A stretch of 64,000 nucleotides of DNA, taken from assembly GCA_963969365.1 (NCBI GenBank), contig OZ017759.1, positions 1,984,001-2,048,000 of the forward strand. Direction: 5' to 3'. Every line of letters begins with the position of its first letter. Positions within the stretch are counted from its first letter, which is position 1. Source of the stretch: Asterochloris sp. CNOR1 (taxonomy: Eukaryota > Chlorophyta > Trebouxiophyceae > Trebouxiales > Trebouxiaceae). The notes below the pieces were generated by a model that was not told the DNA's origin, did no database searches, and saw only the letters and a list, made by a program, of their open reading frames with translations. Made by a program: the position numbers and the translations under genes. Below are positions 1 to 64,000 of the stretch, piece after piece.

Positions 1-84
1 CGGTGGTACCCATCAACCTCTTCCCCTGTATGATCTGATCACACTGCAAGCCAGGCCTGCCCACCAATTGGTGCTCTCATTCAG

Positions 85-3000
85 GTGGACAGTGGGGACA
101 TTGTCAGAGATGCCACCAGAGGGTAAGGTGGGGGTGTCCCCGGTCTGCATCCTTGGCGTGAACATCAATGCTGGACAGGAGATCTCCCTACGCCTCAGGA
201 CAGATGACCTGAAAGGCTTCCGCAGGTGAGGGTCTCCTGCCTCTTGCATAGGACTCGCACCGCAACCCGTTCGACCGCTGCTCAAGGGAGTGGACTGCTT
301 CTTGGAAGCAATTCGTGTGCTGTCTGCGGCAAGACCCACAATCTGATGCAACCTGCCGGCACAGGAACATGTGGGCTCAGGTCATTCATCAGCACATAAT
401 CGGGGCGCATTCTGGGTGCTTGTTTGCAATGGATCAATGCATGTCATGCCGATGAGGGTGGATGCACGCCAATCATCTGTGAGCTCTGAGGCAAGGGCGG
501 GGCCTGCAGCGCTGGAACAGTGAGGAGTGCCTGTGTTGATCAGCACTGCTCATGGGGCCTTTCTTCATGCTTGCAGATGTGGGGTTACTAGCGCACCCTA
601 TGCTGCAGCAAGCAAAAGAAGCCATACCTGCCGCAGGCAGCACGGCACGCAACAGGCCAGTTTGTTGGGATGCATCATGGTACACCTTTTGCATGAGCAC
701 TGCTATTCTGGAAAGCCTTCTCCTGCCCGCTACAGGTACGATCGCATCAGGGAGACCCTGGTGCATGAGCTGGCCCACATGGTGTTTGGGGAGCACGACA
801 ACAACTTCAAGGAGCTGAACAGCCAGCTGCTGCGTGAGTGCTCGTCCCTGGATTGGACTCGAGCAGGCACGCTGCCCAGGGCTGGGGACTTCTTTGAGCC
901 GGGGCCCATGGATGTAGAAGAGGCTGCCCCTCAGGGTCGCACTCTTGGGTGAGCAGGGGTTCAGGCTGTACTGTCAGGGGTTGGGGGGCAGCAGCAGGGG
1001 ACACAGGCCGGTGTAACTTCGTGGGGGAAAGCGGGGGGTGGGAGAAAAGGGGATGGCTGCCGGGAGCCGAGATATCCCTCGGGCTTGAATCTTCTGCTGT
1101 GGACTAGTCTGCCCCTGGGGGCCTTGCTTGGGTGTGAGAAGGTGGTGTGTACGGGGCAAGCTGGAGGCTGTGGCTCAGGTGGGCAGGAGTGTGCAACGTC
1201 CTGGGGCCACATCTTCAGTCTCAAGCATTGCTGAGGGTGCAGACTTCAGAGCATGCACACGCAACGCGGCTGGTGTGATCCACCAGCTGGGTTCCTTCAG
1301 CGCTTCACACGGGCGCAGGCTGCCAGGGGTAGTGTAAACGTTGCGCCTGGTGCCAATGGATGATGATAAGGCTGCCCCTTGAGGTCGCAGAAGTTAGGAA
1401 TTCCTTGCAGGCAACATCTATGACAGCAGCAGCCACCCTACGGGACACACTCCCGGTTGAGAGCGTGCCTGAGGCGGGCTGTGCCAGGGTTGTGGGGGCA
1501 TCCTGGCAGGGGGTTCCCTGCCGTAACCACAAGGCTTCTGACAGCTGCATTCTGACTGGCACGGCTGAGGCTGTTGGGGTCTATGCACACTGTTCAGTGA
1601 GCAGGTCTTTTTGGCGTAGGGCTGGCTTGGGACACAATGACAGCTGAGCTTGCAGTTGTTCAAAATCAACTTAAAAGGGGTCAAACGTAGGTCTGAGTGT
1701 TTGAGAGGGTTGCTGGACCTCTTTGCCTGTCTTGTGCACTTATCACCAGGCCTCAGCCTGGACCACATCGCCCTCCACCTGCCCACTGCCAGTCTGGGCC
1801 ACTGCTGCTTTGCAGGCAGCCCGGCTCACAGGCTGGCCTGTCTCCGGCATCCGCCCGTGCAGCTGCGGCAGAGGCAGCAGCACGCAGGGCCACAGAGGCT
1901 GCCCAGCAGCCCCGGCCTGCCCCCACGTCACCTGATGCTGTACCACCAGCGGCAGCAGAGCCCACAGGCGCCTCTGCCATAGCACAAGCGTCTCCCCTGG
2001 CATCCCCTGCTGCTGCGCCAGCAGTCCAGGCCCCGGACGGACATCAAGGCGCCCCTGCACAGGCCCTGGCGGCGTCAACCCTGCCTGAGCGGGAGGTGTC
2101 CCTGGACCCCGATCAGGATGTCGAGGGGCTGGGGCACCGCAACGACAGCACTGAGGCAGCTGAGGATGAGATGAGGCACCTCGGCCTGCCCTCGCGTCCC
2201 CCCAGTCCGCTGCACAGCAGTGAGCAGGCCAGGCCTGGCAGTCAGGATGGGCAGGCAGGTGCACCTGCAGCTGGGGCAGTGCAGGCTCCCAGCCAGCTGC
2301 AAAGCTATGCACAGGCCGGTGCAGGGCCCCAGGGCAGCAGCGGGGCTGCACTGGCACCTGGGTCGTCTCCTGCTGCCAGAAATGCCGCTCCTGGAAGCAG
2401 TCAGAAGTCAAGCCAGACAGAGGCATGCCCAGAAGATGCATATGCCATGGACTGGCAGCAGGATGGAAGGCAGGCAGAGCCTGCAGCCCCTCAACAGCAG
2501 CCAACAGAGCAGCGTGCCCTCCAACGGCCAGACCCACACGAGGCAGCGGCGCCCGGTGGCGCGACGGTCGAGCACGCAACAAAGCAGGAACCTTGGATGG
2601 AGACAGGCAATGCTGCGGCTGCACGAGCCGGGCCTGCCAGGCAGCAGGGGGCAGCCAAGACAGCAGCCACACCGGCTGACGCAGGGCCAGACGCTGCTGC
2701 TGCACAGGCTGCAGATGCAAGGCAGCAGGACGAGGCAGACCAGGCAGCAGCCATGATGGCTGCTCTGCCTCAGGATGACCCTGCAGTGGAGCGGTACAGG
2801 CAGGTGCAGGCTGCGGCCCAGCAACTGGTGCGTGAAGCTGGGCACGCTGCTTCCACGGCACTTCAGACCCTGAGCAGGCTGTTGCAGGTGAGCATCGCTT
2901 CCAGCAGCAGATTCTTGCCTAGCTGACTGCATTTGCAAACACTCCCCAAGGGCGACGGCTGAGAGTTCCCCATGAGCTGCATGTGTAGGCTTCGTGTTGT

Positions 3001-3445
3001 GTGAACGCCACCGCTGCGATGCCCTGTCTGCTTATAGAAATCTGCTATGATACTGTCCATCTGCCTGCTCTGTATGCATGCGGTGCCTGCTGTTGCCTCC
3101 AACCTCCAGGCTGCGCCTATTAGAGGCTGCCTGCACGTGACCTCATCTGCAGACCCTGCACTTCAGCTCTGTAAAACCTTATGCCAGAATGGTGATGACA
3201 TTGTGCTGTGGGCAATGCAGAACATTCTGGACCATCCCACAGAGGCCAAGTACAGACGCGTGAGGCTGGCCAACCCCACATACAGTGCCAGGGCAGGGCA
3301 GTTCCCCAGCAGCAGGGAGTTACTGCGCCTGGCTGGATTTTCAGTGGACACTGATGACAGTCTGAACTTGACTAGAAATGATCCTGGCCTGCTGTGGCTG
3401 GCTGTATCTGTGCTCAGAAGCTGTGGCCAGCCACCGCAGACATGA
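85..3445 (+). CDS. WLM-PUB domain metalloprotease (Wss1/SPRTN-like), 5' end outside window
   Basis: Downstream part of a spliced gene; earlier exons lie before the window. Exons 85-225, 736-948, 1816-2887 and 3167-3445 join at GT-AG sites with phase preserved. Exon 1 gives the start of the WLM domain (ISLRLRTDDLKGFR). Exon 2 carries the zinc-protease motif HELAHMVFGEHD and runs to the family's SLDWT and GRTLG segments. Exon 3 is a roughly 350-residue linker rich in Ala, Gln and Pro, probably disordered. The end of exon 3 plus exon 4 form a PUB domain (KYRRVRLANPTY, ELLRLAGF, NDPGLLWLAV). Known: WLM proteases of the Wss1 group act on DNA-protein crosslinks and SUMO/ubiquitin-modified proteins, and PUB domains bind the p97/CDC48 ATPase; a WLM-PUB protein exists in land plants. 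The crosslink-repair role here is inference. Any ubiquitin-like N-terminus would lie upstream. Confidence 0.88.
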
Positions 3446-4375
3446 TGTACTGCTGTTTGCATCCTCCAATCATATCATGACAGATGTGTAGCAGACAATT
3501 TGACAGCCAGCAATGCACTCTGGTGACCCCGTGTCAAGGCAGATGCCCCATCATGACAGAAAAGCAAGTTTGCAGAGAGACCCGCATCTGCTCTATAGCT
3601 GGCTGGTACAGCAGCAAATTTGGGGGGAGCAGCCCTCCCTGGAGCTTCTCAGGGTCTTCCCATGCCTTAAGAGTGCAGGTTGGCAAAGCTGCAAGTTAGC
3701 CTGCCCTTGCAACTGCATCCACGCCAGCCCAAATAGCCTTGTCAAGGCCCTGCTGTGCCAGGACTGCCTGCAAAGCTGGCCAGGTGGGCGGGTGGGGCTG
3801 CACCTGTCTAGCTGCAGGTCATCAGCCAGGCAAGCGCAGCAAGGCTGGTCTCTGTTGCACGCCACAATGGCACAAACCTCCTTGGTAGACTCCCCAGCGC
3901 TGCATCAGATTTGAACACTCTCCTCAGGCAGGGGCCTCAGTGTATCCTTGCAGTCCTTCCTTTGTTGCATTTGAGAGACTCAGACCACAGGCTGGTAGCA
4001 TCAGGCAGAGTGTGCACGCTTGCCTCAACATGGCGGGTGAAAGCAACCTTGGCAGGTTTTGTTGTTGCTCGCTTGCTGTGCTGTGGCGTCTGCAACACTC
4101 TGCCACCAACCGCGGCAAGCATACAGCTTGCTCAGTTCAATGCTCACAGCTGTCATCTTGTCAAGATCCTCCATGCCCGCATGGGTAAGAAAGTTGAGGA
4201 CCTTAAGCTGTCAGCTGAGGCCAGGAGGAAGCAGAGTGTCACCTCTTACTGCAGGCACACATTTAATTGAGCTGCCAGCCAATCAAGGACAACGCTGCTC
4301 TGTCAGATGATTGCCCCATCCCAACAGCAGCATGGGCAGCGGCACAAAAACCTCAACCACCTCCAGGTTCCTTGT
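3446..4375. other. Intergenic stretch, possible small plus-strand exon
   Basis: No recognised gene lies between the WLM-PUB stop and the left arm of the inverted duplication. The only coding-like piece is a plus-strand frame ending at 4270 whose last 40 codons are charged and helix-like (KKVEDLKLSAEARRKQSV). It matches no family I know and could be a short exon or chance. Confidence 0.3.
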
Positions 4376-4395
4376 TAGGTCACAACCCGGAACAG

Positions 4396-4403
4396 TTATA
4401 AAG
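4396..4403 (+). promoter_or_regulatory. TATA-like box upstream of secreted-protein gene, left copy
   Basis: TTATAAAG lies about 235 bp before the start codon. The same site in the right copy reads TTGTAAGG, so if this box is used the two copies may differ in promoter strength. The call rests on motif only. Confidence 0.3.
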
Positions 4404-4638
4404 GCCGCTCCCCCAATTCTCAGCACTTCATCAAGGTCTCTGCCTGCATCACCGGTTCTGTGTGACCAAGCCCCTCGCTTGTCAGACAACCTTCGCGCCA
4501 TTCCTCGGCAGACAAGGTGGGCCCCGAGTTTGTGGGCCCTATCTGCTTTCGCAGCAACGCTTTGGTAGCCTTCGAATTACCAAGCCCCATCCTGATCAGC
4601 AGCCTTCTGATTGCAGGTCTCTCCCCCAGCTTCTGACC

Positions 4639-6350
4639 ATGAAGTCCATGGCCATCCTCCTCCTGGCAGGCGCGGCAGGCACTGCTCAAGGGCGCACCAT
4701 GCTGCAGGCTCAGGTGAGCAGCGGGCACCGCGCAACATGTCTGGTCAGCACTTTCGGCAGTTGGGTCGCCACCTGGCGCCCTCACAAACCCATCTCCCTG
4801 ACACCACATGCTTCTGCTGCAGGCAGCAGCACCCACTAGTGTGCTGCCAACCACCGAGGCCCCAGCAAAAGCTGCCCCAGCACCGGTGCCGGCCCCTGCT
4901 CCGGCAGTCAGTGCGCCAGCCCCAGCGCCCATGACGCCCCCACCAACCACCCTGCCAGCCTGCGGCGCACAGCCCACCTGCCGCCTGTTCGTGGAGAACC
5001 AGCTGTGCTGCCAGAACGAAGGGCTGACCACCGGCAGCCAGGACGCAGTGCTGCGCGTCCTCTGCAACCAGCCCGTCAACATCACCTCTGACTGCCTCAG
5101 CGTGGGCGGCCTGGCCAGCTATGGAGTGGTGGACACCCTGCAGGTAAGCATTGGCTGGTCTGCTCTGGACAGCCTGCTCTTCATGAATGGCATGACCACG
5201 CATGCCAGCTCGGTGTGCCCTGCCTCAGAGCACCTGGCAGCATGTGAAAGACCCAGGCATGTCACCCTGCCTGGAGTGTGCACGCATCCACAGGCCAGGT
5301 CGTGCTGACCTGCTCCATGTCGCTGCGCTGCAGGCCGACGTCAGCTACCAGCACCAGTACATCATCAGCAACAATGCCACCTCCCCCTTCTACGGCCACG
5401 TGAATGTGGGCATCCAGGAGAACAGGTGAGAGCCTTCATGTGGCTGGCTCCTGTCAAAGCAGGGCACCAGCTCGGCCACAGCCAGCGTACAGCCTGTGTG
5501 CTGGCCTAAGTGCATGATGCATGATGCCTGACAGCCCTGCATCTGCCCAGTCCCACATCTTTGCTGACTCGTGCTCCCCCTTGCTGCAGGGCCAACGTCT
5601 CTGGCTGTGCCCTCAACTTCTCCCCCTGCACCTTCAACGGGCAGGTGCAGACCACCATGCCCACAGTGCAGGACATCGGCTTCAACATGGTGCAGCCCAC
5701 CGCTTTTGAGCTGGCCTACCAGGGTGCCCCAAACAACAGCGTGGCCACCACCAACATGGTGAGCTGCTGCGACCAGAACTAGCTGCACCCTGCTGTTTGC
5801 TGCACCTTTGAAGGGCTGTGCAATAGCTAAGGCCTCTGCATGTGTGCAGCTGGCTGCCCCCCTTCAAACTGCCTGTCTGACCGCTCCCCTGCTCGCATGC
5901 AGGCCGACACCCACTCCATCGGGTACCAGGTGATCAACAGCACCTCATGCGGGGCTGTGCACTTCAGCAACGTGACCCAGGACTTCTTCAACTACCAGTA
6001 CGCCACCTACGCCAGGTCAGTGCTGCTGTTTGACTGGGTGGTTGTGCCTGTGATCACATTGGGCGCTCCACCTCCCATGATGCCTGGCAGCCTGCACTCT
6101 GCAGGGCTCATATGCTGCCCATGGATGACCTGCATCTCCCTCAGTGGACGCTGTCTAACCATCCCCCTCTCTGTGCTGCTGCAGCGGCTTCCAGAACCAG
6201 TGCAACATGACCGCCAACTTTGACTCAGTGAAGGCCTTCAATGGCACCCAGGCCCTCACCCAGCTGGCAGGCAATGCCACTGCCTACAACCTGGGCACCA
6301 ATGAGGTGCAGGCACTGAACACGGTCATGCCCACCGTGGCCTCCGCTTAA
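4639..6350 (+). CDS. Secreted Cys-rich protein of unknown family, copy 1
   Basis: Six exons: 4639-4713, 4823-5143, 5334-5425, 5590-5758, 5903-6015 and 6185-6350. All junctions are GT-AG and in phase, giving 311 residues. The start MKSMAILLLAGAAGTAQG is a typical signal peptide. It is followed by an Ala/Pro linker with PAPAPAPA runs (residues about 28-62), then a domain of about 245 residues with ten cysteines and many N-glycosylation sequons (NITS, NATS, NVSG, NSTS, NVTQ, NMTA, NATA). This suggests a disulphide-bonded, glycosylated secreted or cell-wall protein tethered by a flexible linker. I do not recognise the family. The inverted second copy at 17151-18862 differs at only about six residues, so the duplication is recent or kept similar by gene conversion. 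Confidence 0.85.
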
Positions 6351-6747
6351 GCAGCTCTGCTTCCCCCCCTGATACATAGACAGTCTGCAGTGCACAAGTG
6401 ATTTGGCTTTGCTTTTGCCCCCTGACCTGAGAGACCCTCTGCTGTGAGCGCGACATTTTTTCTGATGGCCCCTGCCTACACAATTTGGTTTTATTTTGTG
6501 CTGCCCCCTTTATGATTGAGGCACAGACACTGGTATTGCTTGATATCATGCTACTGGGCAAGACAGTCGATACTGCTGATCAAAGCCCTGTCTGCTGCCC
6601 ATTTGACATGTTTGATGAATCCTCATCATGTAAATACACCTCCACTTACTTGGACTACACCTTTGCACTTCCCATGGGTTGGACACAACGCTTCTACACA
6701 TGGAAGGGGCAAGGAGGCAAGCATTGATGCTGGCATATATTCACTGC
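6351..6747. other. 3' flank shared by both duplicated copies
   Basis: About 400 bp between the stop of the secreted-protein gene and the SUMO-like fragment, holding no open coding segment of note. It aligns throughout with 16753-17150 and presumably contains the 3' UTR of the secreted-protein gene and, on the opposite strand, the former 3' UTR of the SUMO-like gene. Confidence 0.6.
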
Positions 6748-6948
6748 TCAGGTCCTGAAGTTTGCATATAGGACCCCACCGTCTTCAAGGGTCATTGCGT
6801 GGGGAGTTGCCCCTGCCAACAGCCACTCTTCATCAAAGAACAGCTGCAGCTGGCTACCAGGCTCTGAGGGCCACTGCGGCGCCAGCCACTCAGTAAGCTT
6901 GCTGAATGTGTTTGTCATGAGCATGATTGCCTTGACGCGCTGCTCCCC
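6748..6948 (-). pseudogene. SUMO-like domain fragment, duplicated last exon
   Basis: The minus strand encodes a copy of the C-terminal SUMO-like domain of the gene at 15598-16752, from GEQRVKA through LTEW and LQLFF to FRT and the stop. Homology stops abruptly at the edge of the duplication, so the upstream exons and splice acceptor are missing. It matches the intact domain at roughly 80 percent of residues, with several acidic surface residues replaced, far more change than in the secreted protein on the same arm. This fits loss of constraint on a stranded exon. An ATG at 6987 just outside the arm keeps the frame open, so a short product is formally possible. Confidence 0.8.
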
Positions 6949-7297
6949 AATGAGGTGCACATCATGCCCAACATGGCCGCCTCTCAAACAGCCTCTGACG
7001 CCTCTAGCAATACTTAGAGCTTGATGTCATGCTGCTGGGCAAGACACTCCATACCCGCTGATCACTCTATGTGCTGCCCTGTGCAACATACTGATTGCAT
7101 CCTGGCAGGCAGACAGGTACTCTTGATGCATGTTCTGCACTTCATACGGTTCGGCAACAACTTGTTGCATTGGGGAAAGGTGACCTGGACCAAACAAATT
7201 TAGAAGCCCTGCCTAAGTTTCTTGCAGCTCTCAGTGCAGATATCGTTTTCGGCATAGCACCGTGACGCAGGCGTAGCCATAGCAGTCTCTATCGGCA
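6949..7297. other. Flank of left arm with partial repeat of arm sequence
   Basis: No gene. Bases 7022-7080 resemble 6541-6600 inside the arm (ATCATGCTACTGGGCAAGAC and following), in the same orientation but more diverged, as if an older fragment of the same 3' flank had been copied here. Confidence 0.5.
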
Positions 7298-10004
7298 ATG
7301 CCTGTCAGAAAGAGAAGAGGGGATGATGGTGAGAAGCCTGATGCTGCCTGATCTGTCCAACAGCAGCAGCAGACTCGGCAGACTGGATGTGCCTTGATGG
7401 AGTGCACTCCTGCCACTTCCACCCTCTGCCAACGGTGCAGGCCTCCATGAGCCCCTCCTCAGTGATGGGACGCCAGCACAGGAGGCTGGCGACTACAGCA
7501 ACAGCGAGCGGGCACTGGTGCACAACAGCGTCAATCGCGGCATCCACTGGCAGGAGCTTTTGCAGGAGCTCATCTCCGGCTGCATCAGCTCCTGCAGCTC
7601 TTTCTGGGGTGAGTGCAGCATGCATGCAGAGCATTGCTGCACACAAGCAAGTAGACAGGCAAAAGTGCAAGGTGTGCTCGCGTAGGATTAGGTAGTTGGT
7701 GAGGTGAAGGCTGCACCAAGCTCAAGGTCCTTAGCTGGTCTGAGAGGCTGCTGAATGCCACGCTGCACCACGCACTTCGGACAGCAGGCAGGGCTTGGTG
7801 CCTTGCCATCTCCAGCACTCAGGGCCAGAGGCGGCAATCCTATGCAGACTACTGGGTGCCATCATGCTCTCAGTGCTTGTGCAGCATGCAGCCTGTTCAA
7901 GTTGTGCACTGTCTGGCCTCACCACAGGAGGCCCAAGAACAAGTAGCATCGGGAGCCTGCCAGGTTAAAAACATATTGCAATGCTGCTGCATGAATGCAA
8001 ACTTGTTGTTATGGGCATGCTTCCTGAGCAGCTTGAATGTTCTACAACAGCCTGCTCAATGCCTGCATGCTGAAGCTGGCATCCTGCAGCCTACGTTCAG
8101 TACCATCAATCCCATACTGTGCTGCAGACACCATCTTGAGGACATTCCGGCCGCTCCTGGGCGGCCATGCTGCAGATGCTGTGGAGCTCTCACCTCATCA
8201 GGTGCCGTGATCACACTGAAATGCATGCAGCCTGCCTTGAATCTTTTGCACCTGCTTCAAGGCAGCTCAAAGAGGCAGCACTGGCGCCCGCCTGCCAGGC
8301 TGGTGTCAATAATGGCTGCATCTAGGTGACATGGCACCGGTGCTTGCTCGCCAAGCAGGGGCTCTTGTTGTTCTGAGAAACTGCAGCCTGGCCTGTGATG
8401 CAGATTGGCCAACTGCACACCCTGATGCAGCGGGCAGCCGTGCCCTATGATGCTGAGGACCCAGAGCATAAGGTGAGCTGGTTGCCTGTTGTCGCACAGA
8501 ATAAATGATGCTGACTTGGCAGCACTGTAGCTGGCATCAGCATGACAGCTTTCCAAGGTGTGTCCCTGATGAAAGGATGCAGGCCGGTGATAATTGTGCT
8601 TTGATCCTGGGGCCTCCCTTGAGGTTGTGCCTTGCAGCAACAGTTGATGCTGCACATGGTGCATTTGCTGTGCGGCGCTGAACTCCAATGTGCATCAGTA
8701 CAACGTGACAAAGCTGCGAATATTTCATGCTGCTGTATGGTGAAGCACACTGCAGGTTTGTGCATGATCGGCTCTGCTGCAGGCGCTCTGAAAGGAGCAG
8801 GCCCCTGCCTCCCCTATCCCACCTCTGGGAGGCGGCCTTACTGTGGGGTGTTGTGTTGGCACCGTGAAGGAGCTTTGGCTTAGGCCTTGCCATGGGACTG
8901 TTCTGTGCCGTTCGTCCCTGCAGGCTCTGCCAAAGGAGCTGTCCATGAGGCATTGCCAGGCGGCCCTTTGCTGGGCCTGTTTCGAGGGTAATTTCGGTGC
9001 GCAGGCACTCTTGAGGGAGCTCTGGGAGGCCGCGTTCCCGGGAGAGGAGTTTGCAGTGCCCTCGCGGCGCTGGAAGGACATGGGGTGGCAAGGGACTGAC
9101 CCTGCTACTGACTTCAGAGGTGGCGGGCTGATGGCGTTGCAAAATTTGGTGTACATGGCGCACAGAAAGCCCCAGCTGTTCGATACCCTGCTGCACAAGA
9201 AGCAGGTGAGCACTGGGAACTTGGTGTAGGGGCACAGGGTGTCTGGGATTAACATTCTTTTGCCACAGCGCTCAGCAGGCAGTTCTCCGGCTGCGGGTGG
9301 CACTCAAGCTCCGTCACGTTCCTCTTTTGATGACAGCAGTACACAGGTGCAGTGCCTGCTTTGCACAGTCAAGTGTTCCTGAGGCAGGTGCCTGTAAGTC
9401 AGCCCAGAAGCCGTTCACACAGTAGTTTGGCGCAGTGTGCCATGACTCTGTTGGATGAACTATGGGCTGACCATGAGCATTGGCCCTGCAACAACCCTTG
9501 TTGCCGCTTTAGGTGCGCTCTTTGCTGCAAGCATATAAGATATCGTGAGTGCCCTGGCCAGCCTTCTTTCCCCAGCACGCTGCTGCCAGACCGGCAAATC
9601 CCTTGCGCTCACTGCAGGGGGAGCGGGCTGCAGACACTCCATTTGAACTGGGTGGGCGGGGTGGCGAATATCCTTGTGGAGCTGCTGGAGTTAACTTCAC
9701 GCACATGCTGATCGAGATGCTACAGCTCCGCAACACGGAGCAGTGGCCCACTTCAGCTGAAGGCATAGGATTTGCTCCCATGCTGGAGGAGGCTGCCCCG
9801 GTCTTTGATGAGCTGTACTGTGCTGTCTTTGCGCAGTTTGACGACATGTGGCTGCAGTATGGCATTGCTGAGAACGGGGCCTTTGGCCACCTAGACTTCA
9901 ACAAAATCAAGGGTGCTTTGCAGACGCGTTTATCTACCTGTTTGAAGCAGAGACCTGGCTCCTTTTCGCAGCTCGTTGACTCACTGCATCACCCACAGGC
10001 TTGA
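7298..10004 (+). CDS. ELMO domain protein
   Basis: Six exons, 7298-7328, 7441-7608, 8128-8201, 8404-8472, 9005-9205 and 9618-10004, join in phase to give 309 residues. The domain starts with SPHQIGQLHTLMQRAAVPYD, matching the LTPLQ..RL..L...VPYD start of plant ELMO proteins, then ALLRELWEAAFPG, MGWQGTDPATDFRGGG, LMALQNLVYMA and EYPCGAAGVNFTHML. Length and order fit the single-domain plant and algal ELMO proteins. Known: in animals ELMO works with DOCK proteins as a Rac exchange factor, and stand-alone ELMO domains (ELMOD type) act as GAPs for Arf-family GTPases. A role in Arf signalling or membrane traffic is inference. The extreme N-terminus (exons 1-2) is less certain than the domain itself. 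The gene is convergent with the reductase gene, 219 bp apart. Confidence 0.85.
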
Positions 10005-10223
10005 TGAAAGCCATTCCATCTTTTAAAGTGGAAGTGCTTATGGTAGGCTCTCTGGATCATGCCAAACCTACTCAAAACGAAGTCTGCATGACCGGATGAA
10101 CTAAGTGTGTCCTTCTGAAGTGTCAAGACAGTCCAGCAATAAATTACTTAGCTATGTCAATCTTTGGTATTGTGAGTAAGAGTCCTGTCAAGCTCAGCAG
10201 GCTCACATTGCCTGTGAACACAA

Positions 10224-13177
10224 TTAATTCTTCTGATCAGGCTTGCCTAGCATGCTCTTCAGGTCATAGCCAGAGCCGCCTGTCTTGATCTGCTGTGCTC
10301 GCCCCGGGCCAATGATGCACATGAGCATCATCCCCACAGATGGCAGGTATTGCATCAGGTAAGCTGCAGGCAGCACAGCAGGGTTGTGTCCGCTGCCCGC
10401 CTGGGCCATCAGCAGCAGGTGTCTGGTCCAAGCAGCAGCGTGGGGTGTGCAGATCAAACGTCTTGGCGGGCTTGGTGCACAAAAGTGGGCAGTTAGCAGC
10501 ATGCAGCACACGACATCTTGCATGCAGACGGTGGTGACAGTGCCTGTAACATGCTCTCAGCACTCACCAACAAGGAGCAAAGGATGCCTTGCAATCCAGC
10601 ACTCGTCAACTCCATGATAGGCAGCTGTCGCACACAGCTCGGCCACTCGACGAGGCTGCATCCTCTGCTTGGATGGCTTTCGGCTGGAATGGTCTTTGAT
10701 GAGCGCTTTAGGCCCATAGATGACCCGAGGGTGATCCTCAGATCCTGTGCCTATGGGGCCAGGGCAGCAGAGGCACACGCTGATGCCCCTGCAGCGCACA
10801 GCAGTGGGGTGCTTTCAGACGCTGGTCCAATGAGGCCAGGTCTGTATGGGTACATCTTGATGCTGGCTGGCTGGTGGGCTGCTGGAATACCTGGCACACC
10901 ATCCACAGCGTCCCACCCACAGCTTGCTGGCTGCAGATGAGCCTGAAAGGGTGAGAAGACGGGCCAGGTGCAGTGAGGCCCCCTGGACACACTGCCCAGC
11001 GCGGCACAGCTGCCTCCCCCGCGCCGTGGGGCGTGTAGGCCGTCCAGCAGTCCAGACTGTAAGCCAGGCAAGCGTGCTGTGGGCGTCCCACCTGATGCAG
11101 CAGTGTTTGGTGCAGCCCCACTTCCAGAAGCCTGTCTCTCAGACTTCTACGAGCAGGCACACCTGGTGCACCGTTTCACTGCATTCAAAGAAGACCCGGT
11201 GCAGCCTGTCTTCCAACTTGCAGCATGACCCGCTTTCAGCAAAACCCACCTGCAGTGGGAGCCACTTTTAACAGATCCCATCTGCAGTGGGAAACTGTTG
11301 CAGCAGAGCCCACCTGTTGCACACCTCTGCCTGCAGGCTCTTGAAGTAGCCCTGCAGCGCGGTCTTGGCCGCCGAGTAGACTGCCTGCCCAGGGCTGGGC
11401 ACCTTGCCGGCCATGGAGCCCACCACCACGATGCGCCCCTTGCCCCGCGCCAGCATGTGGGGCAGCAGGGCCTGGTTCAGCACAATGGGACCCAGGCTGT
11501 TCTGCGGGGGCAGGCAGGCTCACTCATTGTGCAGCCGCAGGCTGGATCAGGTGGCCCTGAGCAGCTCAGGCTCCAGCATCGGCCACCAGGATGCACTGTG
11601 TCATATGGTCATGTTTGGCCTGGTCACACTCAGGCCAGGCTGGACCAGCCTCAGTGCTGCCTCCCTGACAACCAGGTCTGGGCCGCACAAATGGGTTCTT
11701 TGTTAAGCCCTTGTGGAGGCTGAAGCAGCCTCAGTGCCGCCTCCCTGACAGCCAGCTCTGGGCCGCACAGAGGGGTTCTTTCTGGAAGCTCTTGTGGCAA
11801 GCCGGGGCTCACCAGCTTGAAGAGCATGTGTGTCACATCGGCACTGGTGTCCTCTGCGACAGCGTGCTGGCTGGCTCCTGCAGCGGGAGGACTGCCAGGA
11901 TGTCAGAAGCACAAGATTGTACAGGTCAGCAAATGCATTTGAGGGCAAATACACAGTGGCTGGTGACCAAGGGCATGTCAGGAAGGGGACTTATACACAG
12001 GTGCTGCATGCAGCCCCCCCCCCCCCCCCCCCCCCCCCCCGCGGGAGCATGCATGCTGCCCCTGCAAGCCATGGCAGGGTTGCTGCCCATCCCCACAGCA
12101 GGCTGCCCCTCACAGGCAGAGCTGCCTCACCAGCCACATGGACCATGTAGTCGACACCAGCTGAGCCAAAGGCTTCATCAGCAGTCTTCGCCTGGGCCTC
12201 CATCACGGTGTGGGAGGCGCACAGGTCGAAGGGTAGCACCACGGGGTGCTGGCTGCCGTGCTGAGCCACGCAGGCATCTGCCACCCTCTGCAGGTTGGGC
12301 CAAAGGGCAGCTTGGCAACACGTCTGCGATGTTTTGTGGGAGACCCTCAGCAGGTCACTGCGCATAATGTGCAACAAAGGTATTTGCCACGCTCTGCAGT
12401 TCAGGAGACTGTGTGAGGTGGGCTTCTAAGACCGTCAGCAGGTCACAGCTATGGAAGACCTCGACTTGTCATCGTGCCAACTTCCCTGCTGCGTCACAGA
12501 CGAGAATTCACTGACGGGCCTGGCAGGAGAGGGCCATGCTCGCCTTTGCCACGGAGGTGACTGCAAACCCCTGTCGCCATACAGATCTCTGCGGCCCTCT
12601 GCACTCACGTCAGGTGGACATGAGGCGTTCACCCAAAGCCGTAATCGGTTGGGCCGCACAGGCATCCGCCACCAGGGGCAGGAGTGGCGCTGCACAACCA
12701 GGCGCGGTCTAGGCCACCAAGGTCCCAGCAGCGCTGTGCATCATCATCTCAAGCACTGGCTCACCTGGAGAGACTCTTCTTTGCGAGAGGACAGGATGAG
12801 CTTTGCGCCATGCTGGGCAAACAGCAGGGCCAGCTCCTCTCCCAGGCCTTGGGAAGCCCCGGTCAGCCAGACAACCTGCAGGCAGGGGCAGCTGTGAGAG
12901 GAGTGTCCAGCACAGCTGAATCAAAGTTCAGGAGTTGCTTTAAGTTGAGTTTGGAAGATGGCACTGACCTTATCAGAGAATGCCTTGGCTGGCAGTCTGC
13001 GCTTCCCTAGGAGGCGCAGGTCTGCATCAGCCCTGCACAAGCAGTGTCGTCAGCACTGTGTGGCCTGCAAGGTGCAGACTGCACCTGGAGGGCACCTCTT
13101 CACCTTGTGAACCTAAAGACTCTCCATATGAATGCACACAGAGCAAGGCCCAGGGGAATTGCATAGATTGTCTGCAT
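10224..13177 (-). CDS. Membrane-anchored short-chain dehydrogenase/reductase (DHRS7-like)
   Basis: Eight exons on the minus strand: 13104-13177, 12969-13032, 12765-12875, 12131-12287, 11813-11877, 11314-11501, 10568-10788 and 10224-10363. They total 1020 nt with every phase matching, giving 339 residues. The N-terminus MQTIYAIPLGLALCAFIW is a membrane anchor. The Rossmann signature VVWLTGASQGLG, DYMVHVAG, NSLGPIVLNQALLP, catalytic GSMAG and YSAAK, and CCPGPIGTG follow in the classical order. The C-terminus (YLMQYLPSVGMM, then GPGR) resembles the hydrophobic tail of DHRS7 proteins. It should use NAD(P)H to reduce or oxidise a lipid, steroid or retinoid-like carbonyl at the ER; the substrate cannot be told from sequence. 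Confidence 0.9.
11649..11800. repeat. Two-copy 80-bp tandem repeat in reductase intron
   Basis: Two adjacent copies of a segment beginning CCTCAGTGCTGCCTCCCTGA and carrying TCTGGGCCGCACA and GGGTTCTTT lie about 80 bp apart within the intron between exons 5 and 6 of the reductase gene. Confidence 0.75.
12014..12040. repeat. Homopolymer tract of 27 C
   Basis: An uninterrupted run of 27 cytosines lies in the reductase intron between exons 4 and 5. The transcript of that gene would carry it as poly-G. The exact length may be unreliable because such tracts are hard to sequence. Confidence 0.85.
12606..12686 (-). other. Possible in-frame cassette exon or exon relic in reductase gene
   Basis: Between reductase exons 3 and 4 the minus strand has a good acceptor (GTTGTGCAG), an open 81-nt stretch and a consensus donor (GTGAGT). 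The length is a multiple of three and the phase is zero at both ends, so inclusion would add 27 residues without breaking the frame. Part of its DNA (GTGGCGGATGCCTGTGCGGC) resembles the start of true exon 4 but in another frame, which suggests a relic of exon duplication. Boundaries are approximate. Confidence 0.3.
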
Positions 13178-15597
13178 CGCTGCTTGGGGTGCGCGATGTG
13201 ATCGATGCAGATGTCTACAGAAACTCTTGGATTTGCAGCGGACAGATCGGGTTGAGATCTGAGAAGGCCGTAGATGAGGCCTCTGGATGGACAGGTGCAT
13301 GAACGGGCATGGAGAGAATACGCATAAGTAGTTTATAGGAATACTGATCCCAGCAGCGCTTGACACAGTCCAAGACTGTACGGCATTCCAACTAGAAACA
13401 GCACAGCCTGCGGCTAGTCTTGCTTGCTCGGTCAACAACCAACGGTGTCAAAACCACAGCAAGGCAGGTGACCAGCAGTTGCGAGCTTCAGCAGCAGTCT
13501 GGAGCACCGGCAGGCTTGACTGATAGCTGTGGTACTTCAATGGGCACCAAGTGCAGATCTCATCTTCTGAGATACAAAAGTGCTTTGCAGGGTGCATTGC
13601 ACCCTGATAAGCACCTTAAGTGGAGCAGGCTACGTGGGCACCAGCTGTGAAGCTTGGTGTGTGGCACTCAGCATGGGGAGAGGCCCTGCCTGCAGCGATG
13701 AGTTGTGGGACTTCACCACTGCAACGGAGGAGATTGTGCTTAGCAGCGGTGAGAGCCAAGCTGGTCGATGCCTGCAAGGCACCTAAATGCCTCGACGCCG
13801 CCCCTGCCTCATCATTGCCTGTGTGACAGGACTGCTTCAGCAATGGGGAAAGCCTCCTTTGTGACTGCCACTGATGGACATCTGCATATTGGTTCTGGGG
13901 CAATGTCTGCACTGAGGCAGAATGACCGGCCTGTCGTGTACTTGGTACAATATGTTGTGCAAGTCAAGTGGCTGCCGCTGATCTTTTGCTGCAGAACTGA
14001 GCTTTGGCCATGCTGGCAGCATGGCAGCATGTTGCCAGCCATTTGACCGCATGCTCTGCTGTGCCAGCAGCAGCAGCCAGTGCATGGGCTTCACTGTCAA
14101 GACAGCAGCAGCAGATTCCTTGCCCCCAAAGTGCTCAACTGGGGCAACATCAGCTGGAAACTCCTGCACCGGTGTGCAGGAGTGGCTCTCATCTGCACGC
14201 TGCGATGCATGCAACATTGTGAGCACCTCAAAAGGTCATGTTGCACGTCTTTCAGATCAGGTAACAGCAGCCCAAAGGAGCAGACCCACACGGCCCAGGG
14301 GTGTCGAGGAAGTGGACAGGACAGAGGCACTTGAGCCAATGAAGACTCACCCCAAACAATGTCACATTCAAGCAACAATGAGGCAGAGCCCCACAGGGAG
14401 CAGCGCCACAGATCACTGATCATGTGCCACCAGCTGTGCACGGGCTCCCATGCTGCGCATGCTGGCAATGCACCTGTTCCACATAGAGCCAAGAATATTT
14501 CAGGGGCCAGCGCAGAAGAGCCAGCCCAGCATCAAAGCTGTGCGTGCAGGCGACAAGGCTGCCCCAAGAGCTGCACCGGCATTGAACGTGCTGGGCATGT
14601 GCTCTGCCCTCAATCACCCGCCAGGTGCTGCAGGCGATGAGGCTGAGCCCCAGAAGAAGCTTCAGGGGGAGGAGGAGCAGGAGATCATCATGTTGTCCTC
14701 CACAAGACGGCGCTCGCATGCTCGCCGCAAGAAAGCGCTGGCAAGAGCCCAGGTAAGAGAGGGAGGACTGGACCCCTGAGCTCCAGGCACAGCACTCGAG
14801 AGGCACACCCAGCTGAGATGGGCTATTCGAGGGGCACATGCTTTGCTTATACTGTGCTGAACAGTGCTCCAGCACGTTGCGCAAGGAGGCGCAGACAGGG
14901 CCCAGCCGGGAGAGAGCAGGTGCAGGTCTGTCTCCTCCTTCTTCAAGCTGACTCAGCTGGAGCCTGGGGAGGATGCTGCCTGGCTCCCTTGCAAAGCACT
15001 GATCTTGCGCCCCTGCGCTTCGTGTAAGCCTAGCAGAAGAAGCAGCAGGTTGTATAGGACTCTGTCGGGAGCACCTTGGCTTCCCTGCAGGCCATGCAGA
15101 CCTGAGATTTCAGCTTGTGGCAGCCTCAGAAGGCAGCACGCCCGACAGCAGGATGGCAAGCCATGCTGCCATGTGAGGCACGCAGGCATCCTTGCACGTG
15201 CAGAGGGTGCACTTGCAAAGCCTGCCCTCCCATGGAGTTCTGCTACATTTGACTGATCAGGCGACTCAGCACCTGTGCAGGGAGCTGAGTGCACATGGGG
15301 CCTGCCCTGCCAAAGGTGCCTGGAGGTGCCTGGATTCAGCATGGTCGCCCATGTGCACAAGCTCCCCATGGGCCACTGCATGCCTCTTCGAAGTTGGGGC
15401 GTGTATGCATTCGTGAGGACAACCAGGCAAGCCCACCAGATTCATTCGGCTCATGCTGTGCTGCTGAAGCACCAAGGGCAGTCTCATTGCCCTGCTGCAG
15501 GCAGCCAGTCGCAGGCGCGCCTGCATTGCAACACTTGCTTACAACCATCCTGCGCCTGAGCAGGGGCGCCCTGCCAGCTGTGCCAGGGGCGGTTGCT
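13178..15597. other. 2.4-kb stretch without a recognised gene
   Basis: This separates the divergent reductase and SUMO-like genes and presumably holds both promoters. The only segment that looks like an exon is on the plus strand at about 14632-14751: acceptor GTGCTGCAG, an open charged stretch with EEEQEIIMLSS and RRRSHARRKKALARAQ, and donor GTAAGA. EIIML resembles a SUMO-interacting motif, so it could be an upstream exon of the SUMO-like gene, but I could not connect it in phase. Confidence 0.35.
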
Positions 15598-16752
15598 ATG
15601 TCCAGGCGCTCAAGCCGCCCTGCTTTTGTGCAGGGAGCCAAGCGAAAGCGTGCCTGCCCCGCCACAGATGCCTGCGACAGCGAGGACGATCTCCGCATCA
15701 AGCCAGGGTGCGCGCAGGACAAGTCCAGCCACCAGCCCAACTGCGACATCATCATGTTCGATGACGATGTCAGGGTGTCTCCCGCAAAGTGTGAGAGGTG
15801 AGCCATCTGTGCTTGCATGGGGGCCATATGCACAGCTGCAAGGCTGCCTGCCTGTGCATTCATGTCCTCAGGGTCTGCATCCCAGAAGTTTGACCAGGGC
15901 GCGAGTTCACCACATGTGTGGCATGCAGCGTTGGCCTTGGTGCAGGGTTGAGGAAGTAGAAAGGCTGTGTGGCGATGGGCTGCATCCCAGAAAGTTGCAT
16001 GAAGCAGTCAGCTTGCTGGGAACCCGCAGTAGCAGGCACCTGTGTAGTGCAGCAGCCTGGCCGCCTGACAGAGACTGTCTGCCTACAGGCGAGCATCAGT
16101 GGACCCACAGGTGCTGCAGGTCAAGCAGTCGCTTGACCAGCTGAATCGCCTTTTCAAAGGCGATGCCTCAGGTTAGCACATATGAAAGTGCATGCTGCAG
16201 CGCCGACACTTTGCTGGTAATCCTGCTGCCTGGCTGGGTCCTGGGCAGCTTCATGCCATCCTCCTCATATCTACATGCCAAATTGCTGCATGCCTGGCTC
16301 CTTCAGCTTCTGCAACACTTGCTTTGCAAGGCAACCCCCAGTGACGTGCTGCCTGGCCAGCCCTGGTGCTCCAATCCTGTGCTAAGCTACAGCCTCCACA
16401 GGTTGGGATTTGACAGCCCCAGGAACAGCACGTTTGCCCTGCAGATCTAGAGAGAAGCCCCACCCCACAGCCACAAAGGCCTTCATCTGAGCAGACGCGC
16501 GCGGCCCCAGAAGCAGAAGTTAAGAGAATAAGGCTGACGGTGCAGCGCGATGGGGAGCAGCGCGTCAAGGCAACCATGCTCATGACAGACACATTCAGCA
16601 AGCTTACTGAGTGGCTGGCGCTGCAGTGGCCCTCAGAGCCTGGTAGCCAGCTGCAGCTGTTCTTTGATGGAGACTGGCTGTCGGCAGGGGCAACTCCCCA
16701 AGACATGGAACTTGAAGACGATGACGTTCTAGATGCAAGATTCAGGACCTGA
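15598..16752 (+). CDS. Small protein with C-terminal SUMO-like domain (Rad60/NIP45/Esc2 type)
   Basis: Three exons, 15598-15797, 16089-16171 and 16445-16752, join in phase to 196 residues. The N-terminal half is basic then acidic, with a nuclear-signal-like AKRKRA and an acidic hydrophobic patch CDIIMFDDD that resembles a SUMO-interacting motif. The last 75 residues form a ubiquitin fold of the Rad60 SUMO-like group: RIRLTVQRDG, a helix with FSKLTEWLALQW, LQLFFDGDWL, DMELEDDDVLDA, ending FRT without a diglycine. Known: Rad60, Esc2 and NIP45 use such domains to contact SUMO E2 Ubc9 and guard genome stability. This protein has one domain rather than two, but an upstream exon may be missing. The last exon is the part copied into the left arm of the duplication. 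Confidence 0.75.
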
Positions 16753-19123
16753 GCAGTGATGCATGCCAGCATCAGTTTTGGCTCCTTGCCCCTTCCTTAT
16801 GTACAAGTGTTAGGCCCAACCCATCTGAGGTGCAAAGGTGTAGTCCAAGAAAGTGGAGGTTCGTTTACAAGATGAGGATTCATCGAGCATGTCATAAGGG
16901 CAGCAGACAGGGCTTTGATCAGCTGTATCGACTGTCTTGCCCAGTAGCATGATATCAAGCAGCTCCAGTGTCTGTGCCCCAATCATAAGGGGGCAGCACA
17001 AAATAGAACCAAATGGTGTAGGCAGGGGCCATAACAAAATAATGTCACGCTCACAGCAGAGGGGCTCTCAGGTCAGGAGGCAAAAGCAAAGCCAAATCAT
17101 TTGTGCACTGCAGACTGTCTAGGTTTTGGGGGGGGGGGAGCAGAGGCTGCTTAAGAGGAGGCCACGGTGGGCATGACCGTGTTCAGTGCCTGCACCTCAT
17201 AGGTGCCCAGGTTGTAGGCAGTGGCATTGCCTGCCAACTGGGTGAGGGCCTGGGTGCCGTTGAAGGCCTTCACTGAGTCCAAGTTAGCAGTCATGTTACA
17301 CTGGTTCTGGAAGCCGCTGCAGCAGCACAGAGAGGGAGATGATTAGACAGGGTCCACTGAGGGAGATGCAGGTCGTCCCTGGGCAGCATGTGAGCTCTGC
17401 AGAGTGCAGGTCGCCAGGCATCATGGGAGGTGGAGCGCCCAATGTGATCACAGGCACAACCACCCAGTCAAACAGCAGCACTGACCTGGCGTAGGTGGCG
17501 TACTGGTAGTTGAAGAAGTCCTGGGTCACGTTGCTGAAGTGCACAGCCCCGCATGAGGTGCTGTTGATCACCTGGTACCCGATGGAGTGGGTGTCGGCCT
17601 GCATGCGAGCAGACGAGTGGTCAGACAGGCAGTTTTGAAGGGGGGCAGCGAGCTGCACACATGCAGAGGCCTTAGCTATTGCACAGCCCTTCAAAGGTGC
17701 AGCAAACAGCAGGGTGCAGCTAGTTCTGGTCGCAGCAGCTCACCATGTTGGTGGTGGCCACGCTGTTGTTTGGGGCACCCTGGTAGGCCAGCTCAAAAGC
17801 GGTGGGCTGCACCATGTTGAAGCCGATGTCCTGCACTGTGGGCATGGTGGTCTGCACCTGCCCGTTGAAGGTGCAGGGGGAGAAGTTGAGGGCACAGCCA
17901 GAGACGTTGGCCCTGCAGCAAGGGGGAGCACGAGTCACAAAGATGTGGGACTGGGCAGATGCAGGGCTGTCAGGCATCATACATCATGCACTTAGGCCAG
18001 CACACAGGCTGTGCGCTGGCTGTGGCCGAGCTGGTGCCCTGCTTTGACAGGAACCAGCCACATGAAGGCTCTCACCTGTTCTCCTGGATGCCCACATTCA
18101 CGTGGCCGTAGAAGGGGGAGGTGGCATTGTTGCTGATGATGTACTGGTGCTGGTAGCTGACGTCGGCCTGCAGCGCAGCGACATGGAGCAGGTCAGCACG
18201 ACCTGGCCTGTGGATGCGTGCACACTCCAGGCAGGGTGACATGCCTGGGTCTTGCACATGCTGCCAGGTGCTCTGAGGCAGGGCACACCGAGCTGGCATG
18301 CGTGGTCATGCCATTCATGAAGAGCAGGCTGTCCAGAGCAGACCAGCCAATGCTTACCTGCAGGGTGTCCACCACTCCGTAGCTGGTCAGGCCGCCCACG
18401 CTGAGGCAGTCAGAGGTGATGTTGACGGGCTGGTTGCAGAGGACGCGCAGCACTGCGTCCTGGCTGCCGGTGGTCAGCCCTTCGTTCTGGCAGCACAGCT
18501 GGTTCTCCACGAACAGGCGGCAGGTGGGCTGTGCGCCACAGGCTGGCAGGGTGGTTGGTGGGGGCGTCATGGGCGCTGGGGCTGGCGCACTGATTGCCGG
18601 AGCAGGGGCTGGCACCGGTGCTGGGGCAGCATTTGCTGGGGCCTCAGTGGTTGGCAGCACACTAGTGGGTGCTGCTGCCTGCAGCAGAAGCATGTGGTGT
18701 CAGGGAGATGGGTTTGTGAGGGCGCCAGGTGGCGACCCAACTGCCGAAAGTGCTGACCAGACATGTTGCGCGGTGCCTGCTGCTCACCTGAGCCTGCAGC
18801 ATTATGCGCCCTTGGGCAGTGCCTGCCGCGCCTGCCAGGAGGAGGATGGCCATGGACTTCATGGTCAGGAGCTGAGGGAGAGACCTGCAATCAGAAGGCT
18901 GCTGATCAGGAATGGGGCTTGGTAAGTCGAAGGCTATCAAAGCGTTGCTGCGAAAGCAGGCAGGGCCCACAAACTTTGGGCCCACCTTGTCTGCCGAGGA
19001 ATGGCGCGAAGGGTGTCTGACACTCGAGGGGCTTGGTCACACAGAACCGGTGATACAGGCAGAGAGATTGATGAATTGCTGAGAGTGGGGGGGAGCGGCC
19101 TTACAACTGTTCGTTGTGACCTA
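16552..19123 (-). repeat. Right arm of the 2.57-kb inverted duplication
   Basis: Reverse complement of 4376-6948. It starts inside the last exon of the intact SUMO-like gene, covers the spacer and the whole secreted-protein gene, and ends about 260 bp upstream of that gene's start codon. It is the presumed parental copy because the SUMO-like gene is complete here. The spacer carries a nine-base G run near 17127 that is shorter in the other arm. Confidence 0.93.
17151..18862 (-). CDS. Secreted Cys-rich protein of unknown family, copy 2
   Basis: Mirror image of the gene at 4639-6350 with the same six exons: 18788-18862, 18358-18678, 18076-18167, 17744-17912, 17486-17598 and 17151-17316, each identical in length to its partner, giving 311 residues. 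It has the same signal peptide, Ala/Pro linker and ten cysteines. Differences seen are conservative or peripheral: Lys to Asn and Val to Ile in the linker, Ala to Thr after VGGL, Phe to Leu, Asn to Tyr, and the final residue Ala to Ser. The frame is intact, so both copies are probably functional. It is convergent with the SUMO-like gene, 398 bp apart. Confidence 0.85.
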
Positions 19124-19228
19124 TTATAAGCCATGTAACACCCTGCGACAAGACGTGAAGCTAAGGCCTGCTTCGCAGCAGAACTCTGTCATGGTGCTCA
19201 TGCCCACCGGAAGACATTTTGAAAGTGT

Positions 19229-20383
19229 TTGAAGTTCATATTTAATGAGCTTAGGCCTGTGTGCCTACTTAGAGCTGTTCAATCTCAATACATAGAAAAG
19301 CAGGCTATGACGAAGTGTAAGCCAGGCAGCGGCAAGAGGCAGGACCGCAACTTTGAAATTGTTGTCAACCACATCACCATCAATGAAGACCAGCTGCCTC
19401 AGGTCTCACGGCAGAGCATGGCGGCTCTGCAGGATGTCTTTGGACACAACATCAAGAAGTACTCAGGCACTCTTCACCACAAGCCAGGCAATGAGCATGT
19501 ACATTTCCTTGTGATGTCTGCAGCTCCTAAGACCAAGAGTGCTGTCAAAGCCCGTATTGCTGCCTCCATGGCACTCACCTTTGGCACAGAGGCGGGGTCT
19601 GTGGACGTGAAGTTGTTCAACGAGTTGAAAGCAGATGCTGGACCAGCTCACAGCCTGAAGGGGCTTGGCGACTACAGGTCGCTGTACGTGAACAACTATG
19701 ACCATGAGAATCACCGCCCAAAGGAACCTGAGCACAGGACAGTGGAGTTCATGTGCGGTGGAGATTGGGAGATCTCACATGGAGGTGCCAGGAATGGTTC
19801 TGGACGACAAGGGCCAGTGCAAGTGGCAATAGCGGCCATCAGGGCAGGGACTCCTGAGTTGCAATGCAAGACGTATGAGGAGTTCGAGCGTCTGCTGAAA
19901 GCCGCCGCAGAGGGTGTGGGTTGCACAACTTGCGCCTTGCCAAGGGTGTTGGCCAAGACCTCTTTTGGCACAGTGCCAAAGCGCAAGGAAGGCAACCTGA
20001 TTCGCAATCCTGCCTATGATGAGGAGGAGTTCAAGGCCCTCCCAAAGAAGCAGCAGACTATCCAGCGGAAGCGCTCCATGAAGTACCTGCAAGGGCCCAA
20101 CGGAAGCCTGCGAGAGGAGCCACTGGTGGTTGCTCATCAATTCTTAGAGGCGCACCCTCCTGACTTTTACCGATTCAGGCTCCTTGAGCCTGTCAGGAAG
20201 CTACAATCTGGATGTGGCTACCTTTCAGTCGCCAAGTTGAAGCAGCTCTATGAGGAGGCATTCATCAATCTGTTCAAGGACTACCCACCTCCTGAATGGA
20301 CGTCTGGTCGTGCGCCAGCAAGGGCATGTGTCAGTTATAATCTGCCCGCAGCAGTTATTGCTGATGTGATGAAGGCCAGATGA
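19229..20383 (+). CDS. HUH endonuclease-like (Rep-type) protein of a mobile element
   Basis: One uninterrupted frame of 384 codons; MTKCKPGSGK at 19307 is a likelier start than the first ATG. The reading frame looks whole. A beta-strand-like NFEIVVNHITI is followed by NEHVHFLVM, an HUH-type metal-binding motif, and then by GDYRSLYVNNY, with tyrosines spaced as in the catalytic helix of Rep proteins. The C-terminal half is basic with no helicase motif I can see. HUH proteins nick DNA and join to its 5' end during rolling-circle or related transposition. Besides Helitrons, green algae carry Replitrons, and viral Rep genes can also be captured; which applies is open. The lack of introns among intron-rich neighbours, and a hairpin 380 bp downstream, support a mobile origin. 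Confidence 0.5.
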   Translation: MKFIFNELRPVCLLRAVQSQYIEKQAMTKCKPGSGKRQDRNFEIVVNHITINEDQLPQVSRQSMAALQDVFGHNIKKYSGTLHHKPGNEHVHFLVMSAAPKTKSAVKARIAASMALTFGTEAGSVDVKLFNELKADAGPAHSLKGLGDYRSLYVNNYDHENHRPKEPEHRTVEFMCGGDWEISHGGARNGSGRQGPVQVAIAAIRAGTPELQCKTYEEFERLLKAAAEGVGCTTCALPRVLAKTSFGTVPKRKEGNLIRNPAYDEEEFKALPKKQQTIQRKRSMKYLQGPNGSLREEPLVVAHQFLEAHPPDFYRFRLLEPVRKLQSGCGYLSVAKLKQLYEEAFINLFKDYPPPEWTSGRAPARACVSYNLPAAVIADVMKAR

Positions 20384-22021
20384 TGCAAGCTTGTTTACAA
20401 GATCATGAAATTGTCTGAATCACCATGCCACAGCACAGGTGTGGAAGGTGCGTCCACGTACCACATCGTATGACTTGGTAACAGATGCACAGATTGCGCG
20501 AGTGCAGCCCTTTTCAAGCCCCCAGGAGGTCCTCTTGTGCCACCAGGGATTCAAGTGTAGCCAATGCCAGGCCCAATTAGCCACCATATGTGTTGGTCAG
20601 GCCAGCTCCCTCAGGTTGATGCCTTCAAGTGTAGTTCAAGTGTGGAGCACCTTTGTTGTGCAGTGGCCACCCAGAAGTATTTGATTGGCCCAGAGGAAAG
20701 GGTTACGCGGGAATGCAGATCTTTGATTCATGTAGACCAAGAGTGTTTCAAGTGTATTTTGTCAGGGGGCAAGCCTTCAAGGCTTGCCCCCCCAAGATGA
20801 CATGTGGTTTTGTAGGCTGACATCTCATTTCTGAGTGGCATTTGACACCACTCAGTGAAATGTGACTTTCAGCAGTTCAATGTGACTTCCTGAGTTAGGA
20901 AACTGGCACACAGAGACTGAATTCAAGAAGAGGAGACCAGTCATTTCAAAAGTTTGAGACAAGTGTCATGAAACATCATGCAGAAATGTCAGCAGAACAG
21001 GGGGCAACGTTGGGCTGTAGCCACACAAGGGTTCAGACAGAGTTTGGTTCCTCTGCTGCATCGCTGCAGAGAGGCAAAGTCTCACAAGTGGCAGCTCCCC
21101 TGACCAGTGAGTCAAGTGGGAGGGAGCCATGAGAGCTCTCCTGATGGGGCATCAAAGCACTAACACAAAGGACACACAGGACACTTCAAATTAACCCCAG
21201 CATACTCAGCGAGCTCATGAGTCTGCTCCAGGCACCCAGGCAGATTGCATGCATGCCAGCAGCTGCGGCCCTGGCAGACTGTGTCCTTTGTGTGTTTGTG
21301 TCTTAATGAGATGTAGAGATGTCTTGGGAGGTGGCACATGGATGGCCTCATGCCAATCTGTGAAGGGCAGGATTGGCCAAAGCCACCTGGCTTTTCCCAT
21401 TCCACCAGGGCAATACTGCTGCAGCATGTGATGACAAAAGGTATGTTGCCTTCCTGACCTTTGAGCATCTTGCTGGTCCTCCCTGAGACAATGTTGTGTT
21501 GCAGCTGGAAAGGGACCTGCCTTTGACTGAGCCTTCTTTGTGCCCCGCAGGCCCTTATCAGGGCCTTGGCCTGCAATGCTGCCACTTAAACCACTTCAAG
21601 CTGATGTTTCAGACTTGTACAGTGTAATCATTTGCTGAGTGCCATTCAGTCTAGTCTCTGAGGTGCTTGCAAAGGGAATGGTGACGCTACGTATGCAAAA
21701 CAAGCCTGGTATCAAGGCAATTTATTGACAGAAGAGGCCTCAGGGGCTTGCCCTGGTGGGAGGCATGTGTGTCTGTGGAGTGATTCCTCACTTTTTGAAT
21801 GATGTGTTACACTGCTCAACACTGTTCAAACATGACTTTCAGCACAGAAATCGTGACCTGTGCAGGTTCAGGCGGTAGGAATGGTCAATTGAACAATCAA
21901 AGGCTTGCTCAGCCGCTCTGCTTACGCTTGCCAAGCAGCTTGGAGTCACTGCTGTACCTGCTGCATAGCTGCTGCAGTGAGCTGGCTGTCCTGGTGGGGG
22001 GGATGCGCTCACGTTCCATCT
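20384..22021. other. Non-coding stretch between HUH frame and recombinase gene
   Basis: No coding segment is convincing on either strand. The first 400 bp repeat the word TTCAAGTGTA at irregular spacing (near 20549, 20626, 20637 and 20747) before the hairpin at 20765. The rest is ordinary-looking sequence. It probably contains one end of the HUH element. Confidence 0.5.
20765..20791. repeat. Perfect 13-bp palindrome (hairpin)
   Basis: GGGGGCAAGCCTT and its exact reverse complement are separated by a single C, flanked by further C residues. It could be a transcription terminator-like structure or the subterminal hairpin of the HUH element; such hairpins mark ends in rolling-circle elements. 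Confidence 0.7.
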
Positions 22022-24900
22022 CTAAAGCTCCGAAAACAGCAGCCATGGTGCTTCCCAAGGCAGCCATGGTTGGCGGGGTTCAACCTCAGCAGCAAGGCCA
22101 TACTTGAATCTTGAGAAGGCCGTGCTGCTGGCTCTTGCTTCCTTCTTGCTGCCATGCCACCTGCGGAAGTCTGAAGGCACTGCTGAGATCTTGGAGAACG
22201 CCTCAAATGCTTCTGGCACTGTTTGAAATTCTGAAAGCTTCCAGACCTGCAGCTCACAACAAGGGAATGTACAGTCTGACCAGTAGACAGGCGCTCAAGC
22301 TGAAAGGCAATTCGACTGCACACCTGCTTCTCTAACAAAAAGGAGTCCCTCTCATCCGAGGCGCTCAGCGCACTGAGGGACTGAGGCGGCAGAGTAACGC
22401 CATCGCTGGCCTGTGAAGCCAGAGGCACCCATGGGATCGGTTCGGCTGATGCTGGGGGCTGGACACCGGAAAGAGGCACCTGAGGCAGCATCACCACCGG
22501 GGCCAGAGGCGTGGCCTCCTTTCCACCCAGCGTCTTGAAGAAGAAAGCCTGCGACATGGAAGGGCAAAGGTTCAGAGCAATGCATGTCTGACAACAACAC
22601 CTAGGGCCGCAGCGCTCACCGTTGGGTTGGTGAACAACAAATTCCTGTCGCTGAGAACCGCCTCAGCAGCAACATGTTTGTCCCACGTCTCCTGCCGCAG
22701 CTGCTTGCCTACAGCACTCCGCAGAAGGCGATTGGCCGCTGGCGGGATGGTGCGAAGCCACTGGTCCCCATATGAATCAATTCTTAAGCTGGCATTCTGC
22801 ACAAACACTTGCCGCAGGTGGTCGATGGCCCTCAAGGGCGCCAGCAAAGGATGTGCAGGGTGGCATCGCATGCCAGCTTGGCGCAGTAGCACCGTCAAGC
22901 CTGGGATGATGCGGTCCAGCACATCCTCCTCAGCCTGCAGAAGACAATCAGATCAGTCCCCCCCCTCCCCCAATTGTGGTGATTTGTGTGAGAAGCACTG
23001 GCACTGCAGTGACCTTACCATGAACTCAGCCTGACCCAAACGATGATTCTCATGCCACTCCCGTCCCCAGCCAGCCAGCCTGTGGGCTGTGTCTGGGTCA
23101 AAGATGCAGTACAGGTCTGTGGTGTTGAACTCATGCCTGCAAGGCAAAACACTGGTCAGCTGAGGACAATACTGTTCAGAATGCACAGTATGGCCTGAGT
23201 TGCCTACCTCGCCGCCATCTTGATCTCCGCTTTGTTGATGCCCACGCTCTTACTCCACACCATGCTTCTTAAATTTGTGGCTGACCTCCCCTTTAGCTGA
23301 GTACCCATCAAGCCTGCCACAGGGCACGCCTGCAGTGTAGCAAGCCACAGATGTCACCAATAGCCATGTCCGAAAGCTGCGGCATTAACGCACTGGCTCA
23401 CCAGCAAGTTCAAAAGCCTGCCGAAGGTGTACATTGAGGGTCTCCCCACTCATGGGCTGATTCCCCTGCATGCTAGGGGCGGCAACAATGAACTTGGCCA
23501 GATCCTCAAGTTTGATGCCCCTGTGGAAGGTGGCGACAGCCAGGTCGGCAAGCGCTGCCTGAGGACAGATGCGATGGTCCCAGTACCTGTGGCAGGGGAG
23601 GCATTATGACTGAGAAGACACTGCAGCACACTGCCCAGCTGCGTCTGACAGCAGGTATGCGCATACCTGACGACACCAGGAATATCCACCTGCCCAGGTT
23701 TCACAGTCTTCCCTTGCATGCTACCAAAGAGGATTGCCACAGAGGGCACTGGGCTGACATTATCCTGCGTCCTCAGTGCCAGGCAGCTCCAGGGAAGTTT
23801 GCGCAGGTCATCAGAGCGGCCCAGTGTGGCTGGCATGAACGTCATTGCCATCCTCAGCAGGTAGGTCCACTGCCACTGCTTCTGCTGAAAAGCTGTTAGC
23901 AGGGACTGGCGAAGCTGCCCTGCGCTCAGTGCGGCATCCACCTGCAGATGCAAGCAACAAGCTGGGGTTAGGTACGCCATCATTCTGTTGGCACAAGACG
24001 CTCTGACCAGGCCGGTACCTACCTGAGCTGCCACTTGCGCGTTGAGGTTCTCAGCCTGCATCTCCCTGCCACGTGCACGGACCAAGTCCCTGACCGCCTG
24101 GATCTCCAGGGGTGCGGGTACATCTGAGGTGATGCGGCCCTGTGAGTATTGCTCTCTGCGGACCTCCTTGAGGTGGCATAGATAATCACTGCATGCACCA
24201 GGCCAAGGGTTGGGAAGGGTGGGACATGAGCACAGCTCAGACACAGCAGTGGAGGGGCCTCTCACCCCACGCTGCTGAATGAGTAGCGAGCACCATTCTG
24301 CTGCACTGCCTCATCCACAAGCCACATCGAGAACTCAAGAATCTTGGCCTGAGACATGAGGTCGCCATCAGGGTATCGGTGCGCCTCCTGCTCACAGTAT
24401 CTCTGCAGGATCACATGCGTGTGAGTGACATGGCCTTGGAAGCCTCAAGGGGGCCATAAGAACAGGAGTAAAGGCCATGCAGCGACTACCCTCCAGAGCT
24501 TGGCAGCTGATTTTGCAGCCTGGACTGTGTTCTGTGGCTTAGCCGCACCATGACGGGCATTGATGAGCTGGGTGAGCTGTAGGATACGAGCTTCCTCCTC
24601 AGGAGTGTTAGGCATTGCTGCTGCCAAGCCAACTGCTGCGTCTGAGACTGGTGCTCCATTCTGCTGGTCCAAAGTCTCTAAACTGTGCACACCAGGGGCA
24701 GAAGCCGGCACTGGCTGGAGATCATCCACCACTCCAGACAGGTGTCTGCAGGCTTGATCAATGGCCGCTCTGAGGGAAGGGGGGCTGTTTGGGGAGCAGC
24801 TGGCACGCAGTTGTGCTGTGTAGTCGTCAGCTAGCCCCAGGCTGATGACATGGATGATGTAGCTGCTGTACTCAGCAGATGGCACCTGGTAGTGCTGCAT
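22022..24900 (-). CDS. Crypton/Ndc10-like tyrosine recombinase
   Basis: Ten exons on the minus strand: 24490-24900, 24266-24402, 24023-24188, 23667-23941, 23402-23586, 23208-23313, 23019-23136, 22620-22934, 22324-22548 and 22022-22246. They sum to 2163 nt with every phase correct, giving 720 residues. SAAKLWRRYCEQE and FSSVGDYLCHLKEV match the N-terminal SAM-like helices. LGRSDDLRKLPW holds the first catalytic-type Arg, GKTVKPGQVDIPGVVR and DHRICPQAALADLA follow as in Ndc10_II/Crypton domains, then SATNLRSMVW and HRLAGW. The C-terminus (TVPEAFEAFSKI, DFRRWHG) recalls the GCR1_C DNA-binding region. The His of the second catalytic box and the nucleophilic Tyr are not obvious, so it may be a domesticated or DNA-binding derivative. 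The start codon is the best in-frame guess; an ATG at 25008 is also open. Confidence 0.75.
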
Positions 24901-25170
24901 GAAGGTCGATCTAGGGCACTTTGGCGCGCTAGGGTTTCTCGACCTAGTACTTAGGTCATAAGGCAACCACCAAACTGTGTTAGAACAACATGTCAAGCCT
25001 CGGTGCATGGATCAGCTGAAGACCTCAAAACACAGCACGAGTTTACACTGAGGGAGGTGCGCTTCACATTGAGCCCCTGGATGGTGCTACACCATTGCAT
25101 CCAGAAATCCATTACAGCATGCAGTGCCTGCAGCATGCAGTGCGCAGTGCCTTCAACATGACTTTTCAAC

Positions 25171-28100
25171 ATGAGCCTATTGCCGCCGTCACAGTGGCAA
25201 TGGCAACCAGCCATTCCAGAACCTGGTTACAAAGGTTGGTATGATGCAGGCATGACCATCACCTTCAACATCATCCAGGAAGGCAAGCCAGTGATCACCA
25301 GAATATCGCAGCCTCCGCTGACAGTTGCTGAGGCACTGGGGGCGCTGCAATGCCTGGACAGCAGGGGACTGGGACGTTGCAGCCTGCGGGCAAACCAGAT
25401 GAATTTCTGCCACCTCGCCAAGACCTGGCTGATGGTGCCACCTACGACCTGGTTCTGCAGAAGCAGTCAGGTGGGCAGTAGTACAGTCGCCAACATCTTG
25501 ATGGACAGCTTGCCAGCAATGCAAGTCAGCTTGGGATCTGGGGGTGGCCAGCTGCCAGTGGTTTGGTGAGGTGAGTGAGACTGGCACAGGTGCGGCATGG
25601 CATGGATCCATGTACTCACAGAGTCTCAGGCCATTGATGAGGTCTGCAGATGCTGTGGCCGTCTGCCCAGTCTTGTTCTTTGCAGTGGTCTGTGAGTGCA
25701 AAGATGGAAGATGCTTTGTCCCTTTGGCTCGTTCACTGTGGCAAGACTCTGGCGAGGCTCAACATCATGGGTCTGTGAACCTGGAGCTGTGACGACTTGA
25801 CAGGTGGGGACGTGCTGCTGCAATTGGATGTGCCCTGCTGTCTGGGCATGTCTTGGCACCCCAGCCTGGGGCGCATGGTTTGTGGCTCTGGAGCCGGGCT
25901 GGGTTGGGGATGATCCTTCATGGTGAGTGACAGGCTTGCAGGCGACATGCCCCAGCTAAGGCCCTACTCTGGTTTCTGCCACCCCGGCTGGTAAATTCCC
26001 TGAGCCCAAAGATGAGATGCTCTGGTACTCTGCTGCACTTGTCTGCATGATCACAGCTGAGGGCAGTGGGTTGCCTGCTGATTGAGCAGCCTCTGGAGGT
26101 GAGCTTGTGCATCAGGGCTGCAGGAGTTGTCCTGCATGATGTTTGGCAGCACACACCTTAGCTGGCCATCATCAATCTGTGAGGGGTCTGGGTACGTGGA
26201 CTGCAGCCTGTGAGCTGGCTCACATGGTGGGGACGTTCCCAGGAAACATACCCCATCTCTAATTGGCAGGCCAAGCTGGCCCCATATCTAGTGGGAAGGG
26301 TGCCTGCGCTGTGTTTTCGGTGCTGTCTCTGGCGGCTAGATCATGGGCGCCCCTTACAGCTGTTTGCTGGCAATGGTGGCTGACCTGATGGCTGTGTAAG
26401 GGGCCTGGCTTCTAAGGCGCAGCCTGGCATGCTGTTGTTACTGGTGAATTTCGGTTGCCCTGATGCAGGTTGGTGTCAGCAGCTCCTCATTGCCGACTGC
26501 ATATTGTCGGTGTCCTACAAGCGTATTTGCACTGAGACAAGTGCATATGTGATGTGTTGAGTGGTTGCACAGGCTGCTAAGTGCAGGCGCACAGAAGTTT
26601 GAAACAGTAGCTGTGCATTGAGACTGCAGGGTTGCCTGCAGCTGCCATATGTTTGAAGGCTGAGGCAGGCAGCTTGACACATCAATTGCCTTTGCCACAC
26701 AAGGAGTAATGGCAAGACTCCATTTGGGCATGCTGTCTGACTTACAGGCCTCTCTGTGCAGGCAAGCGCCGCCATGAGGCTGGCAGCGCTGAAGATGACG
26801 AAGCCGGCCCAAGCAAGAAGCCACGCACAGGTGTGTCAGTATGCTCTTCCTGCTTGCCCAGCCAGGAAGGGGCCTGCATGACACTATGGGTGGCACTGTT
26901 TAGGGTCTTGCTGCCTGCCATATTGTATTTTGATGCTTCGACGCCTGAGCTCAGTGGGTGCTGAGGCCCTCCTGTGGGCTTGTGAGGATGGCGCTCCACT
27001 GCCTCAGCTTGTCCAAAACAACAGAGCTGTGGACAGTGGGCTGCATGCTAATTTCTGCAGCAGCATTTGGACATGAGCAGGTGCGTCAGGGCTGCAGGTA
27101 TCTGTATGTCATTGGTGATAGCAGGTGGTGCGCTGCCCAGATCCCTGACACAAAGGCTTGTGGATGCCCTGAAGTGTGTCAGGCCAGAGTAGCCCAGAGG
27201 TGAGGCCTGAAGGTCACATGCTAGGCTTGCCTGCAAGGCTTGCCTGATTGGGCAGCAACGTCAGGAGGGTGCTAGGCTTGCACGGTGTGCGGCAGCATTG
27301 TAGACCTGCACAGCCACGCACCTCGGGTGCTAGGGCTGTCGGGGTATCTTGCATGGGGTGCGGCAGTAGGTGGGTGTGCTGTTCAAGTGTCTGTCTGACT
27401 GCTTATTGACATCCTGAAGCATAACGCTGGAGGAGGCCACAGGTGACACCTGAAGGCAACATGCTAGCCCTGCCTGCGGCAGCAGATCTGAGGGCAACAC
27501 CTGGAGGTGAGCACAATATGGTAGGGCTGCAGGACTACCAGTTCCACATGTTGTGGGACTTCATAGGCATCAACATGTCTGCGGCATCGTCTGCTACTGG
27601 CCAACTGCTGGACCAGGGTTGCTGTATGTGGGCCAACTATCAGGCTTCGTTGCGGCAGTGTGGCTGAGACTATCGAGTCCTGCTTCAAGTCTTTCATTTT
27701 CTGCCATCAGTCCCTTCCGCTGAGCGCACTCTGGTTGCCCCGCATAGCCTGGCAGTCATGCCTTCACATCAGATTGTCTGCCTCACTTGTGGTCGGACCA
27801 GGGCTGGCCAACCTCATCAGACCAACATGGCTTAAACGCCTGCAGGCTTGCGGCCCGCAGCCCAGCAAATCAGAAGTTGTGGGCTGAGCTCCCACAGGCC
27901 AGAGAGGATGGGGGCTGCCTGCAGCTAGCGGGGGGTACCAGTTTCCTTGACATTGGCCGCTTCATGATCAGGGCTTGCTACACAGAGCTGGCAGCCAGGC
28001 TGGAGACATACTATGGCGAGCCAATTAATAAAGGGATGGTCTTGATAGGCAATCCAGGTGGGTGTCATGCTAGCAGCGCATGGCTGACTTGATGATGCTG

Positions 28101-29560
28101 ATATGTCTGTTGCTTGCTCAGATGTACCAGACACAACACTCAAGTGTCAGACTTCCATTGCAGGCATTGGAAAGTCGCTGTTTGGCGTATACGTGCTGTA
28201 CCGCCTGGCTTGAAAGGGCCAGCGAGTGGTGTACCACAAGCATGGCGATGATCCTTTGCTGTTCTGCACTGACGGAGCCTTCCAGCTTGATTTTGTGACT
28301 CCAGAAGAACTTGAAAGACCAGACACCTGGTGGGTGCTGGCTACAACAGAGTAATCCCAGCCTGCTCGCAGGACCTCTTGCGGAAATGTGCTCTTGCTCA
28401 GTGGACATGTCTCACCCTTGGGGTCCCACTCAGCTGTGTCCTTCGCCCTGCAGGTACTTTGTGGATGGCATGTTCCCCAAAACTGCACATGGAGCTCGTA
28501 CATTGCTTATCACCTCGCCTGACCGCAATGTGTACAAGGTGGGTGCAAGCAAGCTTCTTGTTGTCCACCAAGCTTGCTTGTGCACTCCCACCCTGTACTG
28601 TGTTTCCTGGCAGTCTTACCAACAGCGGGGCTGTGATGGCTTGTGCAGGAGGTCATCAAGCGGAGGGGCTTTGATCATCTCTACATGCCAGTCTGGACTC
28701 TGGAGGAGTTGGAGACGTGCATGAGTGCCATGTACCCGGGCATGCAAGTCGCTGACGTCCGCAGCCGATTTGACCGCTGGGGTGGCATCCCTCGATTTGT
28801 ACTGGAAAAGCTAAGTGTGCCAAACCAGAGCCTTTTGGAGCAAGCCATCGCGTCTGCCACGCTGCCAAGCATAATTGACAGTGTCGGCCGCGCCTTTGCG
28901 CATCCAGAGATCATCCACCGGATCCTTCACCTGCATGTGGAGGCTGATCTTGTCACGACTGCTGTGAGGTGGGCTTCCCTATGGGTCGCTGAGGCAGTGG
29001 CCATGAGGCTCTTTGAGTATGAGAAGAACAACCTCATCGCATTTTTGAGCGCCGTGGCAGTCGACAAGGACCTTGCAGGGCTTCGTGGCGTTTTGTGGGA
29101 GGGTTATTGCCATAGGAGGTTGGCTGCTGGTGGCAAATTTGCTTGTCGCGACCTGGGCACAGCAAACAAGCCTGTTGAAGAGATTGCCCAGGACATTACC
29201 ATTGAGCCCTCTACACGCAGCCACATCTTCTACTCATGGCCTGAAGTAAAGGGACTGCCTCACACCGTATACAGTCGGCCTCGCATCAAAAGTCTGCCTG
29301 CAGTTGACTTCGCCATGCAGCCGAACAAGCTATATCAGATCACAGTGTCCTCCTCTCATACTGTGAACTGCAAGGGGCTGCATGATGCACTGGTAGGCAT
29401 GCAAGATGATAAACGTGAGGTTAGCCACTTTTTTTGTTGTTCCCACTAACAAATTTCTGATTTTCAGAACCCAAAACTTTACTCAAGGTCTGGGGGTTGC
29501 TGCCCTGAGAGACCAAGTGAAGCAATTTGAGCTTGAAGTGAGCCTGACAGAGTAGCATGT
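25171..29560 (+). mobile_element. Crinkler-RHS-type effector gene remnant (NTPase plus nuclease), broken
   Basis: Spliced plus-strand remains of a Crinkler-RHS-type gene. Parts, in order: a ubiquitin-like header region (25171-25500, with TITFNIIQEGKPV and DLADGATYDLVLQK); a Lys/Arg-rich linker exon near 26760-26830; a P-loop NTPase from about 27900 to 28550 (MVLIGNPG, GIGKSLFGVYVLYRL, TLLITSPDRN); a helical stretch (28650-29000); and a nuclease-like C-terminus (29050-29540) with KSLPAVDFAMQPNKLYQITV, as in the restriction-endonuclease fold of this class. It looks broken by a few frame interruptions and is read as a fossil or decaying copy, not very old since the domains are still easy to recognise. 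Family knowledge: such genes occur in algae, fungi and oomycetes and are thought to descend from transposon-encoded proteins. It starts about 270 bp from, and head-to-head with, the recombinase gene. Confidence 0.7.
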
Positions 29561-30806
29561 GTGTTGCGTATGTTTTCATCATGGATTGTAGAGCTGATGT
29601 CAAGGGCAGTGCGAAGCAATCAGTAAGGTTCAGTAGATGCAGCTCAACTAGCTGACAGGTTGAGAGACAAACTGTAAGCCCTTTCTGCAGCGCATGATGC
29701 CTTGTTGTCAACATTCAGAAGCCTTCCTCAGGGTATGGCTATATCTTAAGAGGCAAGCTTGAGGCCTTTCACACACCTTATTTTAAAACCTGCCACTGCC
29801 CCGTTTGGCTCACCTCATGTCCTCCTCAAGGCATGGACTCTGCTCAATGTGCGCACTCAGCGTGCGCTTGGCATAATTGCAGGGCCTTTCAGACAGGCTG
29901 TTGCATGTCATCCCAGATCAGGACAACACTTGGTACCATCGACTTTTTGCGTCAGCATATGCCCAGGACAACTGGCAGAGCGTTTTGTCACGACTAAGGG
30001 CAAGGAGCTGCAGACAGCCTTGCAGCTTTCCCCTGCCCCCGACTTGGTGTCCTTATTGGTCACCTGTTTCAGATGTACTGCCTTGCAGAACTGGCAGGAG
30101 CTTCCCCAATGCGCAGCCTAGATGAGCCAGGTGAAAATTTTGCCAAGCAATGGAATATCTGCGAGACATTGTCATCTCTTGTAGCCACAGCTATCCGCAT
30201 GCTGGCAAGTGGCAGACCTCAAGCTGAAGGCCAGCAGTCCACACCAGTACAGCCAACTTTCAGTGACCATTGGCAAGACTGGGCTGTGCTGGCCCTTAGC
30301 CAGATATGCCAAGGCCATCAGTGCTCTGTTGCAGCCCTACACAGGATTCCAGATCACCCGCAGCTTACATCACCACCGAATCCGCTCATGATGCAAAGCA
30401 GAATCAACAACTTGCTACAAATATGCTCTTTTCAAGTGCTGCTGGTCCTGAGGAGCACCTGGTCACATGCGTATCGTAGCGCACTCCGAGCTGAAGCTCA
30501 GCCTTAACTGTCCTCAAGGTGCCAGAGCCTGACACTTACAAATGTATCAGAGGCATGTTGCGGGGCGTCACATGGCCTGTGATAATATGACGTAAAAGCA
30601 ACCTGGAGGTGGTTGAGGTTTTTGTGGCAGCTGCACAACAGCTGGCAGAAGAGAGCCAAGGGCTGCCCCACTGAACTGGCATTCTGATCTGTGATGACTT
30701 TCGATGGCACAGTGATGGTGCATCACATTCATGGTGGAAGCAGACAGGGTTCTTGAGAAGGCACCGTTCATTGGGAGAAAGATCCAGCAACAAAAGGTGA
30801 AAGGGG
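29561..30806. other. Unassigned stretch with coding-like plus-strand segments
   Basis: Two plus-strand segments read like protein but match no family I know: near 29880-30000 (DNTWYHRLFASAYAQDNWQS) and 30205-30391 (LARYAKAISALLQPYTGFQI). They may be exons of one small gene or remains of the neighbouring element. Phase continuity could not be shown. Confidence 0.3.
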
Positions 30807-33636
30807 TCAAGTATGCTCAGCCTTTGCTGTCCCTGCAACGCCCTCCAATACATTGGCTGCCCTGCTTGGGCCCTCGAGGACAAGGACACTTGGCGGCAGG
30901 GAGCTGCCGTGCTGCAGTCCCATTGCAGGGGGTTCTATAGCTGTAGAGTGCCGCAAGGCAGCAAGTCCTTGCTCCACATCTGGTGCAACAGCAGTGGCTG
31001 CCGGTTGCTCCCGTGTGCCGCTTGCGATCGTGCCGCAGCCCGCATCCGCGACAACCATGCCATGCTCCACATCATGCGCACTCAGCAGGTCGGGGGTTAT
31101 GCGTAGCCGGCACCTGCAGGTCAGTGGGGCAGCCTGCTGCAGAGCACATCAGCCAAGCGGAGACTTGTGTGCGCTCAGCAGCCTGCCAGCCTTGAGCAAC
31201 CCAGCACCTCCGGGTCAGTGGGTCTCAAGTGTCACAATCCTGCCTGTCGACAGCCAAGCGTACCAGGCAGCACCCACAGAACTGAGAAGCCAGCCGCCTG
31301 CCGCACAAGGGCGCCACCTTTCACGAGTCCAGAGTTTCATCACGTAGCCGGCAGATGCACGTAAGTGGGTAGCCGACCTGAGCTGCTGTGCAGTGGATAA
31401 GTCCCCAACACAGGCTGGCAAAGCTGCCTGCCAATCCCGCCAAACTTGATCAAGGGGCAGGCATTCAGCCCAGACAGGTGCGCACGTCCCCGCGCATAGG
31501 GCCACGTGGGGCGTGGATGCCTAGGTCAGCCAGGTGCAGATACACTTCCCGTGGAACTGATGCCTTGACATTGGCAGTGGGGTGCCCTTTCTCCTGGAAT
31601 CCAGAGAAGTGCCACAGACGTGCCTTATGCCTGACACAGCCCAGAAAGCCTGGGTCTTGCGTGGAGCAGCTGGGCTGCCACGCTGAATGGCGCAAACGCA
31701 CGTCCGGTGGAGTGCCTGCAGAGCTCAGTACAGGCCCCTCCCTGTCGACCCGCCCTGGACTCACGTGGGGCAGGTGGGGCGCCGCGCCAGCCAGGCACGA
31801 ATGCACTTCCTGTGGAACTGGTGCCCGCAGGGCAGGGCAGCCACGCGCTCCAGAGCCAGCGCCTCCACGCAGATGGTGCAGTCCGCCAGCTCGCAGGTGT
31901 CGTCCAGCTTGGTGATGGCGTCAAAGGAGGGCAGGCGATCGAGGACGTGGGGAGGTAGGCCGCGGACCTTGGGGCGCCGGGTGCGGCGCTCGGCGCCAGG
32001 GGGCTGCGCCTGGCCGACGACCTCCAGGACTGTCTGCTCACGGTCGCCCTGAGCACCTGCAGCAACGGCAAGCATAGCTGCTTGTGACACAACTTTGCTT
32101 CTTTTTGACGGTTGTTGGCTGACAGGAATTTGGGGTGCCACTGGCAAGCCGACGATCTGGGCATGGTCTGCTTGCACCTGCTCTGGGCGCACCTGCAGCA
32201 CAAAACAATCCATCTGCCAGTGCTTGACATCAGGAAACTTGGGGACATGATGCTGACGCTTTGTTTCGGCAAGTTTGCACCTGGCCACTGGCTCAGGGAG
32301 CTTTCTGCTTGTGCTTGCTCTAGGGCACCTGCAGCAACAGCACTTGGCGCAGGTGTGAGCAGCAGTCGGTCGGGTTGGTGGGGCCAACACGCCTCGCTGA
32401 CGGGGATTTGAATTCCTGCAGCCTCTGTAATGGCCTACTCACGCACACTCTGGGCGTGCAGCGTATGAGAGTTAGAATCTCTCCGCAATTTGCTCTTTTG
32501 GGGTTTCAGGGGGGTTGCGCATGCCTGCCGACTTGCTGTGGCCAGCTCGTAGCGTCTGCAGCAGCGAAGAGGGACTGCTATCGATGATGCTGTGGAGGCA
32601 CCACGGCGTATTAGAGCTGAGCCGCCTGCTTGCGCCTTCGGATGGTGCACTGTGCTCCTCTGGCGGCACAGAGACATGAGAGCCACTACAGCCTCCTCGC
32701 AGTATTGGCGCTGCCTGCAGGCAAAGGCGTCCAGCAAGGCAGAGAACGTTGACATGAAGTACGAGGAGCTTGACTGCCCTGGTGGCTCGAGCCCACTTCC
32801 ATGTGGGTGCCTGCAGTGGAAGAGAGAGATGCCTGGTCCACTGCTTGCTGAGGGTGACAGGCCGCATTCGCATGTGCTTGCCCGTTGTGAGCGCCTGTCA
32901 CAGCAATGGTGGTGCTGTCAGCCAGGCTGGGTCACTGGACATGCAGGGGGCACCTCTGCAGGCTGGCCAGACTTACAAACAGCGAGGGGCGAGAAGGTTC
33001 ACACAAGGCCAAAGGATGCCAGGCACAAGGAGGCCCCATCAGAAGCCATCCAGGTTGCCACATCTGCTGCCCGGCTGCGTGTCCAAGACGGGTGGAGCCC
33101 TGCGAAACCCCGAAGCACTGAGAGTGCCGGCTGGCCCACAGGTTGAGCCAAGCCATGCTGCAGACAATTCCTGAGCAGAGACACCTATCAAGCCTACAGC
33201 AGGGGTTTGAGCGTGCAGTTGGCTGCAGTTCAGGCAGGCCAATCGGTGATTTGTCACGACAGTGCCCCACGTGGAGCCCGCACTGTTTCCTGGTCTTGCA
33301 GGTGCGTCAAGAGTGTGAAGCCAGCAGCAGAGTCCATCCCTCAAGCCGAGGAGCTTCCGCCCTAATCGTGAGCAGGCACGAAAGTGCGTTAGCCCAGCAT
33401 GTCCCAAGCAGTGGCCCATACTCCGGAACGGCGTGGCAACACGCAAGCGGGGGTCGATGCACTCACTCTGCAGGCTCTGACGTGCAAGGCGTGCCCTGTT
33501 GTTGCCGACGCCTAGGCGAACGCGACGGACATGCCCGGCACTGTCACGCTCCAGTAGGCAGCACCCTGAGCACTGGAGCACAAAGGTCACAAGGCTGGCC
33601 GCCACGCCCACGGCGAAGATGCCCACCACCACCCAC
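30807..33636 (-). CDS. RING-H2 E3 ubiquitin ligase with N-terminal membrane segment (5' end uncertain)
   Basis: The RING exon ends at 31765 and probably starts near 32057. It contains CTICVEALAL, LPCGHQFHRKCIRAWL and the start of CPTCR, whose second half comes from the last exon (30807-31113) after a phase-correct splice. This gives a C3H2C3 RING-H2 finger. Upstream of it lies RRTRRPKVRGLPPHVLDRLP, a typical lead into RING-H2 domains. After the RING, about 100 residues of Ala/Gly-rich tail end the protein. A minus-strand exon at 33467-33636 encodes VVVGIFAVGVAASLVTFVLQ followed by CSGCCLLERD, a membrane segment I assign to this gene; the exons joining it (32.1-33.4 kb) were not resolved. By family it would transfer ubiquitin from an E2 to a membrane-associated substrate. 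Confidence 0.72.
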
Positions 33637-36443
33637 CTGCAGGCACCGGTGGCATGTCATGGATGGCGTTGCAGCCCCAAAACAATGAGCAGCGGTGGCC
33701 CCAGCAGGGGGTCATCTGCTTGTCACCCGGCGGAGCATGCAGCACTGCATGAGACCAGAACAGCACGGCCTGCCATGAGTGCACAGAGGGACTGGGTGTT
33801 GACCTGCATGCCGCCCAGGCAATGTCCCCAACCTGAGGTGCAGCGGAAGGCATCTGAAGTGCATCTGAAGCCTCACCATACATTGGCGTTTAAAGCTGGC
33901 ATGAGGTCTTAAGCCTAGGACTTGACCATGCTGCCCAGCTCAGAGGGGGTGACCTGCTTGCTCCACTGTCCCCCCTGCAGAGTGTGTTGAGTCACCATCC
34001 TGTGCTTTCACACGGCCACCAACTCAGGCGACGTGAGATTCCAGCAGGGCACCTTGCTGGCTCGTCAGTCCCTCGATTGATGAAGGGCTGCCTAAACTGA
34101 GGGTCAGTACGCGGATGCGAGAGATCGGCACTTGCCCTGGCTGACAGAGTTCCGAGTTCCCACTGATGGAGCCCAGCCCCTCTCCCCCAGCGGTTGCCGA
34201 GCTCATTTAGTAAAAAGTCTGCTATCCTTCTTTGCTAGCTGCAGGACCTCGTATTTCGAGCTGCCCCGGACGAGCACAGGTACGCAGATAAGCTACCTCC
34301 GTGTACGGATACACTCCTGACACTTGCTGTGGTGCTGAGGCCCTGCTCTGATTGCTGTTATTGGCAGGGAGGGGCAACAAACGGCACTGCGACCGCATAC
34401 GAGCATAGCGTGTATCTGCTGTGCCCTAGCATGCCACGGCAGCTGCATCTACAGGGAAGTCGGCTGCATGTGAATGCGGTGTGTATCTGCTGTGCTCCGC
34501 GGGGCCACAGCAGCTGCATCACACAATGGAGCCTGCTTGTGAACATTGTGTGTGTTTTGCTGCGCCCTGGCGGGCACAGCAGCTGCAATGCACAGGGGAG
34601 CCCGCTTTCTGACCAGCTGCTTCAGAAAGCAGACCAACAAGTGTGTGTTGTGACAGCATGTCCGCAACAGACATGGACATGTGGCCTTAGCATCACAGGC
34701 AATATGCCTTTGAATTCTGCTTGATTATCCATCAATTGCCCATCACTGCTCGTTCAGTACTCCTTACAAAGCCTCTCAGGCTTGTACTTGACCAGTCCTG
34801 CCGCTCATGGCGGTGTGAGCTGTATTGTGGGGCAGCTGCTGCTGCAGCAAGGCAGCTCTGAGGTTTGACAGGCACCTTGCACAGAGCTTATGGCCATTGA
34901 TTCTTTCAAGTGCATAGCGGCCTGGACAGCGCTGTGTTGCACTAACGTGATGTGCTTTCAACACAAATTATACTGGGCTTCTTCAGGATCCTGGAGGGCT
35001 CAACACCTGCAACTCTTAAGGTATCAGCTCAGGGTATGGCTGGCACAGAGAAGATGTTGTGCATTGGTATCGTAAAGAACCCTTGGCCTGCCACAGTTGT
35101 TGCTCTTGCTTGTGCCAGCTTCTCATGATTGTGCCAGCCTTTTCAGACTAAGCAGACAACTGTAAGTGTTCTGAGCGTGTATGAACAGTGTTCACAGTCA
35201 ATGCACAGCCCCTTCAATTGGGGGCCCTCTTGTAATACAGGACATGACGGCTGAAAAGCTTTTGTCTGAGACATTTGCACGGCCATGTTGCAGCCTTGTT
35301 CTTGAATTTAACATCTGTGCTGCAGTACCTCTGTCTAATCACATGGATGTTGCCAGTAGCAGGAGAGGTAAGGGGGGGGAGTCCTCAGCACAGAGTGATT
35401 GGATACACAGAGCCGAAGTGAGCCAGTGAACCCAGCGCATTGTCTACTGATGCGGTCAGAAGCAGCAAGAGGCGGGGAGGGGAAGTACCTTTGCTGGCAC
35501 CTCCGAAGTGATTCAGCGTTTTGGCCCTGCTGGCCAGGCATTGGCTGGTGCCAATGTGTGCAGGAAGCCATCAGGATGTGCTTCGGTGGGGCCTATTTTG
35601 CTGCTCAGAGGGGCCTTGGAAGTGTATGATTGCTTGTGTACCGTATCCGGACCTGATGAGCTCTGCCTTCTTGTTCACAGGCTTGCTGTTGTCGAATCGC
35701 CTGCATGCACAACAAAGTGCTCAGCAGCCTGCCTGCTGCGTAACATGAGGTCACGCATGTGGTGCCCCTTCTTGCTCTTGTGGCAAGCAATTCATATACT
35801 TCTCAAGCACGGCTGGAAAGCCTTCCCTGGCCACAGCCCTGGTTGGCCAGCAGCTGGTTCGCACCTGTTAGTGAGGTGGCTGCTTGAGATGCACAGTGCC
35901 ACATGGACACCGCGCATGCCCTTGAACTTATAGTCGCCTGCATGGTTGAGCTTCACCTGCCAGCAGAGGCAGGAAACAACGTCTGCTAAATACTCTGTGC
36001 ATCACGTCATTGAGGCTCACATCAAGTATGCCAAGCAGCAGTGGGAGCAGGAAGGCACTGAATGAGGTAGCACAATGCCAGCTGTACACCAGTCATGCGG
36101 CAGGCGACAGCAGATTATTGGCTGCCCAGCATATCTGCAACACACAAGGCAGCCAACGACCTGGCTTGTCTGAGGTGTGTCAGCACAGCTTCAGGCGTGG
36201 CGCCCCCTGAGAAGGCATGCTCAGCTTGCAACCAAGAGTCCTGAGCAAACAACTCTCATAAGGCAGCAACACTGCGGCCAGCAGGTCCCTCAGCCGTCTG
36301 CGATGTGGAGGCCAGAACGGCCACGTTGCACAACCCACAGGCACTGAACTCCTTCACAGCATGTCAATGTAGACACGGCTTGCAGACCATCCACCACAAA
36401 TGCGCGTGCATTTGATGAGGGCCCTGACCAGCTCGGCTACCTC
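33637..36443. other. 2.8-kb stretch without a recognised gene
   Basis: Several frames of 60-140 codons are open on both strands, but none shows family motifs, clean splice structure or a codon pattern like the neighbours. It may hold the first exon and promoter of the RING gene and the 3' end of the cyclase gene. A 70-bp tandem repeat lies at 34410-34615. Confidence 0.5.
34410..34615. repeat. Three-copy tandem repeat of about 70 bp
   Basis: Three diverged units start near 34410, 34481 and 34550, each with TGTATCTGCTGTGC or a variant, a GGCACAGCAGCTGCA-like core, and a GCTTGTGAAC-like end. The units differ at about one base in five. Confidence 0.75.
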
Positions 36444-39400
36444 TCAGCACCCCAAGGACAGGCACAGTCCCGCATCCAGAATCCCCACCTGCTCCACGAG
36501 CTGCCAGTCATCCAGGGCCACAGTCAGGTCCTCCAAGCGCTTCAGCAGGTCTGCAATGACCCTGTCTCTCTCAGGCTTGCCTGCCTGCAGGGACTCTCTC
36601 GAAGGCTGTGCCAGCTGCAAGATCTCATCAGCCTCAGGGACGGGGTCGCAGCTGCCAGGCAGGCCTGAGCTGCTGAGGTGGAAGCTTGCCACGGCCTGCA
36701 CGCAGCATCTGGTGCTGGAAGCTGGCCTGAGAGGCAGAGATGCGACCTCACTCTGCGTGCTCTGAGTCCAACAGGCAAGCCTGAGGTGCAGAGGCACAAC
36801 TGCCTGCTTGCAATCTGCCGTATTGCTGGCAGGCCTGTGCTGCTAAGGCTGAAACATTCCATGATTGGCAGACAGCATGAACCTTCCACCAGGACAAGAA
36901 TGGGCTGATGGTGTGCGCTCAGGTTGGCACCACTCTGACACTCTGCTCGCAAGGCAAAACTGCATGCAGTTCTGCATGCATTCTCGGGAGAGGCATCCGC
37001 TGGCTGGCTCCGACTGCCTCATCTGTCAAGCCAGACAGCAAGCTCGTGGCACGCATTGTGCAGAGTGAACTCACCGGCACGCTTTTCACTGGCTTGGAAT
37101 TGTTTGGATCCTGATGCAGAGCTGCCATGACACTTTGGCTTCTCAAGAGGCTCCTGAGTCCCTGCACCAAACATGAGGTGGACAGGCGCCTTGGCAGGCT
37201 CCCCTTCTGAGGCACACAACACCTTGTGAAGGAGTTTTGCTGTATGTGCATCAGCACAATGGTGAAGTGTGGAGAGGAACTCATCATTGTGAGGCCTTGC
37301 AACCAGACACCTGTATCTGTCCCAGACTGGCCGAGAGGACTCGCGACATGGGTTCATAACTGGTGCTGGTCCTCTCCAACAGCTCCTGGCTGGCAGCGGA
37401 CACCTCCTGAGCAGAGCCACAAGCTTCGTCTGGATGGGGAGGGTGGCTGTGCTTGACCATTGGCGCAGCACAGAACTCCAGCGGCGCGACACGCTTGGCG
37501 ACCTGCACGCTGATGTTTTTCTTGTGCGTGTGCACCATGCCAGTGCGAGGCAGAGCACAAGTGAGGGGCTCACAATGCTGGACAAGCTCACTGGAACCAC
37601 TGCACACTGCACACAGAAGCTTGCCGGTGTCTGGGCAATGCACTTGTGCAAGCACACAGGGCTGTGCTGACCTTATTCTATGATAAACTCCTGACATGAC
37701 TGATAGCTGAGCCATTGAGGTGGTCAACATGGCCCCTGCTCCTGTCTAACAAGCCCTGCCTGGGGTAGATTGCCAGCACCAGCAAGATTGGTGTGAGCAC
37801 ATAGACACTTGCCTCAAAGTCCTCCAGGCCAGCCAGCTCCCGCAGCAACACTTTGACTGGCTCTATAGGCGCCAGAATCTGGCCTCCCTGGGCGGCTGAA
37901 TGACAGAAGCGCGCTGCCCTGTTTACAAGAGGCCTGCAGAGCATGCAGGTACAGCAGTGACTGGTCTGGTGTTAGGAGGCTGGATGCTCATGAACCCCAT
38001 GTCACATGTGTGCTCGCAGCCTAGCTGCTTGGAGTAGATGTAGGCACAGGCCGACACAATAGGTGCATGACAACGGAGCGTCTCCATAAAGAACGGCTCA
38101 CCCAAAGTAGTCTGCCCGCCCTGTCTGGCCGTGTGGGCACACACGAATGGGGACACCCTCATAGAGGCCTGCACAGGGCAGACAGCAGGCGCAGGTGGTT
38201 ACAAGCCCTTGCTGGCACCAGCTGTACAACACAGTCATCAGCATTGTTCAGCAGGCTTGTTGATGCTGATGCCAAGACCCAGCAGCCTACTTCTCCCTGA
38301 GCAGCAAGACTGCTCATGCATGAGCACACTGGGCCCAGTGCACTGCAGCTTGTCTCAGCAACCAGCAGACCCACAAACTGAGCAATGTGGTGCAGACAGG
38401 TGTGACTGCCGACCCATCTGGACATGGGCTCTGCTGACCAGCAGCTGGTCTGCAACACCCTCAGACAGGGAACCACACTTTTCAATTCCATTTGGATGTT
38501 GATATTGCCCTGCGCACGCAGTTCGCACCATGCACCAGCCCAGGCTGGTCACCCAAGCGCCGTCTACTGCACACAGCGATACGCGGCAGGGCTACCCACC
38601 CATGCGTACACGGGGTCCACTAAACAGCAGCCTCCGCTCACTGTCCACAGCGGCCTGGCAGCCTGGCAATGCAAGGACGTGCTCATCCCAAGGCACGTTC
38701 AGCAAGGCCTGCTGAGCCTGCAGTTCATCAGCACGGCAACGAGCTGAGACTTTGCTGCGCCTGCAGATGTCAAGCCTGCGCCGCAAAACGCAGTCGACAG
38801 TGAGCAATGGTGTCTGTCACTCCTGAAGGATGCCAGGCCTGGCACTGAATTGTTTGAGATTTGCTGGCGCTTGGGCCATGAGCCAGCCACAGGCCTGCAG
38901 CATGGATGCCACAAAAGCCAAGAAGCGCGCCCAGCCGTCACAGCCCCCAGTGTGAGCCTACCAGCAGGCACCACAGGATGGCTGCAGCGCTGCTCCTGAA
39001 AGCCAACATGAGGTCAGAATCGATCTGCTGGCTCTCATACCCCTCCTGCCTCTGCAGCAGTCGCCGGCTGCAGTCCAGATACTGTACAAGGGCTGTGTGA
39101 GCTGCTGCAGGGTCTGCCGCCTGCAGTTGCAGCGCAGGAACATATGACAGAGTAGCCTGGTAGACTTAGCTATGCGATTTTGCAGCTAGGTTGGCTGCCT
39201 GCCAGGCACAGGCCAAGGTCCATATAGACCAGGCTGCCAGCAGCAGGCCATGCTATGAGCAAAAGCTGCATTGACTGGTGGTGCCTGCGCTGCCCACCTT
39301 CATGCTGTCCCAACCCGCCAGAGTTGTAAAAACTATCGTCACCCGCGGCAGCGCTGTGCGTTCGCCGCTCACCGCCTGGCGCACCAGGCTCGCTCTGCTC

Positions 39401-42400
39401 GCTGCAGCAGCAGCCAGGGCGCATGTATCTGGCAACTGTTCATTCAATTCGCATGCTGCATGTCATCGTGGCTGTGCTGCTGCCCATCTGCTGCTTGCAA
39501 ATGGTGAGGCCTGAGTGCTCAGCATAATACAGCAGCTGTACTGTGAATGTTTAATCGGGATCCCTGCTGCTAGCAGGGCATCATGACAGTCCAGGCAGCT
39601 GATGTAGGCTCAGCTGGCACCGCAAGCAGTTGCACACCTCCTGGTGCATCAAAATAAGATGCCTGACGCTGCTCCAAAGTGGCTGGGGGGCGCAACAGCC
39701 TTGCCCGCTCCTCCAAGCCTGGAATTGCCACCTGATACAGCTGCGTCAGCCCTGCCAAGCCCTTCAGAACCTGCACAACAACAGTGTTCCACGATTGCTG
39801 GCAGACATGTGCGCAACTGCGCCACAAAGAGTGCTGCCTGTACTGCTTAGAGCCATTGCAGACAGGGGCGGGCCTGACAGCCTTTCTACCAGACCAGCAA
39901 CCTGCCTGCAGCAATTGCTACTCCCGTCGAGCATGTACCGTTCTGAGATGCTACAATAAGCAGAGAAGTTCATGATGCAGCCAAGCCCTGTAGCCGCCCT
40001 GGCAAAGCAGAAACTTCTTGCTCTGCTTTGTGCTCAGACTCTATCATCAGGCATACTGTGTGCATGCTGAGCTCTCACATGAACTCCCATGTCCACCACA
40101 AGGAGGCTGTCATGGTTCTTCTGGCCTGCACAGCAGAGAAGTCTGCATGGGTGGTTTCGTCAGAACACATTGCCTGCAGGTATTGACTGCAGCCCAAGCT
40201 AATGATGAAGCTTGCAGCAGGCAGGCATCAGACATGCCCTCTTCTGGACATGTTCATGGTGTGGCAACAGTGTGCAGGCCTCTTCAGATCCCAAACAAGC
40301 CCATGATTGCGCCTTGCAGCATGCCAGTCTCACCTGCAGCCTCTGCTTCAGCCTCTTCAAGGTTCTCCATGCGTCTCAGAGTCCTGCAATATGCATCAAC
40401 AATGTGAAAACAGTGGGCCCAGACAAGTATGTCACATCCCAGCTGAGGGAATCTGAAATTGCCGGCACAGCCCATGGCAGACATGTTGCCTTTGACGATA
40501 TACAGCAAAACACAAACCCTGGACAGGGCGGCCATGCAGACCTGAAGGACTCCCTCCTGCCAAGCGGCTCCACACTGCTGCGTACAAGCGATGCTGTTGC
40601 ATCCGACGCCTTTCTGGCAAGGGAGCTGTGATGAATCATAGGCTCTGTTGAAGCTGTTCTTTCTGCACAGCGCCACTCAAAGACTGTGAGCATTGCTGTG
40701 CCAAGTCAAGAGTGAACATCAGGTAGCCTCCTTGCATGCCTTCTGGCAGCGAGGACAGCAATGAACACATGTAAACACCTTCTCTTCCTGAGAGCAGGAC
40801 ACGTCCAATGCAAGATCACCTGTCGAGCTCAGGTCTGCTGTTGTTGCATGAAGGAACCACCTGTTGGAGCGGCTCTGCTGGGGCTCCGGCGCTGCACTCT
40901 GTCGGTGCTGAAGGGGTGCTGGCCTGCAGAGTCTGGGCCAGCTGGAGCGACAGTACAGTTGCAGCAGAAAGCATTGCAGTGCACACTGTGCTAGGGGATC
41001 AGCCAGGAGGCCAGCAAAGGAAGCAGCAGCGACAGCCGTCTGCCCAGCGTCCCTTGCAGGGAATTCCAGGCAGCGAGTCACCTGGAAGGAGCTGCAGGGG
41101 CGCTATCGCCTTGCAGCTCACGCCCTAACTGTGTCAAGTTTCCGAGCTTCTGCACAGCAGTGGGGACAGCTTGCCTCAGCAAGATCAACTCCAGCATTCC
41201 TGGGGCTTGGCTGGAATCCAGCGTGATGCTGCATCGGACCCTGCTTCTCACGGCAGAGCACGGCGCTGTAACTACTCTGTATAGAATGGTCGGAGGCAAG
41301 AACAGTCACCACTGTTCATGCATGGCACTGCGACTGCAACTATGCTGCTTCTGCTGAGAGCAGGCAGGAAGCTGCCGATGAGCCTACAAGCATTTGTGCA
41401 TGCTTGACCCAGCTAACAACCAGAGCTCCTGCGCTTGCCAGGAGCAGGCAGGCAGCTGCCCTAGAGCAGCTGTGACCTTGAAGCTGGTGTGGTCCATCAG
41501 AATCGACCCTCCTTGTGCGGCATTGGCCAGAGCCTGGCAGCGAGTCAACACCTCCCCCGCATACCTCAGACTGCCAGGCGCTGACACCTGCACACACAGA
41601 TAAGCAGGATGCCTCAGGTGTGGTCATGATGCAGACCTGCACGGCTGAGGTCCTGCAGTCAGACCCAGATAACCCTCCAGCAGCCAAATATCATGTGGCA
41701 TGTCAATGAGATCTCACCTGCCATGCCCTGCTCTACCATGCCCCACTTGATTGCCTCACTCAGCTTGACCATGCTCATCTGCCACCCTCTGCGCTCTCGC
41801 CATGCTCTCTTCAGATTGAGTTGCTCATACAAATCCATAGAGCATACAACAGAGGCAGTGCTCACCGGCAGGTGTCCTGGCAGCATGTGCTGCTGTTCTT
41901 CAGGTTTTGCATTGGCCAGATCCACCACTGCAATGCCAGAGGCCATTGCCATGCGGACTTTGAGGCCTCGGAAGAGGACGCCACTGTTGTCCTGCAGAGG
42001 CATGAGGCAGTTGCTCAAGTGCCGAACCCACCAACCATGTACGGCAGCATGTGGACCAAGCCAGTGCCATGCACGCTATGGCCCTGGAAGAGACTGCCCT
42101 TTGCAAGGGCATCTGCTGTTGAGCTAGGCAGCTGTGTGTAACAATGGCTGCATATGGAAGCCGTTGCCATGCAATCAGGCACTGGGAGAAGCGGCCGCTG
42201 ACATGGTCCAGAGGAGTGTGCATGTTCACATCTAGGCACCGGTGCAGCCAGCTGGGGCTTTGACAGCACTGCTGCTGCGCCCTGGCTTGTTGCACTACAG
42301 CACAACTGCTGCGCCCTGGCTCATGGCACTGCAGCGCCACCCAGGCTCCCATTTGCTGCAGGGTGGTGCTTTGTGCAGGAAAGGCCGCTTGCTGTGCTTT

Positions 42401-45400
42401 GACGATCAGCACCAGCTGTTGATAGGCATGCAAGTGCTGCAGAGTACGAGGCAATCAAGGATGGCAGCCTATTTCATCCAATGCAAGTGGGGCTCAGGCT
42501 TCTCATTGTGTGTGCAGGTGCAACAACAAACATGCCCTGCCAGATGAAGGCAGCTCTGGACCTCTTCTAGGGGATCGATGTCCACGGCGACGTCCACGTC
42601 AGGCACAGAGTTGCCTAAGGCATCCACTGGTGGCCTCCGCTCGGAACTGAACGAGCTAGGTCTTGAGGGGGCACATGACATGGCTTGCCCAGGGGTCCCT
42701 ACTCGATGGGTCCATGCAGACTGCCCTGCACAGCACAGTGTAGCAGGCTGAGACGATTGGCCACAGTCAGCAGCTGCACATCTGGAACTTGATGCCCATG
42801 AGACCGCGGCCGAGTGCTGGGTAAACTGCAGCTTCCTGAACGCCGCTTGGTTGAGCTTATGCTGAAGCTGGCATGTAGACAGCTTTATGTGACTGCAGAC
42901 GTGGTTCCAGTGTGCTTGCGCTAAGCGATACTGTTCCGGCGACACGGTGTGCTGGCAGGGGAGGGCAGCGCTAATTGCCTAAGGCACAGCCTTCACACCT
43001 GCCGCCAGAATGCAATCATTGCTGCTACACTCCTCACCATCGGCTCCCAGCGAGTAGGGGCTTCCAGTCAGGCTGGCCACTGTGTGAAGACAGGTGTATG
43101 GGTGCTGCAGCAGGGCAGCCGGCCAGGGAGCTGCCAGCAGGGCCTGCAGGGCAAACAGCTGGGCGTCGCAGTGCTGCTCGGACAGCAGACAGTGCTGGAG
43201 GAGGATCATGGCGCCTGGCCGTGAGGCACATGCACATGTGCCACAGCAAGCTCTGTCTATGCATGCAGTGACAGAGGCCTGTGCAAGACCTGCAAACAAA
43301 GCACTGCCAGGCTGCAGGCAAATGCATGGCTCAACACCTCAGGAAGAGGTACTGCTGAGATGCTCGGCAACGGCTGGACCTGTCACGCGGCTGGCAGTCA
43401 ACCTAAAGGGAAGACAAAAGGGCGGATGCCCAGCAGATTGCACCGCTCACCCGCTTTGCAGTGATTCCACTCGTCAGCAAGCAAGAAGCCAGGCTGATGG
43501 CATGCACACCTGACATGCTGCAGCGTGATGCATGATTGGCAGAATGCAGTGTGAGCGTGCAGAGAGTCACCAGCCGAAGTCCATTGTCTGGGAGAGCAGT
43601 ATGCAAGGGGTGCCAGTGGCAGGTGCTTTGCAAGACAAGGCGGCCAGCAAGGTGACGACCGACTGCCCCACCTGCTGCACCGTGATGCACCACTTCACTG
43701 CGTCCGCAGGATCATGGAAGGCCAGTTGGAAGGCATCACCCTCAGTGCAGACCTCAAAGCCAAAGAACTCGCGCAGGTGGCCCCTCATGATCTTGTCATG
43801 CAGCGCATTTGCTTCATCCATGGATACATTGTCCCACTCCCACAGCTCAGTGGAGCCTGCACAGACATGCAGTAGCCTCTATCTCCCACAGTCTGTGAGG
43901 CCTCATGTTTGGCTCCTGCGCAGCATGCAGCTGCTCTGCGGAGCATGCTGGGCACGAGCTGCATTCATGCATGCACTTGCTGTCCATAAACATGGCTGAG
44001 CCCGGCTGCTGACGGCAGACAAGTCTGTCAAAGGCAGCGCCGACGCATGGCAGCCACCAAGGTCCGACCAAGTGACAGGCGGGCGGGCAGGAGCATGTCG
44101 TGCAAGAAAGGCGGCCCAGCAGTTGGCCTGTCCCTCACCTTCAATGTCTGTGCTGATGAGGGTCAAGTCCTCCCCTGGCCCTGCAGCGACAGCACACTCT
44201 GCATCAGGTCAGCGTTATGCCTGCCTGTCAGCCAAGACCCCGCGCCGCTGCCGCTCTCCCATGCAGACTGGCAATCCTGCTGTGCTGCCAGCTGCAGCGG
44301 ACATGTGGCCTGCTTTGGGAGCGCTTCAGCGGCATGGCCTGTGTTGCAGCTACTGTGGCATGCCTGCCAGCATCCTCTGCGTTGGCAGGCCGGCACACTT
44401 GAGGCGCAGGGCTGTCTGGCATGGTAGGCGGGACCCCGAGTCAGGATCTGGCAAACACACCCCTGCCAGATATGCACCCTGCGCAGCACAGGCACGATAT
44501 GCTTCTGCCGGCTCCACCTGACAGCTCAATGTGGATGCGCCTGGCCTGTGGATGTGAGACTTCAGCGACAAGATGGCAGGCACACTGTGCGTGCACAACA
44601 GCGTCCTGTGCTGTTCATGTTGATGTCGTGCCTGGGTCACCTGGTGGGCCGGCACGCTTGCGACGGAGGACTGCCTGCTCCTTGATGCGGGACCCTATGT
44701 CGAGGTACTGGATCAGGAAGCAGGGCAGCAGGGTGAAGAACAGGGCCCCCAGTGCTGCCGGCAACACAATGGCCAAAATGCCTGCAGCAGAGCTGCATGC
44801 CTTGGGGGCCAGCCTGCACTCAGGGGTTCAGCCAAGTCACTCGAGAATGCAAGGCTGCTCCCTCCCTGCTGCAGCACGCCGCAGCTGCACATGTGTTGGT
44901 GGATGTGCCCTGCAGCCGCAGATGCAGTGCATGTGCTGCACGGCCACACAGACAAGTACCAGCATCACGCTGCACAGCAGCGCACCTGCTACCGAGCCAG
45001 CTGCATTCTGGTTGCTCACAGTAGAATGACACTCTGGCCTGCTGCCGTCATCCTCGCCTTCACTTGGGTTCACCATGAACCCCTCCTGGCAGGTGCAGTT
45101 CTGCAGCGTACAGCTTGGATGGTGCTCCTGCTTCTGGCATAAGTGTCAGATTCACAGGGCACAGCAGCTGTTCAGGCAGATCTGTAGGCGGCAGACCTTT
45201 AGGGGGCAGCTCTTAGGACCTCTGGCGGCCAAGAACCCTGTCCAAAAGCAGACCCAGTGGCGCCAATTTAAGCAGATGCATGTCTGTGCTACACACAGCA
45301 CACTAGCAGGCAGCACATTGGGCTGCAGTTCTGTAAGAGTCCCGTAAAAATAGCCTGGCCCAGCCCCTTGATGCCGGTGCTCGGGACAAGTTGATCCCAC

Positions 45401-48400
45401 TTGAGACTGGCGTGCATCTGCTGTGGACTTCCTGTATTCACAGGCTGGTGCTTTGAACAAGCAGCAAACTCAAGTAGCAGCGATGTTTCCAGCTGCTCCT
45501 GGGGGTGAGCTGGGTGCCGGACTGGCTGCATAGTGCATGAGGCACTCCCACCACAGCAGATATGCATCTGAGGCGTCCAGCATGACAAAGCGCACCCATG
45601 CTGCTGCAAGCTGCATTCTGAGGGGCAGCTGGCAAAGGCTGTCATGAGCAAGGTGGTAGTCTTCACCTGGTAGTCATAGTAGGTGGGGTCAATCAGGACC
45701 CTCATCTTGGCCTGCTCCATAGATGTGCCCATCACGGCTGGGCAAACAATGTCACCAGGCTTCGCTTGCATCATGCGCCTGCAAGCAAGCTGAGAGGGTC
45801 ATGTCGGTGGGCCGCCCTGCTCAGCACATCAAACTGAGCACCTTGCAGCATGAGACAGGCCTGCATGCGGCACATGCAGGCGCAGGCCTCTCCTTCAAGC
45901 CATGTGTGGTGTCTGGGAAAAGCAGTGATGAGAGGGGCATCAGCCTCACTCAGAGAATGTCAGCCAGCTGGGAAGCTGTTCGCCTCTGGAGTTTTCCTGT
46001 GGGGCCTCTGTCTCCATGTTGGTTTGCTGGATGTTAAGATATTGCAGCAGGGTCAAATCGGCCATGCTGTCGGGCAACACGCCGCTGCAGGCAGGCTCAG
46101 CCACATGTCAGGCGCTGAGCTGAGGGTGCATACTGCAGATCCTCATCCCAACAGCCAATGCAAGCATGCAGAGCTGCTCATGTCAGGCGCTTCAGATGGC
46201 AGCCATGCTTAAATGTTCCAAGCGCTTAGGTCTGCCTGCAGCTCTCCACCATCCGTCAATCCAGCGCCTCCCGGTGGGGCAGTGGATACCGGCACAGCAT
46301 GCGTGCCTCTGAAGCAGTTGGAAGAGGGGTTCACCTGAAGTTGTTCATGCTCAGGTCCAGCTGCTCCAGATTCTGCTGCTGGCCGAATTCTGAAGGCAGC
46401 GTCCCAGAAAAGCTGTTGTTGTGGAGGTCAAGCAGCTGCAAGAACAGGTGTGAGCGTCAGCATGAGGCAAGGGCAGAGGTAGCAAAGCGCAGTCGTTGAC
46501 TTTCAATTGGAGGGACAGCAGACGCTTCTACCCAGAGGTCATGAAGGAGGCAGGGCTTTCATGACAAGCAGGCGGTCACATCTTGCAGCAGATGCTACTC
46601 TTGAGCCAGGCCGTGTCATGAGGGCTGCAACAGACGACATTTAGCAGAGGGCAAGGACCCACCTCAAGGTGCTGACATTTTATTCGAGCTGGAATGGTAC
46701 CTGCAAACTGCACCCACAGCCGGACTTCTGTGGCATGTGTGTGCATGGGTACAGGCTCACGCTTGCAGGGCCCACCATGTTGTTCTGAAGGTTAATTCGC
46801 TCCAGTAGGGCCATATTGGCCAGCACAGACATTGGCTGCCCACTCATGTTGTTGTCACTTACATCAAGGGTCTGCAGCAAGGGCATGTACAGGCAGCATC
46901 TGCACACCTCCATGGGATATGAGGAGGGAGCATGCCTGATGCAACATTGCAGTGCATGGTCTGCAACAGCTGCGCATGCTGGGTGCAACGCCCACCGTGA
47001 CTGGCAGTGCACTGAAGAAGATGTCTATCTCGCCCTCCAGGTTGTTTTGCGACAATCGGATCTCAAGAAAACTGCCTGCAGGGCAGATTGAAGACGAGAT
47101 TTGGTCAGAACTCTGCACAAAGGGGCGGGTGGCTTGCGCTGCACTTTGCTGCGATTGCATTCACACATAACTGGCGGTACAACTAAAGTACTTGCCGTTG
47201 TATTGGCTCAATCTGGCAATTGGGGGGGGTGGCAGAGTTCCTGATAAGTTGCAGTTGGCACATCTCCACTGCTCTGCAATAGTGCCAAGATGACGTCAGC
47301 AGCAAGGGCAAACGGGACTGCCAAGATTGACCACTGAGGCAAGCTCAGGAGGCAGACAAAAACTGCAACTGGCAAGCAGGTCTGCAAGCCAGCAGTAGTG
47401 CCAGATAGACATGGCAAGGCCTGGCAGTGCTGCCGCACCAAGCAGGCTTGGAACCAGCCAATCTAAGGGGATGCCGCCGGACAGATTTGGGTTGAAGCTG
47501 GCTGAGAAGTAGCTGACAGACTGCAGCCCTGCCATGGGGGGTATGGATCCAGTCAGAAGGTTGCCCTCCTGCACGCACAGAGTGTTCTCACATAGCAATG
47601 GACTTGGGGCTTTGCAAAAGCACCACAGATACAGGGAGGCTCTGTGTGGCTGCATGCTCAAGTCAGCGGGCTGACGCGCCCATGGCCAGGCATGCACTCA
47701 CCACTACCAGGTATGACAGGGAAGGCAGGCTGAAGAGCTCTGGGGGGAGCGTCCCTGTGAGAGAGTTGAAGGAGAGTTCCAGGACCTTGAGGGAAGACAG
47801 CAGCCCCAGCGCTGCCGGCAGGCTGCCTGTCAATGAGTTGCCTGCAAGACAACGAGCAGCCTCCATGCACGCATCGGCCCTGCACAGTCACTGCGCAGAC
47901 TGAGTAGTCTAGGGCTGCGCAGCAGAGCTGCAGGCCAGCTCCTGCCCAACACCCTTGCATCAAGCACCCTTGCATCAAGCAGCGAACAGCCCCCTTACAT
48001 ACAACAGCAGTGCACAGCGCGCCAGGGCTGCTTGTCAGAGCTGCAGGCCAATCCATCTTGTCAGACCCCTGCCTGATGCACCCCTGCAGCGCCCGGCATT
48101 TTGATGTCACAGCCGCAGAAGGCCAGAGTTGCCGGTCTGCCCGTGTGTGCACAGCGTCCCTTCATATAAGACCACTCTACGGCGTCAAGACGCCAGGTCT
48201 TGCTAGCCCCCTGCCTCACGCTCAACGTCAAAGATTGTCAGCGACTGTGCCAGCGCGAGCCATGTGGATGCTGGCAAATGCGATAGCTTCCCACTCAGCC
48301 CGATCTCCGCAAAGATAATTGCGCCCACTCCTCCTGGCGAGGGGCATGGCAGCTGCGTCCCTGAAACAGAGGCGGGGCTTGCTGGTGGGGTCATTGCAGG

Positions 48401-48794
48401 GAAGAGTGCCGGAGATCACTGTGAGGACACAGGCCTTGCCTGCGAGGAGGCTGCTGTTGCTGCAGCATAAGACGCCCGGCCATGAGCAGTGGGCGGGTAG
48501 ACTGCTCCCTGGCGCCCTGCAGCACATGCCTGGTGACCCAATCTGGTGAACGGAGACTTGACAACCTCAGGTATAGAACCCGCACCCTGTGATGTTGCCG
48601 CCCGGCCCACCAAGCGACACGCTGAGCTGATTCATGGCGACCGCCTGCTGGCTCTGACAGGTGCTGTTGCAGGCTGCGGGGGTTGCTGATGCCCATCTCC
48701 CAGCGAGGATGCAGCATGTGAGCCATACTGTGGCCCTCAGATGCCACAATCCACAACCAGCAAACTGCTGGCTGAAGGGCACCCGCTTGATCAT
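36444..48794 (-). CDS. LRR receptor with two class III nucleotide cyclase domains (paralogue Y)
   Basis: Giant multi-exon gene. From 48794: a hydrophobic start ([16 protein letters not shown]), NSTCQ, an LRR-cap-like [10 protein letters not shown], then plant-type LRRs in separate exons ([57 protein letters not shown]; 47.9-46.3 kb). Next come a conserved [10 protein letters not shown], a Cys-rich NCTCQEGF segment, a membrane span ([16 protein letters not shown]) and [10 protein letters not shown] (44.64 kb). Cyclase C1 runs from about 44.2 to 39.6 kb: [61 protein letters not shown], then AIPGLEERA. Cyclase C2 runs from about 39.4 to 37.8 kb: [45 protein letters not shown] and [15 protein letters not shown]1 has both metal Asps; C2 has Asn and Arg. 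The 3' end ([13 protein letters not shown], stop at 36444) is the least certain part. Confidence 0.75.
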
Positions 48795-49192
48795 GATCAC
48801 CGCGTCGGCTTCGGCATGCAGATTGTGGTCAAGCGTTACCATTGCCGGGCTGACCCATTGCTAGCTTGCCATTGTCCGGCCAGCCGCAAATGCGGTACAC
48901 GCGCACGCGCTGACTCAGCCCGGCCGCCCCCTGGGGCGCCTTCCAAAACCCTAATGGGAATGTTTTCAACCAGACACGTGACCTTTGAAACAGGCCACCC
49001 TTTCATGACAAGAAAGTCACACATACTCAATGATGACAATGCTCATGTTCTTGTTTGTGTTTGTGGGTTGTTCCCCACAGGTGCTGCTGAGCAGTGGGCA
49101 CATGTTGGCTGCTGGGCAAGGGGGTGATAGCCCTGCAGCAAGATTGCATTCTGGGAATCAACACATTTGGGAAGCTGGATAGGGCTGCAAGG
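48795..49192. other. Short gap between the two cyclase genes
   Basis: About 400 bp that must hold the promoter of paralogue Y and the 3' UTR of paralogue X, both on the minus strand. No coding segment or clear TATA box was seen. Confidence 0.5.
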
Positions 49193-52100
49193 CTATGCTG
49201 AAGCTGTCTGAACCCCTGGCTGCAAGGCAGGACTGCTGATTTGGTGACTGAGCGTGAAGCTTCCTCTCAAGCTCTCCCGGTCGCTGTGCTCCCGACTGAA
49301 GCTGTTGTTGCCACTCATCTGTGAGGAGAAGGCTCGGAACATGATCACTGCCTGCAGTCCCAGCGCGCTGGCGGCTAGCTCTGCCTTTTTGTTGCTGGCC
49401 TGGGGAGGGGGAAACACCCTGCACAGCACATGTTGGTTCGATCTCAGTTCAGCTGAGCATTGCGACTGCAAGCTGACCCTGGCGTCAACAGGGTCCATAA
49501 GACAGAGGGGTACAACAATTTAGCACCACGGTCAGGGTGGAACTTCAGGCTGCACCTGCTGATGAGCTGCGGTCGACACAGCTGAAAGCTCAGATGCTGC
49601 ACAGCAAAGCAGGGGAGTGCGGACCTGCACTTGGCAGATGCAAGAGCAGCAAAGCCAAGCACAGGAGCTTGCTCTGCGCTGCAGCGCCAGTATGGTGCCC
49701 AGGAGGCCACAATGCAGGCAGGCTATTAGAAGATGCTAGCAGCGAGGCTTGGAAGTGCAGCACGCTCAGATGAGCAAGGGCAAGCCACAGGCTGCCCAGA
49801 TGATGACTGACACAGCTGCTGCTGAAGTGCTTATGAGACAGGGATGCTGAGGACTGCAAGTGCTACCTGGTGCTGCACATCAAGCGAAGGAGTGCAGTTG
49901 ACAATCGCAACCCCAGGACAGCACCGCCATGCAGTCCAGCCCAGACTGCCTCTGCAGGTGAGACTGCTGAATTGCAGGGACGCCAGACAGAGATGCAAGT
50001 AGAGGAGAGCAGGCAAAGGGACTTTTCCTTGTACAGTCTGCAGACGCAGCATTCAGGAAGCCAGGGATCCTGCCTCGCACCTGCTGGTGAGGTGCCCGTG
50101 AGAGAGGGACAGCACAGTGTGCACTCCTGGAATGCCCTTGAAACGGTAGCTGCCCTGGTGGCTCACGGTGACCTGCGCAGCAAGCACAGGGTGGGTCCAT
50201 GCCCTGGCTGCAGCGGCAGGAATGTGCTCATCAGGAAGGCCTCTTTGAAGTGTCAGCACACCCTTGCTGGCTGCGCAGGTGACGAGTGTCGCTCAGCCAG
50301 TGGCCATTGAGTGGACAGCATGGCTCTGATTGCGTGGCGATCCTAAATGGTGCACCAGGCAGTCAGGCTGACGGCGTGCCTCTGAGCAAAGCATTGGGTC
50401 GCCCGGCACGTCAGGCTTCAAGTTGCAGGTTTGCAGGCAGAGCATGGGCGCCTGGCAGCGGAGCTCCTTTCTGTATTTTATGACATCCTGGGCCCACCTG
50501 GAGCATCGATCAGTCAGGCAGTGGGTCTGCACCAGAGCAAAGCCTGGCCCCACCCGATGCATCAGGCAGAGGGTCTCTGTCTGAGCACCGCGTGAGCTCA
50601 GCTGCACTTGGGCAGCCGGTCTGCATGGGAGCGACGGCCAGGCCCACCTGCTGCATCAGCTCCCAGGAGTCAATGGTGGCTGACCCGTCTGGGCGGCCGA
50701 GCATCTGGTGCACCGCAGGGGAGGGCAGCATACCAGCCCACATCTTGTGATTCGGCGAAAAGCTGGCACTCTGCAGTGCACACACCCTGTCAAAGCAAGG
50801 TAGACACTGGTTCAGAACACACCTTTCCTCAGAGCTTGACAACATGCTCATGGAACCGGACCAGTCCTTGTTTGAGAAAATGCTGCAGGCACACCATGAG
50901 CATGCCCGGCAGCTGTTTCCCCTGACACTGCTCTCACAGCGCGCAGCCAGTGAGGAACTGGAAGGCGCCTGTAGCTCCTTGCATTGCCTGGAGCACTGCT
51001 GCATACAAGACACTTGATTACAGGCTCGGATGCAGAGCACAAACATGCATAACCCCTGGCGGGCTGCTGCCTGGCCCATGGCAGAATTCTTCATGAGGCA
51101 GCAAACCACACCTGCCTATGGCACTGCCCTCACAATGCAGTAGCCAACAGGCGCCTGCAGCTCTTCACATTGCATGGAGCACTGCTGTACATCAGGCATC
51201 CGACCTGCTCAAACCAAGATATTCAGGGACGACCCCAACAGGGCTGCTGCTTCACCTTCATGGGCAGACAGCACACCAGCGGTGCCCACCTGCAGGTGAT
51301 TCAGAGTACTGTGCAGGACGATGGCCCCGCTGCTCTTCCTGTACAGGTGAGCCCCTTTGGTGGGCTGCCCTTCTGGTATTGAACACGCTGTGGCCATGGA
51401 ACTGCCCTTGGGCAGCGCTGCCAGCTGCATCGGCTCTGAGCGCTCCATCACCTGTGGGCAGCAGACTCCAAAGGTTGAGATTGACTCAGTGCTCCTTGAG
51501 TACAACTGTGATTGCGGAAGCTGGTTTGAGAAATTCGTTTTTGGGATTCTGGTCATTAAGTATGCCAGACATCCACCTTTAGCAACACCCCTGGCGCTCT
51601 GAAAGGCTGTGTCTCCCCCTTGGAAGTTGCCAGTGTGTCCACCTGCGTCTGCAGCACCTCCAGCCAAGCATCGAAATCATGCTACATGTGATCTCACCTC
51701 AGGCCTGGGTGCAATGCTATGCACCCCAATATCCTGTCAGCTCATGCAACAGCCTTTGCTCCACCAGAGGTGCACCCCCCATGTTTCTGTTCTATGCAGA
51801 GCTGTCTGGCCTAATTTGTTCTGCACGCCTGGCAGCATGTGCAGCAGGTCATTTGCCCCCTCCAGTGACGCCAAGCCAAAGAAAGCTGTCCCGCTTCAAA
51901 GCCATGCACGCCTGCTAGCCTCTGCGCCACATCCAGCAGCACCCCTGACATGCAGGAGGCAAACGTCTTCGCATGCATCTATGGTCATCACCTAGAGTCC
52001 TTGCAATGCTCACCTCGTCCTTCTCATGACACCAGATGAGCACCAAACACGCAGGCCTACTCAACCACCAATCTCCCCTCTCCGTCAAGCACAAGAGCCC

Positions 52101-55100
52101 CACTTGTGCATCACCTGCATCGTTGCCAACTGCCTGTTGCTCCTTGGCCCGACTGATGGCGTCTCACCTCAAAGTCCTGCAAGCCTGCCAGCTCATGCAG
52201 CAGATTCTGCACCACATCCAAGGGCGCCAGCACCTGCCCCTCCTGGGCTGCGCCGTGACAGATGCGCGCTGCCCGATTTACCAGCGGCCTGCACGCAAGG
52301 ATTTCTTGGAGTTTATGATGTCTTCCTCGCCAATACACAAGAGGCCTGGAATGTGTTTGTGGTCTCCCCATCCAAGCAGAGAAGCCTCCAGCAATGATGT
52401 CATGCTGACATGGCAGCTGCAACCTCTCCAATCCTTCAGGTTTGCATCCCAGGCAGCGACGGGCCCAAGACGCACCAAGATGTCGCAGCCCCACCCAAGT
52501 AAACCCCATACCCGGGCAGATGACATGTACAGCTGAGGCAGGCATAGGTTGCTACCGCCACAAAAGGCAAAGGACATTTGGGACTTGCACAGCAAGAAGC
52601 GCTGCAGCCTGACACAAAATTGCATGACGCGCACTGCTCACCCAAAGTAGTCTGCCCGTCCAGAGGTGGTGTGGGGGCAGACCCGCGTGGGCACGCCTTC
52701 ATACAGCCCTGCACAGGAGGCAGGGCACTCAGTAAGCTTCATCAATAGGCAGCACCATGTGCAGCTGCAGCCCTTTACTGCTATGCAAGCAGAAGAGTGC
52801 TGTTGCCTTGCAACCACTCCGGCGTTGTGTCAGGCCCTCTGGCTGAGGCAGGCAGCTCAGCCATGAACACTGCTGTCAGCAAGGATGGGGTGTGCGGCAT
52901 TGGTGCGGTCAGCACCAAAGTCGGCGGCTCAACATTTTGCACCACGCTCAGCGAGGCAGGTCCCTGGGGCTGTCGGCAGTCAGCAGCAAATCTTGGCTGC
53001 TCACCCATGCGGACACGGGGCCCGCTGAAGATGAGGTGTGCTGATTTGTTCACCATGGCACCGCAGCCAGGTAAAGCCAGCACATCCACTCCCCACGGGA
53101 CCTGGACCAGCGCCTCCTGAGTCTGCAGAGGGATGGTGCTTTCAGCTGTCCTGACAGGGATGTGGCGAGTGGCAGGGTTCCTGGGCAGCGGGGCTGTTGC
53201 TTGGTGCAGCCATCTGCAGACTCAGAGCCTTGGGCAGTGGTGACTGCGTCCCTGCTCTGATCTGTCAGCAAAGGTGGGCTAGGTTGCGCAGCGGCCAGGC
53301 TCCAGCCCCCAAATGTTCCCTTATATATATAAAGTATAAGGGCTTTCCCTTAGCCAAGGCGCTCACCAACAGGCTCCACAGCCTGGGTTCACTGGCGCAA
53401 GACAGACTTGATGTCACATGGTAAATGATCCCATGACATGGATTGTGTCCAAGCAGTCGTGTTTGAGGATGCACCAAGGTGGCTGACGCCAGCCTCTGCT
53501 ACTCTGTGAGAGGTGTCATGATGTTGCGCCTTACCAGCAGGCACCACAGTACGGCATCGTTGGCGCTGGCAAATGCCAGCATCAGGTCTCCCTCACTGTG
53601 CTGGCACTCGTATCCATTGTGCCAGGCCAGCAGCCGCCGGCAGCAGTCCAGGTACAGGACCAGGGCTGCATTAGCCACTGTAGGGTCGGCTGCCTACACC
53701 GCACAGAGCAGGGTCAGTGTCAGGGAGAAGCCTCCTGACTGGCAGCAGCCTGCAGCTCTTCAGGTGCATTAGCAAGGCAGCGTGACCTGCTCCAGGATGA
53801 GTTGCCTGCAGGTCAGCATGTGTGCATCAGAAAAGGGTAAGAAAGGGCTGCGTGAGCCACTGCAGGGTTGCCAGTGCATAGCGACCAGGCTGCACGAGCC
53901 ACAATAGGGTCAGATGCCTGCTCTGCACAGAGCCGTCATCCCTGTCAGAGAACCAGCCTGCTGCTGAGCAGCTGCCATACAGTGGCATGGAATGTGGCCC
54001 ATACCAGCTGCTGGCAGCAACAAAGCTTGACTGGCAAAGCTTCCTGGTCACGGATGCATGGCAGGCAGTGCATTTAGATGTAGGGCATGCAGACAAGCTG
54101 CTGCTGGTGGCCATACAGTGGAGCCATGCAGTGCTGCTGGCAGGGGAGTGTGACCAGGCTGTGCAGCAATGGCAGATGATAATGGCAGCAGGGAGTGTGG
54201 CCATGCATTGGAGCCACGCAATGCTGCCGTTGGCAAGTAATTCGGCCAGCCTGTGCAGCTATGCGCTGCTGCTACTGGCAGGCAATGCAGTAGCCTGCAC
54301 AGCCCACCTGCATCTTGGGCCAGCTGGGGATGTTGACAAAGACAATGGTGACTGCTGGGAGCACAGTCTTCAGGAGGCGTGCTGACAGTGATGTCAGGGG
54401 AGCTAATTTGGCTGCAACAGGAGGCCAGATGTCTCGTCAAGCACGGTGAGCATTAAGTGCGCTGCATGTCATTCCCGCAGCAGGTTGCCAGGAGACCTCT
54501 TAGGCACCATGCATCAAGTGCAGGTCAGCTCAGACCTCTGGCATTGGCGCAGGCAGGTCTCTTAACTCAGCTGTATCAAGCACAATTCCAAATCCAACAG
54601 CTTTGAGAGCTGCCGCTGCTGCAGTGCTGCATGCAGAGACCAGGAGGCTCAGCCCCGTGGGCCTAGCACAATCTGGCTTCCTTACTCTGAGGAAGCAGCA
54701 ATGACAGCAGGCAACTCTCTGCTGCAGGCGTCAAATAAGTCACGCACCCCCTGGCGCGTCGAAGTAGGATGGCTCCATCTGTTCGAGGGAAACTAATGGT
54801 GCCAGCATGCGAGCGCGCTCCTCCAGGCCAGGGATGGCTGCCTGGTGCACTTGCATGACTCCTGTCCACCCCTTAAGCACCTGCAGCAGACAGGGCAGCC
54901 AAGGCACACACTTTGGCTCTGCCTCCACCCAGCACTCGCCACGATTGGCAGGGGAGCAATCAGCTGCCGTGGAGCGCTGTGCCAGAAGATTGTGATTGAA
55001 GCGCAGTCATGCAAGCTCTGCTGCACTAGCCCACAGTACAGCTAGCAGCTTTCAGCCGCCATTGGCTTTGCAGAACACCATCAGCACTCACATGGACCCC

Positions 55101-58100
55101 CATATCTATCATGAGCAGGCTGTTGCGCATAGTCTGGCCTGCATGGACAGCGACACAGACACTTAGCAGCAGCTGAGATGCGGCAATAAGCATGACCTAC
55201 ACCTGAAATGCATTGTGGAGCCTGCCAGCGCTGCCTGACCCTGCATTTGTGCACATGTGAGGCCAGCTGCCTGTGGTGCTGCTCAAATGCACCTCCAGGC
55301 AGCAAGGTCAGCTGGGCAGCGCTGATAGCGGCCACATGTCAAACACGCTGACGCACCTGCTGAGACGCTCTGCTGCGACTGCGCCATGTCGGCAAAGGAC
55401 TGCTTCTGCCCCCTCAGGCTGCACGGCACAGGCAGAACTGTATCCTTTGAGTCATATACCAGCAGCACTGCTGCAACAGGCCACAAAGCCGCAACACCAC
55501 AAGCAGGCTAGTCGCAGTTGCATGGCCACGTCTGCAGCTACACCACAAGCTGGCACCCACTTCTGCCAGGCCTGCTCAGACGACCGCTGTGCGCGGCTGG
55601 GCAGGTGCAGCAGGTTCCTGAGCCAGGACTTCTTCTGGCCAGCGGTGACTTCATCCTGTGAGGGACCTGGAGAGCCTCCTGGTGACCCGCGCAGAAGCGG
55701 TGCTCCGGACTGCACCCGGCCTGGCACCTGGCTCATGGCACGGCTGATTGCCTCGAATGACCTGCGCTGCGGTGTCCTGCAGTAGCCCAGATGCATCAAG
55801 TGCCGCACATGCAGATGCGGAGGCTTGTGGTTGATGAGGTCACTGCTGGCGCATGCACAACCCAGCAATGCGCATTACTCTCAACGCACTTTAATGTGGC
55901 TGTGCTGAAGCATCTAGGAAACTTGAGATGCAGCAGGTCCTGACCGCAAGTGACCGCCACTGCTGCACGTGCAACTGTCACCTTGAGCTGCCGCCAGACC
56001 GGCCAGAGCCCTGAATGTCCTCCAGAAGCTGGGTCAGGTTCCCCAGCGCCTGCAGCAGCGCCACCATCACTGCTTTGATAGTTCTGCGCAAAGCCATGAG
56101 GCAGCCAGCAGGGAGGTGGCGTTTGAGACGACCATGGGCACAATCGCTTCCATTCCCCGCTCCAGTTCCCTTCCATGCAGCCTGGCAGCCACTGCATGGG
56201 CTTTCAAGCAGGTGTCACTGCAGTGTGCTCACCAGGAATGCTTTATGGGATATCAGGATCTGTCCCCCACGGGCAACGTCTGCAATTGCCCTGCACCTCG
56301 TGAGCACCTCCCCATTGTACTCCTTGCAGCCACTGGTGGGGTTGACCTGCGTGAGGCGTCAGGGGTTTGGAGCAGCTGAAATGGAAGTTTCAGGGGGATA
56401 CACAGGTGCAAAGCTTACCAGTGAGGCAGTCAGTACATGATGAGCAGCGCTCACGAGGCAATCAGGCAAAAGCATGTGAAACAACTCATACCCATGCAGT
56501 CCGTTGCTTCAGGTCAGCTCTGAAAAATGGCGCCCACCTGAGTGGTTTCAACCTTGCCAGTAGCCAGCCCCATGCGCACACACAAGCCATGGAACAGGAT
56601 GACGGCTTTGACAGGCTCCTGCAGCAGGCTGGCCAGATTCAAGATTGCTGCCGCAGACTTTGAGGAGGTTCTAGTCACTGTTGAAGCTTCGACAATAGCC
56701 CTGGAAGCGAAGTGTACAAGAGCAGGCCAGCCACAGTCAGGCATGCTGCTGCAGGCTCAGCATAGAGTCCTGCTGCGTTGCAGGTCCAGCAGGTGCGGAA
56801 GCAGAGCATGCTTTAGTAAAACAGCCCAGACCCAAGTTGCAGCATCTGCCAACAGACAGCAAGCAGCGGTGTTCAGGCTCAAAACAAAGACACACTGGAG
56901 GTGCCTCCTCATCCACAATCCCAATCTCCTGCTCTGACTTGGGTCCGTTGGTTGTGTTGGGCATGTTCAAGGTTGTGTCACTTGGCTGTGCATTCCGATT
57001 GGAGGCCATTGATTCTGAACGCAGTGGGTGAGCTGCAGCAGGAGACAACAGGTCACTAGGCTGGGGCCCGTCCCAGCCCTGCTGAGCACTTCTTGCCACT
57101 TGGCGCCAGTAGCAGTCACATGGGCTGTGCACACAAGGTGGCTTGCCTACCAGGGTAGGAAGGAATGAGTGAGCTTGGCATGGTCTCTTAACGTGGCAGG
57201 TAGAGGCAGCTATTCAGTCACAACATGTGGTAGCTAGTCGGCAGCAGCAGAGAGCACAGATGGGCACAGGCTGAGATGTCATGCCCCTTCTTTCCAAAGT
57301 AACAGAAGCAGCTCTCTCACCCTTGCCAGCCGGAATCAGGGGACCTCCAGACACGGTTTCTACTGTACGGATGCAGGAGTGTGGGTGGTGCTGCATGGCC
57401 ATGGGCCAAGGCGCAGCCAGCAGCGCCTGCAGCAGCAGCAGCCATGCTCATGCAGGCAGCCAGATTGGCCCTTCAGGCTGCACTTAGGTCGTGGGCCTGC
57501 TCAGCAGCTAGGAAAGCAGAAGGCCCGCTTGATAAAAGAGGCACTTCTGCCAATCTGCCATACAAGTCAATGATTTCTCATGCAAAACAGCATCACACAG
57601 GACAGAACCACGACTGGGAGCTGGCTGTGCAAGTCTGGCCATGCATTTCGTCCTTGTGAAGAGACTGTGGAACGCCGGGACAGGCACTCAGCAGCCCTGA
57701 CAGTCCTTTGCCTCACCTTCTGAACTGCAATGCACCACTTGATGGCATCTGTTGCCTCATGGAAAGCAATGAGGAAGGCATCCCCTTCTGTGGCGACCTC
57801 GTAGCCTGAATACTCGCGCAGGTAGCTGCGTAACAGCTTGTCGTGCAGTGAGATGGCATCGTCCATCGTCTCTTTGTCAAATTCCCATAGCTCAGTGGAG
57901 CCTGCAGGGTTCAGCACAATGTGCATGAGCCTGCATAAGTTGTAGTGCACCCTGCAGACAGCTTTGTAAGTGGCACAGCATGTCTGACACTCGCACTCAG
58001 CCTGCTGTGGAGCCCGTACGAGGTACAATGTGCTGCACAGTGCTGGCTTATACAGCCAGAGCTGACGTCCCAAGCCAAGGTGTCCATGCTTGGCATGCAG

Positions 58101-61100
58101 CAGGCCCATCCTCAGGGTTGCCTTGCGGGCAGAGATTTCTTTCTTAGGGCCCACCTTCAATATCTGTGCTGACAAGAGTCACATCGTTGCCCAGCTCTGC
58201 ACGGCAATACTGATATATTCAACTGTCAGGTGAGTGAGACAGCATGGCAGCTAGGCCGAAGGCACTGCGTCACCCAAGCCAAGTCTTGGTAGCAGGCCAG
58301 TAGCAAGCGTGATGCAGCAGCACACCAGGAAAGCTGTCTGGAGCCAAGAACAGCCGAGCAGACCCAACAGTTCCAAAGCGCCTGCTGAAGGCCCTGCGTG
58401 CTCAAACTGCCCACTGCCACTTGAGCAGTGTACAACTCACAAAGCACACCAGGCCTGCATCTTGGCTCCAGACTACACAGCACCCTTCTGCATTTACAAA
58501 GCAGAAGCAGGTGCAACAGGAAAGCAGCAGACTGGTGTAATCTGTCCCTTGCAGGGCACGTTACCTGGAGGGCTCGCGCGGCCCCGCTGCGCAGCAAAGT
58601 CTACCTGCTGAACCGCCCCAGCCCACCAAGGGGTCTGGGCATGGCCCTCCATCCCCAGACCCTGCAAGCCTTTGCCTCAACAGCCCCTGCACCCTTCTGG
58701 CGCAGCCCATTCAGAGCCGCTGCTGCCCACCCTCAGCAGCTGCAGACTTGCCTGGCGGCCCTGCTCGCTTGCGTCGTAGAGTAGCCTGCTCCTGCAGTAC
58801 TGCTCCCAGCCTGAAGAACCTGAAGGCAGCCCAGGGCAGCCCCAGCAGCACAAGCGCTCCCAGGACTGTGGGCAGGATGATGGCCAGCAGCAGGGTCACC
58901 ATGTTGTGTGGCTTCATGGGAACACAGGTGGGCAGTGTGTTGTTGGTGGTGCTGAACTGGAGCGTGGTTCCGGCCTCGCATGCACATCTCTGCAAGCAGG
59001 CACTCCACAGGCTGGTGGCCGTGATCTGGTCATGCTACCTGCAAGTTACTTGAAGGCAGCAGCTGCAGCACCTGTACCAGGGGTGTGATTTCGCTGTGGT
59101 TCTATCTGTCAGAGGGCAAAGTGGAGTGAATGGCATGTGATGCGGGTAAAACGAGAATCAAGTGTGCAGGTGGCTGGCTGCATAGCAGCGCAGGGTGTTT
59201 GACAGTAGCCTGGAGGCTGCGGTGCCTGGGGAGAGGGGCGGGCTGAAGCTGCTGCATGAGTGTTGCAGCTGCTGCGCGATGGCGCATGGCACTGCAGAGG
59301 CTCCTTGCTGGGATTGGCACATTGTTTGCACATGAGCAGCCCCAGCAGAGAAATGTTTGCTGCAGCCCTGCCTCCTCATGGCAAGCCATTCAGGCGATGC
59401 TGTTGCGCACCTGATAGTCAAACAGCTTGGGGTCAAACACCATCTGCATGGATGTTGTCAAGGGAGGCAGCGTGTCCAGGTCGCTGCACAGGAGGTGTGC
59501 GATGGAGGGCAGTGACGTCATCGTACTGCAGGGGCAGCAGAGTGCAGAGTGCAGCATAGACTCTGAAAGGCTGGAGGTAGATGTGCGGGCAAGCCCAGCA
59601 ATGCATAGCAGCCATTCGCAAGGCGCTACGGCCAAGGGGGCACCTAACACCAGTTGCAGGTGCTGCCAGAGTCTGCTAGGGTGAGCATAGACCGAAGCAC
59701 TGCTGCACAAGTAAGCACTTGCTCGGGATCAGCTGGGACTCAGAAGATGCCGACGTTGCAGGAGCTTTACTGGACTGCATGGAAGTGATCACTCACTTGC
59801 CATAAGTGAGCCAGCTGGGCAGATACTCCCCTCTGGAGTTGGGCCGTGAAATATTCCCAGAAATGCTTGTGTTGCCAATGTTGAGGTTGATCAGGTTTGC
59901 TAGTGTACCCATGCTGTCTGGCAGGGGCCCCGTCAAATTGTTGTTGCCCAGGTCCAGATACTGGAGGCCCGTCTGGTTGCCCAAGGAGGCTGGCAGAGTG
60001 CCTGTGAGTTGGTTCCCACCAGCCTGGATGACCTGGGGGCAAGCATGGCAGGCAGTGTTGAATTGTTAAACCCTTGGTGCAGTGCAAGTCGCCCTTAAGA
60101 CATCACAACATGTACCAAAACAGCTTGATTAATGCATGTTCTGCTCCAGCATGGCACCTGTGAAGTCTCCCGCACCCATACTGACATTTTAAGGGGGAAG
60201 AGAGGCTCTGCCCAGAGTCCGACGTCAGTGGCTGCCTCTATGCAGGAACCTCTGCACGGGTGCGTGCACAGCTCACCTCAATTAGATTCGAGTACCATTC
60301 TTCGGGTAGGGTCCCTTCAAACTGCAAAGAAGTGGCAGCTCACCCGTTAGGCAAGCTAGCTGCCGAATCATTAAATGTGCAACTTGCTCACATCAGGCTG
60401 TCAACAGGCTGCTGTGAGGACTTGCACATTGGTGTCAACAGGGGTAATGTCAGGCCTCACCTGGTTGTATGAAACCTGCACACGCTGCAGCAGTGGGTAA
60501 AACTGAAGGACATCAAAAGGCCGCCCCGTCATCATGTTGCCCCTGACATCAATGGTCTGCACCGCGTATGCAGTAGGGGCATCAGTACGTCTGGCTTTTG
60601 GACACGTGTCTTTCTCAAGGTTTCATTTGCTTCAGCATGACACATGTGTCTCACCCTGATGGGCAGGAAAATGAATGATGGGTCAAGGGCGCCAGTCAAG
60701 CTGTTCTTGCCAAGTCGAAGTTCCAACGTGGAAGCTGTACCAAGGCACAGGCAACATTAGCAAAAGCTTGTGCATGAGCCATGCAGTGGCGCGCCAGGCA
60801 CTGCACAAGATCCTGCAGTTCTTGGCACAGCAAGCCTTGCCGTTCCATTCCCGGGCCGTGACGATGTTGGGTGGCGGGATTGGGCCTGAGAGGTTGCAGC
60901 TGACGCAGGCCCACTGCTCCCTGAAGGCAGCAGAAAAATGCTCACTGTTGCTGACCATACCCAGGCATCATGCAACACACCTGCTCCCTGTGACCAGCAG
61001 GGCAGCAGGTGTGTGCACACACAGCAATGCTGAGTCTGATCAGCAACAAGCACATGCATGGATGAGTTGTACTCACAGGCCCGCAGCTGACAGCCAATCA

Positions 61101-62750
61101 CTTGGTATGCTGCCGGCAAAGGAGTTGTAGCTAGCTGAAAAGTAGGCCAGCGTCGTCATGCCTGACATGGACGGAAGCTGGCCTCTCAGCAGGTTGTGGT
61201 CCTGCACAAAGCAGTAAGCAGAGGTCTCAGCCAGCCAACTTTGAGAAGGCTTGCAGACTGTCAACCGCCGACCATAGGTACTGCGCTGCATTGTCCAACA
61301 GCGGGCTGCAGCTAGCAAGGCATTATGCAGGGGACTGCACTTGAAACATTAGCGTGTGGTTCAAGTTTGCGTAGTACACATGGCCTGAGTCAGACAAAGT
61401 GATGCTGGCAACCTGTGGCTGCGTTTATGCAGCTGAGCACGGCACTGTCAGAAAGTGATTGCCGCTTGCTTACTGCTGCAGCGCACAACTTGCACTGCTG
61501 GCAGGTGGGCTGCAGGTGCAATGATGCCACCGGAGTGCCGCGTAGCCAATGTGTACGTGCAAGGCAGAATGCGCTGTGTGGGCAGACAGAGTGCAAACAT
61601 TACCAGTATTAGGCGCTCCAGGGCTGAGAGGGTAAACAGTGAGCTTGGTATTGTGCCTGTCAACGAGTTGACAGACAGCTCCACGTCAGCAAGCTGGCTA
61701 AAGTTGCCAAGTGCTGCAGGGATGGTGCCCCTTATGCTGTTGCCTGCAGATCAGGCAGGTCAACTGGCTGTCAGGAAGCAGCCCTGCATGAACCGCTCTA
61801 AGGCCTTGAAAGCACCGTCAAAATGCTCAAGGCCGGTAGTGAGGACCCCTGCACACTGCCCAGTGAGTATTGGTGCGCCAGTGCAGGCCTCACTGCAGAG
61901 AAACTTGCGCAAAGACTCCTTTAGTGCTGCCAAAGCCTTGCCAGATCAACATTGCAGGAGCATTGCAGCAGGCAAAACAGCTCACCGTGTAGATCAATGA
62001 GTTGTAGCGATGGGGCTAGTGCCTGCCATACTGAGTCATTCACATCTGACAAGCTTCCGCTGAGCTGCTCAAGGGGCCAAACGATCTGCATGATGGCGTG
62101 CAGCTGGGTGCAGAACACGCCAGTGGAGACAGCTGCATTGCAGGAATTTGCATAGGGTCACACTGGGCAAACTGCAGCCTTTATCTGCTGCAAGCATATC
62201 TGCAGCGACACAGAACGCATCATGCCCGCCACCAGTGCACACAATGTAAGGCATCAAGCATTGCAGCAGGGCAAGCCATATTCATCGACTGTGCTGCAGC
62301 CTGCGCACATGGGATTACACAGCCAGCTGCTGCTTGCTCTGCTACCTGAGATATAGTAGGGTGGGGACAGGCGAGGGATCTCTGCGCAGCAGCTGACCCC
62401 AGTATACTGACAGTGAGCTGGCAGGGCTGAGATGTCTACGCCAGGGGTGCCCGCGCCAGCTGGATAAGTCTGAGTGATTGTCAGGTTCTCTAAGGGGTAG
62501 CCACTGAGTGCAAGCCTCAGCTCAGCAATGGCTGCACCCTGCAATGCCTGCAGGTCAGAGTGAGATCAGTGGAGCCTTGAAAATGGTGAACTCTCATCTC
62601 ATGAGATTGGCCCTGCACAATCCCCAGGGCAATCAGTGTGAAGAATGCACCTACCTGGCATGTGTCATTGCAGACCTGGCCATCCACAGTCCGGCCAATA
62701 CTGAGAAGCCATACAATCATGCCAATCAGGGGAGCACGGGCCGGCCTCAT
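49193..62750 (-). CDS. LRR receptor with two class III nucleotide cyclase domains (paralogue X)
   Basis: Signal peptide exon 62655-62750 (MRPARAPLIGMIVWLLSIG), a cap region ending HCQYTGVSCC, then LRR exons (GTIPAALGNFSQLADVELSV, NLLRGQLPSMSG, LELRLGKNSLTGALD, LDLGNNNLTGPLPDSMG; 62.1-59.8 kb). Conserved FDPKLFDYQV (59.42 kb), a Cys-rich segment, one membrane span (MVTLLLAIILPTVLGALVLL) and [10 protein letters not shown] (58.74 kb) follow. C1: DVTLVSTDIEG at 58.17, STELWEFD and ATEGDAFLIAF at 57.9-57.7, FHGLCVRMGLATG at 56.6, EVLTRCRAIADVA at 56.3, [11 protein letters not shown] at 54.8. C2: VTIVFVNIPSWP at 54.33, NGYECQHSEGDLMLAF at 53.6, FSGPRVRMG at 53.0, SGRADYFG at 52.65, [14 protein letters not shown] at 52.27, YRFKGIPGVHTVLSL at 50.15. 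The last exon (49193-49399) ends GVQTASA. It would sense an apoplastic ligand and make cyclic nucleotide inside; Asp in RADYFG favours cAMP. Confidence 0.82.
53318..53342. repeat. AT-rich palindrome in cyclase X intron
   Basis: CCCTTATA and its reverse complement TATAAGGG flank a nine-base AT-rich loop, in an otherwise GC-rich intron between C2 exons. It could form a small hairpin; no element around it was recognised. Confidence 0.6.
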
Positions 62751-63074
62751 CCCGTTGCCGGCGAGGGCGAGCACACCAAGTAGAGGCTTGACAATCAACG
62801 CATGACAAGCCAACGGTTTGCGGTGTTCGGGGAGTCAGGTAGGTGGGCAGTCTGTTGTCAAGGTTAGTGTCTCGACAACAGACGGATGATCCTATCAGGA
62901 TCAGCTGTTGACCAAGCTGCCAGGACTTAGCGAGAATTCAGGTCTGAACTTCAAGTCGTGGGGTGCACTACATAATCAAGTAGTTCATTAACCAGCCCAT
63001 CATTTCAACGGCAGGCGGTGAAATGTCTGGTCCAGAGCTGAGTAGCTAAGCCTGGTGTGCAGACTCAACACTGA
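62751..63074. other. Promoter gap upstream of paralogue X
   Basis: About 320 bp between the TPR gene's stop and the start codon of the cyclase gene; both genes are on the minus strand. It must contain the cyclase promoter. No motif stands out. Confidence 0.5.
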
Positions 63075-64000
63075 TCAGAGCAGCCGGGCCAGCTTGCCAA
63101 AGGACATCACTGGGGCAGTCAGGCCCAGCCCCACTGCGGTGCGCAGGCACTGCTCAGCCTCGTCTGGGCGTCCCTGCAGCTCATGCACCCTGCCTAGGCT
63201 GTACCAGCCATCACGCCGGTGGGGCTCATAGCGCAAGCCATCAACCAGGTACCCCTGCAGCAGTGGCAGGCAGCAAAAGCATAAGCAGGCAGCGGCAGGG
63301 ACACTTCACCAGGGCAAGCTCACCACCATGTGGGCCCACAGGTGGCAGGAATTCTTGCCAGCAGTTAAATGATCACCGATCCTGCCTCAACACCACGGGG
63401 CATGAGCAGGCAGCAAGGGCAGGTAGGCACACTGTAAGCTCAGGGACTGTTGGTTGCAGGAGAGGTTCAGCAGAAATCATACCCACACCACTACCCGTGA
63501 TGCTGCGCCGACCGCCTCCTGCCTCTACTAGCCAGTCGTGAAGCATGGAAAGGGCCACTCAGCTGTGCAGGGTTCCCACTGAGGGCATTCTGCCAGGCCA
63601 TGCAGGCCTGGTTCGCAGCCAATTAGCACGGACATGGGCCACCAAGGTGTGCTGATTCTCACTGACGGCAGACTGCTAGGCTGTAAGGGCCCACCAAACC
63701 ACTGTGCTTTCACTGCTGGCATGCTGCTGACGACTGAGACCCCTGTCTCTGCGGCCCAGCCAGGAGTACCCACATACATGGCAATGCAGAGTGGCCCTGG
63801 TCTGTGCTTCCGCCAACAAATTAGGCACTCTGCTGCAGTGACCAGCCAGCTGGGCAGTGGTCACCTTGAGGCTGTGGCTTGTGCACAGGGCGCTTGAGTG
63901 TTCCCACTGCACAGCTCAATGAGACACTTGGCTTGCACTGCGGTTGCCTGCCACCACAGGCTGGCTGCCAAACTCACCTTGGCAATGCCAGGCCTCTGTG
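63075..64000 (-). CDS. TPR protein, C-terminal part (TTC7/NPG1-like), 5' end outside window
   Basis: The last exon, 63075-63254, encodes 59 residues: GYLVDGLRYEPHRRDGWYSL, then GRVHELQGRPDEAEQCLRTA, then VGLGLTAPVMSFGKLARLL and a stop. This is a tetratricopeptide hairpin (W..LG...  ..G....A...  A) followed by an APV..F tail that resembles the C-terminus of TTC7/NPG1 proteins, which scaffold the phosphatidylinositol 4-kinase complex at the plasma membrane. With so little sequence the family is tentative. A donor (CCAAG then GTGAGT) marks the end of an upstream exon at about 63978-64000. No exon was resolved between 63.26 and 63.97 kb. Confidence 0.6.

Follow-up and report, generated by a model that had tools for sequence, protein, structure and literature searches.

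Two adjoining genes, here called A (62750-50053) and B (about 48794-35792), follow each other head to tail on the minus strand of the window, by which we mean the whole stretch of 64,000 nucleotides that was analysed. In both, a signal peptide (judged by eye in A and B, as was the LRRNT-like motif), LRRs, a membrane span, a cyclase domain C1 and a cyclase domain C2 follow one another in the same order. The sequence gives good support to the view that each gene encodes a single chain in which an LRR receptor carries two cyclase domains, and we consider it probable that the products are LRR receptor adenylyl cyclases with one composite site per C1/C2 pair. The parts of the two genes are as follows.

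50053..62750, minus strand: gene A, predicted LRR receptor with C1 and C2 cyclase domains (26 exons, one open frame, 1,065 aa)
62655..62750, minus strand: exon 1 of gene A, Met with a probable signal peptide (by eye), followed by CNDTCQ
59797..62547, minus strand: ectodomain of gene A in exons 2-9, with plant-type LRRs and an LRRNT-like Cys motif (profiles LRR_8 and LRR_1 exceed their cut-offs; GSO1 match)
58731..58989, minus strand: exon 11 of gene A, with a CAC motif and the membrane span LLAIILPTVLGALVLLGLPWAAF followed by RRKRAGPPG (splice model, hydrophobicity)
54748..58196, minus strand: C1 cyclase domain of gene A, with both metal Asp (in STDIEGS and TEGDAF) and with VLTRCRA in place of the expected VN..AR
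50053..54411, minus strand: C2 cyclase domain of gene A, without the first metal Asp (VFVNI) and with a stretch of 12 protein letters (not shown) kept
35792..48794, minus strand: gene B, parts ordered as in A (model with 27 exons)
45950..48516, minus strand: ectodomain of gene B in exons 2-10, with LRRs and an LRRNT-like motif (splice model, LRR profile matches)
44641..44781, minus strand: gene B membrane-span exon (splice model, hydrophobicity)
39638..44198, minus strand: C1 cyclase domain of gene B, which keeps STDIEGS and TEGDAF and has VLTRCQA
35792..39401, minus strand: gene B C2 cyclase domain (splice model, residue table, solved-structure match)
41992..43037, minus strand: gene B open junction inside C1, after exon 43143-43038 (donor phase 1, acceptor phase 0)

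The last intron of gene A measures 1,995 bp, and the extra exon at 57032-56896 was picked from four candidates because a phase-matched exon occurs at that place in the paralogs C8+ and C8-. In gene B, a start Met is read directly before the modelled exon start at 48791. The mismatch of donor phase 1 with acceptor phase 0 at its open junction leads us to expect a further exon within 41992..43037; this was looked for and none was identified, which counts against our interpretation. The initial annotation had given the pair as 36444..62750; the end of gene B shifts from there to about 35792.

When the stop-to-stop open reading frames (ORFs) of A and B were compared, we found matches in the same order over the full length of both regions. 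Exon by exon, 17 ORF matches scored at least 35 bits (maximum 103 bits), whereas four decoy comparisons, made with the other strand or with positions 20700-34000 of the window, gave none at that level (best 30.4 bits), and a likeness of A and B by chance was rejected on these grounds; the antisense A/B comparison gave 8 matches. Intron phase was equal at 21 of the 25 A/B junctions compared, a figure to be read with the fact that the splice-model scoring favoured equal phases, and the four differing junctions all fall in the ectodomain; some of the ectodomain exon borders represent a choice between near-equal splice sites. Collinear ORFs, empty decoys and Pfam matches together bear out the earlier proposal of tandem genes with a signal peptide, plant-type LRRs, a membrane span and two class III cyclase domains in the same order.

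The Guanylate_cyc (PF00211) and LRR profiles both exceeded their cut-offs in the A and B chains. On the spliced chains, PF00211 reached 52.4 bits in A and 39.1 bits in B, over two stretches each (cut-off 21.9), and LRR_8 and LRR_1 were likewise above cut-off in both. Taken alone, the C1 domain of A scored 41.4 bits and its C2 domain 18.7 bits, a weak match below the cut-off of 21.9 that we count against our reading. A genome-wide, exon-by-exon search with PF00211 returned no match in this window at E 0.001, which we put down to the short exons. Both chains show what is expected of a plant-type LRR receptor, namely a signal peptide, an LRRNT-like motif, LRRs and one span, and the ectodomain of A has as its best solved-structure match the plant receptor kinase GSO1 (E 2.9e-82). 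The intracellular kinase domain of an LRR receptor-like kinase is lacking: up to E 1, no kinase family occurred among the Pfam matches of A or B. After the LRRs, each chain has one strong hydrophobic stretch, with a mean of 2.75 in A and 2.41 in B; inside C2, another one barely exceeds 1.5 in either gene. The sole NCBIfam match of the A cyclase pair was a lipase/cyclase, at 27.8 against an 800-bit cut-off, and the C2 domain of A touches a methylamine dehydrogenase family below cut-off, which we take as chance.

Fourteen loci of this genome carry both cyclase halves (A, B and twelve more), and across them the catalytic residues are divided between C1 and C2. In C1, the first metal Asp was present at 12/12 loci read and the second at 13/13, while the catalytic Arg was lost at 9/9 and the Asn at 6/7 loci read, Asn and Arg being unreadable at 5 of the 14 loci and Asn at 2 more. 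In C2, the first metal Asp was lost at 9/9 loci read, and the purine Asp, Asn and Arg were kept at 11/14; in the C2 of A and B, the second metal Asp would count as kept if the alignment were shifted by one residue, and its reading is alignment-dependent. As far as the residues are readable, A, B and nine more of the 14 loci combine a C1 metal Asp pair with a C2 purine Asp, Asn and Arg, the converse residues being lost. The exceptions are C16b+, C16c and C3+ (3/14 paralogs), whose C2 lacks the purine Asp and the Asn and shows no readable Arg; some members of the family thus look dead or partner-dependent. The two domains had been implied to be equivalent, a view that the complementary losses in the residue table over 14 loci reject; they lead us instead to expect one composite site per pair. 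At 10/14 loci Gln stands in for the Lys of the purine pocket, at three Gly does so, and C4 alone keeps the Lys; A and B, being among those with Gln, lack the C2 Lys of a C1/C2-type adenylyl cyclase.

We propose that each gene, read as a single transcript, would give a single-span cell-surface receptor in which a secreted plant-type LRR ectodomain binds a putative extracellular ligand, and one membrane helix with a basic juxtamembrane stretch leads into the class III domains C1 and C2. C1 would give the two metal-binding Asp, and C2 the purine Asp together with the transition-state Asn and Arg, a division which suggests that C1 and C2 pair head to tail, with one of the two resulting sites working and the other dead, the arrangement known from animal adenylyl cyclases. 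A bound ligand may then alter how the C1/C2 pair is held and so change the rate of cyclic nucleotide synthesis, the product most likely being cAMP made from ATP. More broadly, we infer that an extracellular signal would be turned into cAMP or cGMP by these receptors.

There would be no such receptor if the LRR part and the cyclase part were separate neighbouring genes that only seem to be joined, and the LRR and membrane-span exons of A and B are indeed linked solely by splice models, with no shared exon, a point that we count against our own explanation. We nevertheless judge this very improbable, since A and B agree in the order of their parts and in most intron phases (with the scoring preference mentioned above), and the introns linking the last LRR exon, the Cys exons and the membrane span measure just 171-566 bp in the A/B splice models. 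LRR matches lie upstream of the cyclase in C13, C8+, C8- and, with one exon only, C12 as well, and the span and the first C1 metal motif share one uninterrupted ORF at 5 of the 7 loci read, which also argues against separate genes. A hydrophobic stretch lies 70-450 nt upstream of the C1 motif at 10/11 loci, and the linker Y(F/L)(D/E)AP, which sits in the exon of the C1 end in A and B and in the exon of the C2 start in C8-, C8+ and C3+, chains C1 to C2 across the paralogs. With the membrane-span exon of B as a genome probe, A and B were found and nothing else. The cyclase domains might also be pseudo-enzymes retained as signalling scaffolds, which would account for a C2 without its first metal Asp, a C1 without its Arg and three paralogs that also lack the C2 catalytic residues. 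This appears distinctly unlikely, given that, wherever the residues could be read, the losses are complementary at the 11 loci whose C2 is intact, and that C1 and C2 are the best-conserved parts in the A/B comparison (dN 0.37 and 0.30, against 0.45 in the membrane region and 0.63 in the ectodomain); dN was lower than dS in all four, with dS saturated at 1.4-1.6.

Another reading, which we regard as a real possibility though not the probable one, is that the site forms between chains, C1 of one receptor with C2 of another, such that ligand-driven dimerisation would switch the enzyme on and degenerate paralogs would serve as partners or as decoys. Receptors with a single span usually work as dimers, the nearest solved relatives, the trypanosome receptor cyclases, have one domain per chain, and C16b+ and C16c keep both C1 metal Asp, yet have a C2 without catalytic residues. 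However, both halves occur together at 14/14 loci, which makes an intramolecular pair possible everywhere. As to the product, Gln in place of the purine-site Lys at 10/14 loci makes cAMP likely rather than certain and would suit a guanylyl cyclase, or an enzyme with some other product. We find this somewhat unlikely, as the purine Asp typical of adenylyl cyclases is kept at 11/14 loci, and guanylyl cyclases usually have Glu and Cys at the places of Asp and Lys.

Taken as LRR receptor adenylyl cyclases with a composite site, the algal proteins can be set beside several known systems. The receptor-type adenylate cyclases of trypanosomatids (GRESAG 4.1 and 4.3) also join a receptor to a class III domain, and among solved structures it is their catalytic domains that both C1 and C2 match best (for GRESAG 4.3, E 3e-21 in A and 4.5e-12 in B with C1, and 1.8e-4 in A and 3.2e-8 in B with C2). 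They lack an LRR ectodomain, however, and each chain has one complete catalytic domain, whereas here two incomplete, complementary domains stand in tandem after the span, behind LRRs. Animal adenylyl cyclases, membrane and soluble, likewise carry the metal Asp pair on C1 and the purine Asp, Asn and Arg on C2 within one chain, but have many spans or none in place of a plant-type LRR ectodomain and one span; the algal domains also differ in matching trypanosome cyclases best and in having Gln for Lys in A and B. Plant LRR receptors usually end in kinases, and compared with the plant LRR receptor-like kinases, whose ectodomain is similar, the algal receptors would have a cyclase pair in the kinase's place. 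Fungal Cyr1 is likewise a single protein with LRRs and a class III cyclase, but its LRRs are intracellular, and it has no membrane span and one catalytic domain. For the family as a whole, we see about an even chance that some 14 green-algal receptors, LRR-bearing where the upstream DNA was seen, signal via a trypanosome-like C1/C2 split-site adenylyl cyclase, which would mean that the animal-type split site arose independently, immediately behind a receptor, and in a role that plants give to LRR receptor kinases.

The arrangement of LRRs with a split cyclase looks new. By title and abstract opening, no report of algal receptors joining LRRs and a cyclase was found among the literature matches listed, and PMC11355073 gives LRR-kinase-like and adenylate cyclase transcripts as separate items. 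Pattern searches for relatives gave 172 matches in prokaryote genome contigs and 9 in viral contigs, with none confirmed in either set. Elsewhere in the window, Pfam assigned no family to six of seven other ORFs, the remaining one being a TPR exon, and searches for RNA families within the window gave 0 matches. Chlorophyll a/b-binding exons are present in the genome and indicate a green alga.

The split of residues between C1 and C2 gives direct residue-level predictions, and since phosphodiesterase and cyclic-nucleotide-binding exons are present in the same genome, the whole pathway could be tested. If our reading is true, these proteins would be receptors that turn an outside signal into a cyclic nucleotide without a G protein in a green alga, and by dividing its catalytic residues between two domains a trypanosome-like cyclase would have arrived, as a second case, at the solution known from animals.

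Genes A and B lie in tandem on the minus strand, and each is predicted to encode an LRR receptor with two class III cyclase domains, C1 and C2, after the membrane span. These genes and further features of the window are as follows.

62750-50053, minus strand: gene A
about 48794-35792, minus strand: gene B
63078-63305, minus strand: exon just upstream of gene A with TPR matches, all under curated cut-offs; it probably belongs to another gene
28637-29446, plus strand: 270-aa open frame that matches no Pfam family, containing WGGIPRFVLEK, a stretch we take to be reminiscent of Crinkler/RHS-type proteins

Both chains pass the Pfam cut-offs for Guanylate_cyc, matched in two stretches, and for LRR families; C2 of A by itself reached 18.7 bits, under the Guanylate_cyc cut-off of 21.9. 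The gene A ectodomain resembles plant LRR receptor kinases (GSO1 match, E = 2.9e-82), a single strong hydrophobic stretch comes after it in A and after the ectodomain of B, and the best solved-structure matches for C1 and C2 of both genes were the trypanosome receptor adenylate cyclases GRESAG 4.3 and 4.1.

The stop-to-stop ORFs of A and B matched collinearly from the LRRNT-like motif through the end of C2, with 17 matches of ≥35 bits, compared with none in four decoy comparisons by the same kind of search (maximum 30.4 bits) and 8 in the antisense comparison. Splice sites were picked jointly for the two genes from alignment, frame and site score plus a bonus for equal phase. Under this scoring, which favoured the outcome, 21 of the 25 intron junctions compared agree in phase, and those that differ all lie in the ectodomain. 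The initial model of gene A had its frame broken after exon 57426-57321. Because two paralogous loci, C8+ and C8-, show an additional exon of the required phase at this place (judged by eye), we added 57032-56896, chosen from four candidates, so that all 26 exons of A read as a single frame encoding 1,065 aa. At C16c and C12 there is no intron here and the reading runs through. Gene B offers seven candidate exons, none preferable over the others. Every donor listed for the initial assembly of A is GT; in B, two donors (48440 and 37813) are GC. The last introns (A, 50173-52167, minus strand, 1,995 bp; B, 35957-37812, minus strand, 1,856 bp) share place and phase and, at ~2 kb, exceed the other introns in the models. 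Nonsynonymous/synonymous distances between A and B were 0.63/1.60 for the ectodomain, 0.45/1.43 for the membrane region, 0.37/1.57 for C1 and 0.30/1.41 for C2, which points to constraint on the protein, in direction only since dS is saturated.

Searched with fragments of A and with queries composed for the purpose, the genome showed both cyclase halves at at least 14 loci: A, B and the paralogous C8+, C8-, C13, C9, C17, C16a, C16b+, C16c, C3-, C3+, C4 and C12, named by contig and strand. The C2 match was weak at C4 (E = 0.0077) and weaker still at C12 (E = 0.36), where it was confirmed by reading the sequence.

These loci bear on whether receptor and cyclase form one chain or separate genes. 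We surveyed 11 loci upstream of the first cyclase motif (at C4, upstream of the second C1 exon) with a hydrophobicity threshold of 2.1, and in nine a hydrophobic stretch ended 70 to 450 nt before the motif. At C8- a weaker stretch (1.87, below threshold) ends 256 nt upstream of the cyclase motif and is followed by RKRTGPP, resembling the RRKRAGPP of A and B; C4 had no such stretch near the second C1 exon. Hydrophobic stretch and metal motif shared one unbroken ORF in five of the seven loci read (C16b+, C16c, C3-, C12 and C16a), and did not in C8+ and C9. Between the cyclase domains, in A and B the exon that ends C1 contains the linker YFDAP, and YFDAP, YLDAP or YLEAP occurs in the C2-start ORF of C8-, C8+ and C3+. 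The joining of LRRs to the membrane span is predicted from the splice models and from LRR matches lying before the cyclase in paralogs, namely C13, C8+, C8- and C12 (one exon only, with a further 3 kb upstream lacking an LRR match). A pattern search found no LRR match at C9 and C17 (7,799 and 1,465 bases, respectively), each of which has, by eye only, an LRRNT-like motif and one LRR; at C16a, C16b+, C16c, C3-, C3+ and C4 the upstream DNA covered was at most ~1.5 kb.

The genome holding these genes spans 56.38 Mb in 21 contigs, and the window is its segment G000:C14:1984001-2048000. At E 1e-8 it gave 11 matches to chlorophyll a/b-binding exons where the 14 control genomes gave none, which points to a green alga. 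There are also 36 matches to class I phosphodiesterase exons (none in the 14 controls) and 23 to cyclic-nucleotide-binding exons, a family also present in 10 of the 14; the genome thus holds candidates for making, breaking down and reading cyclic nucleotides. Near the start of contig C19, one 713-aa open frame (G000:C19:9147-10916, plus strand) carries two cyclic-nucleotide-binding matches and then a protein kinase match covering positions 3-263 of 263, its predicted product being a PKG-like kinase, intronless within an intron-rich genome. Further Guanylate_cyc exons, perhaps of different cyclase types, lie outside the loci matched by the family searches (by contig and position, C10:1611830-1612938, C12:2398500-2403136, C14:1883539-1884442, C10:1944656-1944883, C16:1122886-1123281 and C1:4443836-4443961).

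Catalytic residues were read from exon translations, omitting loci whose exon was not found, at places assigned via the GRESAG alignments and by roles in C1 and C2 that we assume from general knowledge of class III cyclases; the counts describe related loci, not independent trials. In C1, the first and second metal Asp are present in 12/12 and 13/13 loci read, the Arg place holds Ala, Thr or Lys in 9/9, and the Asn place is lost in 6/7 (kept in C12). In C2, the first metal Asp is lost in 9/9; the second is lost in 8/10 by ungapped counting, the poorly aligned C16b+ and C16c having Asp, and would count as kept in A and B given a one-residue shift. In 11/14 loci C2 keeps the purine Asp, Asn and Arg; at C16b+, C16c and C3+ they are lost or could not be read. 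The Lys place holds Gln in 10, Lys in 1 and Gly in 3 of the 14.

As read from sequence, this is the pattern needed if C1 and C2 pair to form one composite site. Purine Asp and Asn are missing from C2 at C16b+, C16c and C3+, and both metal Asp of C1 remain in the two of these where they were read, C16b+ and C16c; these three are possible partner or decoy receptors, and degenerate members of the family may be dead or lend their C1 to others. A literature search found nothing matching among the papers listed, with the Trebouxia, Asterochloris and Coccomyxa genome papers checked by term only, and database annotation may exist. Pairing is supported by the split of catalytic residues between the two domains, and cAMP is predicted from the purine Asp, a prediction weakened by the Gln that replaces Lys. 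Most likely these genes encode an LRR receptor followed by C1 and C2 domains that pair within or between chains and make cAMP; judging from the architecture, a ligand would control the cyclase.
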